NCBI RefSeq assembly: GCF_002863005.1 | Contig: NZ_PKDG01000044.1 | Location: 1 to 64,000, forward strand | DNA length: 64,000 bases | DNA from: Pseudoxanthomonas sp. | Lineage (GTDB): Bacteria; Pseudomonadota; Gammaproteobacteria; Xanthomonadales; Xanthomonadaceae | Reading direction: 5' to 3' | Shown here: in pieces, positions 1-64,000 of the stretch | Numbering within the stretch: position 1 is the stretch's first letter | Layout: every line of letters starts with the position of its first letter | Notes under the pieces: generated by a model | Databases searched by the model: none | What the model was told of the DNA's origin: nothing | What the model saw: the letters and a program-made list of their open reading frames with translations, nothing else | Made by a program: the position numbers and the translations under genes

Positions 1-1514
1 CCGTGACCGTGCGCGTCAGCAATCGCCTGCGCGACATGACCTCCATCCACTGGCACGGCATCCTGCTGCCGTCGAACATGGATGGCGTGCCGGGCCTGAG
101 CTTCAACGGCATCGGGCCGGGCGAGTCCTTCCAGTACCGCTTCCAGGTGAAGCAATCCGGTACGTACTGGTACCACAGCCACTCGCTGTTCCAGGAACAG
201 GCCGGCCTGTACGGTGCGCTCATCATCGATCCTCGCGAGCCGCCGCCGTACCACCACGACCGCGAACACGTGGTGTTGCTGTCGGACTGGACCGACCTGG
301 AGCCGGCCGCGCTGTACCGCCGCATGAAGAAGATGCCGGAACACGACAACTACTACCAGCGCACGCTGGTGGATTTCGTGCGCGATGCGAAGCGTGACGG
401 CCTGGCGGAAACGATCGAGGATCGTGGCATGTGGGGGCGGATGCGGATGACGCCCACCGACATCTCCGACATCAACGCGCACACCTATACCTATCTGGTG
501 AACGGCGCAGCGCCTGCGGGCAACTGGACCGGCCTGTTCAAACCGGGCGAGAAGGTGCTGCTGCGCTTCGTCAACGGCAGTGCGATGACCTACTTCGACG
601 TCCGCATCCCGGGACTGAAGATGACCGTGGTCGCTGCCGACGGCCAGTACATCCATCCCGTCAGCGTGGATGAATTCCGCATTGCGGTGGCGGAGACCTT
701 CGATGTCCTGGTCGAGCCCAGGGGGCAGGATGCCTTCACGATCTTCGCCCAGGACATGGGACGCACCGGCTACGCACGCGGCACGCTGGCCGTCCGTGAC
801 GGACTGGAAGCGACCATCCCCTCGCGGGATCCGCGTCCACTGCTGACCATGGCCGACATGGGCCACGACATGGGCGGACACGGCGCCGGCAAGGGCATGG
901 AAGGCGGCTGCGGCGCGATGATGGGCGAAGGCGGCTGCGGCGCGAGCATGGGCGCGATGGATCATGGCGCGCACGGCGCGAGATCCAACGCGCCGAACCA
1001 TTCCTCCAGCGAATCCGGCAACCCGTTGGTCGACATGCAGTCCTCGGCCAGCGAACCGAAGCTCGACGATCCCGGCATCGGCCTGCGCGACAACGGCCGC
1101 CACGTACTGACCTATGGCGCGATGCGCAGCCTGTTCGACGATCCCGATGGACGCGAGCCGGGACGCACCGTCGAACTCCACCTGACCGGACACATGGAGA
1201 AATTCGCCTGGTCGTTCGACGGCATTCCGTTCGCCAGCGCCGACCCGCTGCGGCTGAAGTACGGTGAGCGCATGCGCATCGTGCTGGTCAACGACACGAT
1301 GATGCAGCACCCGATCCACCTGCACGGCGTCTGGAGCGATCTGGAGGACGCAGAAGGTGGCTTCCAGCTGCGCAAGCACACCATCGACATGCCGCCGGGC
1401 ACGCGACGCAGTTACCGCGTCCGCGCCGATGCGCTCGGTCGGTGGGCATTCCACTGCCACCTGCTGTACCACATGGAAGCCGGCATGATGCGGGAAGTGA
1501 GGATCGAAGCATGA
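1..1514 (+). CDS. copA: Copper resistance multicopper oxidase CopA, 5' end cut by window
   Basis: Periplasmic multicopper oxidase of the PcoA/CopA type, which oxidises Cu(I) and sequesters copper. The reading frame is open to the left edge, so the Tat signal and roughly the first 100 residues expected for the family lie outside. From base 3 the visible part is 503 codons. Copper ligand motifs are present: HWHG near residue 16, HSH near 58-60, HPIHLHG near 435, and HCHLLYHMEAGM near 484-495. A Met/His/Cys-rich insert near residues 283-325 contains a tandem GGCGA-type repeat typical of extra copper-binding sites. The TGA stop overlaps the copB start as ATGA, so the two genes are translationally coupled. 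Family assignment is secure. Confidence 0.95.
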   Translation, partial: VTVRVSNRLRDMTSIHWHGILLPSNMDGVPGLSFNGIGPGESFQYRFQVKQSGTYWYHSHSLFQEQAGLYGALIIDPREPPPYHHDREHVVLLSDWTDLEPAALYRRMKKMPEHDNYYQRTLVDFVRDAKRDGLAETIEDRGMWGRMRMTPTDISDINAHTYTYLVNGAAPAGNWTGLFKPGEKVLLRFVNGSAMTYFDVRIPGLKMTVVAADGQYIHPVSVDEFRIAVAETFDVLVEPRGQDAFTIFAQDMGRTGYARGTLAVRDGLEATIPSRDPRPLLTMADMGHDMGGHGAGKGMEGGCGAMMGEGGCGASMGAMDHGAHGARSNAPNHSSSESGNPLVDMQSSASEPKLDDPGIGLRDNGRHVLTYGAMRSLFDDPDGREPGRTVELHLTGHMEKFAWSFDGIPFASADPLRLKYGERMRIVLVNDTMMQHPIHLHGVWSDLEDAEGGFQLRKHTIDMPPGTRRSYRVRADALGRWAFHCHLLYHMEAGMMREVRIEA

Positions 1515-2410
1515 AGACCTCCTTCCCCGCCCCACTCCGTCTCGCCTGCGTCGCTGCCCTGTTGGCGGGCACCGGCGTGCCGGCGTTCGCGCAGCACCAC
1601 GACCATGCGCAGCACGCGCCTCCGGCCAGCGAGCCGGCGGTGGAGCAGGATGAGCATGCGCGACACAGCGCGCATGACCACGCCGCGATGTCGGCACCGC
1701 GCGCGCCCGTGCCACCTGTCACCGCCGAGGACCTGAAGGCTGCATTCCCCGACATCGACCACCACGCGATGGAGCATGCGCCGGCCTTCAACAGCAAGGT
1801 GACCTTCAACCGGCTGGAGGTATGGGATGCCGACGAAGGCACCGGCCAGGCCTGGGAAGGCAGCGCCTGGTTCGGCACCGATACCGATCGCCTGTGGCTG
1901 CGCAGTGAAGGCGAACGTGTCGGCGGCCATACCGAAAGTGCCGACCTGGAAGTGCTGTACGGACGCAGTGTGTCGCCCTGGTGGGACGTGGTGGCCGGCG
2001 TGAAGCAGGACTTCAAGCCCGGCGATGCGCGTACGTGGGCGGCCGTCGGCGTGCAGGGCATGGCGCCCTACCGGTTCGAAGTGTCGGCGACGGCGTATGT
2101 AGGCGAAGGCGGCCAGGTCGCTGCGAACGTCGAAGCCGAGTACACGCTGCGCATCACCAACAGGCTGATTCTGCAGCCCCTGGTCGAGGTGGACGTCGCC
2201 GCGCGCGACGACATCGAATACGGTATCGCCAGCGGCTTCACCGGCATCGAAACGGGCCTGCGCCTGCGCTACGAAGTCACCCGCCGTTTCGCGCCGTACG
2301 TCGGTGTGGTGCACGAACGCGCGCTCGGCGACACCGCCGATCTCAAGCGTTCGGCCGGCGAATCCGCCCGTGACACGCGCGTCGTGGCGGGCATCCGGAT
2401 CTGGTTCTGA
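1511..2410 (+). CDS. copB: Copper resistance protein CopB (outer membrane)
   Basis: CopB/PcoB-type outer-membrane copper-binding protein, 299 aa. The start is the ATG at 1511, which overlaps the copA stop; an in-frame ATG at 1442 lies inside copA and is unlikely. The first about 27 residues form a signal peptide ending in AFA. A His/Met-rich stretch follows, with HHDHAQH and repeated H/M residues, before the conserved beta-barrel domain (about residues 90-299) that ends in Phe as expected for an outer-membrane protein. It works with CopA in periplasmic copper sequestration. Its stop overlaps the next start as TGATG. Confidence 0.93.
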   Translation: MKTSFPAPLRLACVAALLAGTGVPAFAQHHDHAQHAPPASEPAVEQDEHARHSAHDHAAMSAPRAPVPPVTAEDLKAAFPDIDHHAMEHAPAFNSKVTFNRLEVWDADEGTGQAWEGSAWFGTDTDRLWLRSEGERVGGHTESADLEVLYGRSVSPWWDVVAGVKQDFKPGDARTWAAVGVQGMAPYRFEVSATAYVGEGGQVAANVEAEYTLRITNRLILQPLVEVDVAARDDIEYGIASGFTGIETGLRLRYEVTRRFAPYVGVVHERALGDTADLKRSAGESARDTRVVAGIRIWF

Positions 2411-2934
2411 TGGAGCACACCATGAAACAACGCACTCCCCTGCCCCGCGCCATCGCCCTGTGCCTGCTCGCCTTCCTCGCCACCGCCTGTTCGCCGGCGG
2501 TGACGACCGAAAGCGCGCATGCCGCGCCGCCCCGAAAGGCCGCAGCGGCGACCACGCCGAAGATCACCGTCCACCGCGATGCGTACTGCGGCTGTTGCCA
2601 CCTGTGGGTCGAGCACCTGCGCAAGGACGGCTTCACTGTCCACGATCGCGTCGAAGAAGCCATGAGCCCGGTGAAGGAGCGCCTCGGCATCCTCCCCGAG
2701 CATGCGTCGTGCCACACGGCCGAAATCGAAGGCTACGTCGTCGAAGGCCACGTGCCGGCATCGGACATCCGTCGCCTGCTGCGCGAAAGGCCGGCCATCC
2801 GTGGCCTGGTCCTGCCGGGCATGCCGCTCGGCTCGCCCGGTATGGAGGTGGACGGTGTCGACGCGCCTCCGTACACCGTGCTCGCGCTGGGCAAGGACGG
2901 AAGCACGAAGCCGTACGCCGAACACAGGCCCTGA
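2410..2934 (+). CDS. copG: DUF411 copper-binding protein (CopG-like)
   Basis: DUF411 family protein, 174 aa, exported and probably periplasmic. The start at 2410 overlaps the copB stop; an ATG at 2422 is an alternative. A hydrophobic leader ends at Cys27 (FLATAC), which could be a weak lipobox or simply part of a signal peptide. The metal-binding cysteines are Cys60, Cys62, Cys63 (motif YCGCC) and Cys101 (ASCHT). The conserved GLVLPGMPLGSPGM segment near residues 132-145 is diagnostic for the family. CopG homologues of Pseudomonas and Vibrio bind a copper cluster through these cysteines. Third gene of a coupled copA-copB-copG operon. Confidence 0.88.
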   Translation: MEHTMKQRTPLPRAIALCLLAFLATACSPAVTTESAHAAPPRKAAAATTPKITVHRDAYCGCCHLWVEHLRKDGFTVHDRVEEAMSPVKERLGILPEHASCHTAEIEGYVVEGHVPASDIRRLLRERPAIRGLVLPGMPLGSPGMEVDGVDAPPYTVLALGKDGSTKPYAEHRP

Positions 2935-2964
2935 TTGCCGCCGGCACGGATGCCGGCCCCACGC

Positions 2965-2996
2965 TTGACTCTGGAGCGTACTCCAGGGTGCAGACT
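2965..2996 (+). promoter_or_regulatory. MerR-type promoter with overlong spacer and dyad operator
   Basis: The -35 box TTGACT (2965-2970) and -10 box CAGACT (2991-2996) are separated by 20 bp. The spacer carries the perfect dyad CTGGAG-cgta-CTCCAG at 2971-2986. Long-spacer promoters with a central dyad are the hallmark of MerR-family control, where the regulator twists the DNA to activate. The start site should lie near 3003, giving a very short leader with AAGGAG at 3008-3013 before the ATG at 3021. It should drive the regulator and the coupled ATPase gene. Confidence 0.85.
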
Positions 2997-3020
2997 GCAG
3001 GCACTTCAAGGAGTTCCCGC

Positions 3021-3416
3021 ATGAACATCGGCCAATTGTCCCGACGCACGGGCGTCCCCATCGACACCGTGCGCTACTACGAGAGGCAGCACTTGCTGCC
3101 GCCCCCGACCCGCACCGCCAGCGGTTACCGGCATTACGAAGCCGACGACGTGCTGCGGCTCACCTTCATCCGTCGCGCGAAGACGCTGGGCTTCACGCTC
3201 GAAGAGATCCGCGACCTGCTCGCACTCAGTCGTGTCGACGACGGCGACATGGCCGCGATCCGCGCGGCGGCGGCCAGCAAACTCATCGATGTCGAGCAGC
3301 GCATCGCCGAGCTGACGCGCGTACGCGATGGCCTGCAGACGCTGGTGCGTGCCTGCCCGGGGCACGGCGCGCTGGACCAGTGCCCGATCCTGTCGGCGCT
3401 CGGGGGCGAGGCATGA
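3021..3416 (+). CDS. MerR-family metal-responsive regulator (CueR/ZntR-like)
   Basis: Cytoplasmic transcription regulator of 131 aa. The N-terminal winged helix reads [20 protein letters not shown], followed by the dimerisation helix (about residues 77-110). The metal loop carries Cys112 and Cys121 (C-P-G, eight residues between the cysteines) followed by PILSAL. The spacing is one residue longer than in CueR (Cys-x7-Cys). The residue aligned with CueR Ser77 / ZntR Cys79 appears to be Met77. Both points make the metal specificity uncertain: copper is inferred from context. The start is set by AAGGAG at 3008-3013. The TGA overlaps the ATPase ATG (ATGA). Confidence 0.9.
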
Positions 3417-5794
3417 ACCCTTCGCCGCACCACCACGACGCACATCACGCGCCCGCAACCAAGCCTGCCTGCTGTGTAGGCCACCACGCTCATGCGAAGG
3501 ACGCGTCGGGCACCGTCGATCCGGTCTGCGGCATGCAGGTCGATCCGGCAACCACGCCGCATCAGGCGGAGCACGCGGGCAACGCTTACCACTTCTGTTC
3601 CTCCGGTTGCCGTGCGAAGTTCCTCGCCGACCCAATGCGCTATCTCAACCCCGTGGGTCCCGCACCTGCCGCAGTCGCACCACCGGGCACGCAGTACACC
3701 TGCCCCATGCATCCGGAGATCGTTCGCGACATCCCCGGCACCTGTCCGCTGTGCGGCATGGCGCTGGAACCGATGCTGCCTTCGCTGGAGGACGGAGAGA
3801 ACCCCGAGCTGACCGATTTCCGTCGACGCTTCTGGTGGACGCTGCCCTTCAGCGCCGCGACGCTGGTGCTGGCGATGGGCGGCATGTACCTCTCCGTGAT
3901 CCCACCCTCCGTGCGCACATGGCTGGAGTTCGCTTTCAGCACCCCGGTCGTGCTCTGGGCCGCGTGGCCGTTCTTCCAGCGCTGGGCACAGTCGATCCGG
4001 CACCGCAGTCCGAACATGTGGACGCTGATCGGCACCGGCGTGGCTGCGGCTTACGGATATAGCGTCGTCGCCGTGTTTGCACCACAAGTGTTTCCGCCCT
4101 CGTTCCGCGAGCATGGCCATGTCGGCGTCTACTTCGAAGCCGCGGCGGTGATCGTGTCGCTCACCTTGCTGGGCCAGCTGCTGGAGTTGAAGGCACGTTC
4201 GCAAACCTCGGCCGCCATCCGGGCGTTGCTGGGCCTGGCACCGAAAACCGCGCGGCGACTGCGCGACGACGGCACCGACGAGGACATCGAGCTGACCCAT
4301 ATCCACGTGGGCGATCGCCTGCGTGTACGCCCCGGCGAAAAAGTCCCTGTCGATGGCGTAGTGACCGACGGGCGCAGCCACATCGACGAATCCATGCTCA
4401 CCGGCGAACCCATGCCGGTGGAACGTAGCCCGGGCGACCGGGTGATCGGCGCCACCCTCAATGGCGCGGGCAGCCTGGTGATCCGCGCGGAGAAGATCGG
4501 CAGCGACAGCGTACTGGCGCAGATCGTGCAGCTGGTCGCCCAGGCGCAGCGCAGTCGTGCGCCGCTGCAGAAGCTTGCCGACCGCGTATCGTTCTGGTTC
4601 GTGCTGGCGGTGCTCGGCGCGGCGCTCGCGACCCTGATGGGCTGGGGATTCTTCGGCCCGGAACCGTCGTGGACGCATGGCGTGCTCAATGCCGTCTCCG
4701 TCCTGATCATCGCGTGCCCCTGCGCGCTGGGCCTGGCGACGCCGATGTCGGTCATGGTCGCCAGCGGCCGCGCGGCGCAGGCCGGCGTGCTGTTCCGCGA
4801 TGCGGAAGCGATCGAGACGTTGCGCAAGGTCGACACGCTGATCGTGGACAAGACCGGTACGCTGACGGAGGGACGACCCGCGTTCAAGGCGGTGGACGCG
4901 CGGGCCCCGTTCGACGAGGAGACGGTCCTGCGCTTGGCCGCCAGCCTGGATGCGGGCAGTGAGCATCCGCTCGCACAGGCGGTCGTGCAGGAAGCAAGAA
5001 AGCGCGGCCTGGTGCTTTCCCCTGCGCAGGACTTCGAATCCAGCAGCGGTATCGGCGTGCGCGGGGTCGTCGAGGGGCATCGCCTCGCCTTCGGCAATGC
5101 GGGGTTGATGCAGGAGGAAGGCGTGCCGATCCAGCCATTGCAGGCCGATGCCGAGGGCATGCGCGAGCAAGGGGGCAGCGTGATGTTCCTGTCGGTAGAT
5201 GGCGCGCCCGCCGGCAGCATTGCTGTCGCGGACCCCATCAAGGCCAGCACGCCGGAAGCCTTGCGGGCACTGCGCGAACGTGGGCTGCGCATCGTCATGG
5301 CCACCGGCGACAGCGAACGAACGGCACGTGCCGTTGCGGCCAGACTGGGCATCGACGAGGTCCATGGGGATGTGCGCCCCGCCGACAAGGCAGCGTTGGT
5401 GGCACGCCTCAAACAGGAAGGCAGACACGTCGCGATGGCCGGCGACGGCATCAACGATGCGCCAGCCCTCGCCGCCGCCGATGTCGGCATCGCGATGGGA
5501 ACCGGCACCGACGTGGCCATGTCGAGCGCCCAGGTCACGCTGGTGAAGGGCGACCTGCGTGGGATCGGCCGGGCGAAAGCACTCTCCGAAGCGGCCGTGC
5601 GCAACATGCGACAGAACCTGGCGTTCGCCTTCGCTTACAACGCCCTGGGCGTGCCAGTGGCGGCGGGCGTGCTGGGGCTGTTCGGCGGACCGATGCTCTC
5701 GCCGATGCTCGCCGCACTGGCGATGAGCCTCAGCTCGGCCTCGGTGGTAGGCAATGCACTACGCCTGCGACGCGCGCGCCTGCCCGGCGACTGA
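3413..5794 (+). CDS. Heavy-metal (copper) translocating P1B-type ATPase with YHS and HMBD domains
   Basis: Inner-membrane metal-exporting ATPase of 793 aa. A His-rich N-terminus is followed by a YHS domain (about residues 35-78, DPVCGM...HFCSSGC) and a YTCPMHPEI-type heavy-metal-binding domain (about 94-122). There is no classical HMA CxxC domain. The core has the CPC metal-site motif near residue 435, the phosphorylation motif DKTGT near 479, and GDGINDAP near 677. CPC indicates Cu(I)/Ag(I)-type transport. The ATG at 3413 overlaps the regulator stop, so both are expressed together from the MerR-type promoter. Exact ion is inferred. Confidence 0.93.
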
Positions 5795-5802
5795 AGGACA
5801 TA

Positions 5803-5822
5803 CGGCCGCCCCGGGGCGGCCG
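5803..5822. terminator. GC-rich palindrome between convergent genes
   Basis: A perfect 20-bp palindrome (10+10) lies in the 47-bp gap between the ATPase stop and the convergent small gene. RNA from either strand could fold into an eight-pair stem with a CCGG loop. There is no clear T-tract, so an intrinsic terminator role is plausible but not certain. Confidence 0.5.
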
Positions 5823-5841
5823 CCGCGGAGCTCGAGGTCGC

Positions 5842-6282
5842 TTACTTGACCTTGGCGTAGGTCGCCTTGAACGCGACGCCGCTCATGATGCCGCCCGCAT
5901 GGCACTCATAGTTCGTGGCGCTGCGGAACTCGTTCTTCTTGAAATAGCTGACGATGTCGATGACCGCGTTGGCGCCACGGTCCTTCGCACCCTCCTGCAG
6001 GGCCTTCAGCGCAGACAATGCGACCCAGCGACAGGATTCGGCATCGGACTTGCCCACGCCATTGGTCTTCCTGTTGGTCACGTCCTCACCGAAGCGCGAT
6101 ACCACGGTCGGGGTCTTCTGGCCCGCGAGATAGAAACGCACGCTGCCATCGATGCCGGCGGCCTTGGCTTCGGGCGAGTCCACCAGCTCCTGCAAGGGCA
6201 GTTCGAGGCGGGTGTCGGCCGCGCTCGCGTGCGGGGCCAGTGCGGCGAGCGTCAGCAGGCTTGCGGTCAGAAGTCGTTTCAT
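5842..6282 (-). CDS. Small secreted protein of unknown function
   Basis: 146-aa protein with a cleavable signal peptide (MKRLLTASLLTLAALAPHASA). The mature part has a GANAVIDIVSYFKKN motif near residues 103-117, a Cys-containing segment YECHAGGIMSGVAF, and resembles small periplasmic proteins often mislabelled as excinuclease subunits in xanthomonad genomes; nothing here supports DNA repair. The RBS AAGGAG is well placed before the ATG at 6282. It starts 51 bp after the last aryl-polyene gene on the same strand and could be co-transcribed. Function unknown. Confidence 0.75.
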   Translation of the reverse strand: MKRLLTASLLTLAALAPHASAADTRLELPLQELVDSPEAKAAGIDGSVRFYLAGQKTPTVVSRFGEDVTNRKTNGVGKSDAESCRWVALSALKALQEGAKDRGANAVIDIVSYFKKNEFRSATNYECHAGGIMSGVAFKATYAKVK

Positions 6283-6333
6283 GGTGCTACTCCTTTCAGG
6301 GATACGAACGGCGATGAGGGGGTGTGTCGGGCT

Positions 6334-7575
6334 TCAGCCCTTCCAGCGTTTGAAGATCAGCGACGTGTTGATGCCGCCGAACGCGAAGTTGTTGTTCATC
6401 ACGTAATCGGTCTGCAGTTCGCGGCCCTCGCCCGTGATGTAGTCCAGCGCGGCGCAGCGCGGGTCGCGTTCCTCCAGGTTGAGCGTGGGGGCGAACCAGC
6501 CCTCCCGCATCATCTGCAGCGTGATCCACGATTCGTACGCGCCGCAGGCGCCCAGCGTGTGGCCGACATAGCTCTTCAGCGAACTGATGGGCATGCGGTT
6601 GCCGAACACGGCTGCCGTGGCCGCGGTTTCCGCGATGTCGCCGTGGTCGGTGGCGGTGCCGTGCGCATTGACATAGCCGATCGCTTCCGGCGACAGGCCT
6701 GCGTCTTCCAGCGCCAGGCGCATCGCCTGCGCCATCGTGTCCGCACTGGGCTGGGTGACGTGCTGGCCATCGCTGTTGGTGCCGTAGCCGACGATCTCCG
6801 CCAGGATCTCGGCGCCACGCGCCTGCGCATGCGTCAGGTCCTCCAGCACGAGGGTGCACGCGCCCTCGCCCAGGACCAGGCCATCGCGGTTGGCATCGAA
6901 GGGACGCGGCGTCAGCTCGGGCTGGTGGTTGCGCACGCTGGTGGCGAACAGCGTGTCGAACACCGCCGCGGCGGTCGCATCCAGCTGCTCGGCACCGCCG
7001 GCGATCATCGCGACCTGCTTGCCGCTGCGGACCGCCTCGTAAGCGCACCCGACGCCCTGGCTGCCGGATGTACATGCGCTGGACGTGGTGTACACGCGCC
7101 CGGTGAGACCGAAGAACACGCCGATATTCACCGGCGCGGTATGGCTCATCATCTTCAGGTACGTGGTCGCGTTGATGCCTTCGGTGGTGTACTCGTTGAG
7201 CATGCGGCCGAAGTCGCCGACGGCCTCGTGGCTGCCGGCGGACGAGCCATACGACACGCCCATCCGGCCGCTCGTCAGCACCGGATCACCCAGCAGTCCG
7301 GCCTGCTCGAGGGCGAGTTCGGTGGCGCGCACGGACATCAGCGCGACCCGCCCCATGCTGCGCGTGGTCTTGCGGTTGTAATGCGCGGGCAGGTCGAAGG
7401 GTTCGGCTGGCGCGGCCAACCGGGTGTTCAGGCCCTCGTACTTCGCCCAATCATCCATGTGGCGCACGGCGTTGCGGCATTCGCGCAAGCGAAGGTGCAC
7501 GCTGGGCCAGTCGTGTCCCAGGGGACTGATGGTGCCTGCGCCGGTGACCACCACGCGTCGATCATTCCGACTCAT
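6334..7575 (-). CDS. apeR: Beta-ketoacyl-ACP synthase (ApeR-like, FabF family)
   Basis: 413-aa condensing enzyme of the FabF/KS-II family. The active-site Cys168 lies in SSACTSGSQG. The two catalytic histidines are in HGTATDHGD (near residue 306) and GHTLGACG (near 341). In aryl-polyene loci a stand-alone FabF-like ketosynthase (ApeR) initiates or extends the aryl chain. The position as last gene of the operon matches ApeR. It overlaps the ketoreductase stop by 4 bp (ATGA). Family is certain; the Ape name is by position and homology. Confidence 0.9.
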   Translation of the reverse strand: MSRNDRRVVVTGAGTISPLGHDWPSVHLRLRECRNAVRHMDDWAKYEGLNTRLAAPAEPFDLPAHYNRKTTRSMGRVALMSVRATELALEQAGLLGDPVLTSGRMGVSYGSSAGSHEAVGDFGRMLNEYTTEGINATTYLKMMSHTAPVNIGVFFGLTGRVYTTSSACTSGSQGVGCAYEAVRSGKQVAMIAGGAEQLDATAAAVFDTLFATSVRNHQPELTPRPFDANRDGLVLGEGACTLVLEDLTHAQARGAEILAEIVGYGTNSDGQHVTQPSADTMAQAMRLALEDAGLSPEAIGYVNAHGTATDHGDIAETAATAAVFGNRMPISSLKSYVGHTLGACGAYESWITLQMMREGWFAPTLNLEERDPRCAALDYITGEGRELQTDYVMNNNFAFGGINTSLIFKRWKG

Positions 7576-8306
7576 CCGACCAGTCCTCCGTTGACCGAAA
7601 TCACCTGCCGGGTGACGTACGACGCCTCTGGCGACATCAGGAACGCCACGACGGCCGCCACTTCCCCGGGCGTGCCGACACGCTTCATCGGGATCATCTT
7701 CAGCGCCTCGTCGACCACCTCGCCACTGACCATCTCCGTGTCGATCAGGCCCGGGGCGACACAGTTCACGGTGATCGCGCGACTGGCCAGTTCCAGCGCC
7801 AGCGCCTTGGTGGCGCCGATGATGCCGGCCTTCGCCGCGCTGTAGTTCACCTGTCCCCGGTTGCCCACCAGGCCGGACACCGACGAGAGCGTGACGATGC
7901 GGCCCGGCTTGCGCCGCCGCACCATCGGCATGACCAGCGGGTTGAGCACGTTGTAGAACCCGTCGAGGTTCGTCCGCAGCACCGCGTCCCAGTCATCGGC
8001 GCTCATCGCCGGGAACGCGGTGTCGCGGGCGATGCCGGCGTTGCAGACCACGCCGTGGTACGCCCCGTGCGCGGTGACGTCGGCCTCCAGTGCCTGCGCG
8101 GCCGCGGTGCGGTCGGCCACATCGAAGGCCAGGACGCGCGACGCACGTCCCAGCGCACGGACCTGGCCGGCGACGCCCTCCGCTTCTTCCACACGGCTGC
8201 GGCAATGCACGACGATATCGAAACCGTCCTGCGCAAGCCGCAACGCGATGGCCTTGCCGATCCCCCGGCTCCCCCCGGTGACCAGGATCGTGTTGTCTGC
8301 ACTCAT
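7572..8306 (-). CDS. apeQ: 3-oxoacyl-ACP reductase (ApeQ-like, FabG family SDR)
   Basis: 244-aa short-chain dehydrogenase that would reduce the beta-keto group of the growing polyene. It has the Rossmann motif TGGSRGIGKA near residue 9, the NAG-type CNAGIA segment, and the catalytic YSAAKAG (Y-x3-K) motif. The ATG at 8306 was chosen because it begins at MSADNTILVTGG; upstream in-frame codons read through the preceding gene. ATGA overlaps occur at both ends. It acts between ketosynthase and dehydratase in the aryl-polyene cycle. Confidence 0.93.
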   Translation of the reverse strand: MSADNTILVTGGSRGIGKAIALRLAQDGFDIVVHCRSRVEEAEGVAGQVRALGRASRVLAFDVADRTAAAQALEADVTAHGAYHGVVCNAGIARDTAFPAMSADDWDAVLRTNLDGFYNVLNPLVMPMVRRRKPGRIVTLSSVSGLVGNRGQVNYSAAKAGIIGATKALALELASRAITVNCVAPGLIDTEMVSGEVVDEALKMIPMKRVGTPGEVAAVVAFLMSPEASYVTRQVISVNGGLVG

Positions 8307-8761
8307 TCCTGCGTACTCTCCAGATAAGCCATCGCGTCCGGTGGTTCGAACACCGACACGTTGGCGGTCGCCAGTTCCTCGCCGTCCCCCAGGATGCGGC
8401 AGCGGAACATGCCCAGCCCATTGTCGCCCAGCAACTCGCGGGTCGCCTCCACCTGCAGCACGCTGCCGGCGCGGAACCACGAGGTCCGGCTCTCGTAACG
8501 GCGCGTGCCCAGCAGGAACCCGATCGACGGTTCACGCCCCGAGGCCCGCGCGTGGCAGCCGGCCCAGGCGGCGATGGTCTGGGCCATGTATTCGATGCCC
8601 ACCCAGGCGGGCACGCCCTCCGCATGGCTGAACGGCCCCTCGTCGGGCACCCGCAGTTCGACCACCACGGTGTCCTCGTCCCAGTCCACCAATCGATCGA
8701 CCATGCGCATCGTGCCGCGATGCGGCACCACGCGCGCGATGTCGTACAGCTCGCGCATCAT
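8303..8761 (-). CDS. apeP: Hotdog-fold beta-hydroxyacyl-ACP dehydratase (ApeP-like)
   Basis: 152-aa FabA/FabZ-like dehydratase. The catalytic-type arrangement is visible as FSHAEGVPAWVGIEYMAQ, with His and Glu spaced as in hotdog dehydratases. It would remove water to create each conjugated double bond. The start lies in ATGATG overlapping the preceding ketosynthase stop (8758-8761), so 8758 is an equally possible start. A second, predicted dehydratase domain sits at the C-terminus of the ligase gene at 18357. Confidence 0.87.
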   Translation of the reverse strand: MMRELYDIARVVPHRGTMRMVDRLVDWDEDTVVVELRVPDEGPFSHAEGVPAWVGIEYMAQTIAAWAGCHARASGREPSIGFLLGTRRYESRTSWFRAGSVLQVEATRELLGDNGLGMFRCRILGDGEELATANVSVFEPPDAMAYLESTQE

Positions 8762-9948
8762 CCTGCTCCGAATACCAGTACGGCGTTGCTGCCACCGAAC
8801 GCGAACGACTGGCTCAGCACATGGCGCAGCGGCCCGTTGGCGGTGGCGCCGGGTGCCACGAACGCCAGCGGCGGAAGGTCGCCGTCGACGACGCCATCCC
8901 ACCAGTGCGGTGGCAGCCGATGGCGGGGATTGTCGGTCATCGCCAGCCAGCACAGGCCGGCTTCGATCGCGCCCGCGGCACCGAGCGTATGCCCGGTCAA
9001 CGGCTTGGTGGAACTCGCCGGCACCTCACCGCCGAGCGCCGCCGTCACCGCTCGGCTTTCCATCGCGTCGTTCTGCGGCGTCGCGGTTCCGTGCAGGTTG
9101 ACGTAATCGATCTGCGACGGCGACAGCTGCGCGCGCGCCAGCGCCTGGCCGATGGCGGTGACGGCACCGATGCCCTGCGGCTCGGGCGCCGAGATGTGGT
9201 GTGCGTCGGCGGTCTCGCCCCACCCCGCGAGGCGGACGGGGCCTTCCGCACGCGTCATCAGGAACAGTGCCGCCCCTTCGCCGATGTTGATGCCGTGGCG
9301 GTTCGCCGAGAATGGGTTGCAGCGCTCGGCCGACACGGACTCCAGCGCCATGAAGCCGCGCACGGTGAACTCGCACAGCGAATCCGATCCCCCTGTGATC
9401 ACCGCATCGACCAGTCCGCTGCGCAGCAGGCGGGCCGCCGATGCCATGGCCTTCGCGCTGGAAGAGCACGCCGTGGAGATCGTCCAGGCGGGACCGCGGG
9501 CGCCCGATTCGGCGGCGAGGAAGCGCGACGGCGCGCCGATTTCCTGCTGCACGTAATGGAAGCCGTCGGGCCATTGCCGGTGATGCTGCCAGTGCGTCAT
9601 CGCCCGTTCGGCCTCGCCGATGCCGGAGGTACTGGTGCCGACCACGATGGCGACCCGCGCGGGGCCGTGCCGGTCGATGGCCTGCTGCACGGCGTCCCCG
9701 ATCTGGAGGTAGGCCGCACGCAGCAAGGCATTGTTGCGACCGTGCAACGGGAGCGGATGATGCGCGAGCGACGGCAGGCCGCCCTCGACCGTCCCCAGTG
9801 CGAGGCTTCGCCCGGGCATGAACGTGTCGTCGAGCATCACACCACCCGGCGCGTCATCGCGGAACAGCGCCTCGCGCACGGCCTCCGTCCCCTCGCCGAG
9901 CGCACAGACGATGCCGAGCTCGTTCAGGAAGATCGCACCGCCCCTCAT
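8758..9948 (-). CDS. apeO: Beta-ketoacyl-ACP synthase (ApeO-like)
   Basis: 396-aa ketosynthase with active-site Cys161 (STACSSSAKA), HGTATPQND and GHTLGAAGA motifs, so it retains a complete Cys-His-His triad. In characterised aryl-polyene systems ApeO forms the elongating complex with the chain-length-factor-like ApeC; the ApeC counterpart here is the first gene of the operon at 21919-22656. ATGA overlaps join it to the lipoprotein gene upstream and the dehydratase downstream. Confidence 0.9.
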   Translation of the reverse strand: MRGGAIFLNELGIVCALGEGTEAVREALFRDDAPGGVMLDDTFMPGRSLALGTVEGGLPSLAHHPLPLHGRNNALLRAAYLQIGDAVQQAIDRHGPARVAIVVGTSTSGIGEAERAMTHWQHHRQWPDGFHYVQQEIGAPSRFLAAESGARGPAWTISTACSSSAKAMASAARLLRSGLVDAVITGGSDSLCEFTVRGFMALESVSAERCNPFSANRHGINIGEGAALFLMTRAEGPVRLAGWGETADAHHISAPEPQGIGAVTAIGQALARAQLSPSQIDYVNLHGTATPQNDAMESRAVTAALGGEVPASSTKPLTGHTLGAAGAIEAGLCWLAMTDNPRHRLPPHWWDGVVDGDLPPLAFVAPGATANGPLRHVLSQSFAFGGSNAVLVFGAG

Positions 9949-10493
9949 GGATCCAGCGCTCCGCCGGCCACGGATTCGATCGTCAGTTCGTAGTCGTCGA
10001 CGCCATTGCGTACGCGCAGCGTCGTGGCATCGACCTGCTCGCGCTGCAACCAGACCTGTCCGTTCCTGCGCAACTCACGGAACGCCCCTTGCTCGACCAG
10101 CGTCCAGTCCGCGGGAAGTACGGCCCGGATCGCATCCGCCGGCCACAGGCTGAACTGCACATCGTCGAGCACCCGCTCGCCGCGGACGGCAGCGGGCAGC
10201 CACGCCGCGCGTTGCTCTACGAGCGCCTTGCCATCCCACTGCAGCTGCACGCCGGTCCGGCCCATGGCCTGTACCGCGAGCCGGACATCGGTGGCGTCGA
10301 CTTCCAGCAGCGCATCCAGTTCGCGCACGTGCGGGCCGAAACGGAACACCAGGCGCTGTTGCACGGCCAGGTCGTGGCCCAGCGCCGCAGGCGCCAGTCG
10401 CAACGCGGGAAGTTCCACCGCGGGCTTTTGCGGACGCGTTGCGCATCCCGCCAGCAGCACGCCGGCGAGCAGCAGTGCGATCAACCGGTGCAC
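9945..10493 (-). CDS. apeN: DUF3261 lipoprotein (ApeN-like)
   Basis: 182-aa predicted outer-membrane lipoprotein. The hydrophobic leader LIALLLAGVLLAGC gives a good lipobox with Cys near residue 16. The remainder matches the DUF3261 family found in aryl-polyene loci beside LolA-like and MMPL-type proteins, where a role in moving the pigment to the outer membrane is proposed. The start is a GTG at 10493 that overlaps the halogenase-like gene by 13 bp; a TTG at 10484 is an alternative. Confidence 0.82.
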   Translation of the reverse strand: MHRLIALLLAGVLLAGCATRPQKPAVELPALRLAPAALGHDLAVQQRLVFRFGPHVRELDALLEVDATDVRLAVQAMGRTGVQLQWDGKALVEQRAAWLPAAVRGERVLDDVQFSLWPADAIRAVLPADWTLVEQGAFRELRRNGQVWLQREQVDATTLRVRNGVDDYELTIESVAGGALDP

Positions 10494-11713
10494 AGCTGCT
10501 CCAGCACCTGCAGGCGGCGCTGCGTGTCGGCCACGTAGGGATTCTTCTTGTCCCAGGCATAGCCGGCGAGGATCGAACAGATCATGCGTCGGATGTCCGG
10601 CTGCGGATCCGGGTGGAAGATGATCTTCTGGAAACCACCCGCGTACCACGACTCGACGAAACGGCGGAAGGTCTGCACGCCGCCACGCAGCGGAATGGCG
10701 AACTCGGTCTCCCAGTCCACCGGTTCGCCGGCGTAGTGGCGGCGCAGGCATTCGCTGGCGAGTTGCGCCGACTTGAACGCGATGGTCACACCCGAGGAAA
10801 ACACCGGATCGAGGAACTCGCCCGCATTGCCCAGCAGCGCATAACCCGGTCCCCACAGCGAGGCTACGTTGGCGGAGTAGCCGGTGATCTGGCGTACCGG
10901 CAGCACCGCCCATTCGGCGTTCTTCAGCAACCGCGTCAGGTTGGGGTCTTCGCCGACGATGGCCTGCAGGCGCTCCAGGTCGGTGCCCGCGTAGCGATCG
11001 AGGAACGCGGTTTCCGCCACCACGCCGAGCGAGCAGCAGCCATTCGAGAACGGGATGGTCCAGTACCAGACGTCGACGTGTTCCGGATGCGTGGTGATCA
11101 GGATCTTGTTGCGATCGAAGCCCGCGCCGGGGGGGATATGGTCGCGCACGTGGGTGAAGATGGCGCCGCGTACCGGGAAGTTCGACGGCGACTCGAGCTT
11201 CAGCAGGCGCGGCAGCAGTCGGCCGAAGCCGCTGGCGTCGAGCATGAAGTCGGCTTCGATCACGTACTCCTCGCCGTCCGGCGAGCGCACGGTGACGCGC
11301 GGAGCATGACCGGGCTCGGCGGACAGCACCTCGTGGCGGTAGCGCACCTCGGCCCCCATGCGCTCGGCGCCCTTCGCCAGGACATGGTCGAAGTCGGCAC
11401 GCTGCACCTGGTACGTGGTCCCCCAGCCCTCCGAGAACTTGTCGCGGAAATCGAACTCGGTGGTGCGCTCCCCGCGCACGAAAGCGGCGCCGTTCTTGTA
11501 CTGGAAGCCCGCCTCCACCACGTCCTGCAGGAGTCCGGCGGCCTGGATGTATTCCATGCTCTGCGGGAGGAGGCTCTCGCCGATGGAAAAGCGCGGGAAC
11601 TGTTCGCGCTCGATGATGAGGACCTTGCGACCTTGCTGCCGCAGCAGGGCGGCCGCCACCGAGCCGGCGGGGCCTGCGCCGATGATCAGGATGTCGGTGC
11701 GTTCCGTTTTCAT
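10481..11713 (-). CDS. FAD-dependent halogenase-like oxidoreductase in pigment operon
   Basis: 410-aa flavoprotein of the flavin-dependent halogenase / p-hydroxybenzoate hydroxylase superfamily. The FAD-binding GAGPAG is at residues 12-17 and the PRFSIGESLLP motif at about 40-50. WYWTIP at 216-221 matches the WxWxIP signature of flavin-dependent halogenases. Lys73 in FQYKNGA is a candidate for the catalytic lysine. Xanthomonadins are brominated aryl polyenes, so ring halogenation is the obvious hypothesis, but substrate and halide are inferred. It needs a flavin reductase, none of which is seen in the operon. ATGA overlap with the MMPL gene. Confidence 0.85.
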   Translation of the reverse strand: MKTERTDILIIGAGPAGSVAAALLRQQGRKVLIIEREQFPRFSIGESLLPQSMEYIQAAGLLQDVVEAGFQYKNGAAFVRGERTTEFDFRDKFSEGWGTTYQVQRADFDHVLAKGAERMGAEVRYRHEVLSAEPGHAPRVTVRSPDGEEYVIEADFMLDASGFGRLLPRLLKLESPSNFPVRGAIFTHVRDHIPPGAGFDRNKILITTHPEHVDVWYWTIPFSNGCCSLGVVAETAFLDRYAGTDLERLQAIVGEDPNLTRLLKNAEWAVLPVRQITGYSANVASLWGPGYALLGNAGEFLDPVFSSGVTIAFKSAQLASECLRRHYAGEPVDWETEFAIPLRGGVQTFRRFVESWYAGGFQKIIFHPDPQPDIRRMICSILAGYAWDKKNPYVADTQRRLQVLEQLCTG

Positions 11714-14091
11714 TCCACGTCGTGTCCAGGCAAGGGAGAAACATCCGGCGCAGGCCGGAACAGGGGCGACAGCAGCCAGACCAGGCCGATGCCGAACAGC
11801 AGGGTCAGGCCGAACGCGCGCAAGGCAGGCGTCGCCGACAGCCCCAGCAGGCCGAACGACAGCCAGGTACTGGCCGCCCCCACGCATACCGCGAGCCACG
11901 CGCTGGCATCGCCACGGTGCTCGACCAGGAAGATGCCGTAGTCGATCCCCATGCCGAGCAAGAGCATCAGCGCCAGCACGTTGAACAACTGCAACGGCTG
12001 GCCCAGCCAGCCCAGCAATGCCACGGTCAGCACGCCCGCCAGCACCGTCGGCGTGATCACACGCCAGGCCTGTCCGCGATAGCGTACGGCCAGCACCACG
12101 AACACCACTGCCACGCCCGCCAGCAGCAGCCAGGACATCATGTGGCGGTAGTGCGTGAGGAGGCGTGAAATGTCGGCCGTGCGATCGACCCAGCGCACAC
12201 CCTCGAGACCCACCGCCTGCGCCGCGAACGTTGCGAGGGCGTCCGGCCGCGACAGGTCGTTGACCATCACCACCGACGCCACACCCTCGCCCACCTGCCC
12301 GAGCCAGAGATGGCGCACCGGCAGCGATGCCGGCGATGCGAGGAAGGCCTCGATGTCCATCGCCGCCGGGGCGAATTCGCCGCGCGCCACCGACTCTCCG
12401 GTGACCGCGGACAAGCGCGCCAGTACGTCGCGCTCGATACGCGACGTCAGCGCAGCATCTTCGTCCTGTTGGCGCTTCGAGGGCAGCCAATCGCTCAGTG
12501 CGCGGTGACCACCGACCTTCCCGTTCGCCTCCGCTTCGCGAAGGCGCGCCACCAGGCGTTCCTCGCGTTGCAGCACCTGTTCGGCATCGCGCCCCTGCAC
12601 GAGGAAGAACTGCGCCGGGCTGGGCATGCCCAGCAGGCGACCGACATCGCGCTGCTGCGTGATCAGCGCCGGTGGCGACGACTGCAGGCCGCGAAGGTCG
12701 TCCTTGCCCTGTACGCGCATCAGGCCGGGCACCGCGATGGCCAGGACGACGACGGCGAGCGCGACACCGCCACGACGACCGGACAGGCGCGGCCATCGCG
12801 CCAGCGTACCGCCCAGCCAACGCGAGAAGCCGGTCGTGCGGACCTGCCCACCATCCAGCCACGGGAAGAAGAAGATCACCGTCAGGAAGGCCGACGCCAG
12901 GCCGACCACGGAGAACAGCGCCATCTGCCGCAGGCCGGGGAACGGTGCCAGCCCCAGCGCCAGATACGCCATGGCGCTGGTCAGCAGTGCCAGCCACAGG
13001 CCGGGCAGCAGATGGCGCAGCAGCGACCAGCGTCGCTCGCTGGCCACGCCCTGACGCGATGCGAACCAGTGGATGCCGTAGTCCTCCGCCACGCCAACGA
13101 GGCTTGCGCCGAAGATCAGCGTCAGCAGGTGCACCTTTCCGAAAACCAGCACAGTGACCGTCATCGCGACCGCGCAGCCGACCAGCAGCGACATCGCCAC
13201 CAGCAACAGGGGACGCAGCGAGCGGAACGCCAGCCACACCAGCAGCAGCACGGCCGCCAGCGAGCCCCAGCCGATGGTATTGACCTCGCGGCGGGCCTGC
13301 ACCGCGGCCGATTCGGCATGCAGGGGCACCCCGGCCTTCAGCACGCGGATGCCGGGCGCCGCCGCCATCGCGGCGCCGGTCGCCGCGTCGAGCAGATCCT
13401 GCAGATGGCGTTCGCCGTCCAGCCTGAAGGCCGAGGTGCGCAACGTGTACTGCAGCACCGCCCAGTGGCGGTTCTCGACCTGCAGCAGTCCGTCACCGTC
13501 CACTGCCATCCCCGACGCGGCCGCCTGCGCCTGCCACCACTGCGGCCACAGTCCGAGTGGATCGCTGCGCCACTCGGTCAGGCGCGGCGCCCCCATGGGA
13601 CCGTACAGCGACGCCAGTGCGGACTCGGCCAAGGCTTCGGGCGTCGCCTGCGCCAGCGTGTCCCGCTGGGACGCAGTCAGCAAGCGATCGCGATGCGGTG
13701 CCAGCACGTCGCGCGCCTGGGCGAACCAGTCTTCCGGCGACCCAGCCGACGCCAGCATCGCCTGCGCCGCCGGGCGTGCAAGCGACGCCTCGAACGCCGC
13801 CCGTGCCTTCAGCGCGTCCTCCACCTCCGTGGCGCCCAGCATGACCACCACGTCGCGCGCACTGTTCTCCGCGATGCGTCGGGTCGCATCGGACACCGTC
13901 GGGTCGCCGGCCTCCTGGGGCAGCAGCGCCAGCACGTCGCTGTCGATGCGCGGCGACTGCCAGAACCGCCATTGGTGCCACGCCACGGCGGCCAGTACCA
14001 CCAACCACGCCACGGCAAGCCAGCGCCAGCCGCGCAACGGTCGCACCCTCGTCACCGCGGGCACAGGATCACTCAAACCGGGCCGCCTCAT
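11710..14091 (-). CDS. apeM: MMPL/RND-type exporter (ApeM-like)
   Basis: 793-aa inner-membrane protein with the duplicated RND/MMPL layout: one N-terminal helix, a large periplasmic region (about residues 45-270), five to six helices, and the same pattern repeated in the C-terminal half, about 12 helices in total. The two helix blocks are near residues 270-420 and 650-780. In aryl-polyene loci this exporter class is thought to pass the lipid-linked pigment to the LolA-like carrier. It overlaps the LolA-like gene by 23 bp. Confidence 0.9.
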   Translation of the reverse strand: MRRPGLSDPVPAVTRVRPLRGWRWLAVAWLVVLAAVAWHQWRFWQSPRIDSDVLALLPQEAGDPTVSDATRRIAENSARDVVVMLGATEVEDALKARAAFEASLARPAAQAMLASAGSPEDWFAQARDVLAPHRDRLLTASQRDTLAQATPEALAESALASLYGPMGAPRLTEWRSDPLGLWPQWWQAQAAASGMAVDGDGLLQVENRHWAVLQYTLRTSAFRLDGERHLQDLLDAATGAAMAAAPGIRVLKAGVPLHAESAAVQARREVNTIGWGSLAAVLLLVWLAFRSLRPLLLVAMSLLVGCAVAMTVTVLVFGKVHLLTLIFGASLVGVAEDYGIHWFASRQGVASERRWSLLRHLLPGLWLALLTSAMAYLALGLAPFPGLRQMALFSVVGLASAFLTVIFFFPWLDGGQVRTTGFSRWLGGTLARWPRLSGRRGGVALAVVVLAIAVPGLMRVQGKDDLRGLQSSPPALITQQRDVGRLLGMPSPAQFFLVQGRDAEQVLQREERLVARLREAEANGKVGGHRALSDWLPSKRQQDEDAALTSRIERDVLARLSAVTGESVARGEFAPAAMDIEAFLASPASLPVRHLWLGQVGEGVASVVMVNDLSRPDALATFAAQAVGLEGVRWVDRTADISRLLTHYRHMMSWLLLAGVAVVFVVLAVRYRGQAWRVITPTVLAGVLTVALLGWLGQPLQLFNVLALMLLLGMGIDYGIFLVEHRGDASAWLAVCVGAASTWLSFGLLGLSATPALRAFGLTLLFGIGLVWLLSPLFRPAPDVSPLPGHDVE

Positions 14092-14695
14092 CGCGCGACA
14101 GGGTCGCGGGCGATTCGCTCATGCCGCTGAAGCGCAGGCGCGTGAGGTCGCCGTTGGCCTCGCGCAGCTCCACCTCACGAACATAGCGGTCGCCCGACAG
14201 GCGCACCGAGGTGAATGCCTGCGCCACCTGCCGCGAACGTGGCACCAGCGTCATCTTCCAGCCACGCGCCACAGGCTCCGCCTTCACCTCGAAGGTCGAC
14301 GTCAGCGCCTTCATGTCGCCGCTCATCAGCGCGAACATCATCGCGTTGACACTGCGAAGCCCGGGTTGTTGCCGGCCATCGACTTCCACCCGGCGGCTGC
14401 CGTCGCGCTGGCGGCTGAGGATGCGGTCCTGCGTGATGACGGTTTCGGACGGGAACGGCGCCGTCGTCGACCACACCACGCCCTTGTCGCGCACCAGCAG
14501 GAAACGGCCATTCGAGCGCAGCGGATTCCTGAAGCCGGCCACCTGCTTTTCCTGGCTGAACTCGCCCCGCAACAGTGGCACCTGTGCCACCTGGGAGCGC
14601 ACCTCCGCCAACGGATCGGCGGACGCCGGGTTGACGATTCCACCCGCCATGAGGGCAAGCGCGAAAGCGGAAACGAGACCGCGGATCTTGTTCAT
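14069..14695 (-). CDS. apeL: LolA-like outer-membrane lipid carrier (ApeL-like)
   Basis: 208-aa periplasmic protein with a signal peptide ending in NPASA near residue 26 and a LolA-type fold: FSQEKQVAGFRNPLRSNGRF and the VVWSTTAPF segment are typical. It should carry the hydrophobic polyene lipid across the periplasm. It sits between the thioesterase (ATGA overlap) and the MMPL exporter, the arrangement seen in ape loci. The cell's general LolA is expected elsewhere in the genome. Confidence 0.85.
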   Translation of the reverse strand: MNKIRGLVSAFALALMAGGIVNPASADPLAEVRSQVAQVPLLRGEFSQEKQVAGFRNPLRSNGRFLLVRDKGVVWSTTAPFPSETVITQDRILSRQRDGSRRVEVDGRQQPGLRSVNAMMFALMSGDMKALTSTFEVKAEPVARGWKMTLVPRSRQVAQAFTSVRLSGDRYVREVELREANGDLTRLRFSGMSESPATLSRDEAARFE

Positions 14696-15129
14696 GGCGC
14701 AGCGACTCCCAACCGTTCCCACAGGACAGGCGGGCACTGATAGCGCATCTCGCCTGAAGCGGCGTCGACCGCCACCTGGATCGTGTGCGCGCGCGTCAGC
14801 ACCTCGCCGCTGCCGGCGTCGCGAATCTCGTAGTCCATCCTCAAGCGGTTCTCCCACTCGCTGATGCGGGCCGTCACGAGCAGGGCCTGCGCGTACCGCA
14901 GCGGCCGGATGTACTTCACGCGCGTATCGACGATCGGCCACATGTAGCCGGATGCATGCATCTGCGGATAGTCGTAGTCGAACCGCTGCAGCAACGCGCA
15001 ACGGGCGATTTCAAGGTACTTGAAGTAATGGCCGTGCCAGACCACCTGCATGGCATCGCAATCGTGGAAGGCGGGTCTGAGCGGGATCTCGATCGCCAGG
15101 TCGGCGCGCAGGTCAGGCGGCATAGACAT
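14692..15129 (-). CDS. apeK: Acyl-ACP/CoA thioesterase, 4HBT family (ApeK-like)
   Basis: 145-aa hotdog thioesterase of the YbgC/4-hydroxybenzoyl-CoA type. It has the catalytic Asp in HDCDAMQVVWHGHYFKYLE near residue 23. It may release or proofread acyl chains on the ACPs. The ATG at 15129 is preferred because GGAGG lies 9 bases upstream; the ATG at 15123 is possible. The start overlaps the ammonia-lyase gene by 17 bp and the stop overlaps the LolA-like start. Confidence 0.86.
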   Translation of the reverse strand: MSMPPDLRADLAIEIPLRPAFHDCDAMQVVWHGHYFKYLEIARCALLQRFDYDYPQMHASGYMWPIVDTRVKYIRPLRYAQALLVTARISEWENRLRMDYEIRDAGSGEVLTRAHTIQVAVDAASGEMRYQCPPVLWERLGVAAP

Positions 15130-16654
15130 CCCAGCGTTCCTCCCGGATGTCGACCAGCAGCTGGCGCAGTTCGCCATCCAGTGCGCGATCCTCCTCGACC
15201 AGCGCGATGCGCGCCTGCAGGTCGGCGTACATCGTCGCCGGGCCTTCGCCCAGCGTGGATTGCAGCCCGACGCGCTCGCGCAGGGCCAGTGCCTGGCGTG
15301 CGGCGATCAGCATGCCGGCGACCACCTGCTCGGTCAGCTCGATCACGCGCAGGCAGTCGCGCGCCGCGATCGTCCCCATGCTCACCTTGTCCTGGTTGTG
15401 GCATTCCGTGGACCGGGAGAACACCGACGCCGGCATCGTCAGCTTCAAGGCCTCGGCGGTCCACGCCGACACGCTGATCTGCAACGCCTTCAGGCCGTGG
15501 TTGATCGCCGCGCGCGGCCCGGTCGCGCCGGACAGGTTCGCCGGCAGGCCGTGGTTGTAGCGCGCATCCACGATCAGGGCCAGCTGCCGGTCCAGCAGGT
15601 CGGCCACATTGGCCACGGTGTTCTTCAGCGAATCCATCGCGAACGCGATGTGTCCGCCATAGAAGTGGCCTCCGTGCAGGATCTGCTCGCGCTCGGGGTC
15701 GATCAGCGGATTGTCGTTGGCGCTGTTGAGTTCGGTCTCGATCAGCTGGCGCAGGAACGGCAGTGCGTCCTCCAGCACACCGATCACGTGCGGCGCGCAA
15801 CGCAACGAGTAACGGTCCTGCAGGCGCTGCTCGTTGCGGGGCGGCCGGTCGCTGTGCAGGTCTTCGCGCAATCGCTGCGCCACGCGCGACTGGCCGGGAT
15901 GCGGCTTCGCGGCGAACAGTACGGCGTCGAAATGGTGCGCGTTGCCGTCGGCGGCCAGCACGTTGAACGCGGTCAACCGCGTCGCCAGGCGCGACAGGTA
16001 TTCGGCGCGATGGAACGCCAGGCAGGCGAGCGCAGTCATCACGGCGGTTCCGTTCATGATCGCCAGTCCCTCCTTGGGACGCAGCGTCAGCGGCGCCATG
16101 CCGATCTCGGCGAGCGCGTCGCGTGCCGGACGCTGGCGCCCGCCGTGCATGACGTCGCGCTCGCCGCACAGCACGGCGGCCACGTACGACAGCGGCGTCA
16201 GGTCGCCGCTCGCACCGACCGATCCTTCCGCGGGAATCAGGGGCAGCACGTCGTGGCGCAGCAGGGTCGCCAACCCTTCCAGCAGCGGCACGCTGACACC
16301 GGACATACCCCGCACCAGCGACGCCAGCCGCGCCGCCAGCACCGCACGTGTCTCGGTTTCGTCCAGGAAGCGGCCGAGGCCGCACCCATGGTAGGTGTAC
16401 AGGTGGTGCGGCAGTTCCGCGACCAGTGCCGGCGGGATGTTCACCGTGCAGGAATCGCCATACCCGGTGGTGACGCCATAGATGACGCCCTCCTCCTCCA
16501 GCAGTCGACTGAGGAAGTCGGCGCCGCGCGCGATGCGCGCCCGGAAGGCCGGATCTGCGGACAGCACCGGCGACACGCGGCGCTGCGCCAGGGCGACGAC
16601 GTCCTCGATGCGCAGCGGAGCGTCGCCGAAGACCGGCGCCACGGAGTCATTCAT
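15113..16654 (-). CDS. Aromatic amino acid ammonia-lyase (HAL/TAL family)
   Basis: 513-aa MIO-dependent lyase. The MIO-forming triad Ala-Ser-Gly is at residues 148-150 (ASGDLTPL) and the catalytic Tyr59 in YGVTTGYG. The selectivity loop reads LPHHLYTYHG, with His84-Leu85 at the position where bacterial tyrosine ammonia-lyases carry His-Leu; HutH enzymes have Ser-His and PALs Phe-Leu. A TAL-like activity giving a coumarate-type acid for the aryl starter is therefore a reasonable inference. No other hut gene is nearby. An ATG at 16666 is an alternative start. Overlaps both neighbours. Confidence 0.88.
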   Translation of the reverse strand: MNDSVAPVFGDAPLRIEDVVALAQRRVSPVLSADPAFRARIARGADFLSRLLEEEGVIYGVTTGYGDSCTVNIPPALVAELPHHLYTYHGCGLGRFLDETETRAVLAARLASLVRGMSGVSVPLLEGLATLLRHDVLPLIPAEGSVGASGDLTPLSYVAAVLCGERDVMHGGRQRPARDALAEIGMAPLTLRPKEGLAIMNGTAVMTALACLAFHRAEYLSRLATRLTAFNVLAADGNAHHFDAVLFAAKPHPGQSRVAQRLREDLHSDRPPRNEQRLQDRYSLRCAPHVIGVLEDALPFLRQLIETELNSANDNPLIDPEREQILHGGHFYGGHIAFAMDSLKNTVANVADLLDRQLALIVDARYNHGLPANLSGATGPRAAINHGLKALQISVSAWTAEALKLTMPASVFSRSTECHNQDKVSMGTIAARDCLRVIELTEQVVAGMLIAARQALALRERVGLQSTLGEGPATMYADLQARIALVEEDRALDGELRQLLVDIREERWDVYAA

Positions 16655-17591
16655 TGCGGGGCTCATTCGGTACCTGATCCCAGAAGGGGTAGAAGTTGAA
16701 CCAGTCGTAGGGCGACAGGTGGACCTGCTGTTCCAGCCACCGCGCGAACTGCGCAGCGTAGCCGGCCAGGGCGGCATCGCGCGAGCCGCGCGGCAACGCG
16801 ATGCGTTCGGCGAACGCGTCCATGCGCACCCGGTAGCCGTCGCCTTCATGCGTGCACGCCATGGTGAACACCGGGCACTTCAGCGCGGCACCCAGCACGT
16901 AGGCGCCGATCGGGAACGGGGCTTCATGGCCCAGGAAGGAGGCGGTCACCGTACGCCCGCCGCGCAGCGGGACGCGATCGCCGGCGATGGCGACGAACTC
17001 GCCCCGCGCCACGCGCTCGGACAACCTCACCGCATCGGCGGGCCCCAGGTCCGTGACCTGGAGCAGTTCCACGCGCGTGGTCTCGTCCAGGCGACGCATC
17101 ATGCGGTTGAAGCGCTCGGCGTGCGCCGTGTGCACCAGCGCCGTAAGGCGAAGGCCGGGAACCTGCTCGGCCATCACCTGGCAGAGCTCCAGACATCCCA
17201 GGTGCCCGGTGACGATCAGCCCGCCCTCCCCCGACCTGACCCGCGCCAGCACGCCCTCCCGCTGCATGCGGACGCGTCCGATCGGGTAGCGGTGGCCCAG
17301 CGCGAGGATCTTGTCGAGCATCGTCTCGGCGAACATCGCGAAGTGGTGCAGGCTCTGCCACACGCCCGGCCGCGACGGCGGCACGCCCGAATGGGCATGC
17401 AGGCGCCGCAGGTACTGTAGCGACGCACGCCGCGCGGTGCCATTGAGCAGCCAATGCACGAGGACCACCGGATAGACGCACAAGCGGAAGGGCCAGCGCC
17501 CCAGCCAGCGATGCACCGCGCAGAGCAGCAGGATCCCGCGTACGGACGTGGATTCGCCGATGTCGGCCCAGTGCTCGCTGCGCCGGCTCAT
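16647..17591 (-). CDS. LpxL/HtrB-family lipid acyltransferase in pigment operon
   Basis: 314-aa membrane-associated acyltransferase resembling lauroyl acyltransferases of lipid A synthesis. An N-terminal hydrophobic segment (about residues 21-50) is followed by the H-x4-E motif in TGHLGCLELC and by the AGDRVPLRGG segment. In the aryl-polyene pathway it would attach the polyene acyl chain to a glycolipid or lipid carrier. It follows the GT2 gene with an ATGA overlap. In some ape loci these two activities are fused (ApeJ); here they are separate. Confidence 0.85.
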   Translation of the reverse strand: MSRRSEHWADIGESTSVRGILLLCAVHRWLGRWPFRLCVYPVVLVHWLLNGTARRASLQYLRRLHAHSGVPPSRPGVWQSLHHFAMFAETMLDKILALGHRYPIGRVRMQREGVLARVRSGEGGLIVTGHLGCLELCQVMAEQVPGLRLTALVHTAHAERFNRMMRRLDETTRVELLQVTDLGPADAVRLSERVARGEFVAIAGDRVPLRGGRTVTASFLGHEAPFPIGAYVLGAALKCPVFTMACTHEGDGYRVRMDAFAERIALPRGSRDAALAGYAAQFARWLEQQVHLSPYDWFNFYPFWDQVPNEPRNE

Positions 17592-18367
17592 GGCGACGCC
17601 ACCGACCTGCGGCCGCGCAGCAGGCGCGGCAGCCGCCGCACCATGCCGAAGAACAGCCGCGCATGCATGCGGCTGATGCGCACGTTGTCGCGCCATACGT
17701 CGAAGTGCGACACGCCATCGAGCGGATAGGTCACGCGCGTCGGCAGGTTGTGCACGCGGATGCCGCGCCAGAACAGGCGCACCAGCACCTCCACGTCGAA
17801 GTCCATGCGCCGCCCGATGGTCTCCTCGTCCATCAGTTTCAGCACCGGAGGCAGCGGATAGACGCGGAAGCCGCACATCGAATCGCGGATCGCGAAGGAC
17901 ACGGTATTGATCCACACCCATACGTGGGTGAGGTAGCGGCCGTAGAGCCGGCCCTTCGGCACGCTCTCGTCGTAGACCGGCACGCCACAGATCACGTCGC
18001 CCGGATGCGCCTGCGCCAGCGCGAGGAAGCGCGGAATGTCGGCGGGGTCGTGCTGGCCATCGGCATCGATCTGCAGCACATGGGTGTGCCCATGGCGGCT
18101 CGCGTCGCGGAACCCCGCCAGCACGGCGCCTCCCTTGCCCTGGTTCACCGGCAGCCGGAGCAGGCGCACCTGCGGCGCATGCAGCGCGGCCAGACGGTCG
18201 AGCTCGAGGGCGCACGCCGGGCCCGAGCCGTCATCCACCAGCAGGCAGGCGTTGCCGGTGTGTAGCACGCCCGCCACCATCGTGGCGATGGCGTGCTCGT
18301 GGTCGAACACCGGGATCACGACCAGCGGGCGGAAGGCGAGCGGCGGCGCCACGGATTCACGCCTCAT
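17588..18367 (-). CDS. Family 2 glycosyltransferase in pigment operon
   Basis: 259-aa cytoplasmic-face GT2 enzyme. It has the N-terminal VVIPVFDHEHAI fold, VDDGSG, and the metal-binding DADGQHD motif of dolichyl-phosphate-sugar-synthase-like transferases. A C-terminal basic, hydrophobic segment could touch the membrane. It likely helps build the head group to which the polyene is esterified. The ATG at 18367 overlaps the ligase gene by 11 bp; an upstream ATG at 18394 would lie deeper inside that gene. Confidence 0.87.
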   Translation of the reverse strand: MRRESVAPPLAFRPLVVIPVFDHEHAIATMVAGVLHTGNACLLVDDGSGPACALELDRLAALHAPQVRLLRLPVNQGKGGAVLAGFRDASRHGHTHVLQIDADGQHDPADIPRFLALAQAHPGDVICGVPVYDESVPKGRLYGRYLTHVWVWINTVSFAIRDSMCGFRVYPLPPVLKLMDEETIGRRMDFDVEVLVRLFWRGIRVHNLPTRVTYPLDGVSHFDVWRDNVRISRMHARLFFGMVRRLPRLLRGRRSVASP

Positions 18368-20042
18368 GGGCAAACACCACGCGACCACTGGCATGCGGAC
18401 CCTGCACGGAGGTGTAGCGGAACACGAGCGTGGCGCGATCCGCCTGCCATTCCAGGTCCAGGTGGATCAGATCGCCGGGACGCGCCACGCGCTGGAACTT
18501 CAGCGCTTCCATGCGAAGGAAGCACGGGGGAATCGCGAAGACCTCGCGCGCCAGCTGTACCGCCCAGTCGAGTTGCGCGACCCCCGGCAGGACTGCGGCC
18601 TGGTTGAAATGGCCGTCGAAGACGGCGAGCGACGCGTCCAGCGACATGTCGGCGCGTGCGCGCGCCGACTCGCGGAGCGTCCAGCATGCGGCCGGGCGCT
18701 CGGGGCGGAACAGGGCGGTCAGTGCCGCCTCGGTGACCTTGCCTTGCGCGTTGGTCGGCAACGCCGTCGCGAAGCGCCAGCGCCGCGGCCGGGTCACCGC
18801 ATCCTGCATCTCCGCCAGGTGCCGCGACAACGACTGCGACAGCGCACGCCGGGCCATCGCATCTTGCGGCACCGGCACGCCGTCGGCCATCGCGACGACG
18901 GCCGCCAGCGCGCTGCGCGCGCCACCGAGCAGCAGCACGCGCGCCTCCCTGACCGCCGGGTGCGCCTGGATCCGGCGCTCCAGCGCATCCAGCGAGACGC
19001 GACGCTCTTCCACCTTCACGATACGGTCTGCCCGGCCCAGCAGACGGAATCCGCCCGCACCATCGGCTTCCGCGCGGTCCTGGCTGCGCCACCACGCGTC
19101 GCCGGCCAGGTGCGGCGAATGCACTTCGAGCACGCCTTCCTGCAAACGCCAGTCGACGCCGGGTAACGGCGTCCAGACCGGAACTTCCGTCTCCCAGCGG
19201 CGCCAGGCGATGCCGCCGGTCTCGCTGCTGCCCAGGATCTCGGTGGGCGGCACGCCCAGCAGCCGGGCCACATCGTGCGCAGCATCGGCGGGCAACGCGC
19301 CACCCGACGAGAACACCGCGCGCAGCCGCCCATGCAGCGATGCCCATGACAGCTGCGCCGGCAAGCGCTTGAGGTGCGCCGGACTGGCGACCAGCACCGC
19401 GTCCTGGCCGTCCATCGCGGCCAGCAGATCTTCGGGAAAGAACGCACGCGGCACGATGGCGCGGCCCGCAGCCAGCGGCCACAACACCCGGAACAGCAGG
19501 CCGTAGATATGCTGGTGCGACACGGTGCCATGCACCGCCACGCCGTCCAGGCCGCGCCCGAGCGCGGCTTCCAGCGCGTGCACCTCGGCGTCGAGTTGCC
19601 GCAGGCGCTTCTCGATGGCGACAGGCTCGCCCGTGCTTCCGGAGGTGAAGACGACGAGACGCGTGGCGTCCGCGTCCAGCGGTCGCGCCACGCAGGGGGC
19701 GTACGGCAGATCATCCGGCGACGCGGCATCGCTCTCGAGCCAGTCGCCCACGAAACCGTCCACGTGCGCGCGCAGGCGGGCCTGGGTGCCCGCCAGCGCG
19801 TCGCCCGGCAACACCACGGTCTTGCCCGCATGCCACGCGCCATACAGGGCGGCGGCGAAGCGCGAGGCGTCATCGAAATGCAGCGCCCAACTCGACCCCG
19901 GCAGACGGTGGAACGTCGCCTGCCAGCGCAGCGCCTCGTGCTGGAACACCGCATGGTCCGCCGACTCGCTTCCCGCCGCCATGAACGCCCGTCCCGGCAA
20001 CGGGCGCAGCGCGACCTCGTCCAACGAGCGCCACTCAGTCAT
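18357..20042 (-). CDS. Aryl-ACP ligase fused to a hotdog dehydratase (ApeH-ApeI fusion)
   Basis: 561-aa two-domain protein. Residues about 1-450 are an AMP-forming acyl ligase with the P-loop TSGSTGEP at 133-140 and SSETGGIAWR near 260; the conserved GK-containing C-terminal loop is NAQGKVTEA. Residues about 460-561 form an ApeI/FabA-like hotdog domain with His478 in HFNQAAVLPG and an acidic residue near 492. In E. coli-type loci ApeH and ApeI are separate adjacent genes. The ligase would load the aryl starter onto an ACP and the tail would dehydrate extension intermediates. Confidence 0.88.
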   Translation of the reverse strand: MTEWRSLDEVALRPLPGRAFMAAGSESADHAVFQHEALRWQATFHRLPGSSWALHFDDASRFAAALYGAWHAGKTVVLPGDALAGTQARLRAHVDGFVGDWLESDAASPDDLPYAPCVARPLDADATRLVVFTSGSTGEPVAIEKRLRQLDAEVHALEAALGRGLDGVAVHGTVSHQHIYGLLFRVLWPLAAGRAIVPRAFFPEDLLAAMDGQDAVLVASPAHLKRLPAQLSWASLHGRLRAVFSSGGALPADAAHDVARLLGVPPTEILGSSETGGIAWRRWETEVPVWTPLPGVDWRLQEGVLEVHSPHLAGDAWWRSQDRAEADGAGGFRLLGRADRIVKVEERRVSLDALERRIQAHPAVREARVLLLGGARSALAAVVAMADGVPVPQDAMARRALSQSLSRHLAEMQDAVTRPRRWRFATALPTNAQGKVTEAALTALFRPERPAACWTLRESARARADMSLDASLAVFDGHFNQAAVLPGVAQLDWAVQLAREVFAIPPCFLRMEALKFQRVARPGDLIHLDLEWQADRATLVFRYTSVQGPHASGRVVFAHEA

Positions 20043-20592
20043 GGCGATGTCCTGCCTTCACCCGCTGGCGCACCAGCCACTCGCCGCCGAACAACAGGCC
20101 GATCAGTCCGTAGGCGATCAATCCGTTGTAGAGCGCCCACGTCCGGTCGGACGTCCACAGCGCCGTGACCAGCGCGAGCGCGCCATTGAGCACGAAGAAG
20201 CCGCACCACACCTGGGTGACGCGGCGCGTGTAAGCAACGCCGGCGGGCGGGAGGTCGGGCTCGGTCAGCCGCGCGATGCGCTCCACCGCCGATGGCGGAA
20301 ACGCCAGGCTGCTCGCGAACACGACCAGCATCACCGCATTGATCAGGGCCGGATAGAGCTTGAGCGGCAACGCCTGGTTGAACACGGTGGCCAGGGCCGC
20401 AAGCAGTGCGGCGCCCGCGGCCGCCACCAGCCAGACCGCCTGGCGCGTCGCGATGGCGCGCAGCACCGCGAGGGCTAGCAGCAGGACCGCCAGCCAGCGC
20501 GGCTCGAAGCGACCCATCGCCCAATAGACCACTAGGGGGTAAGCCACCGACAACGCCACGAAGATGGCCGCGCCTATCCGGGACACGGGCAC
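20039..20592 (-). CDS. apeG: COG4648-type integral membrane protein (ApeG-like)
   Basis: 184-aa membrane protein with five to six predicted helices across its length (for example residues 8-26, 35-47, 52-70, 80-96, 126-144, 154-168). It matches the membrane protein kept beside ACP and ligase genes in aryl-polyene loci; the molecular role is unknown. Translation appears to start at a GTG at 20592, 11 bp after the second ACP stop; no strong RBS is seen. Overlaps the ligase start by 4 bp. Confidence 0.78.
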
Positions 20593-20603
20593 GCGGCCTG
20601 CGC

Positions 20604-20858
20604 TCAGGCGGCTTGGTCGCGGATCAGGCCGTACAGCACGTCCACGATGTCCTGCACCGTGCGCACCGACTTGAAGGCATCCGGCTGCAGGCTGCGGCCA
20701 AGCAGCGGCTTCAGCTGCACGATCAGGTCCACTGCATCGATGCTGTCGATGTCGAGGTCATCGTAGAGCCGGGCGTCGGGCGTGATGCGCGCGGGCTCGA
20801 TCTCGAAGCTGTCATGCAGGATCGTCACGATCCGGTCGAAAAGTTCGTTCTTGGTCAT
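20604..20858 (-). CDS. apeF: Acyl carrier protein 2 of the pigment operon (ApeF-like)
   Basis: 84-aa acyl carrier protein. The phosphopantetheine attachment site is Ser39 in DLDIDSIDAVD. It is acidic and helical as expected. The operon carries two distinct ACPs; in characterised ape systems one is used for the aryl starter and elongation. It lies 23 bp after ACP 1 and 11 bp before the membrane protein, the only positive gaps in the operon. Confidence 0.92.
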   Translation of the reverse strand: MTKNELFDRIVTILHDSFEIEPARITPDARLYDDLDIDSIDAVDLIVQLKPLLGRSLQPDAFKSVRTVQDIVDVLYGLIRDQAA

Positions 20859-20881
20859 CTTGCCAGTCCTGCCGTCCCTGC

Positions 20882-21142
20882 TCAGGCCTTGCCTTGCGAG
20901 GCGACGAAGTCCGCCAGGGCACGCACGCTGGCGAAATGCCGGCGGGTTTCCTGCGAATCGGCGGAGAGCGCCACGCCGTAGCGCTTCTGCAGCGCAAGGC
21001 CCAGTTCGAGCGCGTCGATCGAATCCAGTCCCAGCCCCTCCACGAACAGCGGGGCGCCGGTATCGATGTCGTCGGGGGTGATGTCCTCCAGCGACAGCGA
21101 TGAAATGATCAATTCCTTGATCTCGTGCTCAAGTGCCTGCAC
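20882..21142 (-). CDS. apeE: Acyl carrier protein 1 of the pigment operon (ApeE-like)
   Basis: 86-aa acyl carrier protein with phosphopantetheine Ser41 in GLGLDSIDALE. The start chosen is the GTG at 21142, preceded by GGGAG at a good distance and overlapping the acyltransferase by 14 bp; a TTG at 21160 would add six residues but lies beyond that RBS. It pairs with the second ACP immediately downstream. Confidence 0.9.
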   Translation of the reverse strand: MQALEHEIKELIISSLSLEDITPDDIDTGAPLFVEGLGLDSIDALELGLALQKRYGVALSADSQETRRHFASVRALADFVASQGKA

Positions 21143-21926
21143 GCGATGGATCTCCCGCAAAGTAGTTGGCCAGATGTTCCGTGAGCCGCCGGGCTGCCAG
21201 CGCCTCTCCCCCCGCCGCTGGATCCGCCCCCTCCATTCCGTTCAGGAACGGGGCGATCGGCAGGTCTTCCTGAACATCGATCACCATGTGGAATCGCACC
21301 GGCGGCACACGATACCACTTCTCCCCTTTCCCCAGCGTCAGCGGCGAGCACGTGATCCGCACCGGCGTGATGTCCAGCGCGCCGCGCACCGCGATGTTCG
21401 CGGCCCCGCGCTGCAGCTTCAACGGCTGCCCCGGCGTGGTCCGGGTTCCTTCCGGGAAGATCACCAGCGCGCCACCGGCGCGGACCGCGGCAATGCAGTC
21501 TTCCACCAGCCCTGCGCCGTCGTCGTTGGCGACGTAGCCTGCGGCACGCACGGGGCCGCGCATGAACGGATTGCGCGCCACCGCCGACTTCACCACGCAA
21601 TCCGCATTGGGAAGCAGCGACACCAGCAGGACGACGTCGATCAGCGTCGGGTGGTTGGCAAGGACCAGCAGGCCCCTGCGCGCCAGCCGCTCGCGGCCCC
21701 GGATCTCGTACGTCATCAGCCCAAGGCGGCGCATCAGTTCGACATGGGCGGCGAAACTGCGCTGGACGATGCGCCGGGACCAGCGGCGGCGGCGCTCGGA
21801 GTCACGCACCAGCCAAAGCATCGGCGGCAGCACGAACACGCCCAGGAACAACCCGCCGACGCCGAACGCAAGGAAGCTCAGTCCGGTACCTAACACGCGC
21901 CAGGCACGGTCGACGCGTTCACGCAT
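21129..21926 (-). CDS. apeD: PlsC-family acyltransferase (ApeD-like)
   Basis: 265-aa membrane-anchored lysophospholipid-type acyltransferase. It has an N-terminal hydrophobic helix (about residues 13-40), the catalytic NHPTLID (H-x4-D) motif near 91, and FPEGTR near 159. It probably forms part of the lipid carrier to which the polyene is attached. It overlaps the first gene of the operon by 8 bp and ACP 1 by 14 bp. Confidence 0.88.
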   Translation of the reverse strand: MRERVDRAWRVLGTGLSFLAFGVGGLFLGVFVLPPMLWLVRDSERRRRWSRRIVQRSFAAHVELMRRLGLMTYEIRGRERLARRGLLVLANHPTLIDVVLLVSLLPNADCVVKSAVARNPFMRGPVRAAGYVANDDGAGLVEDCIAAVRAGGALVIFPEGTRTTPGQPLKLQRGAANIAVRGALDITPVRITCSPLTLGKGEKWYRVPPVRFHMVIDVQEDLPIAPFLNGMEGADPAAGGEALAARRLTEHLANYFAGDPSRAGT

Positions 21927-22656
21927 CGCGCTGCCACCGCCATGTCATGCCGTCGGCCCCCCATTGCCATGCCGCCTCGCCCGACAGCAGGAAGCGCAGG
22001 ACCTCCAGACCGTGCGGCAAGGTGGCGGCCGCGAGCTCCGATTCGCCCGCCTCGCCCTCCCACGACAGCCGCAATGCAGGCGCCGAGCCGTCGGCAGGCG
22101 CGATACGCCAGCACCAGGCGAAACCGGCGTCCGGCTCGTCCGCGAAGCTGGCGTAGATCCCGGGCAGCGGCGCTTCGTACACCACCAGCAGCACCTCCTG
22201 CGCCCCATCCGCCAGCAATACCGCCGCCTCGACGCACGCGGCTTCTACCGTCGCCATGCCACCGGCCAGGGCGATGTAGTTGCCGCGCTCCCGTCGCAGG
22301 ATCGAGTACAGCGCCGCGATGGCGTTGTGCACCGACAGGCCGAACGTGGTGGGCGACGGTGGTTGCTCAGTCGCCAGGGCTTCCAGCAGTTCCATCGAAC
22401 GCGCCACGTCGCCGTGCCGCGACGCGAAGATGAGGGGCGTGCCGTTTTCTTCAGCGCGCTGGCACCAGAACGCCGTCTGGATCGCCATCCGCCCGAGCCG
22501 CTCGATGCGCCTTCGCTGCATCGCGGGCACCTCCGCCAGCGCAGGGGTTTCTTCGCCAACCGGCAGCCACGGGGCGGTGGCCCACGCACGCCATGCGTCG
22601 CGGTCCACCAGACCGGGCGCCCATGCGGACCATTCCTTCACTGAAAACGCGATCAT
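21919..22656 (-). CDS. apeC: Ketoacyl-synthase-like partner protein (ApeC-like, PF13723 type)
   Basis: 245-aa protein of the N-terminal ketoacyl-synthase-2 type, with AWAPGL near the start and HNAIAALYSI typical of the family. It lacks a KS Cys/His triad and is about half the length of a ketosynthase, fitting ApeC, the chain-length-factor-like partner of ApeO. The ATG at 22656 is preferred; a GTG at 22707 has its only purine-rich stretch directly abutting it. First gene of the 18-gene operon, so the operon promoter should lie in 22657-22793, but no clear box pair could be assigned there. Confidence 0.8.
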   Translation of the reverse strand: MIAFSVKEWSAWAPGLVDRDAWRAWATAPWLPVGEETPALAEVPAMQRRRIERLGRMAIQTAFWCQRAEENGTPLIFASRHGDVARSMELLEALATEQPPSPTTFGLSVHNAIAALYSILRRERGNYIALAGGMATVEAACVEAAVLLADGAQEVLLVVYEAPLPGIYASFADEPDAGFAWCWRIAPADGSAPALRLSWEGEAGESELAAATLPHGLEVLRFLLSGEAAWQWGADGMTWRWQRDA

Positions 22657-22745
22657 CCGCCTTGCGATGCCTCTCGATGTCCGGTCGCTTATTTCAACCG
22701 CATGCACCTTCCACCGCCAGCCGTGAAATTTTTCGTAACGGATGC

Positions 22746-22774
22746 TTGCGCATCGGAAATTGCCTAGCTATCAT
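22746..22774 (+). promoter_or_regulatory. Sigma-70-like promoter of the tRNA-Ala/tRNA-Glu pair
   Basis: TTGCGC (22746-22751) and TATCAT (22769-22774) are separated by exactly 17 bp, followed by a pyrimidine/GC-rich discriminator. The start site would be near 22781, 13 bp before the tRNA-Ala 5' end. The boxes are close to consensus and correctly placed. Confidence 0.7.
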
Positions 22775-22793
22775 TCCGCTCCTGCCAGCACGT

Positions 22794-22869
22794 GGGGCCA
22801 TAGCTCAGCTGGGAGAGCGCCTGCATGGCATGCAGGAGGTCGGCGGTTCGATCCCGCCTGGCTCCACCA
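22794..22869 (+). tRNA. tRNA-Ala (anticodon GGC)
   Basis: 76-nt tRNA with encoded CCA. The acceptor stem GGGGCCA/TGGCTCC contains the G3:U70 wobble that identifies alanine tRNAs. The anticodon loop ATGGCAT is closed by CCTGC/GCAGG, giving anticodon GGC at 22827-22829. The T-arm contains GGTTCGATCCC. It is followed by a 51-bp spacer that can fold into a seven-pair hairpin (22873-22894) before tRNA-Glu. Confidence 0.97.
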
Positions 22870-22920
22870 ACTTCCGGACAATAGGCCGTCCGGAGTAAAA
22901 TCTGGCGACAACTTTCGTGC

Positions 22921-22996
22921 GTCCCCATCGTCTAGAGGCCTAGGACATTACCCTTTCACGGTAGCGACCGGGGTTCGAATCCCCGTGGGGACGCCA
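22921..22996 (+). tRNA. tRNA-Glu (anticodon TTC)
   Basis: 76-nt tRNA with encoded CCA. Acceptor stem GTCCCCA/TGGGGAC, anticodon loop CTTTCAC with anticodon TTC at 22955-22957, and T-arm GGGTTCGAATCCC. It lies in tandem with tRNA-Ala and shares its promoter and the downstream terminator. Confidence 0.97.
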
Positions 22997-23003
22997 ATCT
23001 TTC

Positions 23004-23032
23004 AAGGCCCGGGAAACCGGGCCTTTCTTTTT
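23004..23032 (+). terminator. Rho-independent terminator of the tRNA operon
   Basis: A nine-pair stem, AAGGCCCGG (23004-23012) with CCGGGCCTT (23017-23025), closed by a GAAA tetraloop, runs into a T-rich tract. It sits 8 bp after the tRNA-Glu CCA end. Typical intrinsic terminator. Bases 23033-23164 downstream hold no recognisable feature. Confidence 0.93.
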
Positions 23033-23164
23033 GCCTTCGCCGAGCGCGCACGCGGCCTCGAAGACATCCACGCGAACATCACGAGGGCGCGCGTAAAAAC
23101 CTCGGAAGGCCACCGGTCCTCCCACCGCGTGGCGCAGCAGTACCCACCCTCCCCGGCCGCCGCC

Positions 23165-23392
23165 ATGACACACGACACCCTTGTAGACGAGCTGGTTTCC
23201 CACGTGCCGCTCCATCGGGACACGCGATGGAGTGCGGGATCGCTGGGACTGGACGAGGCGACGTTCGACGCCATCGCGCTTCGCCTGCTGGCACTGGAAG
23301 CGCGGGGTGCGGTCGACGTGACGAATCTTTCCCGCGACAACCGTCACGGCCTGAGCCGGCTCAACGCCATCCGCTTCGTTCGCGTGGCCTGA
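23165..23392 (+). CDS. Small hypothetical protein
   Basis: Possible 75-aa protein starting MTHDTLVDELVSHVP and ending RFVRVA. The composition (leucine-rich helices, acidic then basic C-terminus) looks like a real small soluble protein rather than a random high-GC frame, and no overlapping better candidate exists. No convincing RBS was seen and no family recognised. It is convergent with the DUF1249 gene. Confidence 0.4.
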   Translation: MTHDTLVDELVSHVPLHRDTRWSAGSLGLDEATFDAIALRLLALEARGAVDVTNLSRDNRHGLSRLNAIRFVRVA

Positions 23393-23415
23393 ACCACCGG
23401 TAAGGCGATGCGACG

Positions 23416-23898
23416 TCAGGCGACGTCGCGCGCCGTCGTGACGGGTCGCAATGTCGCCACGCCATGCCCCTGCTCGCCCAGGTACTCGAGCCATTTGCCG
23501 AGGAAGGTATTCATGCGCATGCGGTGGCTGATGACTTCCGCCGGCGGGGGATACAGGCCGATGACGTCCTGCCATCGCCGGCCGACATAACAGTGCGTCG
23601 CCTCGGCCTGGTGCGCATCGCGATACAGTCGGACGAACGCGGACGGGTCCGGTTCGCCGGTCAGCGGGTCGCAGATGTCGTAGGTCAGGCGCAACTCGAC
23701 CGTGTACCGATGGGTCTCGATGACATCCAGGCGTACGTCGAGCCCATCGCCGATACGGGAGACGTACGTACCGACCGCCAGGTGCTCCGGCGCGAACAGG
23801 CGCGTCAGCCGTGCGTGGTTTTCCGCGTAGAGCGCCATCAGCCAGCCGAAGCGGCCAAGCCGGGGAATGCGGGCGTTACGTGCGAGTGCCTGGGACAT
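23416..23898 (-). CDS. DUF1249 (YqiB-like) family protein
   Basis: 160-aa soluble protein of the DUF1249 family. Recognisable segments are RFGWLMALYAENHARLTRLF near residue 16, the LRLTYDICDPLTGEPDPSAFVRLYRDA stretch near 70-95, and a C-terminal RMRMNTFLGKWLEYLGEQGH. The biochemical role is unknown. It is followed 100 bp upstream (in its own direction) by ppsR on the same strand. Confidence 0.83.
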   Translation of the reverse strand: MSQALARNARIPRLGRFGWLMALYAENHARLTRLFAPEHLAVGTYVSRIGDGLDVRLDVIETHRYTVELRLTYDICDPLTGEPDPSAFVRLYRDAHQAEATHCYVGRRWQDVIGLYPPPAEVISHRMRMNTFLGKWLEYLGEQGHGVATLRPVTTARDVA

Positions 23899-24001
23899 GG
23901 TCCGATCCTACACGCGGTTGCGCGCCGGCGGCAGCATTGACGCCTCGCCGGGTGCGGCCTAAGTTAAGGGTTCCCGGGACCACCGCCGGGCCCGGCCTTC
24001 C

Positions 24002-24823
24002 TCAGTACATGTCGCGCTGCAGGCCCAGCGTGGAAAGCACCTTGCTGGAAATCTCCTCGATCGACTTGTTGGTGGTGCTGAGCGTGGGCAGCCGTTCCAC
24101 CTGGAACATCGCCTCGGCCGCGGCCACCTCGCGCTTGCAGGTTTCCATCTTCGCGTAGCTGGAGTTGGGGCGGCGCTCCTGCCGGATCTGGTGCAGGCGA
24201 TCAGGATCGATGGTCAACGCGAACAGCTTGCGCCGATAGGGGCGCAGTCGCGGCGGCAGCCTGTCGGTCTCGAGATCGCCATCGGTCAATGGATAGTTCG
24301 CTGCGCGGATGCCGTAATGCAATGCCAGGTAGACGCAGGTGGGCGTCTTGCCCGCACGCGATACGGCCACCAGGATCACGTCGGCCTCGTCGTAGTTCAC
24401 CGCCATGCCGTCGTCGTGGGTCAGCGCGAAATTCATCGCATTGATTCGCCGGTGGTAGGTCTCGAAATCCACAAGGCCATGCGCCTGCCCCACGCGCGAC
24501 TGGCGCTGCTGGCCGAGTTCGCGCTCCAGCGGCTCGATGAAGGGGGCGAACACGTCGAGCATCAGTGCGCCGCTTTCGGCGACCAGTGCGCTCAGCGCCG
24601 GATCCACGCACGAATTGATGACGATGGGCCGGCTGCCCAGCTTTTCGCCCATGCGGCGAATGCGATCGGCGGCATCGCGCGCTTTTTCCTCGTCATCGAC
24701 GAAGGAGAGCCGGTCCGTCTGGAAGCGCATGCCGGCGAACTGGGTCAGCAGGCTGTGGCCGATCGTCTCGGCGGTGATACCGGTGCCATCGGAGACATAG
24801 AACACCGGGCGCAGCTCAGACAT
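24002..24823 (-). CDS. ppsR: PEP synthetase regulatory kinase/pyrophosphorylase PpsR (DUF299)
   Basis: 273-aa bifunctional enzyme that inactivates PEP synthase by ADP-dependent phosphorylation of a threonine and reactivates it by phosphorolysis. The N-terminal [15 protein letters not shown] and the P-loop VSRAGKTPT near residue 154 are family signatures. It is divergent from ppsA, its predicted target, with 154 bp between the starts, the usual pairing. Confidence 0.95.
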
Positions 24824-24977
24824 GCCCTTCCCCTTCCCGCTTCACCATGGAAACCCCCGTCAGATCAAGCTTGTCTGCAATTGGTATGCACTGCATCATA
24901 TCGCTTCTTTCCCCATGGACACGGCACCCCACGCCGATGGTCATCGGCATGGCGCGGCCTGCTTCGGAGCATTGCGC

Positions 24978-27350
<2,373 letters not shown>

Positions 27351-27402
27351 CCGCCCGCGCGACCGTCTTCACGCGAACGCGGTTACCATCGCCCTGTAGA
27401 CA

Positions 27403-27428
27403 CAGCACGCCCCTGATGGGGCGTGCTG
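27403..27428 (+). other. Perfect 11-bp hairpin between ppsA and mscS
   Basis: CAGCACGCCCC (27403-27413) pairs perfectly with 27418-27428 around a TGAT loop. It lies 52 bp after the ppsA stop and 7 bp before the AGGAGT of mscS. There is no T-tract, so it may be a ppsA 3' stabilising hairpin or a weak terminator rather than a strong one. Confidence 0.6.
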
Positions 27429-27445
27429 CATTTCAGGAGTCCTGC

Positions 27446-28396
27446 ATGTCCGCATCCCCCGCCTCGCCCCCGGCCCTCCCCGCCATTCCCACCCAACCCG
27501 ACGTCCTGCTCAAGGAGCTGCGCGGCATCGACTGGCTCCAGCTCCTAGAGACCTGGGGCCTGAAGCTGCTGGCCGCGGCCGTCATCTTCCTGATCGGCAT
27601 GTGGCTGGCCAAACGCCTGAGCGCGGGCCTCGAGCGCGTGCTGGGCCGCACGCATGCGGACGCGACGCTGGGAGGCTTCCTGCGCCGCGCAAGCTACGCG
27701 GCCATGATGGTGCTGGTCATCATCACCGCGCTCACCTCGCTGGGCGTCAACCCGACCTCGATGCTCGCGGTGCTCGGTGCCGCCGGCCTGGCGGTGGGCC
27801 TGGCATTGAAGGATTCGCTATCGAACATCGCCTCCGGCGTGATGCTGATCGTGCTGCGCCCTTTCCGCGATGGCGACTTCGTGCAAGCCGGCGGGTTGGA
27901 AGGCATCGTCGAGGAGGTGCGCATCTTCCAGACCCGCATGCGCACGCTCGACAACCGCCTGATCGTGCTTCCGAACAGCCTGATCACCACCGCGCCGATC
28001 ATCAATTTCACTGCCAAGCCGCATCGCCGTGTCGACATCCCGGTGGGCGTCGGCTATGACGACGATCTCAAGCAGGCCAAGTCCATCCTGCTGAAGATCG
28101 CACAGGACCATCCCCTCGTGCTGGACGAGCCCGCGCCGAGCGTGATCGTCAGCAAGCTGAGCGAGAGCAGCGTCGACCTGATCCTGCTGGCGTGGGCCAA
28201 GACCAAGGATTTCGGCGAGGCCAGGAGCGACCTCACCGAGGCCGTACGCACCGAAATCATCGGCCAAGGGCTCAACATCCCCTATCCGCAACGCGACCTG
28301 CACGTCTACCACCACAACGGCGATGGTGCGCCGCTGGGCGATATCGTCACCAAGGGCGTGGCCGACGACGGCGACGTGGCGAAACCGGCCACGTAG
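27446..28396 (+). CDS. mscS: Small-conductance mechanosensitive channel (MscS family)
   Basis: 316-aa inner-membrane channel that opens on hypo-osmotic shock. Three transmembrane helices (about residues 33-55, 75-95, 100-130) are followed by the beta domain. The pore helix is seen as VLGAAGLAVGLALKDSLSNIASG, with the alternating Gly/Ala pattern of TM3. The start ATG at 27446 is supported by AGGAGT about 7 bp upstream. Convergent with orn. Confidence 0.93.
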   Translation: MSASPASPPALPAIPTQPDVLLKELRGIDWLQLLETWGLKLLAAAVIFLIGMWLAKRLSAGLERVLGRTHADATLGGFLRRASYAAMMVLVIITALTSLGVNPTSMLAVLGAAGLAVGLALKDSLSNIASGVMLIVLRPFRDGDFVQAGGLEGIVEEVRIFQTRMRTLDNRLIVLPNSLITTAPIINFTAKPHRRVDIPVGVGYDDDLKQAKSILLKIAQDHPLVLDEPAPSVIVSKLSESSVDLILLAWAKTKDFGEARSDLTEAVRTEIIGQGLNIPYPQRDLHVYHHNGDGAPLGDIVTKGVADDGDVAKPAT

Positions 28397-28460
28397 CGTA
28401 CGACCTGCGCCCGACGCGCGGTGATGGTTCCAGAGCGGAGTGCGCATGGCGCACACCAGG

Positions 28461-29024
28461 TCACTCGCCGGCGAGCGCCGCCATGTGCTTGCGGTAGTGG
28501 CGCAGTTCCTCGATCGAATCGCGCACGTCGCTAAGTGCCGTATGGCTGGCCTGCTTGCGCACCCCTTCCAGCACCTGCGGCGCCCAGCGTCGCGCCAGCT
28601 CCTTCAGCGTACTGACGTCCAGGTTGCGGTAGTGGAAGTACTTCTCCAGCCTCGGCATCAGCCGATGCAGGAAGCGGCGGTCTTGGCAGATCGAGTTGCC
28701 GCACATCGGCGAAGCGCCCGCCGGCAGCCACTCGGCCAGGAAGGCCACCGTCTGCGCTTCGGCCTGCCCCAGCGACACGTCGCTTTCCACCACGCGCTTC
28801 CACAGCCCCGACCGGCCATGCTGGTTCCGGTTCCAGTCGTCCATCGCCTCCAGCACGGAGACCGGATGCGCGATCGCGAACTCGGGGCCCTCCGCCAGTA
28901 CGTTCAACTTCGAATCGGTCACCACGGTGGCGATTTCCAGGATGGAATCGCGATCGGTATCCAACCCTGTCATCTCCAGGTCGATCCAGATCAGGCGGTC
29001 ATTGTTCGCGTTGTTCGAGGCCAT
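28461..29024 (-). CDS. orn: Oligoribonuclease
   Basis: 187-aa DEDDh-type 3'-5' exoribonuclease that degrades 2-5 nt RNA and linear dinucleotides. Asp15 and Glu17 (IWIDLEMTG), [11 protein letters not shown] near 111, and the C-terminal [14 protein letters not shown] with His and Asp are visible. Length matches the family. Divergent from the DUF2721 gene. Confidence 0.96.
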
Positions 29025-29124
29025 GCGGGAATCCGTGACGGAGAGAAAGCCCGGGAATCCTCACCGGGGATGCGGCAACACCGCTTCATGTCATCATAAC
29101 GCAGACCACCCCGGCGACCGGCCC

Positions 29125-29589
29125 ATGAATCCCTCCACCGACCATGCCGTGCTCACCGCGATGCTGGCACCGGCATTCTTCCTGACCGCAACGGCATCGC
29201 TGCTGCTGTCGGCGAACAACCGCCTGGCGCGCATCATCGACCGGGCACGCACCCTGTTGCGCGAACTGGCCGACGCGGAAGATGAAGCCGACCGCACGCT
29301 GCTCGAGAAGCGCATCGGACTGCAGCGCCTGCGCAGTCTGATCATCCTGCGCGCGGGCCAGCTGCTCTATGGCGCGATCAGCTGCTTCGTCGGCACCAGT
29401 CTGGCCGTTGCCGTGGACACGTTCACCGGCCATCGGCTCGGCTCGCTGCCCACGTGGCTGGCCGCCCTAGGCGTAGTGGCCATGCTGGCGGCGAGCCTGC
29501 TGCTCGCACGCGAGTCGACACTGGCGGTCACGGCCATCAACGAAGAGATGGACCACCGCAAGGTGAAACGGAAGTTCCCGACACCCTAG
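29125..29589 (+). CDS. DUF2721 membrane protein
   Basis: 154-aa integral membrane protein with three predicted helices (about residues 8-30, 72-95, 108-128). The [17 protein letters not shown] segment near 27-43 is the family signature. Function unknown. Its stop overlaps the convergent tadA stop by 4 bp. Confidence 0.85.
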
Positions 29590-30061
29590 ACGAGCGGTCG
29601 CCCGCGCTTGGCGCGGAAGTAGTTGGTCAGGCGGCGCCCTGCCTCATCGCCCAGCACACCGCCCCGGACCTCGATGCGGTGGTTGTGCCGCGGATCGGCG
29701 ATCAGGTCGAATACGCTGCCGCAAGCGCCGGTCTTGGGGTCGCTGGCGCCGTAGACCACGCGCGCGACCCGGGCGTGCACGAGCGCCATGGCGCACATCG
29801 CGCACGGCTCCAGGGTCACGTAGAGCGTGCTGTCGATCAGCCGATGATTGCCTGTCGCCTTGCCCGCTTCACGCATCGCCACGATCTCGGCATGCGCCGT
29901 CGGATCGTGGTCGAGGATGTTGCGGTTCCAGCCTTCGCCCAGCACCTGGCAATCGGCACCCACCAACACGGCGCCGACAGGGATTTCATCGAACTCGCGC
30001 TCGGCACGGTCCGCCAGGGCGAACGCGTGCCGCATCCAGTGCTCGTCGTCGTGGCCGGCCA

Positions 30062-30062
<1 letters not shown>
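29586..30062 (-). CDS. tadA: tRNA-specific adenosine deaminase
   Basis: 158-aa zinc deaminase that converts A34 to inosine in tRNA-Arg(ACG). Zinc ligands and the proton-shuttle Glu are His57-x-Glu59 (AHAE) and Cys87/Cys90 (PCAMC). The ATG at 30062 overlaps the guaA stop as TGATG; a GTG at 30071 would lie inside guaA. Translationally coupled to guaA. Confidence 0.94.
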
Positions 30063-31627
<1,565 letters not shown>

Positions 31628-31649
31628 GGTGTCCTGCGGCTATAAACGA

Positions 31650-31677
31650 AGAAGGGAAACGCTGGCGTCTCCCTTCT
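31650..31677 (-). other. Hairpin between guaB and guaA
   Basis: An outer 8-bp stem (31650-31657 with 31670-31677) encloses an inner 4-bp stem around a TG loop, with one mismatch between. On the minus strand it is followed by a T-rich stretch, TTCGTTTATAG. It could attenuate or process the guaBA transcript; a strong terminator is not evident. Confidence 0.5.
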
Positions 31678-31687
31678 CTGGCAACGA

Positions 31688-33241
<1,554 letters not shown>

Positions 33242-33255
33242 TCATCCGGGCACCT

Positions 33256-33320
33256 GTGGGAGCGACGTAAGTCGCGATGGGGGAGTCCGGGCACTTCATC
33301 GCGACTTACGTCGCTCCCAC
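33256..33320. repeat. REP-like element: 24-bp perfect inverted repeat
   Basis: Two 24-bp arms (33256-33279 and 33297-33320) are perfect inverted copies around a 17-bp spacer. The arm begins GTGGGAGCGACGTAAGTCGC, the kind of REP-like intergenic sequence dispersed in xanthomonad and pseudomonad genomes. It lies 20 bp downstream of the folD stop and about 110 bp upstream of guaB, where the folded RNA could stabilise or end the folD transcript. Confidence 0.85.
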
Positions 33321-33340
33321 GACCAGCAAAAAGCGGCGGC

Positions 33341-34198
33341 TCAGAGGCCCGCTTCGGCTGCTTCCAGCGTGTTCTGCATCAGCGTGGCGACCGTCATGGG
33401 CCCCACGCCGCCCGGGACCGGGGTGATCCAACTGGCCCGCTGTGCGGCCGCGTCGAAGCCGACATCGCCAACCAGCCGACCGTCTTCCAGTCGGTTGATG
33501 CCCACATCGATCACCACGGCGCCCGGCTTGACCCATTCGCCCGGGATCAGCCCCGGCTTGCCCGCCGCCACGACCAGGATGTCGGCATCGCCGACCCTGG
33601 CCTGCAGCACGTCGCGGGGGGTGAACTTGTGGCAGCTGGTCACGGTGCAGCCGGCGATCAGCAGTTCCAGCGCCATCGGGCGGCCCACATGGTTGCTGAC
33701 GCCGACGATCGTCGCGTTGCGGCCGCGGACCGGCTGGTCGGTGTAGCCAAGCAAGGTGGTGATGCCGCGTGGCGTGCACGGGCGCAGACCGAACTGGCGC
33801 AGCGCCAGGTGGCCCACATTGGCCGGATGGAACCCGTCCACGTCCTTGCGCGGGTCGATGCGCTCGATCAGGCGGCTGGCATCGGGAATCCCCGGCAGCG
33901 GCAGTTGCACCAGGATGCCGTGGATCTTCGGGTCCGTATTCAACTCGTCGATCAATGCCAGCAACTGGGCCTCGGAGGTACCTTCCGGCATGTCGTAGTC
34001 GTAGGCGGCAATGCCGACCTTTTCAGCGGCGCGACGCTTGTTTCGCACATAGACCGTGGAGGCAGGATCGCCGCCGACCAGCACCACCGCCAGGCCAGGC
34101 CGACCCTGCCCTGCGGCAACGCGTGCGTCGACCCTGACCTTCAACTGGTCCAACAGGTTCTCGGCGATGCGGCGGCCATCGAGGATTCGGGCAATCAT
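33341..34198 (-). CDS. folD: Methylenetetrahydrofolate dehydrogenase/cyclohydrolase
   Basis: 285-aa bifunctional folate enzyme giving 10-formyl-THF for purine synthesis. Catalytic Lys54 is in TVYVRNK and the C-terminal PGGVGPMT signature is present near residue 259; GVSNHVGRP is the NADP site. It precedes guaB on the same strand, separated by the REP-like repeat and the guaB promoter. Confidence 0.97.
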
Positions 34199-34268
34199 GG
34201 AGGGGCGCAGTGTAGAGTCGGCGCGTATTGTCCCCGATTAACCCGCCCGAACGCGACCCACGGACACC

Positions 34269-34565
34269 ATGACCGATACCACTGCCCTAGACGCCGCCGC
34301 CTTCCGCCGCCTGCTGCAGCACCTCAACCAGGATCGCCCGGAGGTGCAGAACATCGACCTGATGATCCTGGCCGGCTTCTGCCGCAACTGCCTGGCCGAC
34401 TGGTACCGCGAAGCGGCAGCAGAGGCCGGGGTCGCGATGGACAAGGAGCAGGCGCGCGAACGCGTCTATGGCATGCCGTTCGCGGACTGGAAGGCCCTGC
34501 ACCATCGCGATGCCACGCCCGAGCAGCTGGCCGCCTTCAAGGCGGCGCAGGAACGGCATGGCTGA
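34269..34565 (+). CDS. DUF1244 family protein
   Basis: 98-aa small soluble protein. FCRNCLADWYREAA with two cysteines near residues 38-41 and YGMPFADWKALHHRDAT near 67-83 are the family signature. Biochemical function unknown. It is divergent from folD and its end overlaps the hydrolase start by 8 bp, so the two are coupled. Confidence 0.88.
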   Translation: MTDTTALDAAAFRRLLQHLNQDRPEVQNIDLMILAGFCRNCLADWYREAAAEAGVAMDKEQARERVYGMPFADWKALHHRDATPEQLAAFKAAQERHG

Positions 34566-35352
34566 CCGCGCACGGCGCGTGCTGGCGTGGTTCGTGGTGC
34601 TGGCGCTCGTGGCCTACTTCGGGCTGTGCGCCCTGCTCTACCTGCAGCAGCACCGCCTGATCTATTACCCCCAGTTCACCCAGACCGATCGGGCGCGGAC
34701 GACCTTCTCGCTCGCGCGGCCGGATGCGGTGTTGCGGGGCGGGGTCGCAACGCCCGGTCGCGCCGATGCCGTGCTGTATTTCGGCGGCAATGCGGAGCGT
34801 GTCGAAGCCAACCGCGAACCCTTCGCGCACTGGCTGCCGTCGCACTCGGTGTATCTGCTGGCCTACCGCGGGTATGGCGCGAGCGACGGGGAGCCATCGG
34901 AAGCCGTGCTGTTCGCCGATGCCCTCGCCCTGTACGACGATGTGGCACGCCGGCATCCCGGCGGCAGGATCGCCGTCGTGGGGCGCAGCCTCGGTAGCGG
35001 TGTGGCGACCTACGTGGCCTCGCAGCGCGATGTGGCGGCGCTGGTGCTGGTGACGCCGTTCGACAGTCTGGCGGCGGTCGCCCAGTCGCACTATCCGGTG
35101 TTTCCGGTCCGATGGCTGCTCACCGACCGCTACGACTCGGCCGCGCGGCTGCCCGGCTACCGCGGTCCCTTGCTGGTGCTTCGCGCCGGTCGCGATGCCG
35201 TCGTGCCGCCGCCGCACACCGACCGGCTGCTGACCACCTACGGAGGACAGGCACAGATCGTGGACTTCCCGCGCGCCAGCCACGACGACCTGTCGGCGGA
35301 CGCGGCCTACTGGCCGGCGATCCGCAACTTCCTGCAGCGCGACGCCGACTAG
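34558..35352 (+). CDS. Membrane-anchored alpha/beta hydrolase
   Basis: 264-aa hydrolase with one N-terminal membrane helix (about residues 9-28). The nucleophile elbow is GRSLGSG near 143, followed by the Asp in LRAGRDAVVPP and the His in RASHDDL. It resembles the YfhR/BEM46-like group, whose substrates are not established. Coupled to the DUF1244 gene and convergent with the antiporter, 6 bp away. Confidence 0.88.
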   Translation: MADRARRVLAWFVVLALVAYFGLCALLYLQQHRLIYYPQFTQTDRARTTFSLARPDAVLRGGVATPGRADAVLYFGGNAERVEANREPFAHWLPSHSVYLLAYRGYGASDGEPSEAVLFADALALYDDVARRHPGGRIAVVGRSLGSGVATYVASQRDVAALVLVTPFDSLAAVAQSHYPVFPVRWLLTDRYDSAARLPGYRGPLLVLRAGRDAVVPPPHTDRLLTTYGGQAQIVDFPRASHDDLSADAAYWPAIRNFLQRDAD

Positions 35353-35358
35353 CGCCGG

Positions 35359-37203
35359 CTACTCCTCTTCTTCTTCCTCGCCGATAATTTCGGCGGCTTC
35401 CTCGTTGAGGGCCTTCGCTTCACGCTTGGGCTTGGTGAACGGCGTCGGTGTGGGTTTGGTGTGCTTCGCATTGCCATACAGCGCCGGGATGCCGGATCGC
35501 AGGTCGCCACCGGCGATCTCGAGCTCCAGGCGCTCGGCGTCGCGTCGACGGATCTCCAGGGCAATGGCATCGGCATCCTCGCGCGCGATGCCGACGCTCA
35601 TCAGCGCCGCCTTGCCGAACTCCACCGCGGACTCGAACGTTTCGCGGATCTGGTAGTCGACGCCTGCGCCGATCAGCGCCAGCGAATGCTCGCGGTCGAA
35701 CGAGCGCACCAGCACCTGGGCCTGCGGGAACTCGTGCTTGACCAGTTCCACGATGCGGCTCGCGGCGTCCTTGTCGTCGATGCAGATGGCGATGGACTGC
35801 GCCGTCTGCGCACCGCAGGCACGCAGCACGTCGAGCCGCGTGCCGTCGCCGTAGTAGATCTTGAAGCCGAACTCCTCGGCGCTGCGGATCATCTCGATGT
35901 CGGTATCGATGATGGTCACGTCCACGTCGCGCGCCAGCAGCGACTGGCTCATCACCTGGCCGAAGCGCCCGAAGCCGATGATCAGCACGCTGCCGCTCAG
36001 GCCCTTGGCCTCTTCGATCCCCTCCATCGACGGGGCATCGGGATGAGTGAAGCGGCGCAGCAGCAGCACGAACAATGGCGTGAGCGCCATCGAAAGCACG
36101 ACGATGGCGGTCAGGTTCGCATTGACGGTGGCATCGATGATCCCTGCCGAGGCCGCGGCGGCGAACAGCACGAACGCGAACTCGCCGCCCTGCGCCATCA
36201 GTACCGCGCGGTCCAGCGCCTCGGCGTGCGGACTGCGCGTCACCCGGGCGACGACGTAGATGCAGGCCGCCTTGACCGCCATCATCGCCAGCACCGCGCC
36301 GACGATCAGCGGCCAGTTGCTCGCCACCACGCCGAGGTCCAGCGCCATGCCGACGCCGAGGAAGAACAGACCCAGCAGGATGCCGCGGAAGGGCTCGATA
36401 TCGGCTTCGATCTGGTGGCGGAACGTCGATTCGGACAACAGAACGCCGGCGAGGAAGGCGCCCATCGCCATCGACAGGCCACCCAACTGCATCAGCAGCG
36501 CGGCGCCCAGCACGACCAGCAGCGCGGCTGCGGTCATCACCTCGCGCGCCTTGGCGGCGGCGAGGATGCGGAAGAACGGATTCAGCAGCCAGATGCCGGC
36601 GGCGATCAGACCGCCGAGCGACGCAGCCGCGATGCCGATCGACACCCAGCGGGAACCCTCCTCCGGCTGCGCCACCTGCGGCGACATGAAGGCGACCAGC
36701 ACCAGCAGCGGCACGATCAGCAGGTCCTCGAACAGCAGTATCGAGACGACCTTCTGCCCATTCGGCAGCGCGACATCCCCTCGCTCGGCGAGCAACTGCA
36801 TCACCACCGCCGTGGAGGTCAGCACGAAGCCCATGCCGCCGATGAAGGACACCGGCAGCGAATAACCGAAGACCAGGCCCACCCCCGTCAGCGACAGCGT
36901 GCATACCGCGATCTGCAGTGCTCCCAGGCCGAAGATCTGCTTGCGCAGGCTCCACAGGTGGCTCGGCCGCATTTCCAGGCCGATCACGAACAGGAACATC
37001 ACCACGCCGAGTTCGGCGACGTGCAGAATGGATTGGGGGTCGGAGAACCACTTCAGGCCGAACGGGCCGATCGCCAGCCCGGCGGCCAGGTAACCGAGCA
37101 CCGAGCCGAGGCCCAGTCGCCGGAAGATAGGCACCGCGACGACGGCGGCACCCAGCAGGGCGACGACACTGACCAGCTGGCTTGCACCGGATTCTGCGCT
37201 CAT
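35359..37203 (-). CDS. CPA2-family K+/H+ antiporter with RCK domain (KefB/YbaL-like)
   Basis: 614-aa inner-membrane transporter. About 12 helices occupy residues 8-385. A cytoplasmic TrkA-N/RCK domain follows at about 405-520, with the Rossmann motif IGFGRFGQ and acidic IDTDIEM. The C-terminus is a charged tail ending in a run of glutamates (IIGEEEEEE). Expected to move K+ or another monovalent cation against protons, gated by nucleotide or glutathione adducts. Exact type (KefB, KefC or YbaL) not resolved. Confidence 0.9.
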   Translation of the reverse strand: MSAESGASQLVSVVALLGAAVVAVPIFRRLGLGSVLGYLAAGLAIGPFGLKWFSDPQSILHVAELGVVMFLFVIGLEMRPSHLWSLRKQIFGLGALQIAVCTLSLTGVGLVFGYSLPVSFIGGMGFVLTSTAVVMQLLAERGDVALPNGQKVVSILLFEDLLIVPLLVLVAFMSPQVAQPEEGSRWVSIGIAAASLGGLIAAGIWLLNPFFRILAAAKAREVMTAAALLVVLGAALLMQLGGLSMAMGAFLAGVLLSESTFRHQIEADIEPFRGILLGLFFLGVGMALDLGVVASNWPLIVGAVLAMMAVKAACIYVVARVTRSPHAEALDRAVLMAQGGEFAFVLFAAAASAGIIDATVNANLTAIVVLSMALTPLFVLLLRRFTHPDAPSMEGIEEAKGLSGSVLIIGFGRFGQVMSQSLLARDVDVTIIDTDIEMIRSAEEFGFKIYYGDGTRLDVLRACGAQTAQSIAICIDDKDAASRIVELVKHEFPQAQVLVRSFDREHSLALIGAGVDYQIRETFESAVEFGKAALMSVGIAREDADAIALEIRRRDAERLELEIAGGDLRSGIPALYGNAKHTKPTPTPFTKPKREAKALNEEAAEIIGEEEEEE

Positions 37204-37243
37204 CCGGGGAGTCTACCGGAGGACTCCCGGCCCGCGTCTTCCG

Positions 37244-38428
37244 TCAGGAATCCGAACGCCGCGTCGCCGCGGCGTCCTGCCGCCGGTGGTAGGCCACCCA
37301 CATCGTCACCAGCACCATCACCGCCGTGGTGAGTGCGCCTGCGGTCAGCAGGTTGAGGCGCGGCAGCAGCGACCACAGCGCCAGCAATGCTCCCATCCCG
37401 AGGGCATGCGGCCACGGAAAGCGTCCGTGGACGACGCGCGAGAACCACGCATTGGCCAGCAGGTAAACCAGCGGACCGGCAACCACGACGGCGGCGTACC
37501 GGGCCTTCACCGGCTCCAGCGGATGCGCCACCACCACGTCATCCGCCACTGCGCACACGATGACGCCGGCGATCAGCACCACATGGACGTAGTGGAAGTA
37601 GGCACCCAGCCGGCCCGGGTCGTCCGAATGCTCGATTACGTGTGCGGCGTCGCCGCTTGAGGTGTCGAAGTACATCCACCACATGGCGACGCAACCGATG
37701 AACGACACCAGGAATGCGATCCACACTGCCAGTCCGGGATGGGCCGCATGGCCAAAGGATGCGCCCGTCGCCAGTACCGATTCGCCCAGCGCGATGATGA
37801 CGAACAACTGGCAGCGTTCCGCCAGATGGCCGCCATCGATGGTCCAGTCCGACGTCTGCGAGCGTCCGAGGCCCGGTACCGGAAAACCCGCCATCGGCGA
37901 GAGGTACTCGCAGCCCACCGCCAGCAACCACAGCACCAGGCGAGAAGATCCCTCGTTCACACCACCGGCGATCCACAGCGCGGCGGACACCAGCAACCAG
38001 CACAGCATGCGCAGGAAATTGGGCGTCAATGCATGCCCAGGACCCAGGCTGTACAGCACGAACAGGGTGCGCCCCACCTGGATGGCGGCGAAACTGCAGG
38101 CGAAAAGCAGCCCCCGCTCGCCAAAAGCGTCCGGGATGGCGGCGGACACCAGCAGGGCCAGCGCCATCAGCACCATCAGCATGGTGCGGATGACCAGATG
38201 CTCGGGATTGAACCAGTTGGTGACCCACGCGGTGTACTGCCACCCCAACCAGACCGCGAACCACAGTGTCGCTGTCTGCAGGACGCCGGGCCACGACAGG
38301 TGCTCCAGCAGGTAGTGGGACAGCTGGGTGATGGCGAACACGTAGACCAGGTCGAAGAACAGTTCAACGCTGGCCACGCGTGCGGGTTGCCCGAGCGTGC
38401 GGAGCAACGGGTGCTGCGAGGTGTTCAA
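37244..38428 (-). CDS. Low-temperature-requirement protein A (LtrA) family
   Basis: 394-aa membrane protein with about 11 predicted helices. Family hallmarks are VELFFDLVYVFAITQLSHYLLEHL near residue 20 and ERCQLFVIIALGESVLATGA near 205. Function unresolved; the name comes from a Listeria growth phenotype. Translation appears to begin at a TTG at 38428 preceded by GGGAG at 8 bp. Confidence 0.88.
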   Translation of the reverse strand: MNTSQHPLLRTLGQPARVASVELFFDLVYVFAITQLSHYLLEHLSWPGVLQTATLWFAVWLGWQYTAWVTNWFNPEHLVIRTMLMVLMALALLVSAAIPDAFGERGLLFACSFAAIQVGRTLFVLYSLGPGHALTPNFLRMLCWLLVSAALWIAGGVNEGSSRLVLWLLAVGCEYLSPMAGFPVPGLGRSQTSDWTIDGGHLAERCQLFVIIALGESVLATGASFGHAAHPGLAVWIAFLVSFIGCVAMWWMYFDTSSGDAAHVIEHSDDPGRLGAYFHYVHVVLIAGVIVCAVADDVVVAHPLEPVKARYAAVVVAGPLVYLLANAWFSRVVHGRFPWPHALGMGALLALWSLLPRLNLLTAGALTTAVMVLVTMWVAYHRRQDAAATRRSDS

Positions 38429-38455
38429 GCAGTCGACTCCCGGCGGGGGGAAGAT

Positions 38456-38707
38456 TCAGTGCTTCGTGGCCTTCCACGCCAGCCACGCTCCCGTCGCCAC
38501 CGGAACCGCGTAGATCAAGGCCTGGATGGGTAGCTCTTCCTGCAGCGAATAGCCGTGCGACATGCCGGTGCGCAGGTTCCACAGGACGGCGACGAGCCAG
38601 CCGACGCTGAAGACCGCCGCGACGGAGCGTCGCTTGGCCGGCGTTGCCAGCCACATCGCGATACCCACCAGCAGCAGACCGGCGAGGATGAAGATCAGGG
38701 TGCGCAT
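38456..38707 (-). CDS. Small inner-membrane protein
   Basis: 83-aa hydrophobic protein with two or three helices (about residues 2-17, 25-40, 58-75). No named family recognised. The ATG at 38707 begins MRTLIFILAGLL. It lies 27 bp upstream of the LtrA gene on the same strand and may be co-transcribed with it. Confidence 0.7.
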   Translation of the reverse strand: MRTLIFILAGLLLVGIAMWLATPAKRRSVAAVFSVGWLVAVLWNLRTGMSHGYSLQEELPIQALIYAVPVATGAWLAWKATKH

Positions 38708-38806
38708 CGATAAGGTCCTGTGCGGTGGCCGAGGGCCCGCTCCTACGTCAACGGAGGGGCGGACCCTCGGCATGGGCGGGCGGTACGGGACCACCCGCCG
38801 CAGGGG

Positions 38807-39580
38807 TCACTTGGTGGTGTACCCGCCATTGATGAGCAGCGTCTGGCCCGTGATCCACCAGCCGTCGCTGACCAGGTGGCGGATGAAGGGCACGACATCC
38901 TCGATGTCGGTCAGGCCGGTCTTGCTGAAGGGCGACAGCGCGGCCGCCGACTTGTGGTACGCGACGGCGTCGGCGCCTTCTGCCGGATAGAAGAACGAGG
39001 TGTCCATCGGACCAGGGCCGATCGCAGTCACCGATATGCCGCGCGCGCCGAACTCCTTCGCTGCCGCACGCGTGAAGTGCTCGACCGGTGCCTTCGTGCC
39101 CGCGTAGGAGGAATAGAACGGTGTGAACGCTCCGAGCAACGACGTCACCAGCGTGACCACCTTGCCGTTGTCGTTGACATGTCTGCCAGCCTCTTTCAGG
39201 AAGAAGAACGCCGCTTTCGCGTTGACCGCCGACATTGCGTCGTACTCGGCTTCCGAGATGTCGGTGATCGGCTTCTTCAATACCTTGCCGACCGTATTGA
39301 TGGCGATGTCCGGCCTGCCCACCATCGCGATGGCGTCGGCGAACAGGCGCTCGACGCCGCCCGCCGTGGTCAGATCGCCCTGGATCGCGACGCCGCGGGC
39401 GCCGGCATCGCGGACCGCGGCGATGGTCCTCTCGGCGTCGGCATGGGTCGCGTCGCTGTTGTAGTGGATCGCAACGGCGGCAGCGCCTTGCTGCGCGAGG
39501 TCACGGGCGATCAGGCCGCCGAGATTCTTGGCGCCTCCGGCGATCAGGGCGACCTTGCCCCGGATGGAATGATCAGTCAT
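38807..39580 (-). CDS. Short-chain dehydrogenase/reductase
   Basis: 257-aa NAD(P)-dependent SDR. The cofactor loop is AGGAKNLGG near residue 14 and the catalytic YSSYAGTKA (Y-x3-K) is near 158. AGGAG is 8 bp before the ATG at 39580. Substrate unknown. It is divergent from an AraC-family regulator 112 bp away, which is probably its regulator. Confidence 0.9.
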   Translation of the reverse strand: MTDHSIRGKVALIAGGAKNLGGLIARDLAQQGAAAVAIHYNSDATHADAERTIAAVRDAGARGVAIQGDLTTAGGVERLFADAIAMVGRPDIAINTVGKVLKKPITDISEAEYDAMSAVNAKAAFFFLKEAGRHVNDNGKVVTLVTSLLGAFTPFYSSYAGTKAPVEHFTRAAAKEFGARGISVTAIGPGPMDTSFFYPAEGADAVAYHKSAAALSPFSKTGLTDIEDVVPFIRHLVSDGWWITGQTLLINGGYTTK

Positions 39581-39692
39581 GGAAATGCTCCTGGCTTGGG
39601 ACGGACCTTCGCGGCGATGCCCATCGACAGGGTGGGCAAGAGCGGCGAGGCGCGCCTAAGATGAGGTGAACGCATTCCGGCGGGCTTTCACG

Positions 39693-40643
39693 ATGTCCCC
39701 TGCGCTATCAAATTCTCCGGCCTCGACTCACATTAGTGACGCGCACGATGCCCCCGCGACCGCCACCGATCCGGAACCCGGCCAGACGCCGCAGTACCGC
39801 GTGCTGGCGCAAGCGCACTGGCCGGGCGTGGAAGTGCTGCTGTGCAAGGAAGACATACGCCAACGCACGCTCTGGTCCATCGACGAGCCGCGTCACACCG
39901 TCATCGTCCATCTCGGCGGAACCATGCGCGAACTCGATACCGAGATCGAAGGGGTCGGCGCCACCCACATGCCTCCCTCGCCGGGCGACATCTGGCTGGT
40001 GCCTGCCGGAAAGCGCTATGCCAGCCAGGCATCCGGTCAGATCATCACGTACGCGGAGCTGCGCGTTTCGCCCACCGCCGAGGTGGACATGGGGACCGAT
40101 CGCCGCGCCGCGATCGAGGGCCTGATGCCGCGACTCGGCCATCGCGATGAATTCCTGCACTACAGCGTCGCTCGCCTCGTACGGCTCAGCCAGCAGGGCG
40201 ACGACCTGTCGGCGATGATGGCCGAGCGTCTGCAGCTGCTGCTGCGACAGCACCTCTACGACGCCTACCGGTTGCCGGCCACGCCGGTCACTTCGCCCGT
40301 CGTTCTGTCGCCGCCCGTTGCACGGCGACTCAGCGACCACATCGAAACCGTCCTCGGTGAACGCATCGCACTGTCCACGCTCGCGGCACTCGCCGGCATG
40401 AGCGTGCACCAGTTGCTCATCGCTTTCCGCCGCACGTTCGGCACCACGCCGGCGCAATACATCCTGGCGCAGCGGTTGCGCCGCGCACGCTGGTACCTGC
40501 TCAACCGGAACGATGACATCACCGCCATCGCCCTCGCGTGCGGCTTCGCCAGCCACAGCCACCTGAGCGCCTCGTTCAAGCGCGACGCGGGCATCACGCC
40601 CCGCCAGTTCCGCGATGGCCTGCGGATGCGCCCGCTGGACTGA
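39693..40643 (+). CDS. AraC-family transcriptional regulator
   Basis: 316-aa regulator with an N-terminal sensing domain (about residues 30-200) and a C-terminal double helix-turn-helix (about 220-310) ending in CGFASHSHLSASFKRDAGITPRQF, the AraC signature. A GTG at 39666 would add nine residues; neither start has a strong RBS. It is divergent from the SDR gene, a common regulator-target layout. Its stop abuts the convergent moeB stop directly. Confidence 0.9.
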   Translation: MSPALSNSPASTHISDAHDAPATATDPEPGQTPQYRVLAQAHWPGVEVLLCKEDIRQRTLWSIDEPRHTVIVHLGGTMRELDTEIEGVGATHMPPSPGDIWLVPAGKRYASQASGQIITYAELRVSPTAEVDMGTDRRAAIEGLMPRLGHRDEFLHYSVARLVRLSQQGDDLSAMMAERLQLLLRQHLYDAYRLPATPVTSPVVLSPPVARRLSDHIETVLGERIALSTLAALAGMSVHQLLIAFRRTFGTTPAQYILAQRLRRARWYLLNRNDDITAIALACGFASHSHLSASFKRDAGITPRQFRDGLRMRPLD

Positions 40644-41780
40644 TCAGCTCGCCCGGCAGAATGCCGCGTAATCGATATAGCCGGGAAAGGGGCGCCCGGC
40701 GGCACACACGGGGCAGTCAGGATCGTGGCGCAGACGGGTCTCGCGGAAGCGCATGGCCAGCGCATCGAAGTGCAGCAGCCGGCCCGCCAGCGTGTCACCG
40801 ACGCCCAGCAGCAACTTGATCACTTCCGTGGCCTGCAGCAGGCCGATCACGCCGGGCAGCACGCCCAGCACGCCGGCTTCAGCGCAGTTCGGTGCGAATT
40901 CGGGCGACGGAGGCTCGGGGAACAGACAGCGATAGCAAGGTTGTTCGCCGCGATGGCGTCCCGCGTCGAACACGCTCACCTGGCCCTCGAAACGCTGCAC
41001 GGCGCCATACACCAGCGGCTTGCCGAGCTTCACGCAGGCATCGTTGAGCAGGTAGCGGGCCGGGAAGTTGTCGGCGCCATCCAGCACGACGTCCACCCCT
41101 TCCAGCAGCCGTTCGACGTTGTCGGCGGTGACACGCTCCGCCACCGCGTCCACCTGCGTGCGCGGGTTGAGCGCCGCGAGCGTTGCCCGTGCCGAGGCGA
41201 CCTTCGGCTCGCCGATGCGCGCCTCGGTGTGCAGGATCTGCCGCTGCAGGTTGCTGCGGTCGACCACATCATCGTCCGCGATCCGCAACTGCCCTACCCC
41301 GGCAGCCGCCAGGTAGAACGCGGCTGGCGAACCCAGACCACCGGCACCGATCATCAGGACCCGCGACTGCTGCAGGCGTCGCTGGCCGGCGTCGCCGACC
41401 TCGGGCAGCAGCAGGTGCCGCGAGTAGCGCTCGTTGAAATCACGCGCGTCCGCAGACATCGCAGGCACGACCATGGGACGATGCTCGTCCATCCAGCGCG
41501 ACGTTCCGCCCGCGACGGAGGCCAGTCGGGTATAGCCCGCCGCTTCGAGTACGCGTGCCGTCTCCAGCGAACGGCCGCCTTTCTGGCAGATCAGCACGAT
41601 GCTGGCAGCGCGGTCCGGAAGGTGCGCGGCGGGATCGCCTTCGAGTGCGGCTTTGGCGATGCCGCGCGCGCCCTCGGCTTGCCCGCCGGCGCGCTCGTGC
41701 TCCTCGCGCACGTCGATGAACACACTGCCCTGCGCAAGCAGCGCGGCAACGTCCCGGGGATCGATTTCACGGATGGCCAT
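40644..41780 (-). CDS. moeB: Rhodanese-MoeB/ThiF fusion: sulfur-carrier adenylyltransferase
   Basis: 378-aa protein. Residues about 1-100 are a rhodanese domain with active-site Cys65 (CQKGGRS). Residues about 120-378 are the ThiF/MoeB E1-like domain with the ATP loop GAGGLGSP at 145 and zinc-binding CYRC and CPVC pairs near 290 and 362. It would adenylylate a sulfur-carrier protein such as MoaD or ThiS. The rhodanese is N-terminal, opposite to eukaryotic MOCS3. It follows moeA by 36 bp, favouring molybdopterin synthesis. Confidence 0.9.
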   Translation of the reverse strand: MAIREIDPRDVAALLAQGSVFIDVREEHERAGGQAEGARGIAKAALEGDPAAHLPDRAASIVLICQKGGRSLETARVLEAAGYTRLASVAGGTSRWMDEHRPMVVPAMSADARDFNERYSRHLLLPEVGDAGQRRLQQSRVLMIGAGGLGSPAAFYLAAAGVGQLRIADDDVVDRSNLQRQILHTEARIGEPKVASARATLAALNPRTQVDAVAERVTADNVERLLEGVDVVLDGADNFPARYLLNDACVKLGKPLVYGAVQRFEGQVSVFDAGRHRGEQPCYRCLFPEPPSPEFAPNCAEAGVLGVLPGVIGLLQATEVIKLLLGVGDTLAGRLLHFDALAMRFRETRLRHDPDCPVCAAGRPFPGYIDYAAFCRAS

Positions 41781-41816
41781 GCGGCGATTATCGCGCAAGT
41801 CGCGGCGCGGTCGGCC

Positions 41817-43034
41817 TCAGCAGGCGATCACTTCGATGATGTCGCCGGCGCGATAGTCGCGCGCGCCTTCCGGCAGCACGATCAGGGCATTGCTGTCGGC
41901 CGCTCCCCGCAAGTGATGCGAGGCATCGGCCGCATTGGGCATGACCTGCAAGCGGCCATCCGCCGTGCTGGCCAGCCAACCGCGCAGGAACTCCAGGCGC
42001 TCGTGGGATTTCCGCCAGGGTGCTCCCAATACCGCTGTCCACCGCGTCCTGGGTTCGCGGCGACGCTGCATGCCGTCCAGCAGGCCGCGGCCGAGCGTCA
42101 GGAAGGTCGCCAGCACGGACACCGGATTTCCCGGCAGTGCCAGGAACAGCGCGCGATCCATTTCGCCGAACAAGACCGGCATGCCCGGCTTCATCCGCAC
42201 CTTCCAGAAGTGGATGCGGCCATGCGCGGCAAGCAAGCCGGGCAGATGGTCCTTCTCGCCCGCCGATACGCCACCGCAGGTGATGACCACGTCGAACGCC
42301 GCCGCGGCATCGGCCAACAAGGTCTTCATGCGCTCCGGATCGTCAGGCAGCGACGGCCACGCGGTCGGCTCAAGACCTTCCGCCCGCAACAGCCCCATCA
42401 GCAGCTCGCGATTGCTGTTGTAGATCTGGCCGGGTGCCAACGCCAGGCCTGGCTCGACCAGTTCGTCGCCGGTGGTGAACACCGCAACGGTCGGGCGCTG
42501 GGCGACGGTGAGCGATGCGATGCCGAGGGCGGCGGCGAGCGACGCCCGCGCCGGCGTCAGCCATTGCCCGTGCTCGAGGACGCGTACGCCCGCATGAACA
42601 TCTTCGCCACTTGGACGGACGTCTGCGCCGCGGGCGATACCTGCCGGCACGCGGACAGCCCCACCTTCCTCGACGCAGTCTTCCTTGAGCGCGACCGTAT
42701 CGACGCCCGCCGGCAACGGTGCGCCGGTGGTGATGCGGATGCATTCGCCGATGCCGACCACCAGGCTCTGCAGGCGACCCGCGAACTGTTCACCGATCAA
42801 GCGCAGCGACGTCGTGCCATCCCCGGCCAGACTGGCATGTGCGAACGCAAAGCCGTCCATGCGACTGTTGTCGAACGGGGGCAGCGCGATCGGCGAGATG
42901 ATGTCTTCGGCCAGTATGCGGCCGCTGGCGCGCGTGACGGGTACGCGCTCGGCCTTCAGCATGCGGTTGGCTGCGACGCTGCGGACGATCTCCGCAGCGG
43001 TGGCGAAATCGATGCGGGTCGGGTAGCCCGTCAC
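41817..43034 (-). CDS. moeA: Molybdopterin molybdenumtransferase
   Basis: 405-aa MoeA, which inserts molybdate into adenylylated molybdopterin. Signature segments are [13 protein letters not shown] near 51, TTGAPLPAG near 101, the MoaB/Mog-like TTGDEL near 190 and GGVSAGEKD near 250, and LPGNPVS near 292. The start is a GTG at 43034 overlapping the der stop (GTGA). It is followed by moeB on the same strand. Confidence 0.95.
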
Positions 43035-44431
43035 TTGCCGCGCTTGACGTGCCGGATCAGGCGGCGCTTCTTGGCGATCTGCTTCTCGGTCAGCACGTTC
43101 TTCTTGCCTTCGTAGGGGTTCGCGCCCTCGCGGAAGACAAAACGCACGGGCGTGCCCACCAATTTGAAGCGCTTGCGGAAGAAGTTCTCCAGGTACCGCT
43201 TGTACGACTCCGGCAGCACCTTGAGGCGCGTGCCGTGCACGATGAAGGTCGGCGGGTTCGCCCCGCCCGGATGCACATAGCGCAACTTGGAGACATGCCC
43301 GCGGATGCTGGGCGGCGGATTGGTCTCGTAGGCGATCTCGAGCGCCTTGTTGACTTCACTGGTGCCGAATTCCTTCGTGGCCGACGCATGCGCGCGATGG
43401 ATGGCCTTGAACAGCTCGCGCAGCCCCGAACCGTGCAGCGCGGAGATGCGCACCACCTCGGCCCATTCCACGAACCCCAGCTTGCGGGCGAGCAAGGCTT
43501 CGGCCTGTTCGCGCTGGTAGGCGGTCAGCCCGTCCCACTTGTTGATCGCCACCACCAGTGCGCGTCCGGCATCGAGCACCGCGCCAAGCACGCTGGCGTC
43601 CTGGTCGGTCACGCCTTCGGTCGCATCCAGCAGCAGTACGGCCACCTGGCATTGTTCGATGGCCTGCAGCGTCTTGACCACGCTGAACTTCTCGACCGCT
43701 TCTTCCACCTTGCCCTTGCGGCGCAGGCCCGCGGTATCGATGAGCCGGTACTGGCGACCGTCGCGCTCCATGTCCACGGCGATCGAATCGCGCGTGGTCC
43801 CCGGCACCTCGGAGGCGATCATGCGCTCCTCGCCCAGCAGCCGGTTCACCAGCGTGGACTTGCCGACGTTGGGACGGCCGACGAAGGCGATGCGCATGCG
43901 GTTCGGATCGTTGTCCAGGCCTGCCGTCGCGCCTTCCTCCGGCAGCCGCTCGTGCACCTCCTCCAGCAGGTCGTCGATACCCTGGCGGTGCGAGGCGGAA
44001 ATGGTGATGACATCGGCGAAGCCGTAGCGCGCGAAATCCGCGAGCGCGGTGGTCTCATTGATGCCATCGATCTTGTTGATGACCAGCAAGGTCGGACGGG
44101 CCGTCTTGCGGAGCCAGGCGAGGATCTCGTCGTCGAGCGCGGAAGCGCCTTCACGACCATCGACGATGAACAGGACCAGGTCGGCCTCTTCCGCCGCCGC
44201 ACGCGCCTGTCGTGCCGTGGCGCCGGCCAGCCCCTCTTCTTCGCCGGCGATGCCGCCGGTATCGACGACCAGGAACGGGACGTCCTCGTCCACGCGGCAG
44301 ACGCCGTAATTGCGGTCGCGGGTCACGCCCGGCTGGTCGTGCACCAGCGCGTCACGACTGCGCGTCAGCGCATTGAACAGGGTGGATTTGCCAACGTTGG
44401 GACGGCCCACCAGGGCGACGAGGGGCAACAT
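43031..44431 (-). CDS. der: Ribosome-associated GTPase Der (EngA)
   Basis: 466-aa double GTPase needed for 50S subunit maturation. Two P-loops [10 protein letters not shown] lie near residues 9 and 186, each followed by DTGG/DTAG and NKID/NKWD motifs, then a KH-like C-terminal domain (about 365-450) with a basic tail. The ATG at 44431 begins [16 protein letters not shown]. Overlaps moeA by 4 bp. A terminator separates it from bamB upstream. Confidence 0.97.
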
Positions 44432-44545
44432 GCAGGGAGCAACCGTGAGGAATGAGGGGCGCCGGGCGCCCGGCATCGCGCGGAAGGCGCGACCGGTCCG
44501 GTCAGGCAAGGGGCGGCCATGGTATCGGAATACGCCCCCCTCCGC

Positions 44546-44572
44546 GAAAAAGGGCCGCAATGCGGCCCTTTT
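44546..44572 (-). terminator. Rho-independent terminator after bamB
   Basis: AAAAGGGCCGC pairs with GCGGCCCTTTT around an AAT loop, and on the minus strand the stem runs into five T residues. It lies about 43 bp after the bamB stop. der, which starts at 44431, therefore needs its own promoter or read-through. Confidence 0.88.
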
Positions 44573-44614
44573 CGTCAACAAGGGGGAGGTGGCGTGGCCA
44601 CTCTCCCTGATGGA

Positions 44615-45802
44615 TCACTTGAAGCCGAAGGCCGTCAGCCCGCCTTCCACGTCCTGGACCACCAGGATCCCGTCTGCGGCGACCGGCTTGCCTCGGATGG
44701 CCTTGCCGCCTACGCGCGCGCGCGCCGCCACTTCGCCGTTGTCCGTCTTCAGCCAGTGAAGATAACCGTCGTAATCGCCTACCACGGCGTAGTCGCCGTG
44801 CATCGTCGGGGCGGTGAGCGAGCGACGTGCCAGCGTGGTGTTGGACCACAGGGCACTGCCGCTGTATTTGTCGAGCGCCCATACCGTTCCGGCAGGATCC
44901 GACACGAGGACGGCGCTGCTGGTCACCGCCAGCCCTCCGACGCCGCCGTTGTCGCGCGTCCAGAGCGGACGGCCGGAGGGCCCTTCGATCGCGACCGTTT
45001 CCTTCTTGTAGCTGGTCGCGTACAGCGTGGTGCCTTCGAGCACCGGCGCACCATCGACATCCGCCATGCGCTCAAGTTCGCTGCGCCCTTCCGGCGTGCC
45101 GACCGTCTGGGTCCACATCGACCGGCCATCGCTCGCCGAAAGCGCGGTGACCGTGCCGTCGTCGCCCGCCGTGAACACGATGCCAGGGCCGACGACCACA
45201 GGCGCATTGCCGCGCACGGTCAGGCTGGGAAGTTCGTTCGTCCAGAACCAGCGGCGTTCACCCGTATCCGCCGCCAACGCCGTCACGCGCCCATCGTTGC
45301 TGCGGACGAACACCACGCCGTCGCCGACGACGGGCGCCGCGATGACTTCGTTCGGCACCTTGGCCTGCCACTTCTCGGCGCCCGTGGCCGCATCCAGTGC
45401 GATCACCTGGCCATCGAGGGTGCCCACGACGACCAGGCCATTCCCCGCACCAGGCCCGCCGGACAGGCGCAGGTCGGACTTGTACTGCCACGCTTGCTTG
45501 CCGGACTGCAGGTCGAAAGCGCGTACGCCGCCCTCCACGGCGGCGGCATAGACGCGGCCACCATCGACCACGGGGGCCTGCTGCAGGCCAAGGCGTTTTT
45601 CGCCTTTACCCACGTTGGCGCTCCACAGTTTCGCGACCGTAACGGTGGGGATCACGTCAACGAGTTCAGCCGGCTCGACTGGCTTCTCGCCTTCCTTGTC
45701 CTTGCCGGAGAACCAGCCCTTGACGGTGCTGCAGCCACCGAGTGCCGCAACGAGCGCGGCGGCGGCGGCCAGACGGACGACCGGGGAAATCTGGCGCATC
45801 AT
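44615..45802 (-). CDS. bamB: Outer-membrane protein assembly factor BamB
   Basis: 395-aa lipoprotein of the Bam complex. The signal peptide ends in the lipobox LGGC (Cys24). The remainder is an eight-bladed PQQ-like beta-propeller, with repeated A-x-D-x-x-T/S-G-x-x-x-W units such as ALDAATGAEKW and ALAADTGERRWFW. The ATG at 45802 (ATGATG) overlaps the yfgM stop. It assists insertion of outer-membrane beta-barrels. Confidence 0.95.
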   Translation of the reverse strand: MMRQISPVVRLAAAAALVAALGGCSTVKGWFSGKDKEGEKPVEPAELVDVIPTVTVAKLWSANVGKGEKRLGLQQAPVVDGGRVYAAAVEGGVRAFDLQSGKQAWQYKSDLRLSGGPGAGNGLVVVGTLDGQVIALDAATGAEKWQAKVPNEVIAAPVVGDGVVFVRSNDGRVTALAADTGERRWFWTNELPSLTVRGNAPVVVGPGIVFTAGDDGTVTALSASDGRSMWTQTVGTPEGRSELERMADVDGAPVLEGTTLYATSYKKETVAIEGPSGRPLWTRDNGGVGGLAVTSSAVLVSDPAGTVWALDKYSGSALWSNTTLARRSLTAPTMHGDYAVVGDYDGYLHWLKTDNGEVAARARVGGKAIRGKPVAADGILVVQDVEGGLTAFGFK

Positions 45803-46434
45803 GCCGCACCCCCCGACTTCGGCGGCGTGCCGCCGGCGTCGATCAGCTTGAGTTCGACCAGCCTGCGCTGCGGAGACACCGCATCCAGCGTCGTGAGCGC
45901 GCGGGTATAGGCCTCCTGCGCCTCTTTCGCCTTGCCCGTCGCAAGCAGCGCATCGCCGCGCACTTCTAGACTCGAGGCATCGTCTGCCTTGGCGAGCAAG
46001 GTCAGCGCTTCATCATGTTTGCCGGCATCGATCAACAGCCGCGCCAGGCGCAGGTTGACCAACGGACGGAGCGCCTCATCGGGCGTCAGCGCGCGCAGGG
46101 TGGCGATGGCGGCATCGCGCTCACCCGCCTGGAGCTGCGCCTTCGCCAATTGAAGGCCGGCCGCGTCCGCATAAAGTTCGTCTGCCTTGACCAGCGCATC
46201 CACCGCGCCCGCCGCCTGCTTCAGATCTCCCTTGGCGAGACCTTCGACGGCCGTCTGGTAACCCTGGTAGGCCTGTTCCTGCTTGGCGGCCCGATCCTTC
46301 TGCCACCACTGCCAGCCCAGAATCACGCCGAGGCCGAGGACCACGCCGCCCAGCAGGCCGGCACCGTTGCTCCTCAGCCAGCTGCGGACACGTTCGCTTT
46401 GTTCGTGCTCGTCGAGCAGATCATCAATCGCCAT
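45799..46434 (-). CDS. yfgM: YfgM-like ancillary translocon protein
   Basis: 211-aa protein with one N-terminal membrane helix (about residues 27-46, LLGGVVLGLGVILGWQWW) and a periplasmic tetratricopeptide-like domain. YfgM associates with SecYEG and periplasmic chaperones. It is coupled to bamB by a 4-bp overlap, and follows the rodZ-like gene by 61 bp. Confidence 0.9.
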   Translation of the reverse strand: MAIDDLLDEHEQSERVRSWLRSNGAGLLGGVVLGLGVILGWQWWQKDRAAKQEQAYQGYQTAVEGLAKGDLKQAAGAVDALVKADELYADAAGLQLAKAQLQAGERDAAIATLRALTPDEALRPLVNLRLARLLIDAGKHDEALTLLAKADDASSLEVRGDALLATGKAKEAQEAYTRALTTLDAVSPQRRLVELKLIDAGGTPPKSGGAA

Positions 46435-46495
46435 GCGCTCTCTTGCCCCGTCTCATGCGGGGTCTCGGTCTAGGTTGGACAGACCCGCACGCGGG

Positions 46496-47314
46496 TCAGT
46501 CAACGACCGGCGCCAGGGAACCCTCAGAGGATACCGTAAAGCGTGCAACGTTCGCTCGCTGGTACGGCGCCAAGTCCACCGTACTCCCGGCTTGCTGAAC
46601 CTCGACCGCCGTCGCGTCGCCCAGTTTTACTCGCCCGACTTCGCCCTGTGCATAACGACGCTCTTCGCCCGCACGCAGCAATGCGTGCTCGACCTTGCGA
46701 CCGTCGGGTGCATTCACTTCCACCCAGCTGTCGCCCTTGAACGTCAAGGTCAACCACGATGGCGTAGCGCGCGGCACCGGAGTCAGGGACGCGACATAAG
46801 GCGCAGCCTGCGGCCGACTGGCGGGCGCAGAAACCTCTGCGCCTGCTTCACCGGAGCGGTTGGACGCCGGAACGACATCCAGCGAGGCCGTTGCCGCATC
46901 GGGGCCAGGCCCCGCGGTGGGTCGCAGCGCCATCCACACCGGGGTGGCGATCACCAGGGTCAGCACGACATAGACGGCACGCCGCTTGAAACTCTCGAAC
47001 ACGTACTGGACGCGGGGCGTATGCGAATGGCTGACCAGTTCGGCCGGCCTGGATACCACGGCGTCCGCCTGCTGCAGGAACGGCTCGACGTCCACCTTCA
47101 GAAGTCGGCCATAGCTGCGCAATTGCCCGCGCACGAACACCGCGCCACCGGACTGCTCCCACTGGCCGGCCTCGAGCGCCTGAAGCACCTTCACCGGCAT
47201 CTTGAGCCGCGTACTGGCCTCCTGAACCGACAGGCCGGCCTGCTCGCGTGCCTGCTTCAACGCCTCGCCGCACCCCTGCGACGGAGACACATCCCCGACT
47301 ACCGATTGCATCAT
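46496..47314 (-). CDS. rodZ: RodZ-like helix-turn-helix membrane protein (DUF4115)
   Basis: 272-aa bitopic protein. A cytoplasmic HTH domain (about residues 14-75, LKQAREQAGLSVQEASTRLKMP) is followed by one transmembrane helix (about 111-130), a linker, and the periplasmic DUF4115 domain (about 185-265). RodZ links MreB to the cell-shape machinery. It overlaps pilF by 4 bp. ispG and hisS, which often follow rodZ, are absent here. Confidence 0.88.
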   Translation of the reverse strand: MMQSVVGDVSPSQGCGEALKQAREQAGLSVQEASTRLKMPVKVLQALEAGQWEQSGGAVFVRGQLRSYGRLLKVDVEPFLQQADAVVSRPAELVSHSHTPRVQYVFESFKRRAVYVVLTLVIATPVWMALRPTAGPGPDAATASLDVVPASNRSGEAGAEVSAPASRPQAAPYVASLTPVPRATPSWLTLTFKGDSWVEVNAPDGRKVEHALLRAGEERRYAQGEVGRVKLGDATAVEVQQAGSTVDLAPYQRANVARFTVSSEGSLAPVVD

Positions 47315-48121
47315 GGCCCTGCATTTCCCCCAGAATTGACGTCCTGCGCGTCGGGGAACTCCGCCCGAATCCGCTGAACATATCGACTGGCAGCGGCCTT
47401 GTCGCCGAGTCTTTCTTCAATTTGTGATGCGAGTTTCAACACCGCCGGGCTGGCCGGGCCAGCCGCAAGCCTGCGCTCCACGAACGCGCGGGCCGACAGG
47501 TACTGCTGGCGACGGAACTCGAGCTCGGCCATGGCTTCCAGCGACACGGCGTTCGCGGAATCCATGGCCAGCGATTGACGCAGGTCGCGCGACGCGCGCT
47601 CCACTTGGCCCGCCTTCAGCGCGCAGCTTCCGGCGTTCGCCAGTGCGGCGGCCGGCGTCGCATAGCCGGGCGCCTGGACCGCACGATCGAACCAGACGAG
47701 CGACTCCGCCGCAAATCCGTTGGCGCACAGCCAAGTGCCATAGTTGTTCTGTGTCGACCCATCGCGGGGCGCCACGTCAGCCGCACGCCGATAGAGCTCC
47801 CCTGCACTCTGCAGGCGCCCTTGGCGATCCTCGCTCACGGCCAGGAGGGTAAGCGCATCCGCCGAACCCGGATCGAGCTTCAGCGCGGCGCGGGCTTCCT
47901 TCCCGGCAGCCTCGAACTCGCCTGCCTGCAACCGTTGCATCGAACGGGCAAGGATCGTGTGAACCGCTTGGCGGCGCTTGACCTCGGGACTGTCCCGAAC
48001 CTCATAGTCCTCTACCTCTTCCTGACCCGCCAACTGGCCCATCTTGCCTTTCGGGCGAACGAAGGTCAGGCGGCTGCAGGCGGTCGCTAGCAGGATGGGA
48101 ATCAGCAGCAGGCAGAGCGCC

Positions 48122-48132
<11 letters not shown>
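47311..48132 (-). CDS. pilF: Type IV pilus biogenesis/stability lipoprotein PilF (PilW)
   Basis: 273-aa lipoprotein with lipobox-type leader ending LLATAC (Cys19) and six predicted tetratricopeptide repeats (about residues 55-260). It assists assembly and localisation of the pilus secretin PilQ. It overlaps rlmN by 11 bp and rodZ by 4 bp, the usual gammaproteobacterial neighbourhood. Confidence 0.9.
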
Positions 48133-49345
<1,213 letters not shown>

Positions 49346-49355
49346 CGCATGTCGC

Positions 49356-49781
49356 TCAGCGCGAAAACACTTCAGTGGCGGCGAAGAAGTATGCGATCTC
49401 GATGTTGGCGTTCTCGACCGAGTCCGAACCGTGCGCGGCATTGGCGTCGATCGAATCGGCGAAGTCGGCGCGGATCGTGCCCGGCGCAGCGTCCTTCGGA
49501 TTGGTCGCGCCGAGGATGTCGCGATGCTTCAGAACGGCGTTCTCGCCTTCCAGCACCTGGATGGCGACCGGGCCGGAGATCATGAATTCGACCAGCGCGT
49601 TGAAGAACGGACGCTCGCGGTGGACGGCGTAGAAGCCTTCCGCTTCACGACGCGACAGGTGCTTCATCTTCGAGGCGACAATCTTGAGGCCGTTCTTTTC
49701 GAAACGGGCATAGATTTCGCCGATGACGTTCTTGGCGACGGCATCGGGCTTGACGATCGACAGGGTGCGCTCCAGCGCCAT
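49356..49781 (-). CDS. ndk: Nucleoside diphosphate kinase
   Basis: 141-aa enzyme that balances nucleoside triphosphates through a phosphohistidine. The catalytic His117 is in NAAHGSDS, and KPDAV is near residue 11. Length matches the bacterial family. First gene of the ndk-rlmN-pilF-rodZ-yfgM-bamB series. Confidence 0.97.
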
Positions 49782-49834
49782 GGGGATTATCTCCGTTGGG
49801 CGGGCCACTGAAGACCCGAGGTTAACATGAAAAA

Positions 49835-49852
49835 CCCGCGTCGAAACGCGGG
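49835..49852 (-). terminator. Terminator-like hairpin upstream of ndk
   Basis: CCCGCGT pairs with ACGCGGG around a CGAA loop, and on the minus strand it runs into five T residues. It lies about 54 bp upstream of the ndk ATG. A TAGAAT -10-like box (49881-49876, minus) is just upstream, so this could be a leader attenuator of ndk or the end of a short untranslated RNA. Confidence 0.7.
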
Positions 49853-49966
49853 CTTAGACCAGAAAGCGTAGCGAGATTCTAACGTATCCGGCCGCGGCTT
49901 GCAGCCGCCCGGGCAGGAATTGCTGCCACGCAGCATGACAGCCCGGGGCGCCCCGCCGACAATGAG

Positions 49967-49982
49967 TCAAACAAGCGTTTGA
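49967..49982 (+). promoter_or_regulatory. PsrA-consensus operator upstream of the TetR/fadBA operon
   Basis: TCAAAC-AAGC-GTTTGA is a perfect dyad. Its core CAAAC-N4-GTTTG matches the known PsrA recognition pattern of pseudomonads. It ends 18 bp before the regulator ATG at 50001, where a repressor would block transcription, suggesting autoregulation of the regulator-fadB-fadA unit. Confidence 0.75.
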
Positions 49983-50000
49983 TTCAGTCCCGGAGGCGTC

Positions 50001-50630
50001 ATGGGCGGCACCACGCATTTTTCCACCAAGGAGCGGATCCTGGGCGCAGCGGAAGAGCTGTTCGCCCAGCACGGGTTCGCAGGCACGTCCCTGCGGCAGG
50101 TCACCAGCCGCGCGGACGTCAATATCGCCGCGGTCAACTACCATTTCGGCAGCAAGGAGAACCTGGTCAATGAGGTCTTCCGCCGCCGCATGGACGACAT
50201 GACCGCCGCGCGCCTGACGCTGCTGGAAAAAGCGCTCGTCGAGCACCCGGGTGCACTGGAGCCCATCCTGGCGGCGTTCGTCGAACCCGCCCTGGCCCTC
50301 GCCCAAGACCGCCACGGCGGCGGGGCCTTCGTGCGCGTGATCGCCCGCGCCTACGCCGAGAAGAACGATGGCCTGCGAAAGTTCCTTTCCGATCATTACG
50401 GCCACGTGTTGCGTGAATTCGGCAAGGCCATCGCCGCCTGCGTGCCGGGCCTGAGCAAGGAAGAGCTGTACTGGCGATTGGACTTCTTCTCCGGCGCCCT
50501 GACCTACGCCATGGCCGATTTCGGCCTGATCAAGCGCCCCACGGGCGTGACCGAGGCGGCGCATCGTGAACGCGCCGCCCGCGAACTCATCCGCTTCGCC
50601 GAGGCCGGCCTGCGCGCCGACCACACCTGA
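50001..50630 (+). CDS. TetR-family regulator of fatty-acid oxidation (PsrA-like)
   Basis: 209-aa regulator. The N-terminal HTH reads ILGAAEELFAQHGFAGTSLR then VNIAAVNYHFGSKENL, very close to the PsrA pattern. The C-terminal domain should bind a ligand; long-chain fatty acids are the PsrA inducer. GGAGG is 4 bp before the ATG. It lies 26 bp upstream of fadB and has a PsrA-type operator in front. Gene name left open because PsrA identity is inferred. Confidence 0.87.
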   Translation: MGGTTHFSTKERILGAAEELFAQHGFAGTSLRQVTSRADVNIAAVNYHFGSKENLVNEVFRRRMDDMTAARLTLLEKALVEHPGALEPILAAFVEPALALAQDRHGGGAFVRVIARAYAEKNDGLRKFLSDHYGHVLREFGKAIAACVPGLSKEELYWRLDFFSGALTYAMADFGLIKRPTGVTEAAHRERAARELIRFAEAGLRADHT

Positions 50631-50656
50631 CACCCCCTGCAATCCGAGGAAATTCC

Positions 50657-53029
50657 ATGTCCAAACCCCTGCTAGTTCGCAAGGCGGCCGTGCTGGGCGC
50701 CGGCGTGATGGGCGCCCAGATCGCCGCGCACCTGACCAATGCCGGCGTCGACACCGTGCTGTTCGACCTGCCCGCCAAGGACGGCCATCCCGACGGCATC
50801 GTGCAGAAAGCGATCGCCAACCTGGCCAAGCTCAGCCCCGCGCCTCTCGCCAGCAAGTCGCTGGCGGAAGCGATCACCCCTGCGAACTATGAGACCGGCC
50901 TGGAGCACCTCAAGGGCTGCGACCTGATCATCGAAGCGATCGCCGAACGCATGGACTGGAAGCAGGACCTGTACAGGAAGATCGCGCCGTTCGTGGCCGA
51001 CCACGCCGTCCTGGCCAGCAACACCTCGGGCCTGGGCATCAACAAGCTGGCGGAAGTCCTTCCCGAACAACTCCGCCATCGCTTCTGTGGCGTGCATTTC
51101 TTCAACCCGCCCCGCTACATGCACCTGGCCGAGCTGATTCCGGCGAAGTCCACCGACGCCTCGGTGCTGGAAGGCCTCGAGACCTTCCTCACCACCACCC
51201 TCGGCAAGGGCGTCGTGTACGCCAAGGACACCCCGAACTTCATCGGCAACCGCATTGGCGTGTTCTCGATCCTGGCCACGGCCCACCACACCGGTGAGTT
51301 CAAGCTGGGCTTCGACGAAGTGGACGCGGTCACCGGTCCGCTGATCGGCCGGCCGAAGTCGGCGACCTATCGCACCTCGGATGTCGTCGGACTGGACACC
51401 ATGGCCCACGTCATCAAGACCATGGCCGATACGCTGCCGGACGATCCGTGGCACGCCTACTTCAAGTCCCCGAAGTGGCTCGAGGCCCTGATCGCCAAGG
51501 GCGCGCTGGGCCAGAAGACCGGTGCCGGCATCTTCCGCAAGGTCGGCAAGGACATCGTGGTCCTCGACCTGGAGAAGCAGGACTACCGCGCGTCCGACCG
51601 CACCGCGGCGCCGGAGGTGGTCGAGATACTGAAGATCAAGAACCCGGCCGAGAAGTTCGCGAAGCTGCGCGAGAGCCAGCACCCGCAGGCGCAGTTCCTT
51701 TGGGCGGTGTTCCGGGACCTGTTCCACTACAGCGCCTACCACCTCGCCGACATTGCCGAGACTGCGCGCGACGTCGACCTGGCCATCCGCTGGGGCTACG
51801 GCTGGTCGCTGGGGCCGTTCGAGACCTGGCAGGCCGCCGGTTGGAAACAGATCGCCCAGTGGATCGCCGACGACATCGTGGCCGGCAAGGCCATGAGCAG
51901 CGCCCCGCTGCCGAACTGGGTGTTCGACGGACGCGAGGGCGTGCACGCCCCCGAAGGCAGCTACAGCCCCGCGAAGAATGCCAAGCTCCCGCGCTCCGCC
52001 CTGCCGGTGTACCAGCGCCAGCGTTTCCCGGATCCGCTGCTGGGCGAAGTGTTCCCGCAGGGCGAGACCGTCTTCGAGAATGACGGTGTCCGCCTGTGGA
52101 CCGACGGCGACGGCATCGGCGTGATCAGCTTCAAGACCAAGATGCACACCGTGTCCGACGCGGTGCTGGCCGGTGTGCAGGAATCGGTCGCGATCGCCGA
52201 GCGTCGCTTCAAGGGCCTGGTGATCTGGCAGCCGAAGGAGCCCTTCTCCGCCGGCGCCGATCTGGCCGGTGCGCTGGGCGCCCTGCAGGCCGGCAAGATC
52301 GCCGAGTTCGAAGCGATGGTGGCCAACTTCCAGGCCACCAGCCAGGCCATCAAGTACTCGCTGGTGCCGGTCGTGGCCGCCGTGCGTGGTCTCGCCCTGG
52401 GCGGTGGCTGCGAATTCCAGATGCACAGTGCGCGCACCGTGGCGCACCTCGAAAGCTACATCGGCCTGGTCGAAGCGGGCGTGGGTCTGCTGCCCGCCGG
52501 CGGTGGCCTGAAGGAACTCGCCGTACGGGCGTCGCAAGCCGCCGGTCCGGGCGGCGACGTCTTCGCCGAATTGAAGAAGACCTTCGAAACCATCGCAATG
52601 GCCAAGGTCTCCGCCTCCGCCGTCGAGGCCAAGGAACTGGGCCTGATGCGCGCGGGCGACAAGGTCGCCTTCAATGCCTACGAGCTGCTCCACATCGCCA
52701 AGCAGGAAGCGCTGGCGCTGGCCGAGACCGGCTACCGCCCGCCCCTGCCCGCCCGCCGCATCCAGGTGGCCGGCGACGTCGGCATCGCCACCTTCAAGAT
52801 GATGCTGGTGAACATGCTGGAAGGCCGCTTCATCAGCCCTTACGACTACGAGATCGCGGTTCGCATCGCCACCGTGCTGTGCGGGGGCGAAGTGGATCGC
52901 GGCGCTGTGGTCGACGAGGAGTGGCTGCTCACGCTGGAACGCAAGCACTTCGTCGAACTGGCCCAGCAGGAAAAGACCCAGGCCCGCATCGCGCACATGC
53001 TGAAGACCGGCAAGCCGCTGCGTAATTGA
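50657..53029 (+). CDS. fadB: 3-hydroxyacyl-CoA dehydrogenase / enoyl-CoA hydratase (FadN-type order)
   Basis: 790-aa beta-oxidation enzyme. The NAD-binding 3-hydroxyacyl-CoA dehydrogenase domain comes first, with GAGVMG at 14-19, and the C-terminal dehydrogenase module lies around 190-430. The enoyl-CoA hydratase/crotonase domain follows at about 490-700, with FSAGADL near 530 and ALGGGCEF near 578. This order is reversed relative to E. coli FadB and matches Bacillus FadN. It is co-transcribed with fadA, 26 bp downstream. Confidence 0.92.
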   Translation: MSKPLLVRKAAVLGAGVMGAQIAAHLTNAGVDTVLFDLPAKDGHPDGIVQKAIANLAKLSPAPLASKSLAEAITPANYETGLEHLKGCDLIIEAIAERMDWKQDLYRKIAPFVADHAVLASNTSGLGINKLAEVLPEQLRHRFCGVHFFNPPRYMHLAELIPAKSTDASVLEGLETFLTTTLGKGVVYAKDTPNFIGNRIGVFSILATAHHTGEFKLGFDEVDAVTGPLIGRPKSATYRTSDVVGLDTMAHVIKTMADTLPDDPWHAYFKSPKWLEALIAKGALGQKTGAGIFRKVGKDIVVLDLEKQDYRASDRTAAPEVVEILKIKNPAEKFAKLRESQHPQAQFLWAVFRDLFHYSAYHLADIAETARDVDLAIRWGYGWSLGPFETWQAAGWKQIAQWIADDIVAGKAMSSAPLPNWVFDGREGVHAPEGSYSPAKNAKLPRSALPVYQRQRFPDPLLGEVFPQGETVFENDGVRLWTDGDGIGVISFKTKMHTVSDAVLAGVQESVAIAERRFKGLVIWQPKEPFSAGADLAGALGALQAGKIAEFEAMVANFQATSQAIKYSLVPVVAAVRGLALGGGCEFQMHSARTVAHLESYIGLVEAGVGLLPAGGGLKELAVRASQAAGPGGDVFAELKKTFETIAMAKVSASAVEAKELGLMRAGDKVAFNAYELLHIAKQEALALAETGYRPPLPARRIQVAGDVGIATFKMMLVNMLEGRFISPYDYEIAVRIATVLCGGEVDRGAVVDEEWLLTLERKHFVELAQQEKTQARIAHMLKTGKPLRN

Positions 53030-53055
53030 CCGACGACGACACAGGACACCGAGAC

Positions 53056-54261
53056 ATGAGCAAGCAAGTACAAGAAGCCTATATCGTCGCCGCCACCCGC
53101 ACGCCGGTCGGCAAGGCGCCCAAGGGCGTGTTCCGCAACACCCGCCCGGACGACATGCTGGCGCACGTGCTGAAGTCGGTCGTGGCGCAGGCGCCGGGCA
53201 TCGACGTCAATCGCATCGACGACGCGATCATCGGCTGCGCGATGCCGGAGGCCGAGCAAGGCATGAACGTGGCGCGCATCGGCCTGCTGTTGGCAGGCCT
53301 GCCGAACACGATCGCTGCGCAGACCATCAACCGCTTCTGCTCGTCCGGCCTGCAGGCCGTGGCGATGGCGGCGGACCAGATCCGGCTCGGCAACGCCGAC
53401 CTGATGCTCGCCGGCGGTACCGAGAGCATGAGCATGGTGCCGATGATGGGCAACAAGATCGCCATGGCGCCCAGCGTGTTCGACAACGACCACGTGGCCA
53501 TCGCCTACGGCATGGGCATCACCGCCGAGAAAGTGGCCGAGGAATGGAAGATCTCGCGCGAAGACCAGGATGCGTTTGCCGTGGCTTCGCACCAGAAGGC
53601 CCTGACAGCGCAGGCCGCGGGCGAGTTCCGGGACGAGATCAGCGCCTATGAGGTGATCTCGCGCCAGCCAGACCTCGCCGGCAACACGGTGCGCCTGAAG
53701 AAGCTGCTGGTCGAACAGGACGAGGGCCCGCGCGCCGATACTTCGCTGGAGGGCCTGGCGAAGCTGCGTACCGTGTTCCGCAACCCGCAGTTCGGCGGCA
53801 CCGTCACCGCGGGCACGTCGTCGCAGATGAGCGACGGTGCAGCCGGCGTGCTGCTCGCCTCCGAGCAGGCGATCAAGGATTACGGCCTGACTCCGCTGGC
53901 ACGCTTCGTCAGCTTCTCGGTCGCCGGCGTGCGCCCGGAAGTGATGGGCATCGGCCCGATAGCGGCGATTCCGAAAGCCCTGAAGCAGGCAGGCCTGACC
54001 AAGGACCAGTTGGACTGGATCGAACTCAACGAAGCCTTTGCCGCGCAGGCACTGGCCGTGATCCGTGACAGCGAACTGGATGCCTCGAAGATCAACCCTC
54101 TCGGCGGCGCGATCGCCCTGGGCCATCCGCTGGGTGCCACCGGCGCCATCCGCACCGCAACGATCGTGCACGGCATGCGTCGCCACCAGAAGAAGTACGG
54201 CATGGTCACCATGTGCATCGGTACGGGCATGGGTGCAGCCGGGATCTTCGAATCGCTGTAA
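53056..54261 (+). CDS. fadA: Acetyl-CoA acyltransferase (3-ketoacyl-CoA thiolase)
   Basis: 401-aa thiolase for the last beta-oxidation step. The nucleophile Cys95 is in FCSSGLQAV; His in LGHPLGATGA and the second catalytic Cys in CIGTGMGAAG are present. The ATG at 53056 (MSKQVQEAYIV) is preferred; an in-frame TTG at 53026 abuts the fadB stop. Last gene of the PsrA-like/fadBA operon. Confidence 0.95.
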   Translation: MSKQVQEAYIVAATRTPVGKAPKGVFRNTRPDDMLAHVLKSVVAQAPGIDVNRIDDAIIGCAMPEAEQGMNVARIGLLLAGLPNTIAAQTINRFCSSGLQAVAMAADQIRLGNADLMLAGGTESMSMVPMMGNKIAMAPSVFDNDHVAIAYGMGITAEKVAEEWKISREDQDAFAVASHQKALTAQAAGEFRDEISAYEVISRQPDLAGNTVRLKKLLVEQDEGPRADTSLEGLAKLRTVFRNPQFGGTVTAGTSSQMSDGAAGVLLASEQAIKDYGLTPLARFVSFSVAGVRPEVMGIGPIAAIPKALKQAGLTKDQLDWIELNEAFAAQALAVIRDSELDASKINPLGGAIALGHPLGATGAIRTATIVHGMRRHQKKYGMVTMCIGTGMGAAGIFESL

Positions 54262-54284
54262 GCCGTGTCTTCAAGGCAGAAATG

Positions 54285-54310
54285 GAAATGGCGCCGCAAG
54301 GCGCCATTTC
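54285..54310 (+). terminator. Terminator of the fadBA operon
   Basis: An 11-bp stem, GAAATGGCGCC with GGCGCCATTTC, around a GCAA loop, ends about 50 bp after the fadA stop and is followed by CTTTG. The T-tract is short; the arms are AT-ended and could act in both directions toward the convergent CsaA-like gene. Confidence 0.8.
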
Positions 54311-54327
54311 TTTGCCGCGAAGCACGC

Positions 54328-54672
54328 TCATGCCATGCGGGCTCCATCCGGCACCGGGCGCTCGATCGTCGTCACCACCACGCCCTCGTCGGTCGGGAAT
54401 CCCGTCAACAGGAATTCCGAGGAGAACGGCCCGATCTGCTTGGGCGGGAAATTGATGACACCGACGATCTGTCGTCCCGCGAGGTCTTCGGGCGCATACA
54501 GACCCCTGATCTGCGCGCTGGTCTTCTTCACACCGTGGGGGCCGAAGTCGACCCATACCTTCCACGCGGGTTTGCGCGCTTCGGGAAACGGCTCGACCCG
54601 CAGCACGGTTCCCGCGCACAGGTGCACACGCATGAAGTCATCCAAGCCGATGACGTCTTCCGGCGCACTCAT
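54328..54672 (-). CDS. CsaA-like tRNA-binding domain protein
   Basis: 114-aa protein with the EMAP-II-like OB fold. The sequence VRVEPFPEARKPAWKVWVDFG followed by KKTSAQI and GFPTDEG is typical of CsaA. CsaA is proposed to be a secretion chaperone and tRNA binder. It overlaps the FAD-oxidoreductase gene by 4 bp. Confidence 0.88.
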   Translation of the reverse strand: MSAPEDVIGLDDFMRVHLCAGTVLRVEPFPEARKPAWKVWVDFGPHGVKKTSAQIRGLYAPEDLAGRQIVGVINFPPKQIGPFSSEFLLTGFPTDEGVVVTTIERPVPDGARMA

Positions 54673-55964
54673 GCCTCAGTCGCCTTTTCACGGCGGGCCT
54701 TCCAGGCGTCCTTCGCCTCCGCCCACCAGTAACTCAGCTGGGCTCCCAGGAAGCCGGCAGGCTTCATGGCAGACACGAGTCCGTAGCGGGAGAAGGAGCG
54801 CCAGCGCTCGTCGCCTTCCGCGATGGCAGCGGCAATCAGCTCGCCTGCGAGCGTGGTGGGCGCCACACCATGCCCCCCGAAGGCCTGCGCGACCCACAGA
54901 GCGGGTTCCACCTGACCGATCTGCGGCATCTCGTGACGGGCGTAGCTCATCAGCCCCGACCACGCGTAGTCGACCTCGACGCCATCGAGCTGTGGGAATA
55001 CCTTGAGCATGTCGCGGTACAGCAGGCGTTTCACCGCGTGGGGCGAACGGTCCAGGACCGAGATGCGGCCTCCCCACAACAAGCGTGAGTCCGGCAACGG
55101 CCGGTAATAATCGAATGCGAAGCGGGTGTCGTAGACCGCGGCGCGCGTGCGCATCGCCTCGTCCATGCGCGCGCCCAGCGGCGCGGTGACCATCACGTAC
55201 GTGGCGATCGGCAGCACGCCTGCATCGACCTGGCGATGCAGGCCCGCGAGATAGCCGCCGCATGCCAGCACGACATGCCGGGCCTCGACGCTGCCCGACG
55301 GCGTGGTGATGCGCCAACCCTCACCGGCGCGCTCAAGCGATGTCGCGGGCGACCGGGCGAAGATCGAGACGCCTTGCGCCGTCGCCACCCGTACGAGCCC
55401 GTTCGCGTACTTCAACGGATGGAAGTGGAACGCCTGCGGTTCGAACAGGGCATCGTGGTACCGGTCCGTCAAAAGGTCGCGGCGTACCTGGTCACGATCC
55501 CGCCATTGCCAGTCACGTCCGAATGCCTGCGCCAGCAATTCCTGACGCTGCTTCAGTACATTCTGGTCGCGGAACCAGTTCGCCCAGATGATGCCGGCCT
55601 GCGTGTCGTCGCATTCGATCCCGTGACGCACCATGCGTCTGCGAATCAGCTCCACCGCCCCGGTGGTGCCGGCGTAGAGCGCTTTCGCGCGTGCCTGGCC
55701 CAGGTCGCGCACCAGTGAGGCTTCGCCACGGGAAAAGCCTGCAAACACAAAGCCGCCGTTGCGCCCGGACGCACCGAAGGCCGGGGTGTCCGCTTCCAGC
55801 AACACGACATTCTCCGTGCCGCGCTCGGCAAGGCCCAGGGCCGTGTTGAGTCCTGCGAAGCCGGCCCCGATCACGCAGACCGAGGCCTCTGTGCGCGAGC
55901 CCAACGTCGGCAACGGCGGGGGCGAGCCCGCGGTCGCCGCGTAGTAATTGCCGGCCGAAAGCAC
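54669..55964 (-). CDS. FAD-dependent oxidoreductase of the DAO family
   Basis: 431-aa flavoprotein of the D-amino-acid/glycine oxidase fold, resembling gamma-glutamylputrescine oxidoreductases (PuuB-like). It has the FAD-binding motif GAGFAGLNTALGLAERG near 33 and the ASGRNGGFV segment near 65. The start is a GTG at 55964, 32 bp after galU. Substrate not determinable from sequence. Confidence 0.87.
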   Translation of the reverse strand: MLSAGNYYAATAGSPPPLPTLGSRTEASVCVIGAGFAGLNTALGLAERGTENVVLLEADTPAFGASGRNGGFVFAGFSRGEASLVRDLGQARAKALYAGTTGAVELIRRRMVRHGIECDDTQAGIIWANWFRDQNVLKQRQELLAQAFGRDWQWRDRDQVRRDLLTDRYHDALFEPQAFHFHPLKYANGLVRVATAQGVSIFARSPATSLERAGEGWRITTPSGSVEARHVVLACGGYLAGLHRQVDAGVLPIATYVMVTAPLGARMDEAMRTRAAVYDTRFAFDYYRPLPDSRLLWGGRISVLDRSPHAVKRLLYRDMLKVFPQLDGVEVDYAWSGLMSYARHEMPQIGQVEPALWVAQAFGGHGVAPTTLAGELIAAAIAEGDERWRSFSRYGLVSAMKPAGFLGAQLSYWWAEAKDAWKARREKATEA

Positions 55965-55996
55965 CGTGCCCGTCTCCCGATACCCCTTGAGTACGG

Positions 55997-56899
55997 TCAG
56001 CCCAGATCCCGAACGCCGAGCTCGTTCAACGCGCGCTGCATGGTGTCACGCGCCGCGTCGCTGAGCTTTTCGTGGTCGAGCGCATAACGGATGGTGGCTT
56101 CGATAAGGCCGATGTGCGTACCGCAATCGAACCGCGTGCCCTGGAAACGGTACGCATGGACCGGCTTCTCGGCCAGCAGCGCGGCGATGGCGTCGGTCAG
56201 CTGTATTTCGCCACCCGCGCCGGGCGTCGTGCTCTCCAGCAGGGAGAAGATGCGCGCATCGAGCACATACCGGCCCACGACGGCCAGCGTACTGGGCGCG
56301 ACATCGGGCTTGGGCTTCTCGACAATGGCGCTGATGCGCCCCTCCCGTCCCGAGAAGGCGTCGGTCGCCACGATGCCATAGCTGCCGGTCTGCTCCCGCG
56401 GCACGTCCTGCACCGCGATGACGCTGCTTCCGCTCGCCTCCGCGGCATCGGCCATCTGCTTGAGCGCGCCCGGGCCGCGATTCCAGATCAGATCGTCCGG
56501 CAGCAGCACGGCGAAAGGCTCGTCGCCGATGATGGGCTTGGCACACAACACCGCATGCCCCAGTCCCAGCGCTTCGGCCTGCGTGACGAAGACGGCGCGG
56601 ACGTGCGGCGGCAGCACGTTGCGCACCAGCTCCAGTTGCTCGGCCTTGCCTGCGCGCTCCAGCTTCTGCTCGAGTTCGTAGGCCTTGTCGAAGTAATCGG
56701 CGACCGCATGCTTGTAACGGTTCGTGACGAAGACCAGCGTGTCGCACCCGGCCTCGATCGCTTCGTCCACGGCGTACTGGATCAACGGCCGATCGATGAT
56801 CGGCAGCATTTCCTTGGGCACGGTCTTGGTGGCGGGCAGGAAGCGGGTGCCGAGCCCCGCCACGGGGAACACGGCCTTTCGGATTCGGGCTCGGGTCAT
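55997..56899 (-). CDS. galU: UTP-glucose-1-phosphate uridylyltransferase
   Basis: 300-aa enzyme making UDP-glucose for LPS, exopolysaccharide and glycolipid synthesis. The nucleotide-binding [20 protein letters not shown] is near residue 16; VEKPKPD and the C-terminal FDCGTHIG segment are conserved. Its ATG overlaps the WbpM-like gene stop by 4 bp, placing it in the envelope-sugar operon. Confidence 0.96.
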
Positions 56900-58809
56900 C
56901 GGGTCCTGCGCGCGTCGCGGCCTGGGAATACCACGATATTAGCCGACGCTTCGTCCTGTTCGTTTGACAGCGGGGCGAACTCGGGCACGGCCACGCGCAG
57001 CACTTCACCCAGCTCGGCGGTGTCGTAGCGCGCATGCGCGGCGCGCAGGCGCTGTATCGCCAGATCGAGGAATTCAGGCGACACGTCGCGCGCCAGCGCC
57101 TTCATGATCTTCGAGTGGGAAGTGGGCTGGTAGCGCTCATCCGCGTGGAACAGCGTCTCGTGCAGCTTCTCGCCGGGACGCAGGCCGGTGTAGACGATGG
57201 CGATATCCCGTCCCGGCTGCTTGCCCGCCAGTCGGATCATCTGTTCGGCCAGCAGGCGAATCGGCACCGGATCGCCCATGTCCAGGGTATAGATGGATGC
57301 ATGCGCCGCACCCGACGCCGCCTGCAGGATCAGCTGGCAGGCCTCCGGGATCGTCATGAAATAGCGCGTGACGTCGGGATCGGTCACGGTGACCGGTCCG
57401 CCCTTGCGGATCTGCTCGCGGAACAGGGGCACCACGCTGCCGGCGGAATCCAGCACGTTGCCGAAGCGGACGGTGACGTAGCGCGTGGTGGAACGCGCAT
57501 CATCCAGCGCCTGGCAGGCCATCTCGGCCAGCCGCTTGGTCGCGCCGAGCACGTTGACCGGATCCACCGCCTTGTCCGTCGAGATCAGCACGAAGGTGCC
57601 CACGCCCGCCTCGCGGCAGGCGCGCGCCACGGTTTCGGTCGCCAGCACATTGTTGCCGATGGCTTCCCGCAGATGCCCTTCCAGCAAGGGCACTTGCTTG
57701 TAGGCCGCGGCATGGAAGACCGCATCGGGTTCCGCCACGCGCAAGGCGTGCGCGATGACCGCGGGATCTCCGCAGTTGCCGAGCACCGGCAACACTTCGA
57801 GATCGGGAAAGGCGCGCCGCAGATCGCCCTGGATGGTGATGAGCGCGAGTTCGTCGATCTCGACCAGCGCAATCCGCTGGGCACCGTGTCGGGCGCACTG
57901 GCGGCAGAGCTCCGAACCGATGGAGCCACCGGCGCCGGTCACCATGACCGTCCGTCCCCCCAGCCAGCCCCGGATCAGCTTCCAGTCGGGCGTGACGGAC
58001 TTGCGGCCCAGCAGGTCCTCGATCGCCACTTCCTTGAGGTCACCCGGCATGGACTGGCCTTCCAGGACATTCACCAGACGGGGCACCATGCGGAACGGCA
58101 AACCGGTGCTCTCGCAGATCGCGACCACGCGCTGCATGGACGGTGCATCCAGGGACGGCATGGCGATCACCAGCATCCGCGCCGCCGTTTCCCGCGCGAC
58201 CGCCGCTGCATTCTCCAGGCCACCCAGTACCGGGATGCCGAGCAATTTGGAGCCATGGAGCCGCGCTGCATCATCCAGGAACGCCACCGGATGGTAGACA
58301 CCGGTCCGGCGGAGTTCGCGGACCAGCGCCTCGCCGGCCCGCCCCGCCCCCAGGACCAGGACGCGCGAGGCGCTCTCGTTGCTGCGCTGGACCTGGCTGT
58401 CCTTCCAGGCGCGATAAGCCAGGCGGGGCAGACCGAGGAATCCCACGAGGGCAAAAGGATAGAAGCCCAGCACGGCGCGCGGCGTGGAGCCGAAACGGTT
58501 GTAGAAGAACAGGCCCAGCACCACGCCCAGGAATCCCAGCGCGCACGCCTTCACGATGTTCCAGAGGTCCGGCAGGCTGGCAAAACGCCACAGGCCCCGG
58601 TACAGCCCCATCCACCAGAAAACAGCACCCTGAGCCAGCAGGACGACCGCGATTTCGTTGGACCACAGGGGGAAGTCGGGGGCGTGCGCCAACATGGCGT
58701 AACGGAATCGATGCAGGACCTGCCAGCACAGCCACACCATGGCCAGGTCATGTGCCGCCACGAGGGCGCGCGGCATGAAGCCGCTCAGTCGGTCCCGCCA
58801 GGATTCCAT
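56896..58809 (-). CDS. Nucleotide-sugar 4,6-dehydratase/epimerase, WbpM/CapD family
   Basis: 637-aa membrane enzyme of O-antigen synthesis. Four to five N-terminal helices (about residues 12-125) and a CoA-binding-like domain (about 140-270) precede an extended SDR domain with [11 protein letters not shown] near 295. The catalytic region reads [17 protein letters not shown]: Leu is seen where many SDRs have Tyr and WbpM has Met, with Lys retained. Likely a UDP-GlcNAc 4,6-dehydratase. Downstream of a WbpL-like gene by 18 bp. Confidence 0.9.
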
Positions 58810-58827
58810 CAGTTCCCTCTCCTGATA

Positions 58828-59799
58828 CTAATCGCGCCATCCCCGGCGCAATGAAAACCAAAGTGCCCCGCCCAGCGCGTACAGCATGATGAAGGCGAGG
58901 ACAGGCGCCGAAGTGACCGACCCTGACAGCGCATAGCTTAACAATAAGCTAACGCCACCGAACGCCATGTAAACCGTGGTGACAGCCGTATGTCCATATC
59001 GCCGCGCCGCCTGTTGATACAGGTGCCCGACATGCGGCGTCCACCACCGCTCGCCGCGCAGCATGCGCCCCATCAGCGTGAAGCCCGCGTCGACGAGAAA
59101 GGCGCACAGCGGCAATAGCAGGAGGGGGGCGCTCACAGGGGGCAACGCGATGAGCGCCGCCGCGGCCAGCCCCGCCAATGCGTAACCCAACGCACCGCTC
59201 CCCACATCCCCCAGAAAAATGCGGGCGCTGGGGAAGTTGAAAGGCAGGAAGCCCAGACAACCCGCGAGCAGGGCCAGCGCCAGCCACCGCCATTCCCCTG
59301 CCAACAGGCCGGCGTACGCCACTGCGGCAATGGCGGCCTGACTCGTCGCCAGGCCATTGATGCCGTCCATGAAGTTCCAGACGTTGACCAGCACCATCGC
59401 TGATCCGAACACGATCACCGCAGGAAGCCAATGGCCGGACTGCCACGCCACGCCAACCGCGAGCATCGCGGCCGCAATCGCCTGCACCGCCAGGCGTAAC
59501 CAGGGCGACAGCGGACGATGGTCGTCCCACCACCCGATACCGGCCACGATCAGCAACCCCGGCAGGAAGCCGATCCACAACGCGCCCAGGGACGCCGACT
59601 GCCAAGCCAAGTAGACACCCGCGGCGAACACGACCAGCACGATCGCGATGCCCCCCCCGCGAGGCGTGGCCACCGCATGGCTGCGACGCTCTCCCGGCTG
59701 GTCCATCAGGTTGCCACGCAGCGCATAGCGGCGCGCCCACCACGTGGCGATGGCCGCGCCCAGCGCGGGCAGGGCCAGCCAGACGAACAGGTCCCCCAT
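58828..59799 (-). CDS. Undecaprenyl-phosphate sugar-phosphate transferase (WecA/WbpL-like)
   Basis: 323-aa polytopic membrane protein (about 10-11 helices) that starts O-antigen or related glycan synthesis on undecaprenyl phosphate. Catalytic motifs are WWDDHRPLS near 111, NFMDGINGLA near 168, LGDVGSGALGY near 215, and the C-terminal loop PHVGHLYQQAARR near 267. HLYQ suggests the WbcO/WbpL branch. Its ATG overlaps the lapB stop. Confidence 0.9.
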   Translation of the reverse strand: MGDLFVWLALPALGAAIATWWARRYALRGNLMDQPGERRSHAVATPRGGGIAIVLVVFAAGVYLAWQSASLGALWIGFLPGLLIVAGIGWWDDHRPLSPWLRLAVQAIAAAMLAVGVAWQSGHWLPAVIVFGSAMVLVNVWNFMDGINGLATSQAAIAAVAYAGLLAGEWRWLALALLAGCLGFLPFNFPSARIFLGDVGSGALGYALAGLAAAALIALPPVSAPLLLLPLCAFLVDAGFTLMGRMLRGERWWTPHVGHLYQQAARRYGHTAVTTVYMAFGGVSLLLSYALSGSVTSAPVLAFIMLYALGGALWFSLRRGWRD

Positions 59800-60977
59800 C
59801 AGACCACCGCGTAGTTCAACAAGGGCTTGACCGTGCCCCATTCCTTGCAGCTGGGGCATTGCCAGTGGTGCGTGCGGGCGCCGAACCCGCAGCGCGTGCA
59901 GCGGTAGCTCGGATTGCGTACCAGCAACTGGTCGGTGATGTGCTTCAGGTCGTGCAACGTGGCCGCGGGGTCGGCGCCCTCGGCCAGCGTCAGGTCGATC
60001 AGCGACGCCTCGCCGCGGACCGACGGCCGATCCTTCAGCTGGCGCGCCAGGTAGGCGCGCGCGGCGGCGACGCCCTCCTGGCGTTCGACGAGCTTCGTCA
60101 ATGCGAGAACCGGCGCGATGCCACGGTAGTGCTCGCACATCTCCGAGAGGAAAGCGCGCGCGCCGGACAGGTCGCCTACCTGGTCGTAACTTTCCAGCAG
60201 GCTGGGCAGGACCTCCGGCAGGTAATCGGCGTCATGGCGGGCGGCACGCTCGAACGCGCGGATGGCGGCTTCGGCATTGCCTGCATCGGTTTCGATACGC
60301 CCTTCGATGATGCCGGCACGCACGCTGCCCGCATCGGCCTGGTACGCGCGGGCGACCGCGGCCCGGGCATCGTCGATGTTGTTCGCCGTGCGATGCCGCT
60401 CGGCGAGTTCGCACTCGAACTGGGCGATCAGCTTTCCCATCGGTTCCGCAGTGACTTCCTCGTAGCGACGCGCGTTGTCGATCGCCTTCTCCCAGTCGCG
60501 TTCTGCCTGGTAGATGCCGATCAGGTGCTTGAGCGCCTGCGGCGCGCGCTGGTCGATCCGGGCCAGGTCGGTAAAGACGGTTTCGGCACGATCCAGCAGG
60601 CCGGACCGCATGTAGTCCTCACCCAGGGCCAGCAACGCCTGGACGCGCTGCGCATCACTCAGGTCGGCACGCTGTACGAGTCCCTGGTGAAGGCGGATGG
60701 CGCGATCGACTTCGCCCCGCCTGCGGAACAGGTGCCCCAATGCGACCTGGGTCTCGAACGTTTCCTTGTCCAGCTCAGCGATGTGCAGGAACAGCTCGAT
60801 CGCCTTGTCGGGCTGTTCGTTGAGCAGGTAATTGAGGCCACGGAAATAGGTGCTGGACAGGCGGCTGACCTGGGTGTCGCCATGCCGCTGGCCACCGCGT
60901 CGACCGATGATCCAGCCGCTGAGCGCGGCCAGCGGCAGGAAAAGGAAGAACCAGAACCATTCGGTGAGGAACGCCAT
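59799..60977 (-). CDS. lapB: Lipopolysaccharide assembly protein B
   Basis: 392-aa protein, one N-terminal membrane helix (about residues 4-22), then tetratricopeptide repeats and a C-terminal rubredoxin-like zinc domain with CTRCGF and CPSCKEWG. LapB regulates LpxC turnover through FtsH and LPS assembly. The ATG at 60977 (MAFLTEWFW) gives the family start; an ATG at 60995 would add six residues and overlap lapA. Follows lapA by 4 bp. Confidence 0.93.
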   Translation of the reverse strand: MAFLTEWFWFFLFLPLAALSGWIIGRRGGQRHGDTQVSRLSSTYFRGLNYLLNEQPDKAIELFLHIAELDKETFETQVALGHLFRRRGEVDRAIRLHQGLVQRADLSDAQRVQALLALGEDYMRSGLLDRAETVFTDLARIDQRAPQALKHLIGIYQAERDWEKAIDNARRYEEVTAEPMGKLIAQFECELAERHRTANNIDDARAAVARAYQADAGSVRAGIIEGRIETDAGNAEAAIRAFERAARHDADYLPEVLPSLLESYDQVGDLSGARAFLSEMCEHYRGIAPVLALTKLVERQEGVAAARAYLARQLKDRPSVRGEASLIDLTLAEGADPAATLHDLKHITDQLLVRNPSYRCTRCGFGARTHHWQCPSCKEWGTVKPLLNYAVV

Positions 60978-60981
60978 GGGC

Positions 60982-61269
60982 TCAGGCACCGCCATCCGGG
61001 GGCAACGACGTTCCCGCTGCATTCGTCACGGGGGGCTGGGCGCGGGTCGCCTTCCTGAGCTTCGCGTACAGCGGCCATACCAGGGTGGCGAGCACGATGA
61101 GCCCGCCAACCACGACGCCGAGCAGGAGGGACAGCATGATGCCCACGCCGGACGACGTCTGGAATTCTGTGAACAGGAGTTTCAGCGTGATCGGCTGCGT
61201 ATTGAGCATACCGATGATGAGTCCATAGGCCAGGAACAACAGAGCGACGACCAGGCGGAACATGTTCAT
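60982..61269 (-). CDS. lapA: Lipopolysaccharide assembly protein A
   Basis: 95-aa membrane protein of the LapA/DUF1049 family with two helices (about residues 5-22 and 42-65). FEFQTSSGVGIMLSLLLGVVVGGLI-type spacing and the cytoplasmic basic tail fit the family. It is immediately upstream of lapB, as in most gammaproteobacteria. Confidence 0.9.
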   Translation of the reverse strand: MNMFRLVVALLFLAYGLIIGMLNTQPITLKLLFTEFQTSSGVGIMLSLLLGVVVGGLIVLATLVWPLYAKLRKATRAQPPVTNAAGTSLPPDGGA

Positions 61270-61340
61270 CAGGCGACTCCTTGCAGGACGGCGCCTAGCT
61301 TAACGGAGTCGGCAGGCTACGACACGTGCCCGGCGACGTG

Positions 61341-61646
61341 CTACTCCCCCGCCTCTTCGATCGGGGTGACGTCGCTGACGCGTTCGCGCAGCTCCTTGCC
61401 CGGCTTGAAGTGGGGAACGTGCTTGGCCGGCAGCGCGACCGATTCGCCCGTCTTGGGGTTGCGGCCCATGCGCGGCGGACGATAGTGCAGCGAAAAGCTT
61501 CCGAAGCCGCGGATCTCGATGCGGTCGCCCTGCGACAGGGCGCCACCCATCATCTCCAGCAGTGCCTTGACGGCCAGATCCACATCCTCGGCCTTGAGGT
61601 GCGGCTGGCGGCGGCTGAGGATCTCGATGAGTTCGGATTTGGTCAT
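61341..61646 (-). CDS. ihfB: Integration host factor beta subunit
   Basis: 101-aa DNA-bending protein of the HU/IHF fold. [22 protein letters not shown] near residue 48-69 is the beta-arm with the conserved RNPKTG. It follows rpsA by 97 bp, the conserved order. Confidence 0.95.
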
Positions 61647-61675
61647 CGCGTGCGGAATTCGGGCGGATGTGCCCG

Positions 61676-61702
61676 CGCCGGCCCGGGATTTCCGGGCCGG
61701 CG
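61676..61702 (-). other. GC-rich hairpin between rpsA and ihfB
   Basis: An 11-bp perfect stem (61676-61686 with 61692-61702) closed by a five-base loop. There is no T-tract on the minus strand, so it is more likely a transcript-processing or pause hairpin than a full terminator, consistent with some read-through into ihfB. Confidence 0.6.
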
Positions 61703-61743
61703 GGGAACGTTACTGCTGAGGGTCGTGCAACGGCGCGAGCCGC

Positions 61744-63435
61744 TTACTCGGACTTGCCACCGTCCAGCTGTGCACGCAGCAGCGCGCCCAGGCTGGTGGT
61801 ACCGGTGGAGGCTTCGGCGGCCGACTTGTTGTACTCGGCCAGCGCTTCGGCCGTCTCGGCTTCGTCCTTCGCCTTGATCGACAGCTGCAGCGTGCGGCCC
61901 TTGCGGTCCATGCCGATGAACTTGGCTTCGACCTTGTCGCCGACCTTCAGGTGCTGGCTGGCATCGTCCACGCGGTCGTAGCTGATGTCGCGCGCCATCA
62001 CGTAGCCTTCGATGCCGTCGGCCAGTTCGACCGTGGCGCCCTTGGCGTCCACTTCCTTCACTGTACCTTCGACCTTCGAGCCCTTCGGATGCGCCGCCAT
62101 GTACTGGCCGAACGGATCCTGCTCAAGCTGCTTCACGCCCAGGCTGATCCGCTCGCGCTCCGGGTCCACGGCCAGCACCACGGCTTCCAGCGTGTCGCCC
62201 TTCTTGAAGTTGCGCACGATGTCTTCGCCGGTGGTGTTCCAGCTAATGTCCGACAGGTGGATCAGGCCGTCGATGCCACCGTCCAGGCCGATGAAGATGC
62301 CGAAGTCGGTGATCGACTTGATCTGGCCGGACACCTTGTCGTTCTTCTTGTGGGTGGCCGCGAAGGTCTCCCACGGATTGGCGGCGACCTGCTTCATGCC
62401 CAGCGAGATGCGGCGACGCTCTTCGTCCACGTCCAGCACCATCACTTCGACTTCGTCGCCGACCTGCACGACCTTGGACGGGTTGACGTTCTTGTTGGTC
62501 CAATCCATCTCGGATACGTGCACCAGGCCTTCGACGCCCGGCTCGATCTCGACGAACGCGCCGTAATCGGTGACGTTGGAGACCTTGCCGAACACGCGGC
62601 TGTTGGCCGGGTAACGACGCGCGATGTTGTCCCACGGATCCTCGCCCAGCTGCTTCAGGCCCAGCGAGACGCGATTGCGCTCACGGTCGTACTTCAGCAC
62701 GCGGACGTCCAGTTCCTGGCCGACTTCCACGACTTCGGAAGGATGACGCACGCGCTTCCATGCCATGTCGGTGATGTGCAGCAGGCCATCGATGCCGCCC
62801 AGGTCGACGAACGCGCCGTAGTCGGTGAGGTTCTTGACCACACCCTTCAGCACCACGCCTTCCTGCAGCTTGTCCATCAGCTGCTCGCGCTCTTCCGAAT
62901 GCTCGCTCTCGACCACCGCACGGCGGGAGACGACCACATTGTTGCGCTTGCGATCCAGCTTGATGAGCTTGAACTCCAGCTCCTTGCCTTCCAGGTAGCC
63001 CGGGTCGCGCACGGGGCGCACGTCGACCAGCGAGCCGGGCAGGAACGCACGGACGTCCTTGATGTCGACGGTGAAACCACCCTTGACCTTGCCGCTGATA
63101 CGGCCGGTAATGGTCTCGTTCTTCTCCAGCGCCTGCTCCAGCTCGTCCCACACCATGGCGCGCTTGGCCTTCTCGCGCGAGAGGACGGTTTCGCCGAAGC
63201 CGTTCTCGATCGAGTCGAGGGCCACCTTCACTTCGTCGCCCACGCCCACGTCGATTTCGCCGGCGTCGTTCCGGAACTGTTCGATCGGCACGATGCCTTC
63301 GGACTTCAGGCCGGCGTTGATCACCACGACGTCGTTGCGGACTTCCACGACGACGCCGGTGACGATGGCGCCCGGCTTCAGCTTGGCCAGTTGGGTCTGG
63401 CTCTGTTCAAACAGTTCGGCAAATGATTCGGTCAT
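61744..63435 (-). CDS. rpsA: 30S ribosomal protein S1
   Basis: 563-aa protein with six S1 (OB-fold) domains, seen as repeated GxVxxVxDYGAFVxL-type units at about residues 22-90, 107-172, 193-261, 278-348, 365-435 and 452-521. It delivers mRNA to the 30S subunit. The ATG at 63435 has no Shine-Dalgarno sequence; a run of six T residues precedes it, fitting the S1-dependent, self-regulated initiation known for rpsA. Confidence 0.97.
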
Positions 63436-63540
63436 TGAAAAAATACTCGGTTGATGAAACAGACCTGCGCACGGACGTGCACAAGGTCCACCCGTTGTCG
63501 GCCGGCGCGGGATTGCGTATGGCCGTGAGTGTTGTGGTTG

Positions 63541-63566
63541 GAAAAACGCGCCACGGATGCGGCGCG
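63541..63566 (-). terminator. Terminator between cmk and rpsA
   Basis: CGCGCC (63566-63561) pairs with GGCGCG (63552-63547) around an eight-base loop and on the minus strand runs into five T residues. It lies about 20 bp after the cmk stop. rpsA therefore probably has its own promoter in the 105-bp stretch after it, but no clear box pair could be assigned. Confidence 0.8.
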
Positions 63567-63586
63567 AGCCTTCTGCAGCGCGGGAC

Positions 63587-64000
63587 CTAACCTGCGCGCG
63601 CAGGCACCAGGGCCAGCACGCGCTCGACGACCGCGTCGATGCCGAGGCCGGTGGTGTCGATGAGGACGGCGTCGTCGGCCGGTCTCAGGGGCGCCACCGT
63701 GCGCTGGGCGTCACGGGCGTCGCGGGCGAGGATCTCGCGAAGCAGACCGTCGATTGTGACGGAAACCCCTTTGTCTTTCAACTGCTTATACCGCCTTTCC
63801 GCCCGTTCGTCGGCACTGGCCGTCAGGAAGACCTTGTAGGGAGCATCCGGGAAGATCACCGTTCCCATGTCCCGGCCATCGGCGACCAGCCCCGGCATCT
63901 GCCGGAACGCCCGCTGGCGCTCCTTCAGGGCCGAGCGGACCTCGGGAATGGCGGCGATGGCGGACGCGAGGGCGCCCGTGGTTTCAAGACGAAGCTCGTC
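63587..64000 (-). CDS. cmk: Cytidylate kinase, 5' end cut by window
   Basis: The last 137 codons of a CMP/dCMP kinase; the start lies beyond the right edge and the frame is open to base 64000. The visible part includes [24 protein letters not shown] and [14 protein letters not shown], the NMP-binding and lid-type segments of Cmk, ending LALVPARAG. cmk precedes rpsA in many gammaproteobacteria. Confidence 0.95.

Follow-up and report, generated by a model that had tools for sequence, protein, structure and literature searches.

An intact aryl-polyene operon with an aromatic ammonia-lyase and a halogenase-like gene in a bacterium related to Pseudoxanthomonas mexicana

Few bacterial pigments are as widespread as the aryl polyenes, and the characterised clusters covered here start from a hydroxybenzoate or, in Chitinophaga, from tyrosine; they are set out below as presented in the covered parts of the cited papers. 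The apeA-R cluster of Escherichia coli CFT073, and with it the ape cluster of Xenorhabdus doucetiae, encodes core and transport proteins in C-to-R order, in overlapping frames on a single strand (PMC8253772). Flexirubin biosynthesis (flx) in Chitinophaga pinensis is started from tyrosine by FlxA and FlxY and includes a ring methylation established by labelling (PMC3992019). The xanthomonadin (xan) and Lysobacter enzymogenes clusters specify aryl polyenes in genera related to the present host; both contain XanB2 and rely on 3-HBA, the Xanthomonas cluster has a halogenase, and protection against light and oxidants has been shown for the Lysobacter pigment (PMC3691225). Finally, the arcuflavin (arc) system of Azoarcus BH72 comprises aryl-polyene genes with a halogenase, a methyltransferase and a XanB2-type enzyme, and its pigment is reported to be non-brominated (PMC3949708).

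The DNA analysed here, a stretch of 64,000 nucleotides referred to as the window, comes from a bacterium related to Pseudoxanthomonas mexicana. A listing of starts for each stop codon shows 18 genes between 22656 and 6334, all on the minus strand and every reading frame open (Table 1). With sensible starts chosen from all possible starts for the 18 minus-strand stop codons, 15 of the 17 junctions overlap (C-D, -8; D-E, -14; G-HI, -8; HI-GT, -11 or -38; GT-AT, -4; AT-lyase, -8 or -20; lyase-K, -11 or -17; K-L, -4; L-M, -23 or -8; M-halogenase, halogenase-N, N-O, O-P, P-Q and Q-R, -4 each) and two have positive gaps (E-F, +23; F-G, +11), in agreement with a preliminary description of the locus. 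The families and the characterised ape gene order named in that description likewise held when the proteins were assigned with Pfam and NCBIfam models and compared by BLASTP with the E. coli CFT073 ape proteins: all 16 genes from apeC to apeR have a counterpart, in order and on one strand, at 28-67% identity. The core type II PKS set is complete (ketosynthase O with chain length factor C, ketosynthase R, ketoreductase Q, dehydratases I and P, acyl carrier proteins E and F, aryl ligase H), as is the transport and anchoring set (D, G, J in the form of GT and AT, K, L, M and N), and the key residues of the operon enzymes are present.

Table 1. Genes of the operon in order of transcription; percentages are identities to the E. 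coli CFT073 protein
Gene product	Coordinates	Strand	Assignment
ApeC-like chain length factor (N-terminal half of a ketosynthase), 245 aa, opens the operon	21919..22656	-	PF13723 (Ketoacyl-synt_2) E 1.8e-65; 29% to ApeC
ApeD-like lysophospholipid acyltransferase, 265 aa	21129..21926	-	PF01553; 47% to ApeD
ApeE-like acyl carrier protein, GTG start	20882..21142	-	NF006617 above cut-off; 67% to ApeE; Asp40-Ser41-Ile42
ApeF-like acyl carrier protein	20604..20858	-	NF003757 above cut-off; 46% to ApeF; Asp38-Ser39-Ile40
ApeG-like membrane protein, GTG start	20035..20592	-	56% over 102 aa to ApeG; without Pfam family
ApeH-ApeI fusion, aryl-ACP ligase (about residues 1-445) and ApeI-like dehydratase (about 446-561)	18357..20042	-	PF00501 (AMP-binding) and PF22818
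Glycosyltransferase family 2 (GT part of ApeJ)	17588..18394 (start may be 18367)	-	PF00535; 54% to ApeJ
LpxL-like acyltransferase (AT part of ApeJ)	16647..17591	-	PF03279, lipid A acyltransferase-like; 36% to ApeJ
Aromatic ammonia-lyase, probable tyrosine ammonia-lyase	15113..16654	-	PF00221 (Lyase_aromatic) E 1.2e-159
ApeK-like thioesterase (4HBT)	14692..15129	-	PF13279; 51% to ApeK
ApeL-like LolA-type carrier	14069..14695	-	PF19574; 68.9 bits on the flexirubin LolA2 model, short of its cut-off of 125
ApeM-like MMPL/RND exporter	11710..14091	-	PF03176; 31% to ApeM
Flavin-dependent halogenase-like protein, between M and N	10481..11713	-	PF04820 (Trp_halogenase); Lys73, W216-Y-W218-T-I220-P221
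ApeN-like DUF3261 protein (LolB-like in E. coli), TTG start	9945..10484	-	PF11659 E 1.8e-27; 29% to ApeN
ApeO-like ketosynthase	8758..9948	-	NF006618 above cut-off; 45% to ApeO; Cys161, His286, His320
ApeP-like dehydratase	8303..8761	-	PF22817 E 3.1e-21; 31% to ApeP
ApeQ-like ketoreductase (FabG family)	7572..8306	-	TIGR01831 above cut-off; 61% to ApeQ
ApeR-like ketosynthase	6334..7575	-	NF006587 above cut-off; 61% to ApeR; Cys168, His305, His339
Gene 19, 146 aa, probably exported, weakly YbjQ-like	5842..6282	-	Conserved beside apeR

Compared with the E. coli operon, the window has a fused H and I, an ApeJ split into GT and AT, and the lyase, the halogenase-like gene and gene 19 as additions; it lacks ApeB, and no ApeA was recognised, ApeA having been compared with gene 19 only (no match). 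E. coli with ApeA deleted keeps its pigment (PMC8253772). FlxY of the flexirubin pathway makes a CoA ester, whereas loading onto an acyl carrier protein is presumed here (PMC3992019). The arc genes, unlike those of the window, form two separate loci and have a chorismatase start (PMC3949708), and the XanB2 chorismatase found inside the xan and Lysobacter clusters (PMC3691225) has as its only counterpart in our genome a chorismatase-like gene on another contig. An annotated ape locus on a plasmid of Pseudoalteromonas THAF3 has its genes in the same order as the window, with a lyase, an FAD oxidoreductase flanked by the M position and the DUF3261 gene, and a homologue of gene 19 (46% identity) annotated as excinuclease ABC subunit A; it differs in that H and I are separate genes and that this homologue is preceded by an additional MipA/OmpV gene.

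Relatives of the locus were collected by lyase match, and the resulting 80 loci represent the closest relatives only. Sixty-three are complete; 17, in which a module is missing, were left out, four of them (L031, L047, L074 and L081) without an aryl-polyene operon in the stretch examined and the remainder cut by contig ends or with undetectable genes (L043, L086, L088, L090 and L091). Gene order and strand are those of the window in 63/63 complete loci, and the ligase-dehydratase fusion occurs in 71 of 72 loci. All 63 operons have the lyase within them, a figure that is partly built in because the loci were fetched by lyase. A family sample of 198 genomes (thresholds E 1e-100 for the lyase and E 1e-120 for apeR) contains the lyase in 33 and apeR in 32, every one of the latter also bearing the lyase, with 166 genomes giving no apeR match at E 1e-120. 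The locus is therefore an intact aryl-polyene operon of a widespread subtype, and the fusion and the lyase, which had been taken to set it apart together with the halogenase, are indeed absent from the E. coli order but are traits of this subtype in Gamma- and Betaproteobacteria and Myxococcota rather than peculiarities of the locus; the halogenase, too, is common in the subtype. A simple recent insertion of lyase and halogenase into an E. coli-type operon was rejected, the two occupying the same positions in 63/63 and 47/63 complete loci. Their distance matrices correlate with the core-gene matrices (r 0.77-0.92), which is no proof of linkage, since vertical inheritance alone produces such correlations too. 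Titles and abstract openings of the literature on aryl polyenes with an ammonia-lyase, or with halogenase and methyltransferase, a search that mostly leaves subscription papers aside, do not describe the subtype, and the mentions of lyases in the covered part of PMC9966250 concern sugars.

The operon extends beyond the 18 genes first counted. Gene 19 begins 51 bases after apeR in the same direction, and its product has a probable signal peptide, read by eye. Homologues are present in 46 of the 63 complete loci, in 44 of them downstream of apeR on the same strand, and in the family sample in 26 of 33 lyase-bearing genomes as against 0 of 165 others; the distance to apeR is at most 90 bases in 24 genomes and 1.1 kb in two. 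Gene 19 thus belongs to the operon, which remains intact as the preliminary description held but comprises 19 genes, not 18. Its structure is predicted at pLDDT 89.7. A PDB search with the gene-19 profile gave no match below E 0.5 and a PADLOC run gave none. Signal peptide and position suggest an accessory protein, possibly for transport or anchoring, and we found no earlier assignment of it to the pigment machinery in the literature covered.

The lyase carries the MIO triad Ala148-Ser149-Gly150 (Ser and Gly in 80/80 relatives, Ala in 79/80, one having Asp), the pair Tyr88-His89 and the motif His419-Asn420-Gln421-Asp422. Its best NCBIfam model is the BagA/FevW tyrosine ammonia-lyase (TAL; 409 bits, below the cut-off of 1000), and against the FlxA model it reaches 317 bits, the cut-off being 700. 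With Gln421, in 80/80 relatives, the second selectivity position holds Gln and not Glu, as expected of a TAL, and we infer that this residue corresponds to motif 2 of the Fig. S1 legend in PMC3992019. The genome's other, histidine ammonia-lyase-like enzyme has NAED there; its gene adjoins an ORF taken by eye for histidyl-tRNA synthetase. Against a TAL, Tyr88-His89 differs from the classical TAL pair: the position of His89 in R. sphaeroides, placed by alignment with tyrosine aminomutase chains rather than with RsTAL itself, holds Tyr in 73/80 relatives and Phe in 7/80, and the window's own His89, next to it, is present in 80/80. The TAL of S. clavuligerus has Tyr at the same position (PMC8773403). 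At L047 a lyase lies adjacent to genes for photoactive yellow protein (TIGR02373, 182.6 bits against a cut-off of 143.05) and 4-coumarate ligase (TIGR02372, 362.7 against 334.7); it is 74% identical to the window lyase and nested among operon lyases, as sister of two from Paucibacter (SH-aLRT 97; 83% identical to one). The stand-alone lyases L074 and L081 have no informative neighbours. Because the L047 relative shares a cassette with photoactive yellow protein and a 4-coumarate ligase, the operon lyase is most likely a tyrosine ammonia-lyase making p-coumarate. Histidine ammonia-lyase activity is disfavoured by Gln421, by the cassette and by the separate histidine ammonia-lyase-like enzyme in the same genome.

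The ligase is less informative: TIGR02372 is the best NCBIfam model for the fused HI protein (113 bits, below 334.7), but it cannot discriminate the starter because it is also the best model for E. coli ApeH (75 bits; 85 for the L031 ligase). Genome-wide searches bear out the reported lack of an ApeB-type methyltransferase, a chorismate lyase and a chorismatase in the window: ApeB had no match in the genome at E 1e-60 and UbiC none, and the sole chorismatase match, of FkbO/Hyg5 type (215 bits, below the cut-off of 325), lies on another contig (C8:43429-44241). The window probably lacks chorismate enzymes because the operon has a probable TAL and a chorismatase-like gene exists elsewhere. That gene could instead supply 4-HBA or 3-HBA as starter, the lyase feeding another product or regulating supply. 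Related pathways do use 3- or 4-HBA (PMC3691225, PMC8253772, PMC3949708), and apeR, which the Xenorhabdus system needs for initiation (PMC8253772), is kept and highly conserved even though the first condensation would be bypassed with a coumaroyl starter. We nevertheless consider a hydroxybenzoate start improbable, since the lyase accompanies apeR in every apeR genome of the family sample and lies within the operon at all complete loci, since a ligase-lyase-ACP set recurs directly ahead of an unrelated type I PKS at L031, and since a chorismatase would be wanted for ubiquinone anyway where UbiC is absent, the role of XanB2 in Xanthomonas (PMC3949708).

The flavoprotein between M and N retains Lys73 and the WxWxIP sequence in 52/52 relatives, which we take to be the catalytic lysine and a motif of flavin-dependent halogenases. 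Its best PDB match, 3nix (E 3e-112), is named only flavoprotein/dehydrogenase, and geranylgeranyl reductase-like and monooxygenase models are among its NCBIfam hits, none of which reaches its cut-off, as would suit a ring hydroxylase or other flavin oxidoreductase. Such an enzyme is nonetheless unlikely: the best of the NCBIfam hits is the halogenase CmlS, the next PDB matches are halogenases (among them 3e1t, E 1e-42, 5bul, 5buk, 7fco and 3i3l), both sequence features are invariant, and xanthomonadins, whose clusters hold a halogenase, are brominated (PMC3691225).

Of the complete loci, 47 have the halogenase only, 13 the ApeB-type methyltransferase only, none both and three neither, so that ApeB is often missing in the subtype; at six the methyltransferase occupies exactly the halogenase position, and the tree requires at least seven switches, none yielding co-occurrence. 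In the 16 lyase genomes of a 369-genome class sample, the corresponding counts within 20 kb of the lyase are eight, four, none and four (p 0.077 in this sample alone, to which the window's genome and a close relative belong). With correction for the tree, five of five informative pairs show exclusion (p 0.0625). Among the 17 left-out loci the halogenase occurs in L043, L058, L082, L086, L090 and L091 and the methyltransferase in L062, L087, L088 and L091; L091, from Enterovibrio, thus carries both and is a counterexample, and the Azoarcus arc gene set likewise combines the two (PMC3949708). The L091 locus, the p value from independent pairs and the restriction of the 80 loci to closest relatives leave some room for shared ancestry and sampling, rather than an interchangeable step, as the source of the pattern. 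We regard that explanation as rather doubtful given the repeated switches, the exact positional replacement and the lack of co-occurrence near the lyase in the class sample. The two genes may replace each other over evolution, so that the ring would bear either halogen or methyl.

Taken together, we think it likely that the complete, co-directional 19-gene operon makes and exports an aryl-polyene membrane pigment, presumably yellow, by the following tyrosine-started path, for which FlxA and FlxY of the flexirubin pathway offer a precedent (PMC3992019). The lyase would deaminate L-tyrosine to p-coumarate, a step with strong gene-context support, and the ligase half of the HI protein would load this onto acyl carrier protein E or F. 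By homology to ape, ketosynthase O with chain length factor C, ketoreductase Q, dehydratases P and I and the initiating ketosynthase R would extend it with malonyl units to a polyene, whose ring the flavoprotein between M and N may halogenate where other loci have ApeB instead. Release of the polyene would fall to K, its attachment to a lipid anchor to D, GT and AT, and its transport to the outer membrane to G, L, M and N, roles that are proposals in E. coli too; gene 19 may assist. Gene neighbourhoods suggest a tyrosine-derived, ring-halogenated (Cl or Br), non-methylated product, which would shield the cell against light and oxidants, as for the related Lysobacter pigment.

Evenly poised, in our judgement, is the broader reading of a tyrosine-started aryl-polyene branch with a plug-in ring-tailoring position, at which halogenase and ApeB-type methyltransferase are swapped, and with its own exported YbjQ-like gene 19, its kind of lyase probably also serving a photoactive yellow protein cassette as well as a type I PKS. 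If this is true, the presence of a halogenase or a methyltransferase gene could tell the ring structure across Proteobacteria and Myxococcota. Gene 19 would be a new conserved gene for the pigment pathway, and its identity would correct the excinuclease name in one database record.

The gene content, gene order and key residues of the operon can be read directly from the DNA. All starts and stops were examined, and the 18 reading frames lie on one strand as the preliminary description claimed, with overlaps at 15 of 17 junctions and gaps of 23 and 11 bases at the other two. The gene names given there match domain searches of the 18 proteins, and each of the 16 genes from apeC to apeR in E. coli CFT073 has a counterpart in the window. 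Identities to the E. coli proteins are 67% for E, 61% for R and Q, 56% over 102 residues for G, 51% for K, 47% for D, 46% for F, 45% for O, 36% for I, 31% for M and P, 30% for H, 29% for C and N, and 28% for L; GT and AT, which match the two halves of ApeJ, are 54% and 36% identical to it. Key residues are present in ketosynthases O and R, both acyl carrier proteins (ACPs), the lyase and the halogenase, and no broken gene was seen among the operon genes. Contig C14 is 92,617 bases long, and the window makes up its initial 64,000; the assembly has 63 contigs and 3.96 Mb. Outside the operon, a weak ketosynthase match proved to be a thiolase next to 3-hydroxyacyl-CoA dehydrogenase.

Coordinates of the operon and of other features discussed (L, fetched loci; G000, genome of the window; C2 and C8, its contigs)
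Feature	Location	Strand	Remark
Aryl-polyene operon	window 22656-6334	-	18 genes
Gene 19	window 5842-6282	-	146 aa
Copper set	window 3-5794		multicopper oxidase, CopB, DUF411, P-type ATPase
tRNA-Ala/tRNA-Glu pair	window 22794-22996
Thiolase	window 53026-54261
Second ammonia-lyase	G000:C2:230455-232014 (L093)		NAED motif
Chorismatase-like gene	G000:C8:43429-44241 (L092)
Methylibium lyase context	L047:499-3927		metagenome bin contig
Xanthomonas bonasiae cluster	L031:7451-20859
Lone operon-type lyase	L074:8827-10425
Lone operon-type lyase	L081:9779-11500
Enterovibrio tailoring pair	L091:991-3355
Pseudoalteromonas THAF3 gene 19 homologue	L096:22879-23307		142 aa

The ligase-dehydratase fusion, the lyase and the halogenase had been described as points in which this locus differs from others. 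All three are present, but they recur widely among the fetched loci, the lyase also in a family sample, and are thus features of a common subtype. A lyase scan of genome contigs confirmed at least 580 relatives; the best 80 loci of these were kept and belong, by their record titles, to Xanthomonadales, Burkholderiales, other Gammaproteobacteria and Myxococcota. All modules were located by tblastn, and every module, the halogenase being optional, was found in 63 of the 80 loci, in each of which the modules are collinear on a single strand. Of the 72 loci in which H and I were both located, 71 encode them as a single frame; GT and AT are two distinct genes in 73 of 74 loci. In Cupriavidus sp. 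IDO the lyase and K to R are present and C to AT are absent from the 10 kb upstream, so that this strain may have a split operon. Since the loci were fetched by their lyase, its constancy is not provable from the 63 loci alone, and a search with apeR served as a separate check within this family: of 198 genomes, 33 have the lyase and 32 have the apeR type, and the lyase is present in all 32 of the latter. The sole lyase genome without apeR is 85% complete. The aryl-polyene class is already known, and database pipelines would probably label the locus an arylpolyene cluster; the literature searched, which was covered in part, yielded no description of the subtype, of its tailoring position or of gene 19.

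The 18 genes of the preliminary description were borne out, but a nineteenth on the same strand had been missed. Gene 19 starts 51 bases past apeR and matches no Pfam family above cut-off. In 44 of the 63 complete loci a homologue lies downstream of apeR and co-directional with it (within 160 bases in 32 of the 44), and in 2 more it lies upstream of apeC, divergently. Seventeen loci yielded no homologue; 15 of these have less than 1.4 kb examined after apeR, a span in which an adjacent gene 19 is detectable but one set further off by an intervening gene, the arrangement in L015 and L020, would be missed. The remaining two, L028 and L080, yielded none in more than 2 kb. A profile built from 27 operon-linked proteins, which favours operon-linked copies, found gene 19 in 26 of 33 lyase genomes versus 0 of 165 others in the family sample (Fisher p 2e-26, relatedness ignored), at most 90 bases from apeR in 24 of the 26 and about 1.1 kb away in two; no unlinked copy was detected in the 198 genomes at E 1e-10. 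The N-terminus of the protein looks like a signal peptide, Cys84 and Cys127 are invariant among the 27 profile members, and 20 of the 27 show weak similarity to YbjQ_1, with E values of 1 or less and 1.2e-4 as the best. The AlphaFold2 model has a mean pLDDT of 89.7. The Pseudoalteromonas homologue shows 46% identity; its database name, excinuclease ABC subunit A, is probably wrong for so short a protein. Its probable signal peptide and its position suggest an accessory role in the pigment pathway, possibly in transport or anchoring.

In the window the operon has a copper ATPase gene as its neighbour at one end, while the genes for tRNA-Glu/tRNA-Ala, DUF1249 and a kinase stand at the other. This apeC flank, which also includes PpsA, is common to the window and six Pseudoxanthomonas loci (L012-L016, L020), of which L012 comes from P. 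mexicana DSM 17121. With the thresholds applied, lyase, apeR and gene 19 were all absent from G063 and G139, which belong to the same genus group. The copper ATPase gene of G139 lies about 1.4 kb from the tRNA pair, DUF1249 and kinase, with two short open reading frames between and 17 kb missing. This site is close to empty and agrees with the operon and gene 19 forming one unit, although the junction there is not exact, the copper genes being just 43-76% identical; in G063 only the tRNA side is recognisable. The copper set and the operon are direct neighbours transcribed towards each other. In the window and the six operon-bearing Pseudoxanthomonas loci the tRNA pair and DUF1249 lie on opposite strands; they share a strand in two relatives lacking the operon (L103, L104) and also in the operon-bearing Arenimonas locus L042.

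What starts the chain is best addressed by the gene context of the lyase. In the Methylibium contig the lyase lies beside a photoactive yellow protein, whose chromophore is p-coumarate, and a 4-coumarate ligase, both exceeding curated cut-offs; this lyase is nested among the operon lyases as sister to two from Paucibacter (SH-aLRT 97), to one of which it is 83% identical. In Xanthomonas bonasiae a type I PKS with the domains KS-AT-KR-DH-ACP has an H-like ligase (55%), the lyase (77%) and an ACP (43%) immediately in front of it, and this cluster may start from p-coumarate. Both contexts, each one locus of 80, fit a p-coumarate starter. A thioesterase also stands in front of the PKS, and ABC transporter genes follow the set. 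Two lone operon-type lyases occur in stretches where no aryl-polyene genes were found. The closest named relative of the window lyase among the matches listed is from Pseudoxanthomonas mexicana (94% identity), which makes Pseudoxanthomonas the very likely genus of the window's genome. Ser149-Gly150, Gln421 of HNQD and His89 are kept in 80/80 lyases and Ala148 in 79/80, and residue 88 is Tyr in 73 and Phe in 7. Aligned with tyrosine aminomutase chains, residue 88 would occupy the R. sphaeroides His89 position, at which S. clavuligerus TAL has Tyr (PMC8773403, in part). FlxA, which belongs to an aryl-polyene cluster and is a proven TAL, combines a HAL-like first motif with the TAL/PAL residue in the second (PMC3992019, in part). 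The window's genome also encodes a second, HAL-like ammonia-lyase.

Alternatively, 4-HBA could start the chain through the chorismatase-like gene on another contig. In the Xenorhabdus system apeR is required for initiation (PMC8253772, in part), whereas p-coumarate corresponds to 4-HBA that has already passed through one elongation cycle. Two readings follow: apeR joins coumaroyl-ACP to the first malonate, or the starter is still 4-HBA. The chorismatase-like gene scores 215 bits, below the cut-off of 325. UbiC was not found in the window's genome, so this gene may instead provide the 4-HBA needed to make ubiquinone, the role of XanB2 in Xanthomonas. In the preferred reading, synthesis would start from tyrosine, the starter would be loaded onto an ACP and the ring would be halogenated; chain building, release, anchoring and export would proceed by homology to characterised ape loci, where some steps are proposals too (PMC8253772, in part).

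The halogenase-like flavoprotein sits between M and N. The 63 complete loci have either a halogenase (47), an ApeB-type methyltransferase (13) or neither (3), and none has both, against about 10 expected if the two were independent. The methyltransferase is placed at the M-N position in 6 loci, including L037 from the window's own family, and the remaining 7 carry it between I and GT. Bearers of the methyltransferase include Paucibacter L038 and Massilia L064, whose pigments are predicted to be methylated and to lack a halogen. On a tree of lyase, O and R, the minimum number of changes is 7 among decorated loci, or 10 with undecorated as a third state; of 8 independent pairs on well-supported branches, 5 had the methyltransferase running counter to the halogenase and 3 showed no difference in it (p 0.0625). 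In a class-wide sample the lyase occurs in 16 of 369 genomes, and a count by hand within 20 kb of it gave 8 halogenases, 4 methyltransferases, 4 with neither and none with both (p 0.077), the sample not being fully separate since it includes the window's genome and one of the same family. One genome, G358, has both genes on different contigs; in G444 the halogenase is about 58 kb from the lyase, and in G259 the methyltransferase is on another contig. Counterexamples exist: in Enterovibrio, where H and I are separate, a halogenase and an ApeB-type methyltransferase are adjacent and divergent from apeC, and the Azoarcus arc gene set contains both (PMC3949708, in part). The exclusion is therefore not a law; within this subtype of aryl-polyene loci it is a strong tendency, and halogenase and methyltransferase may replace each other as the putative ring-tailoring gene.
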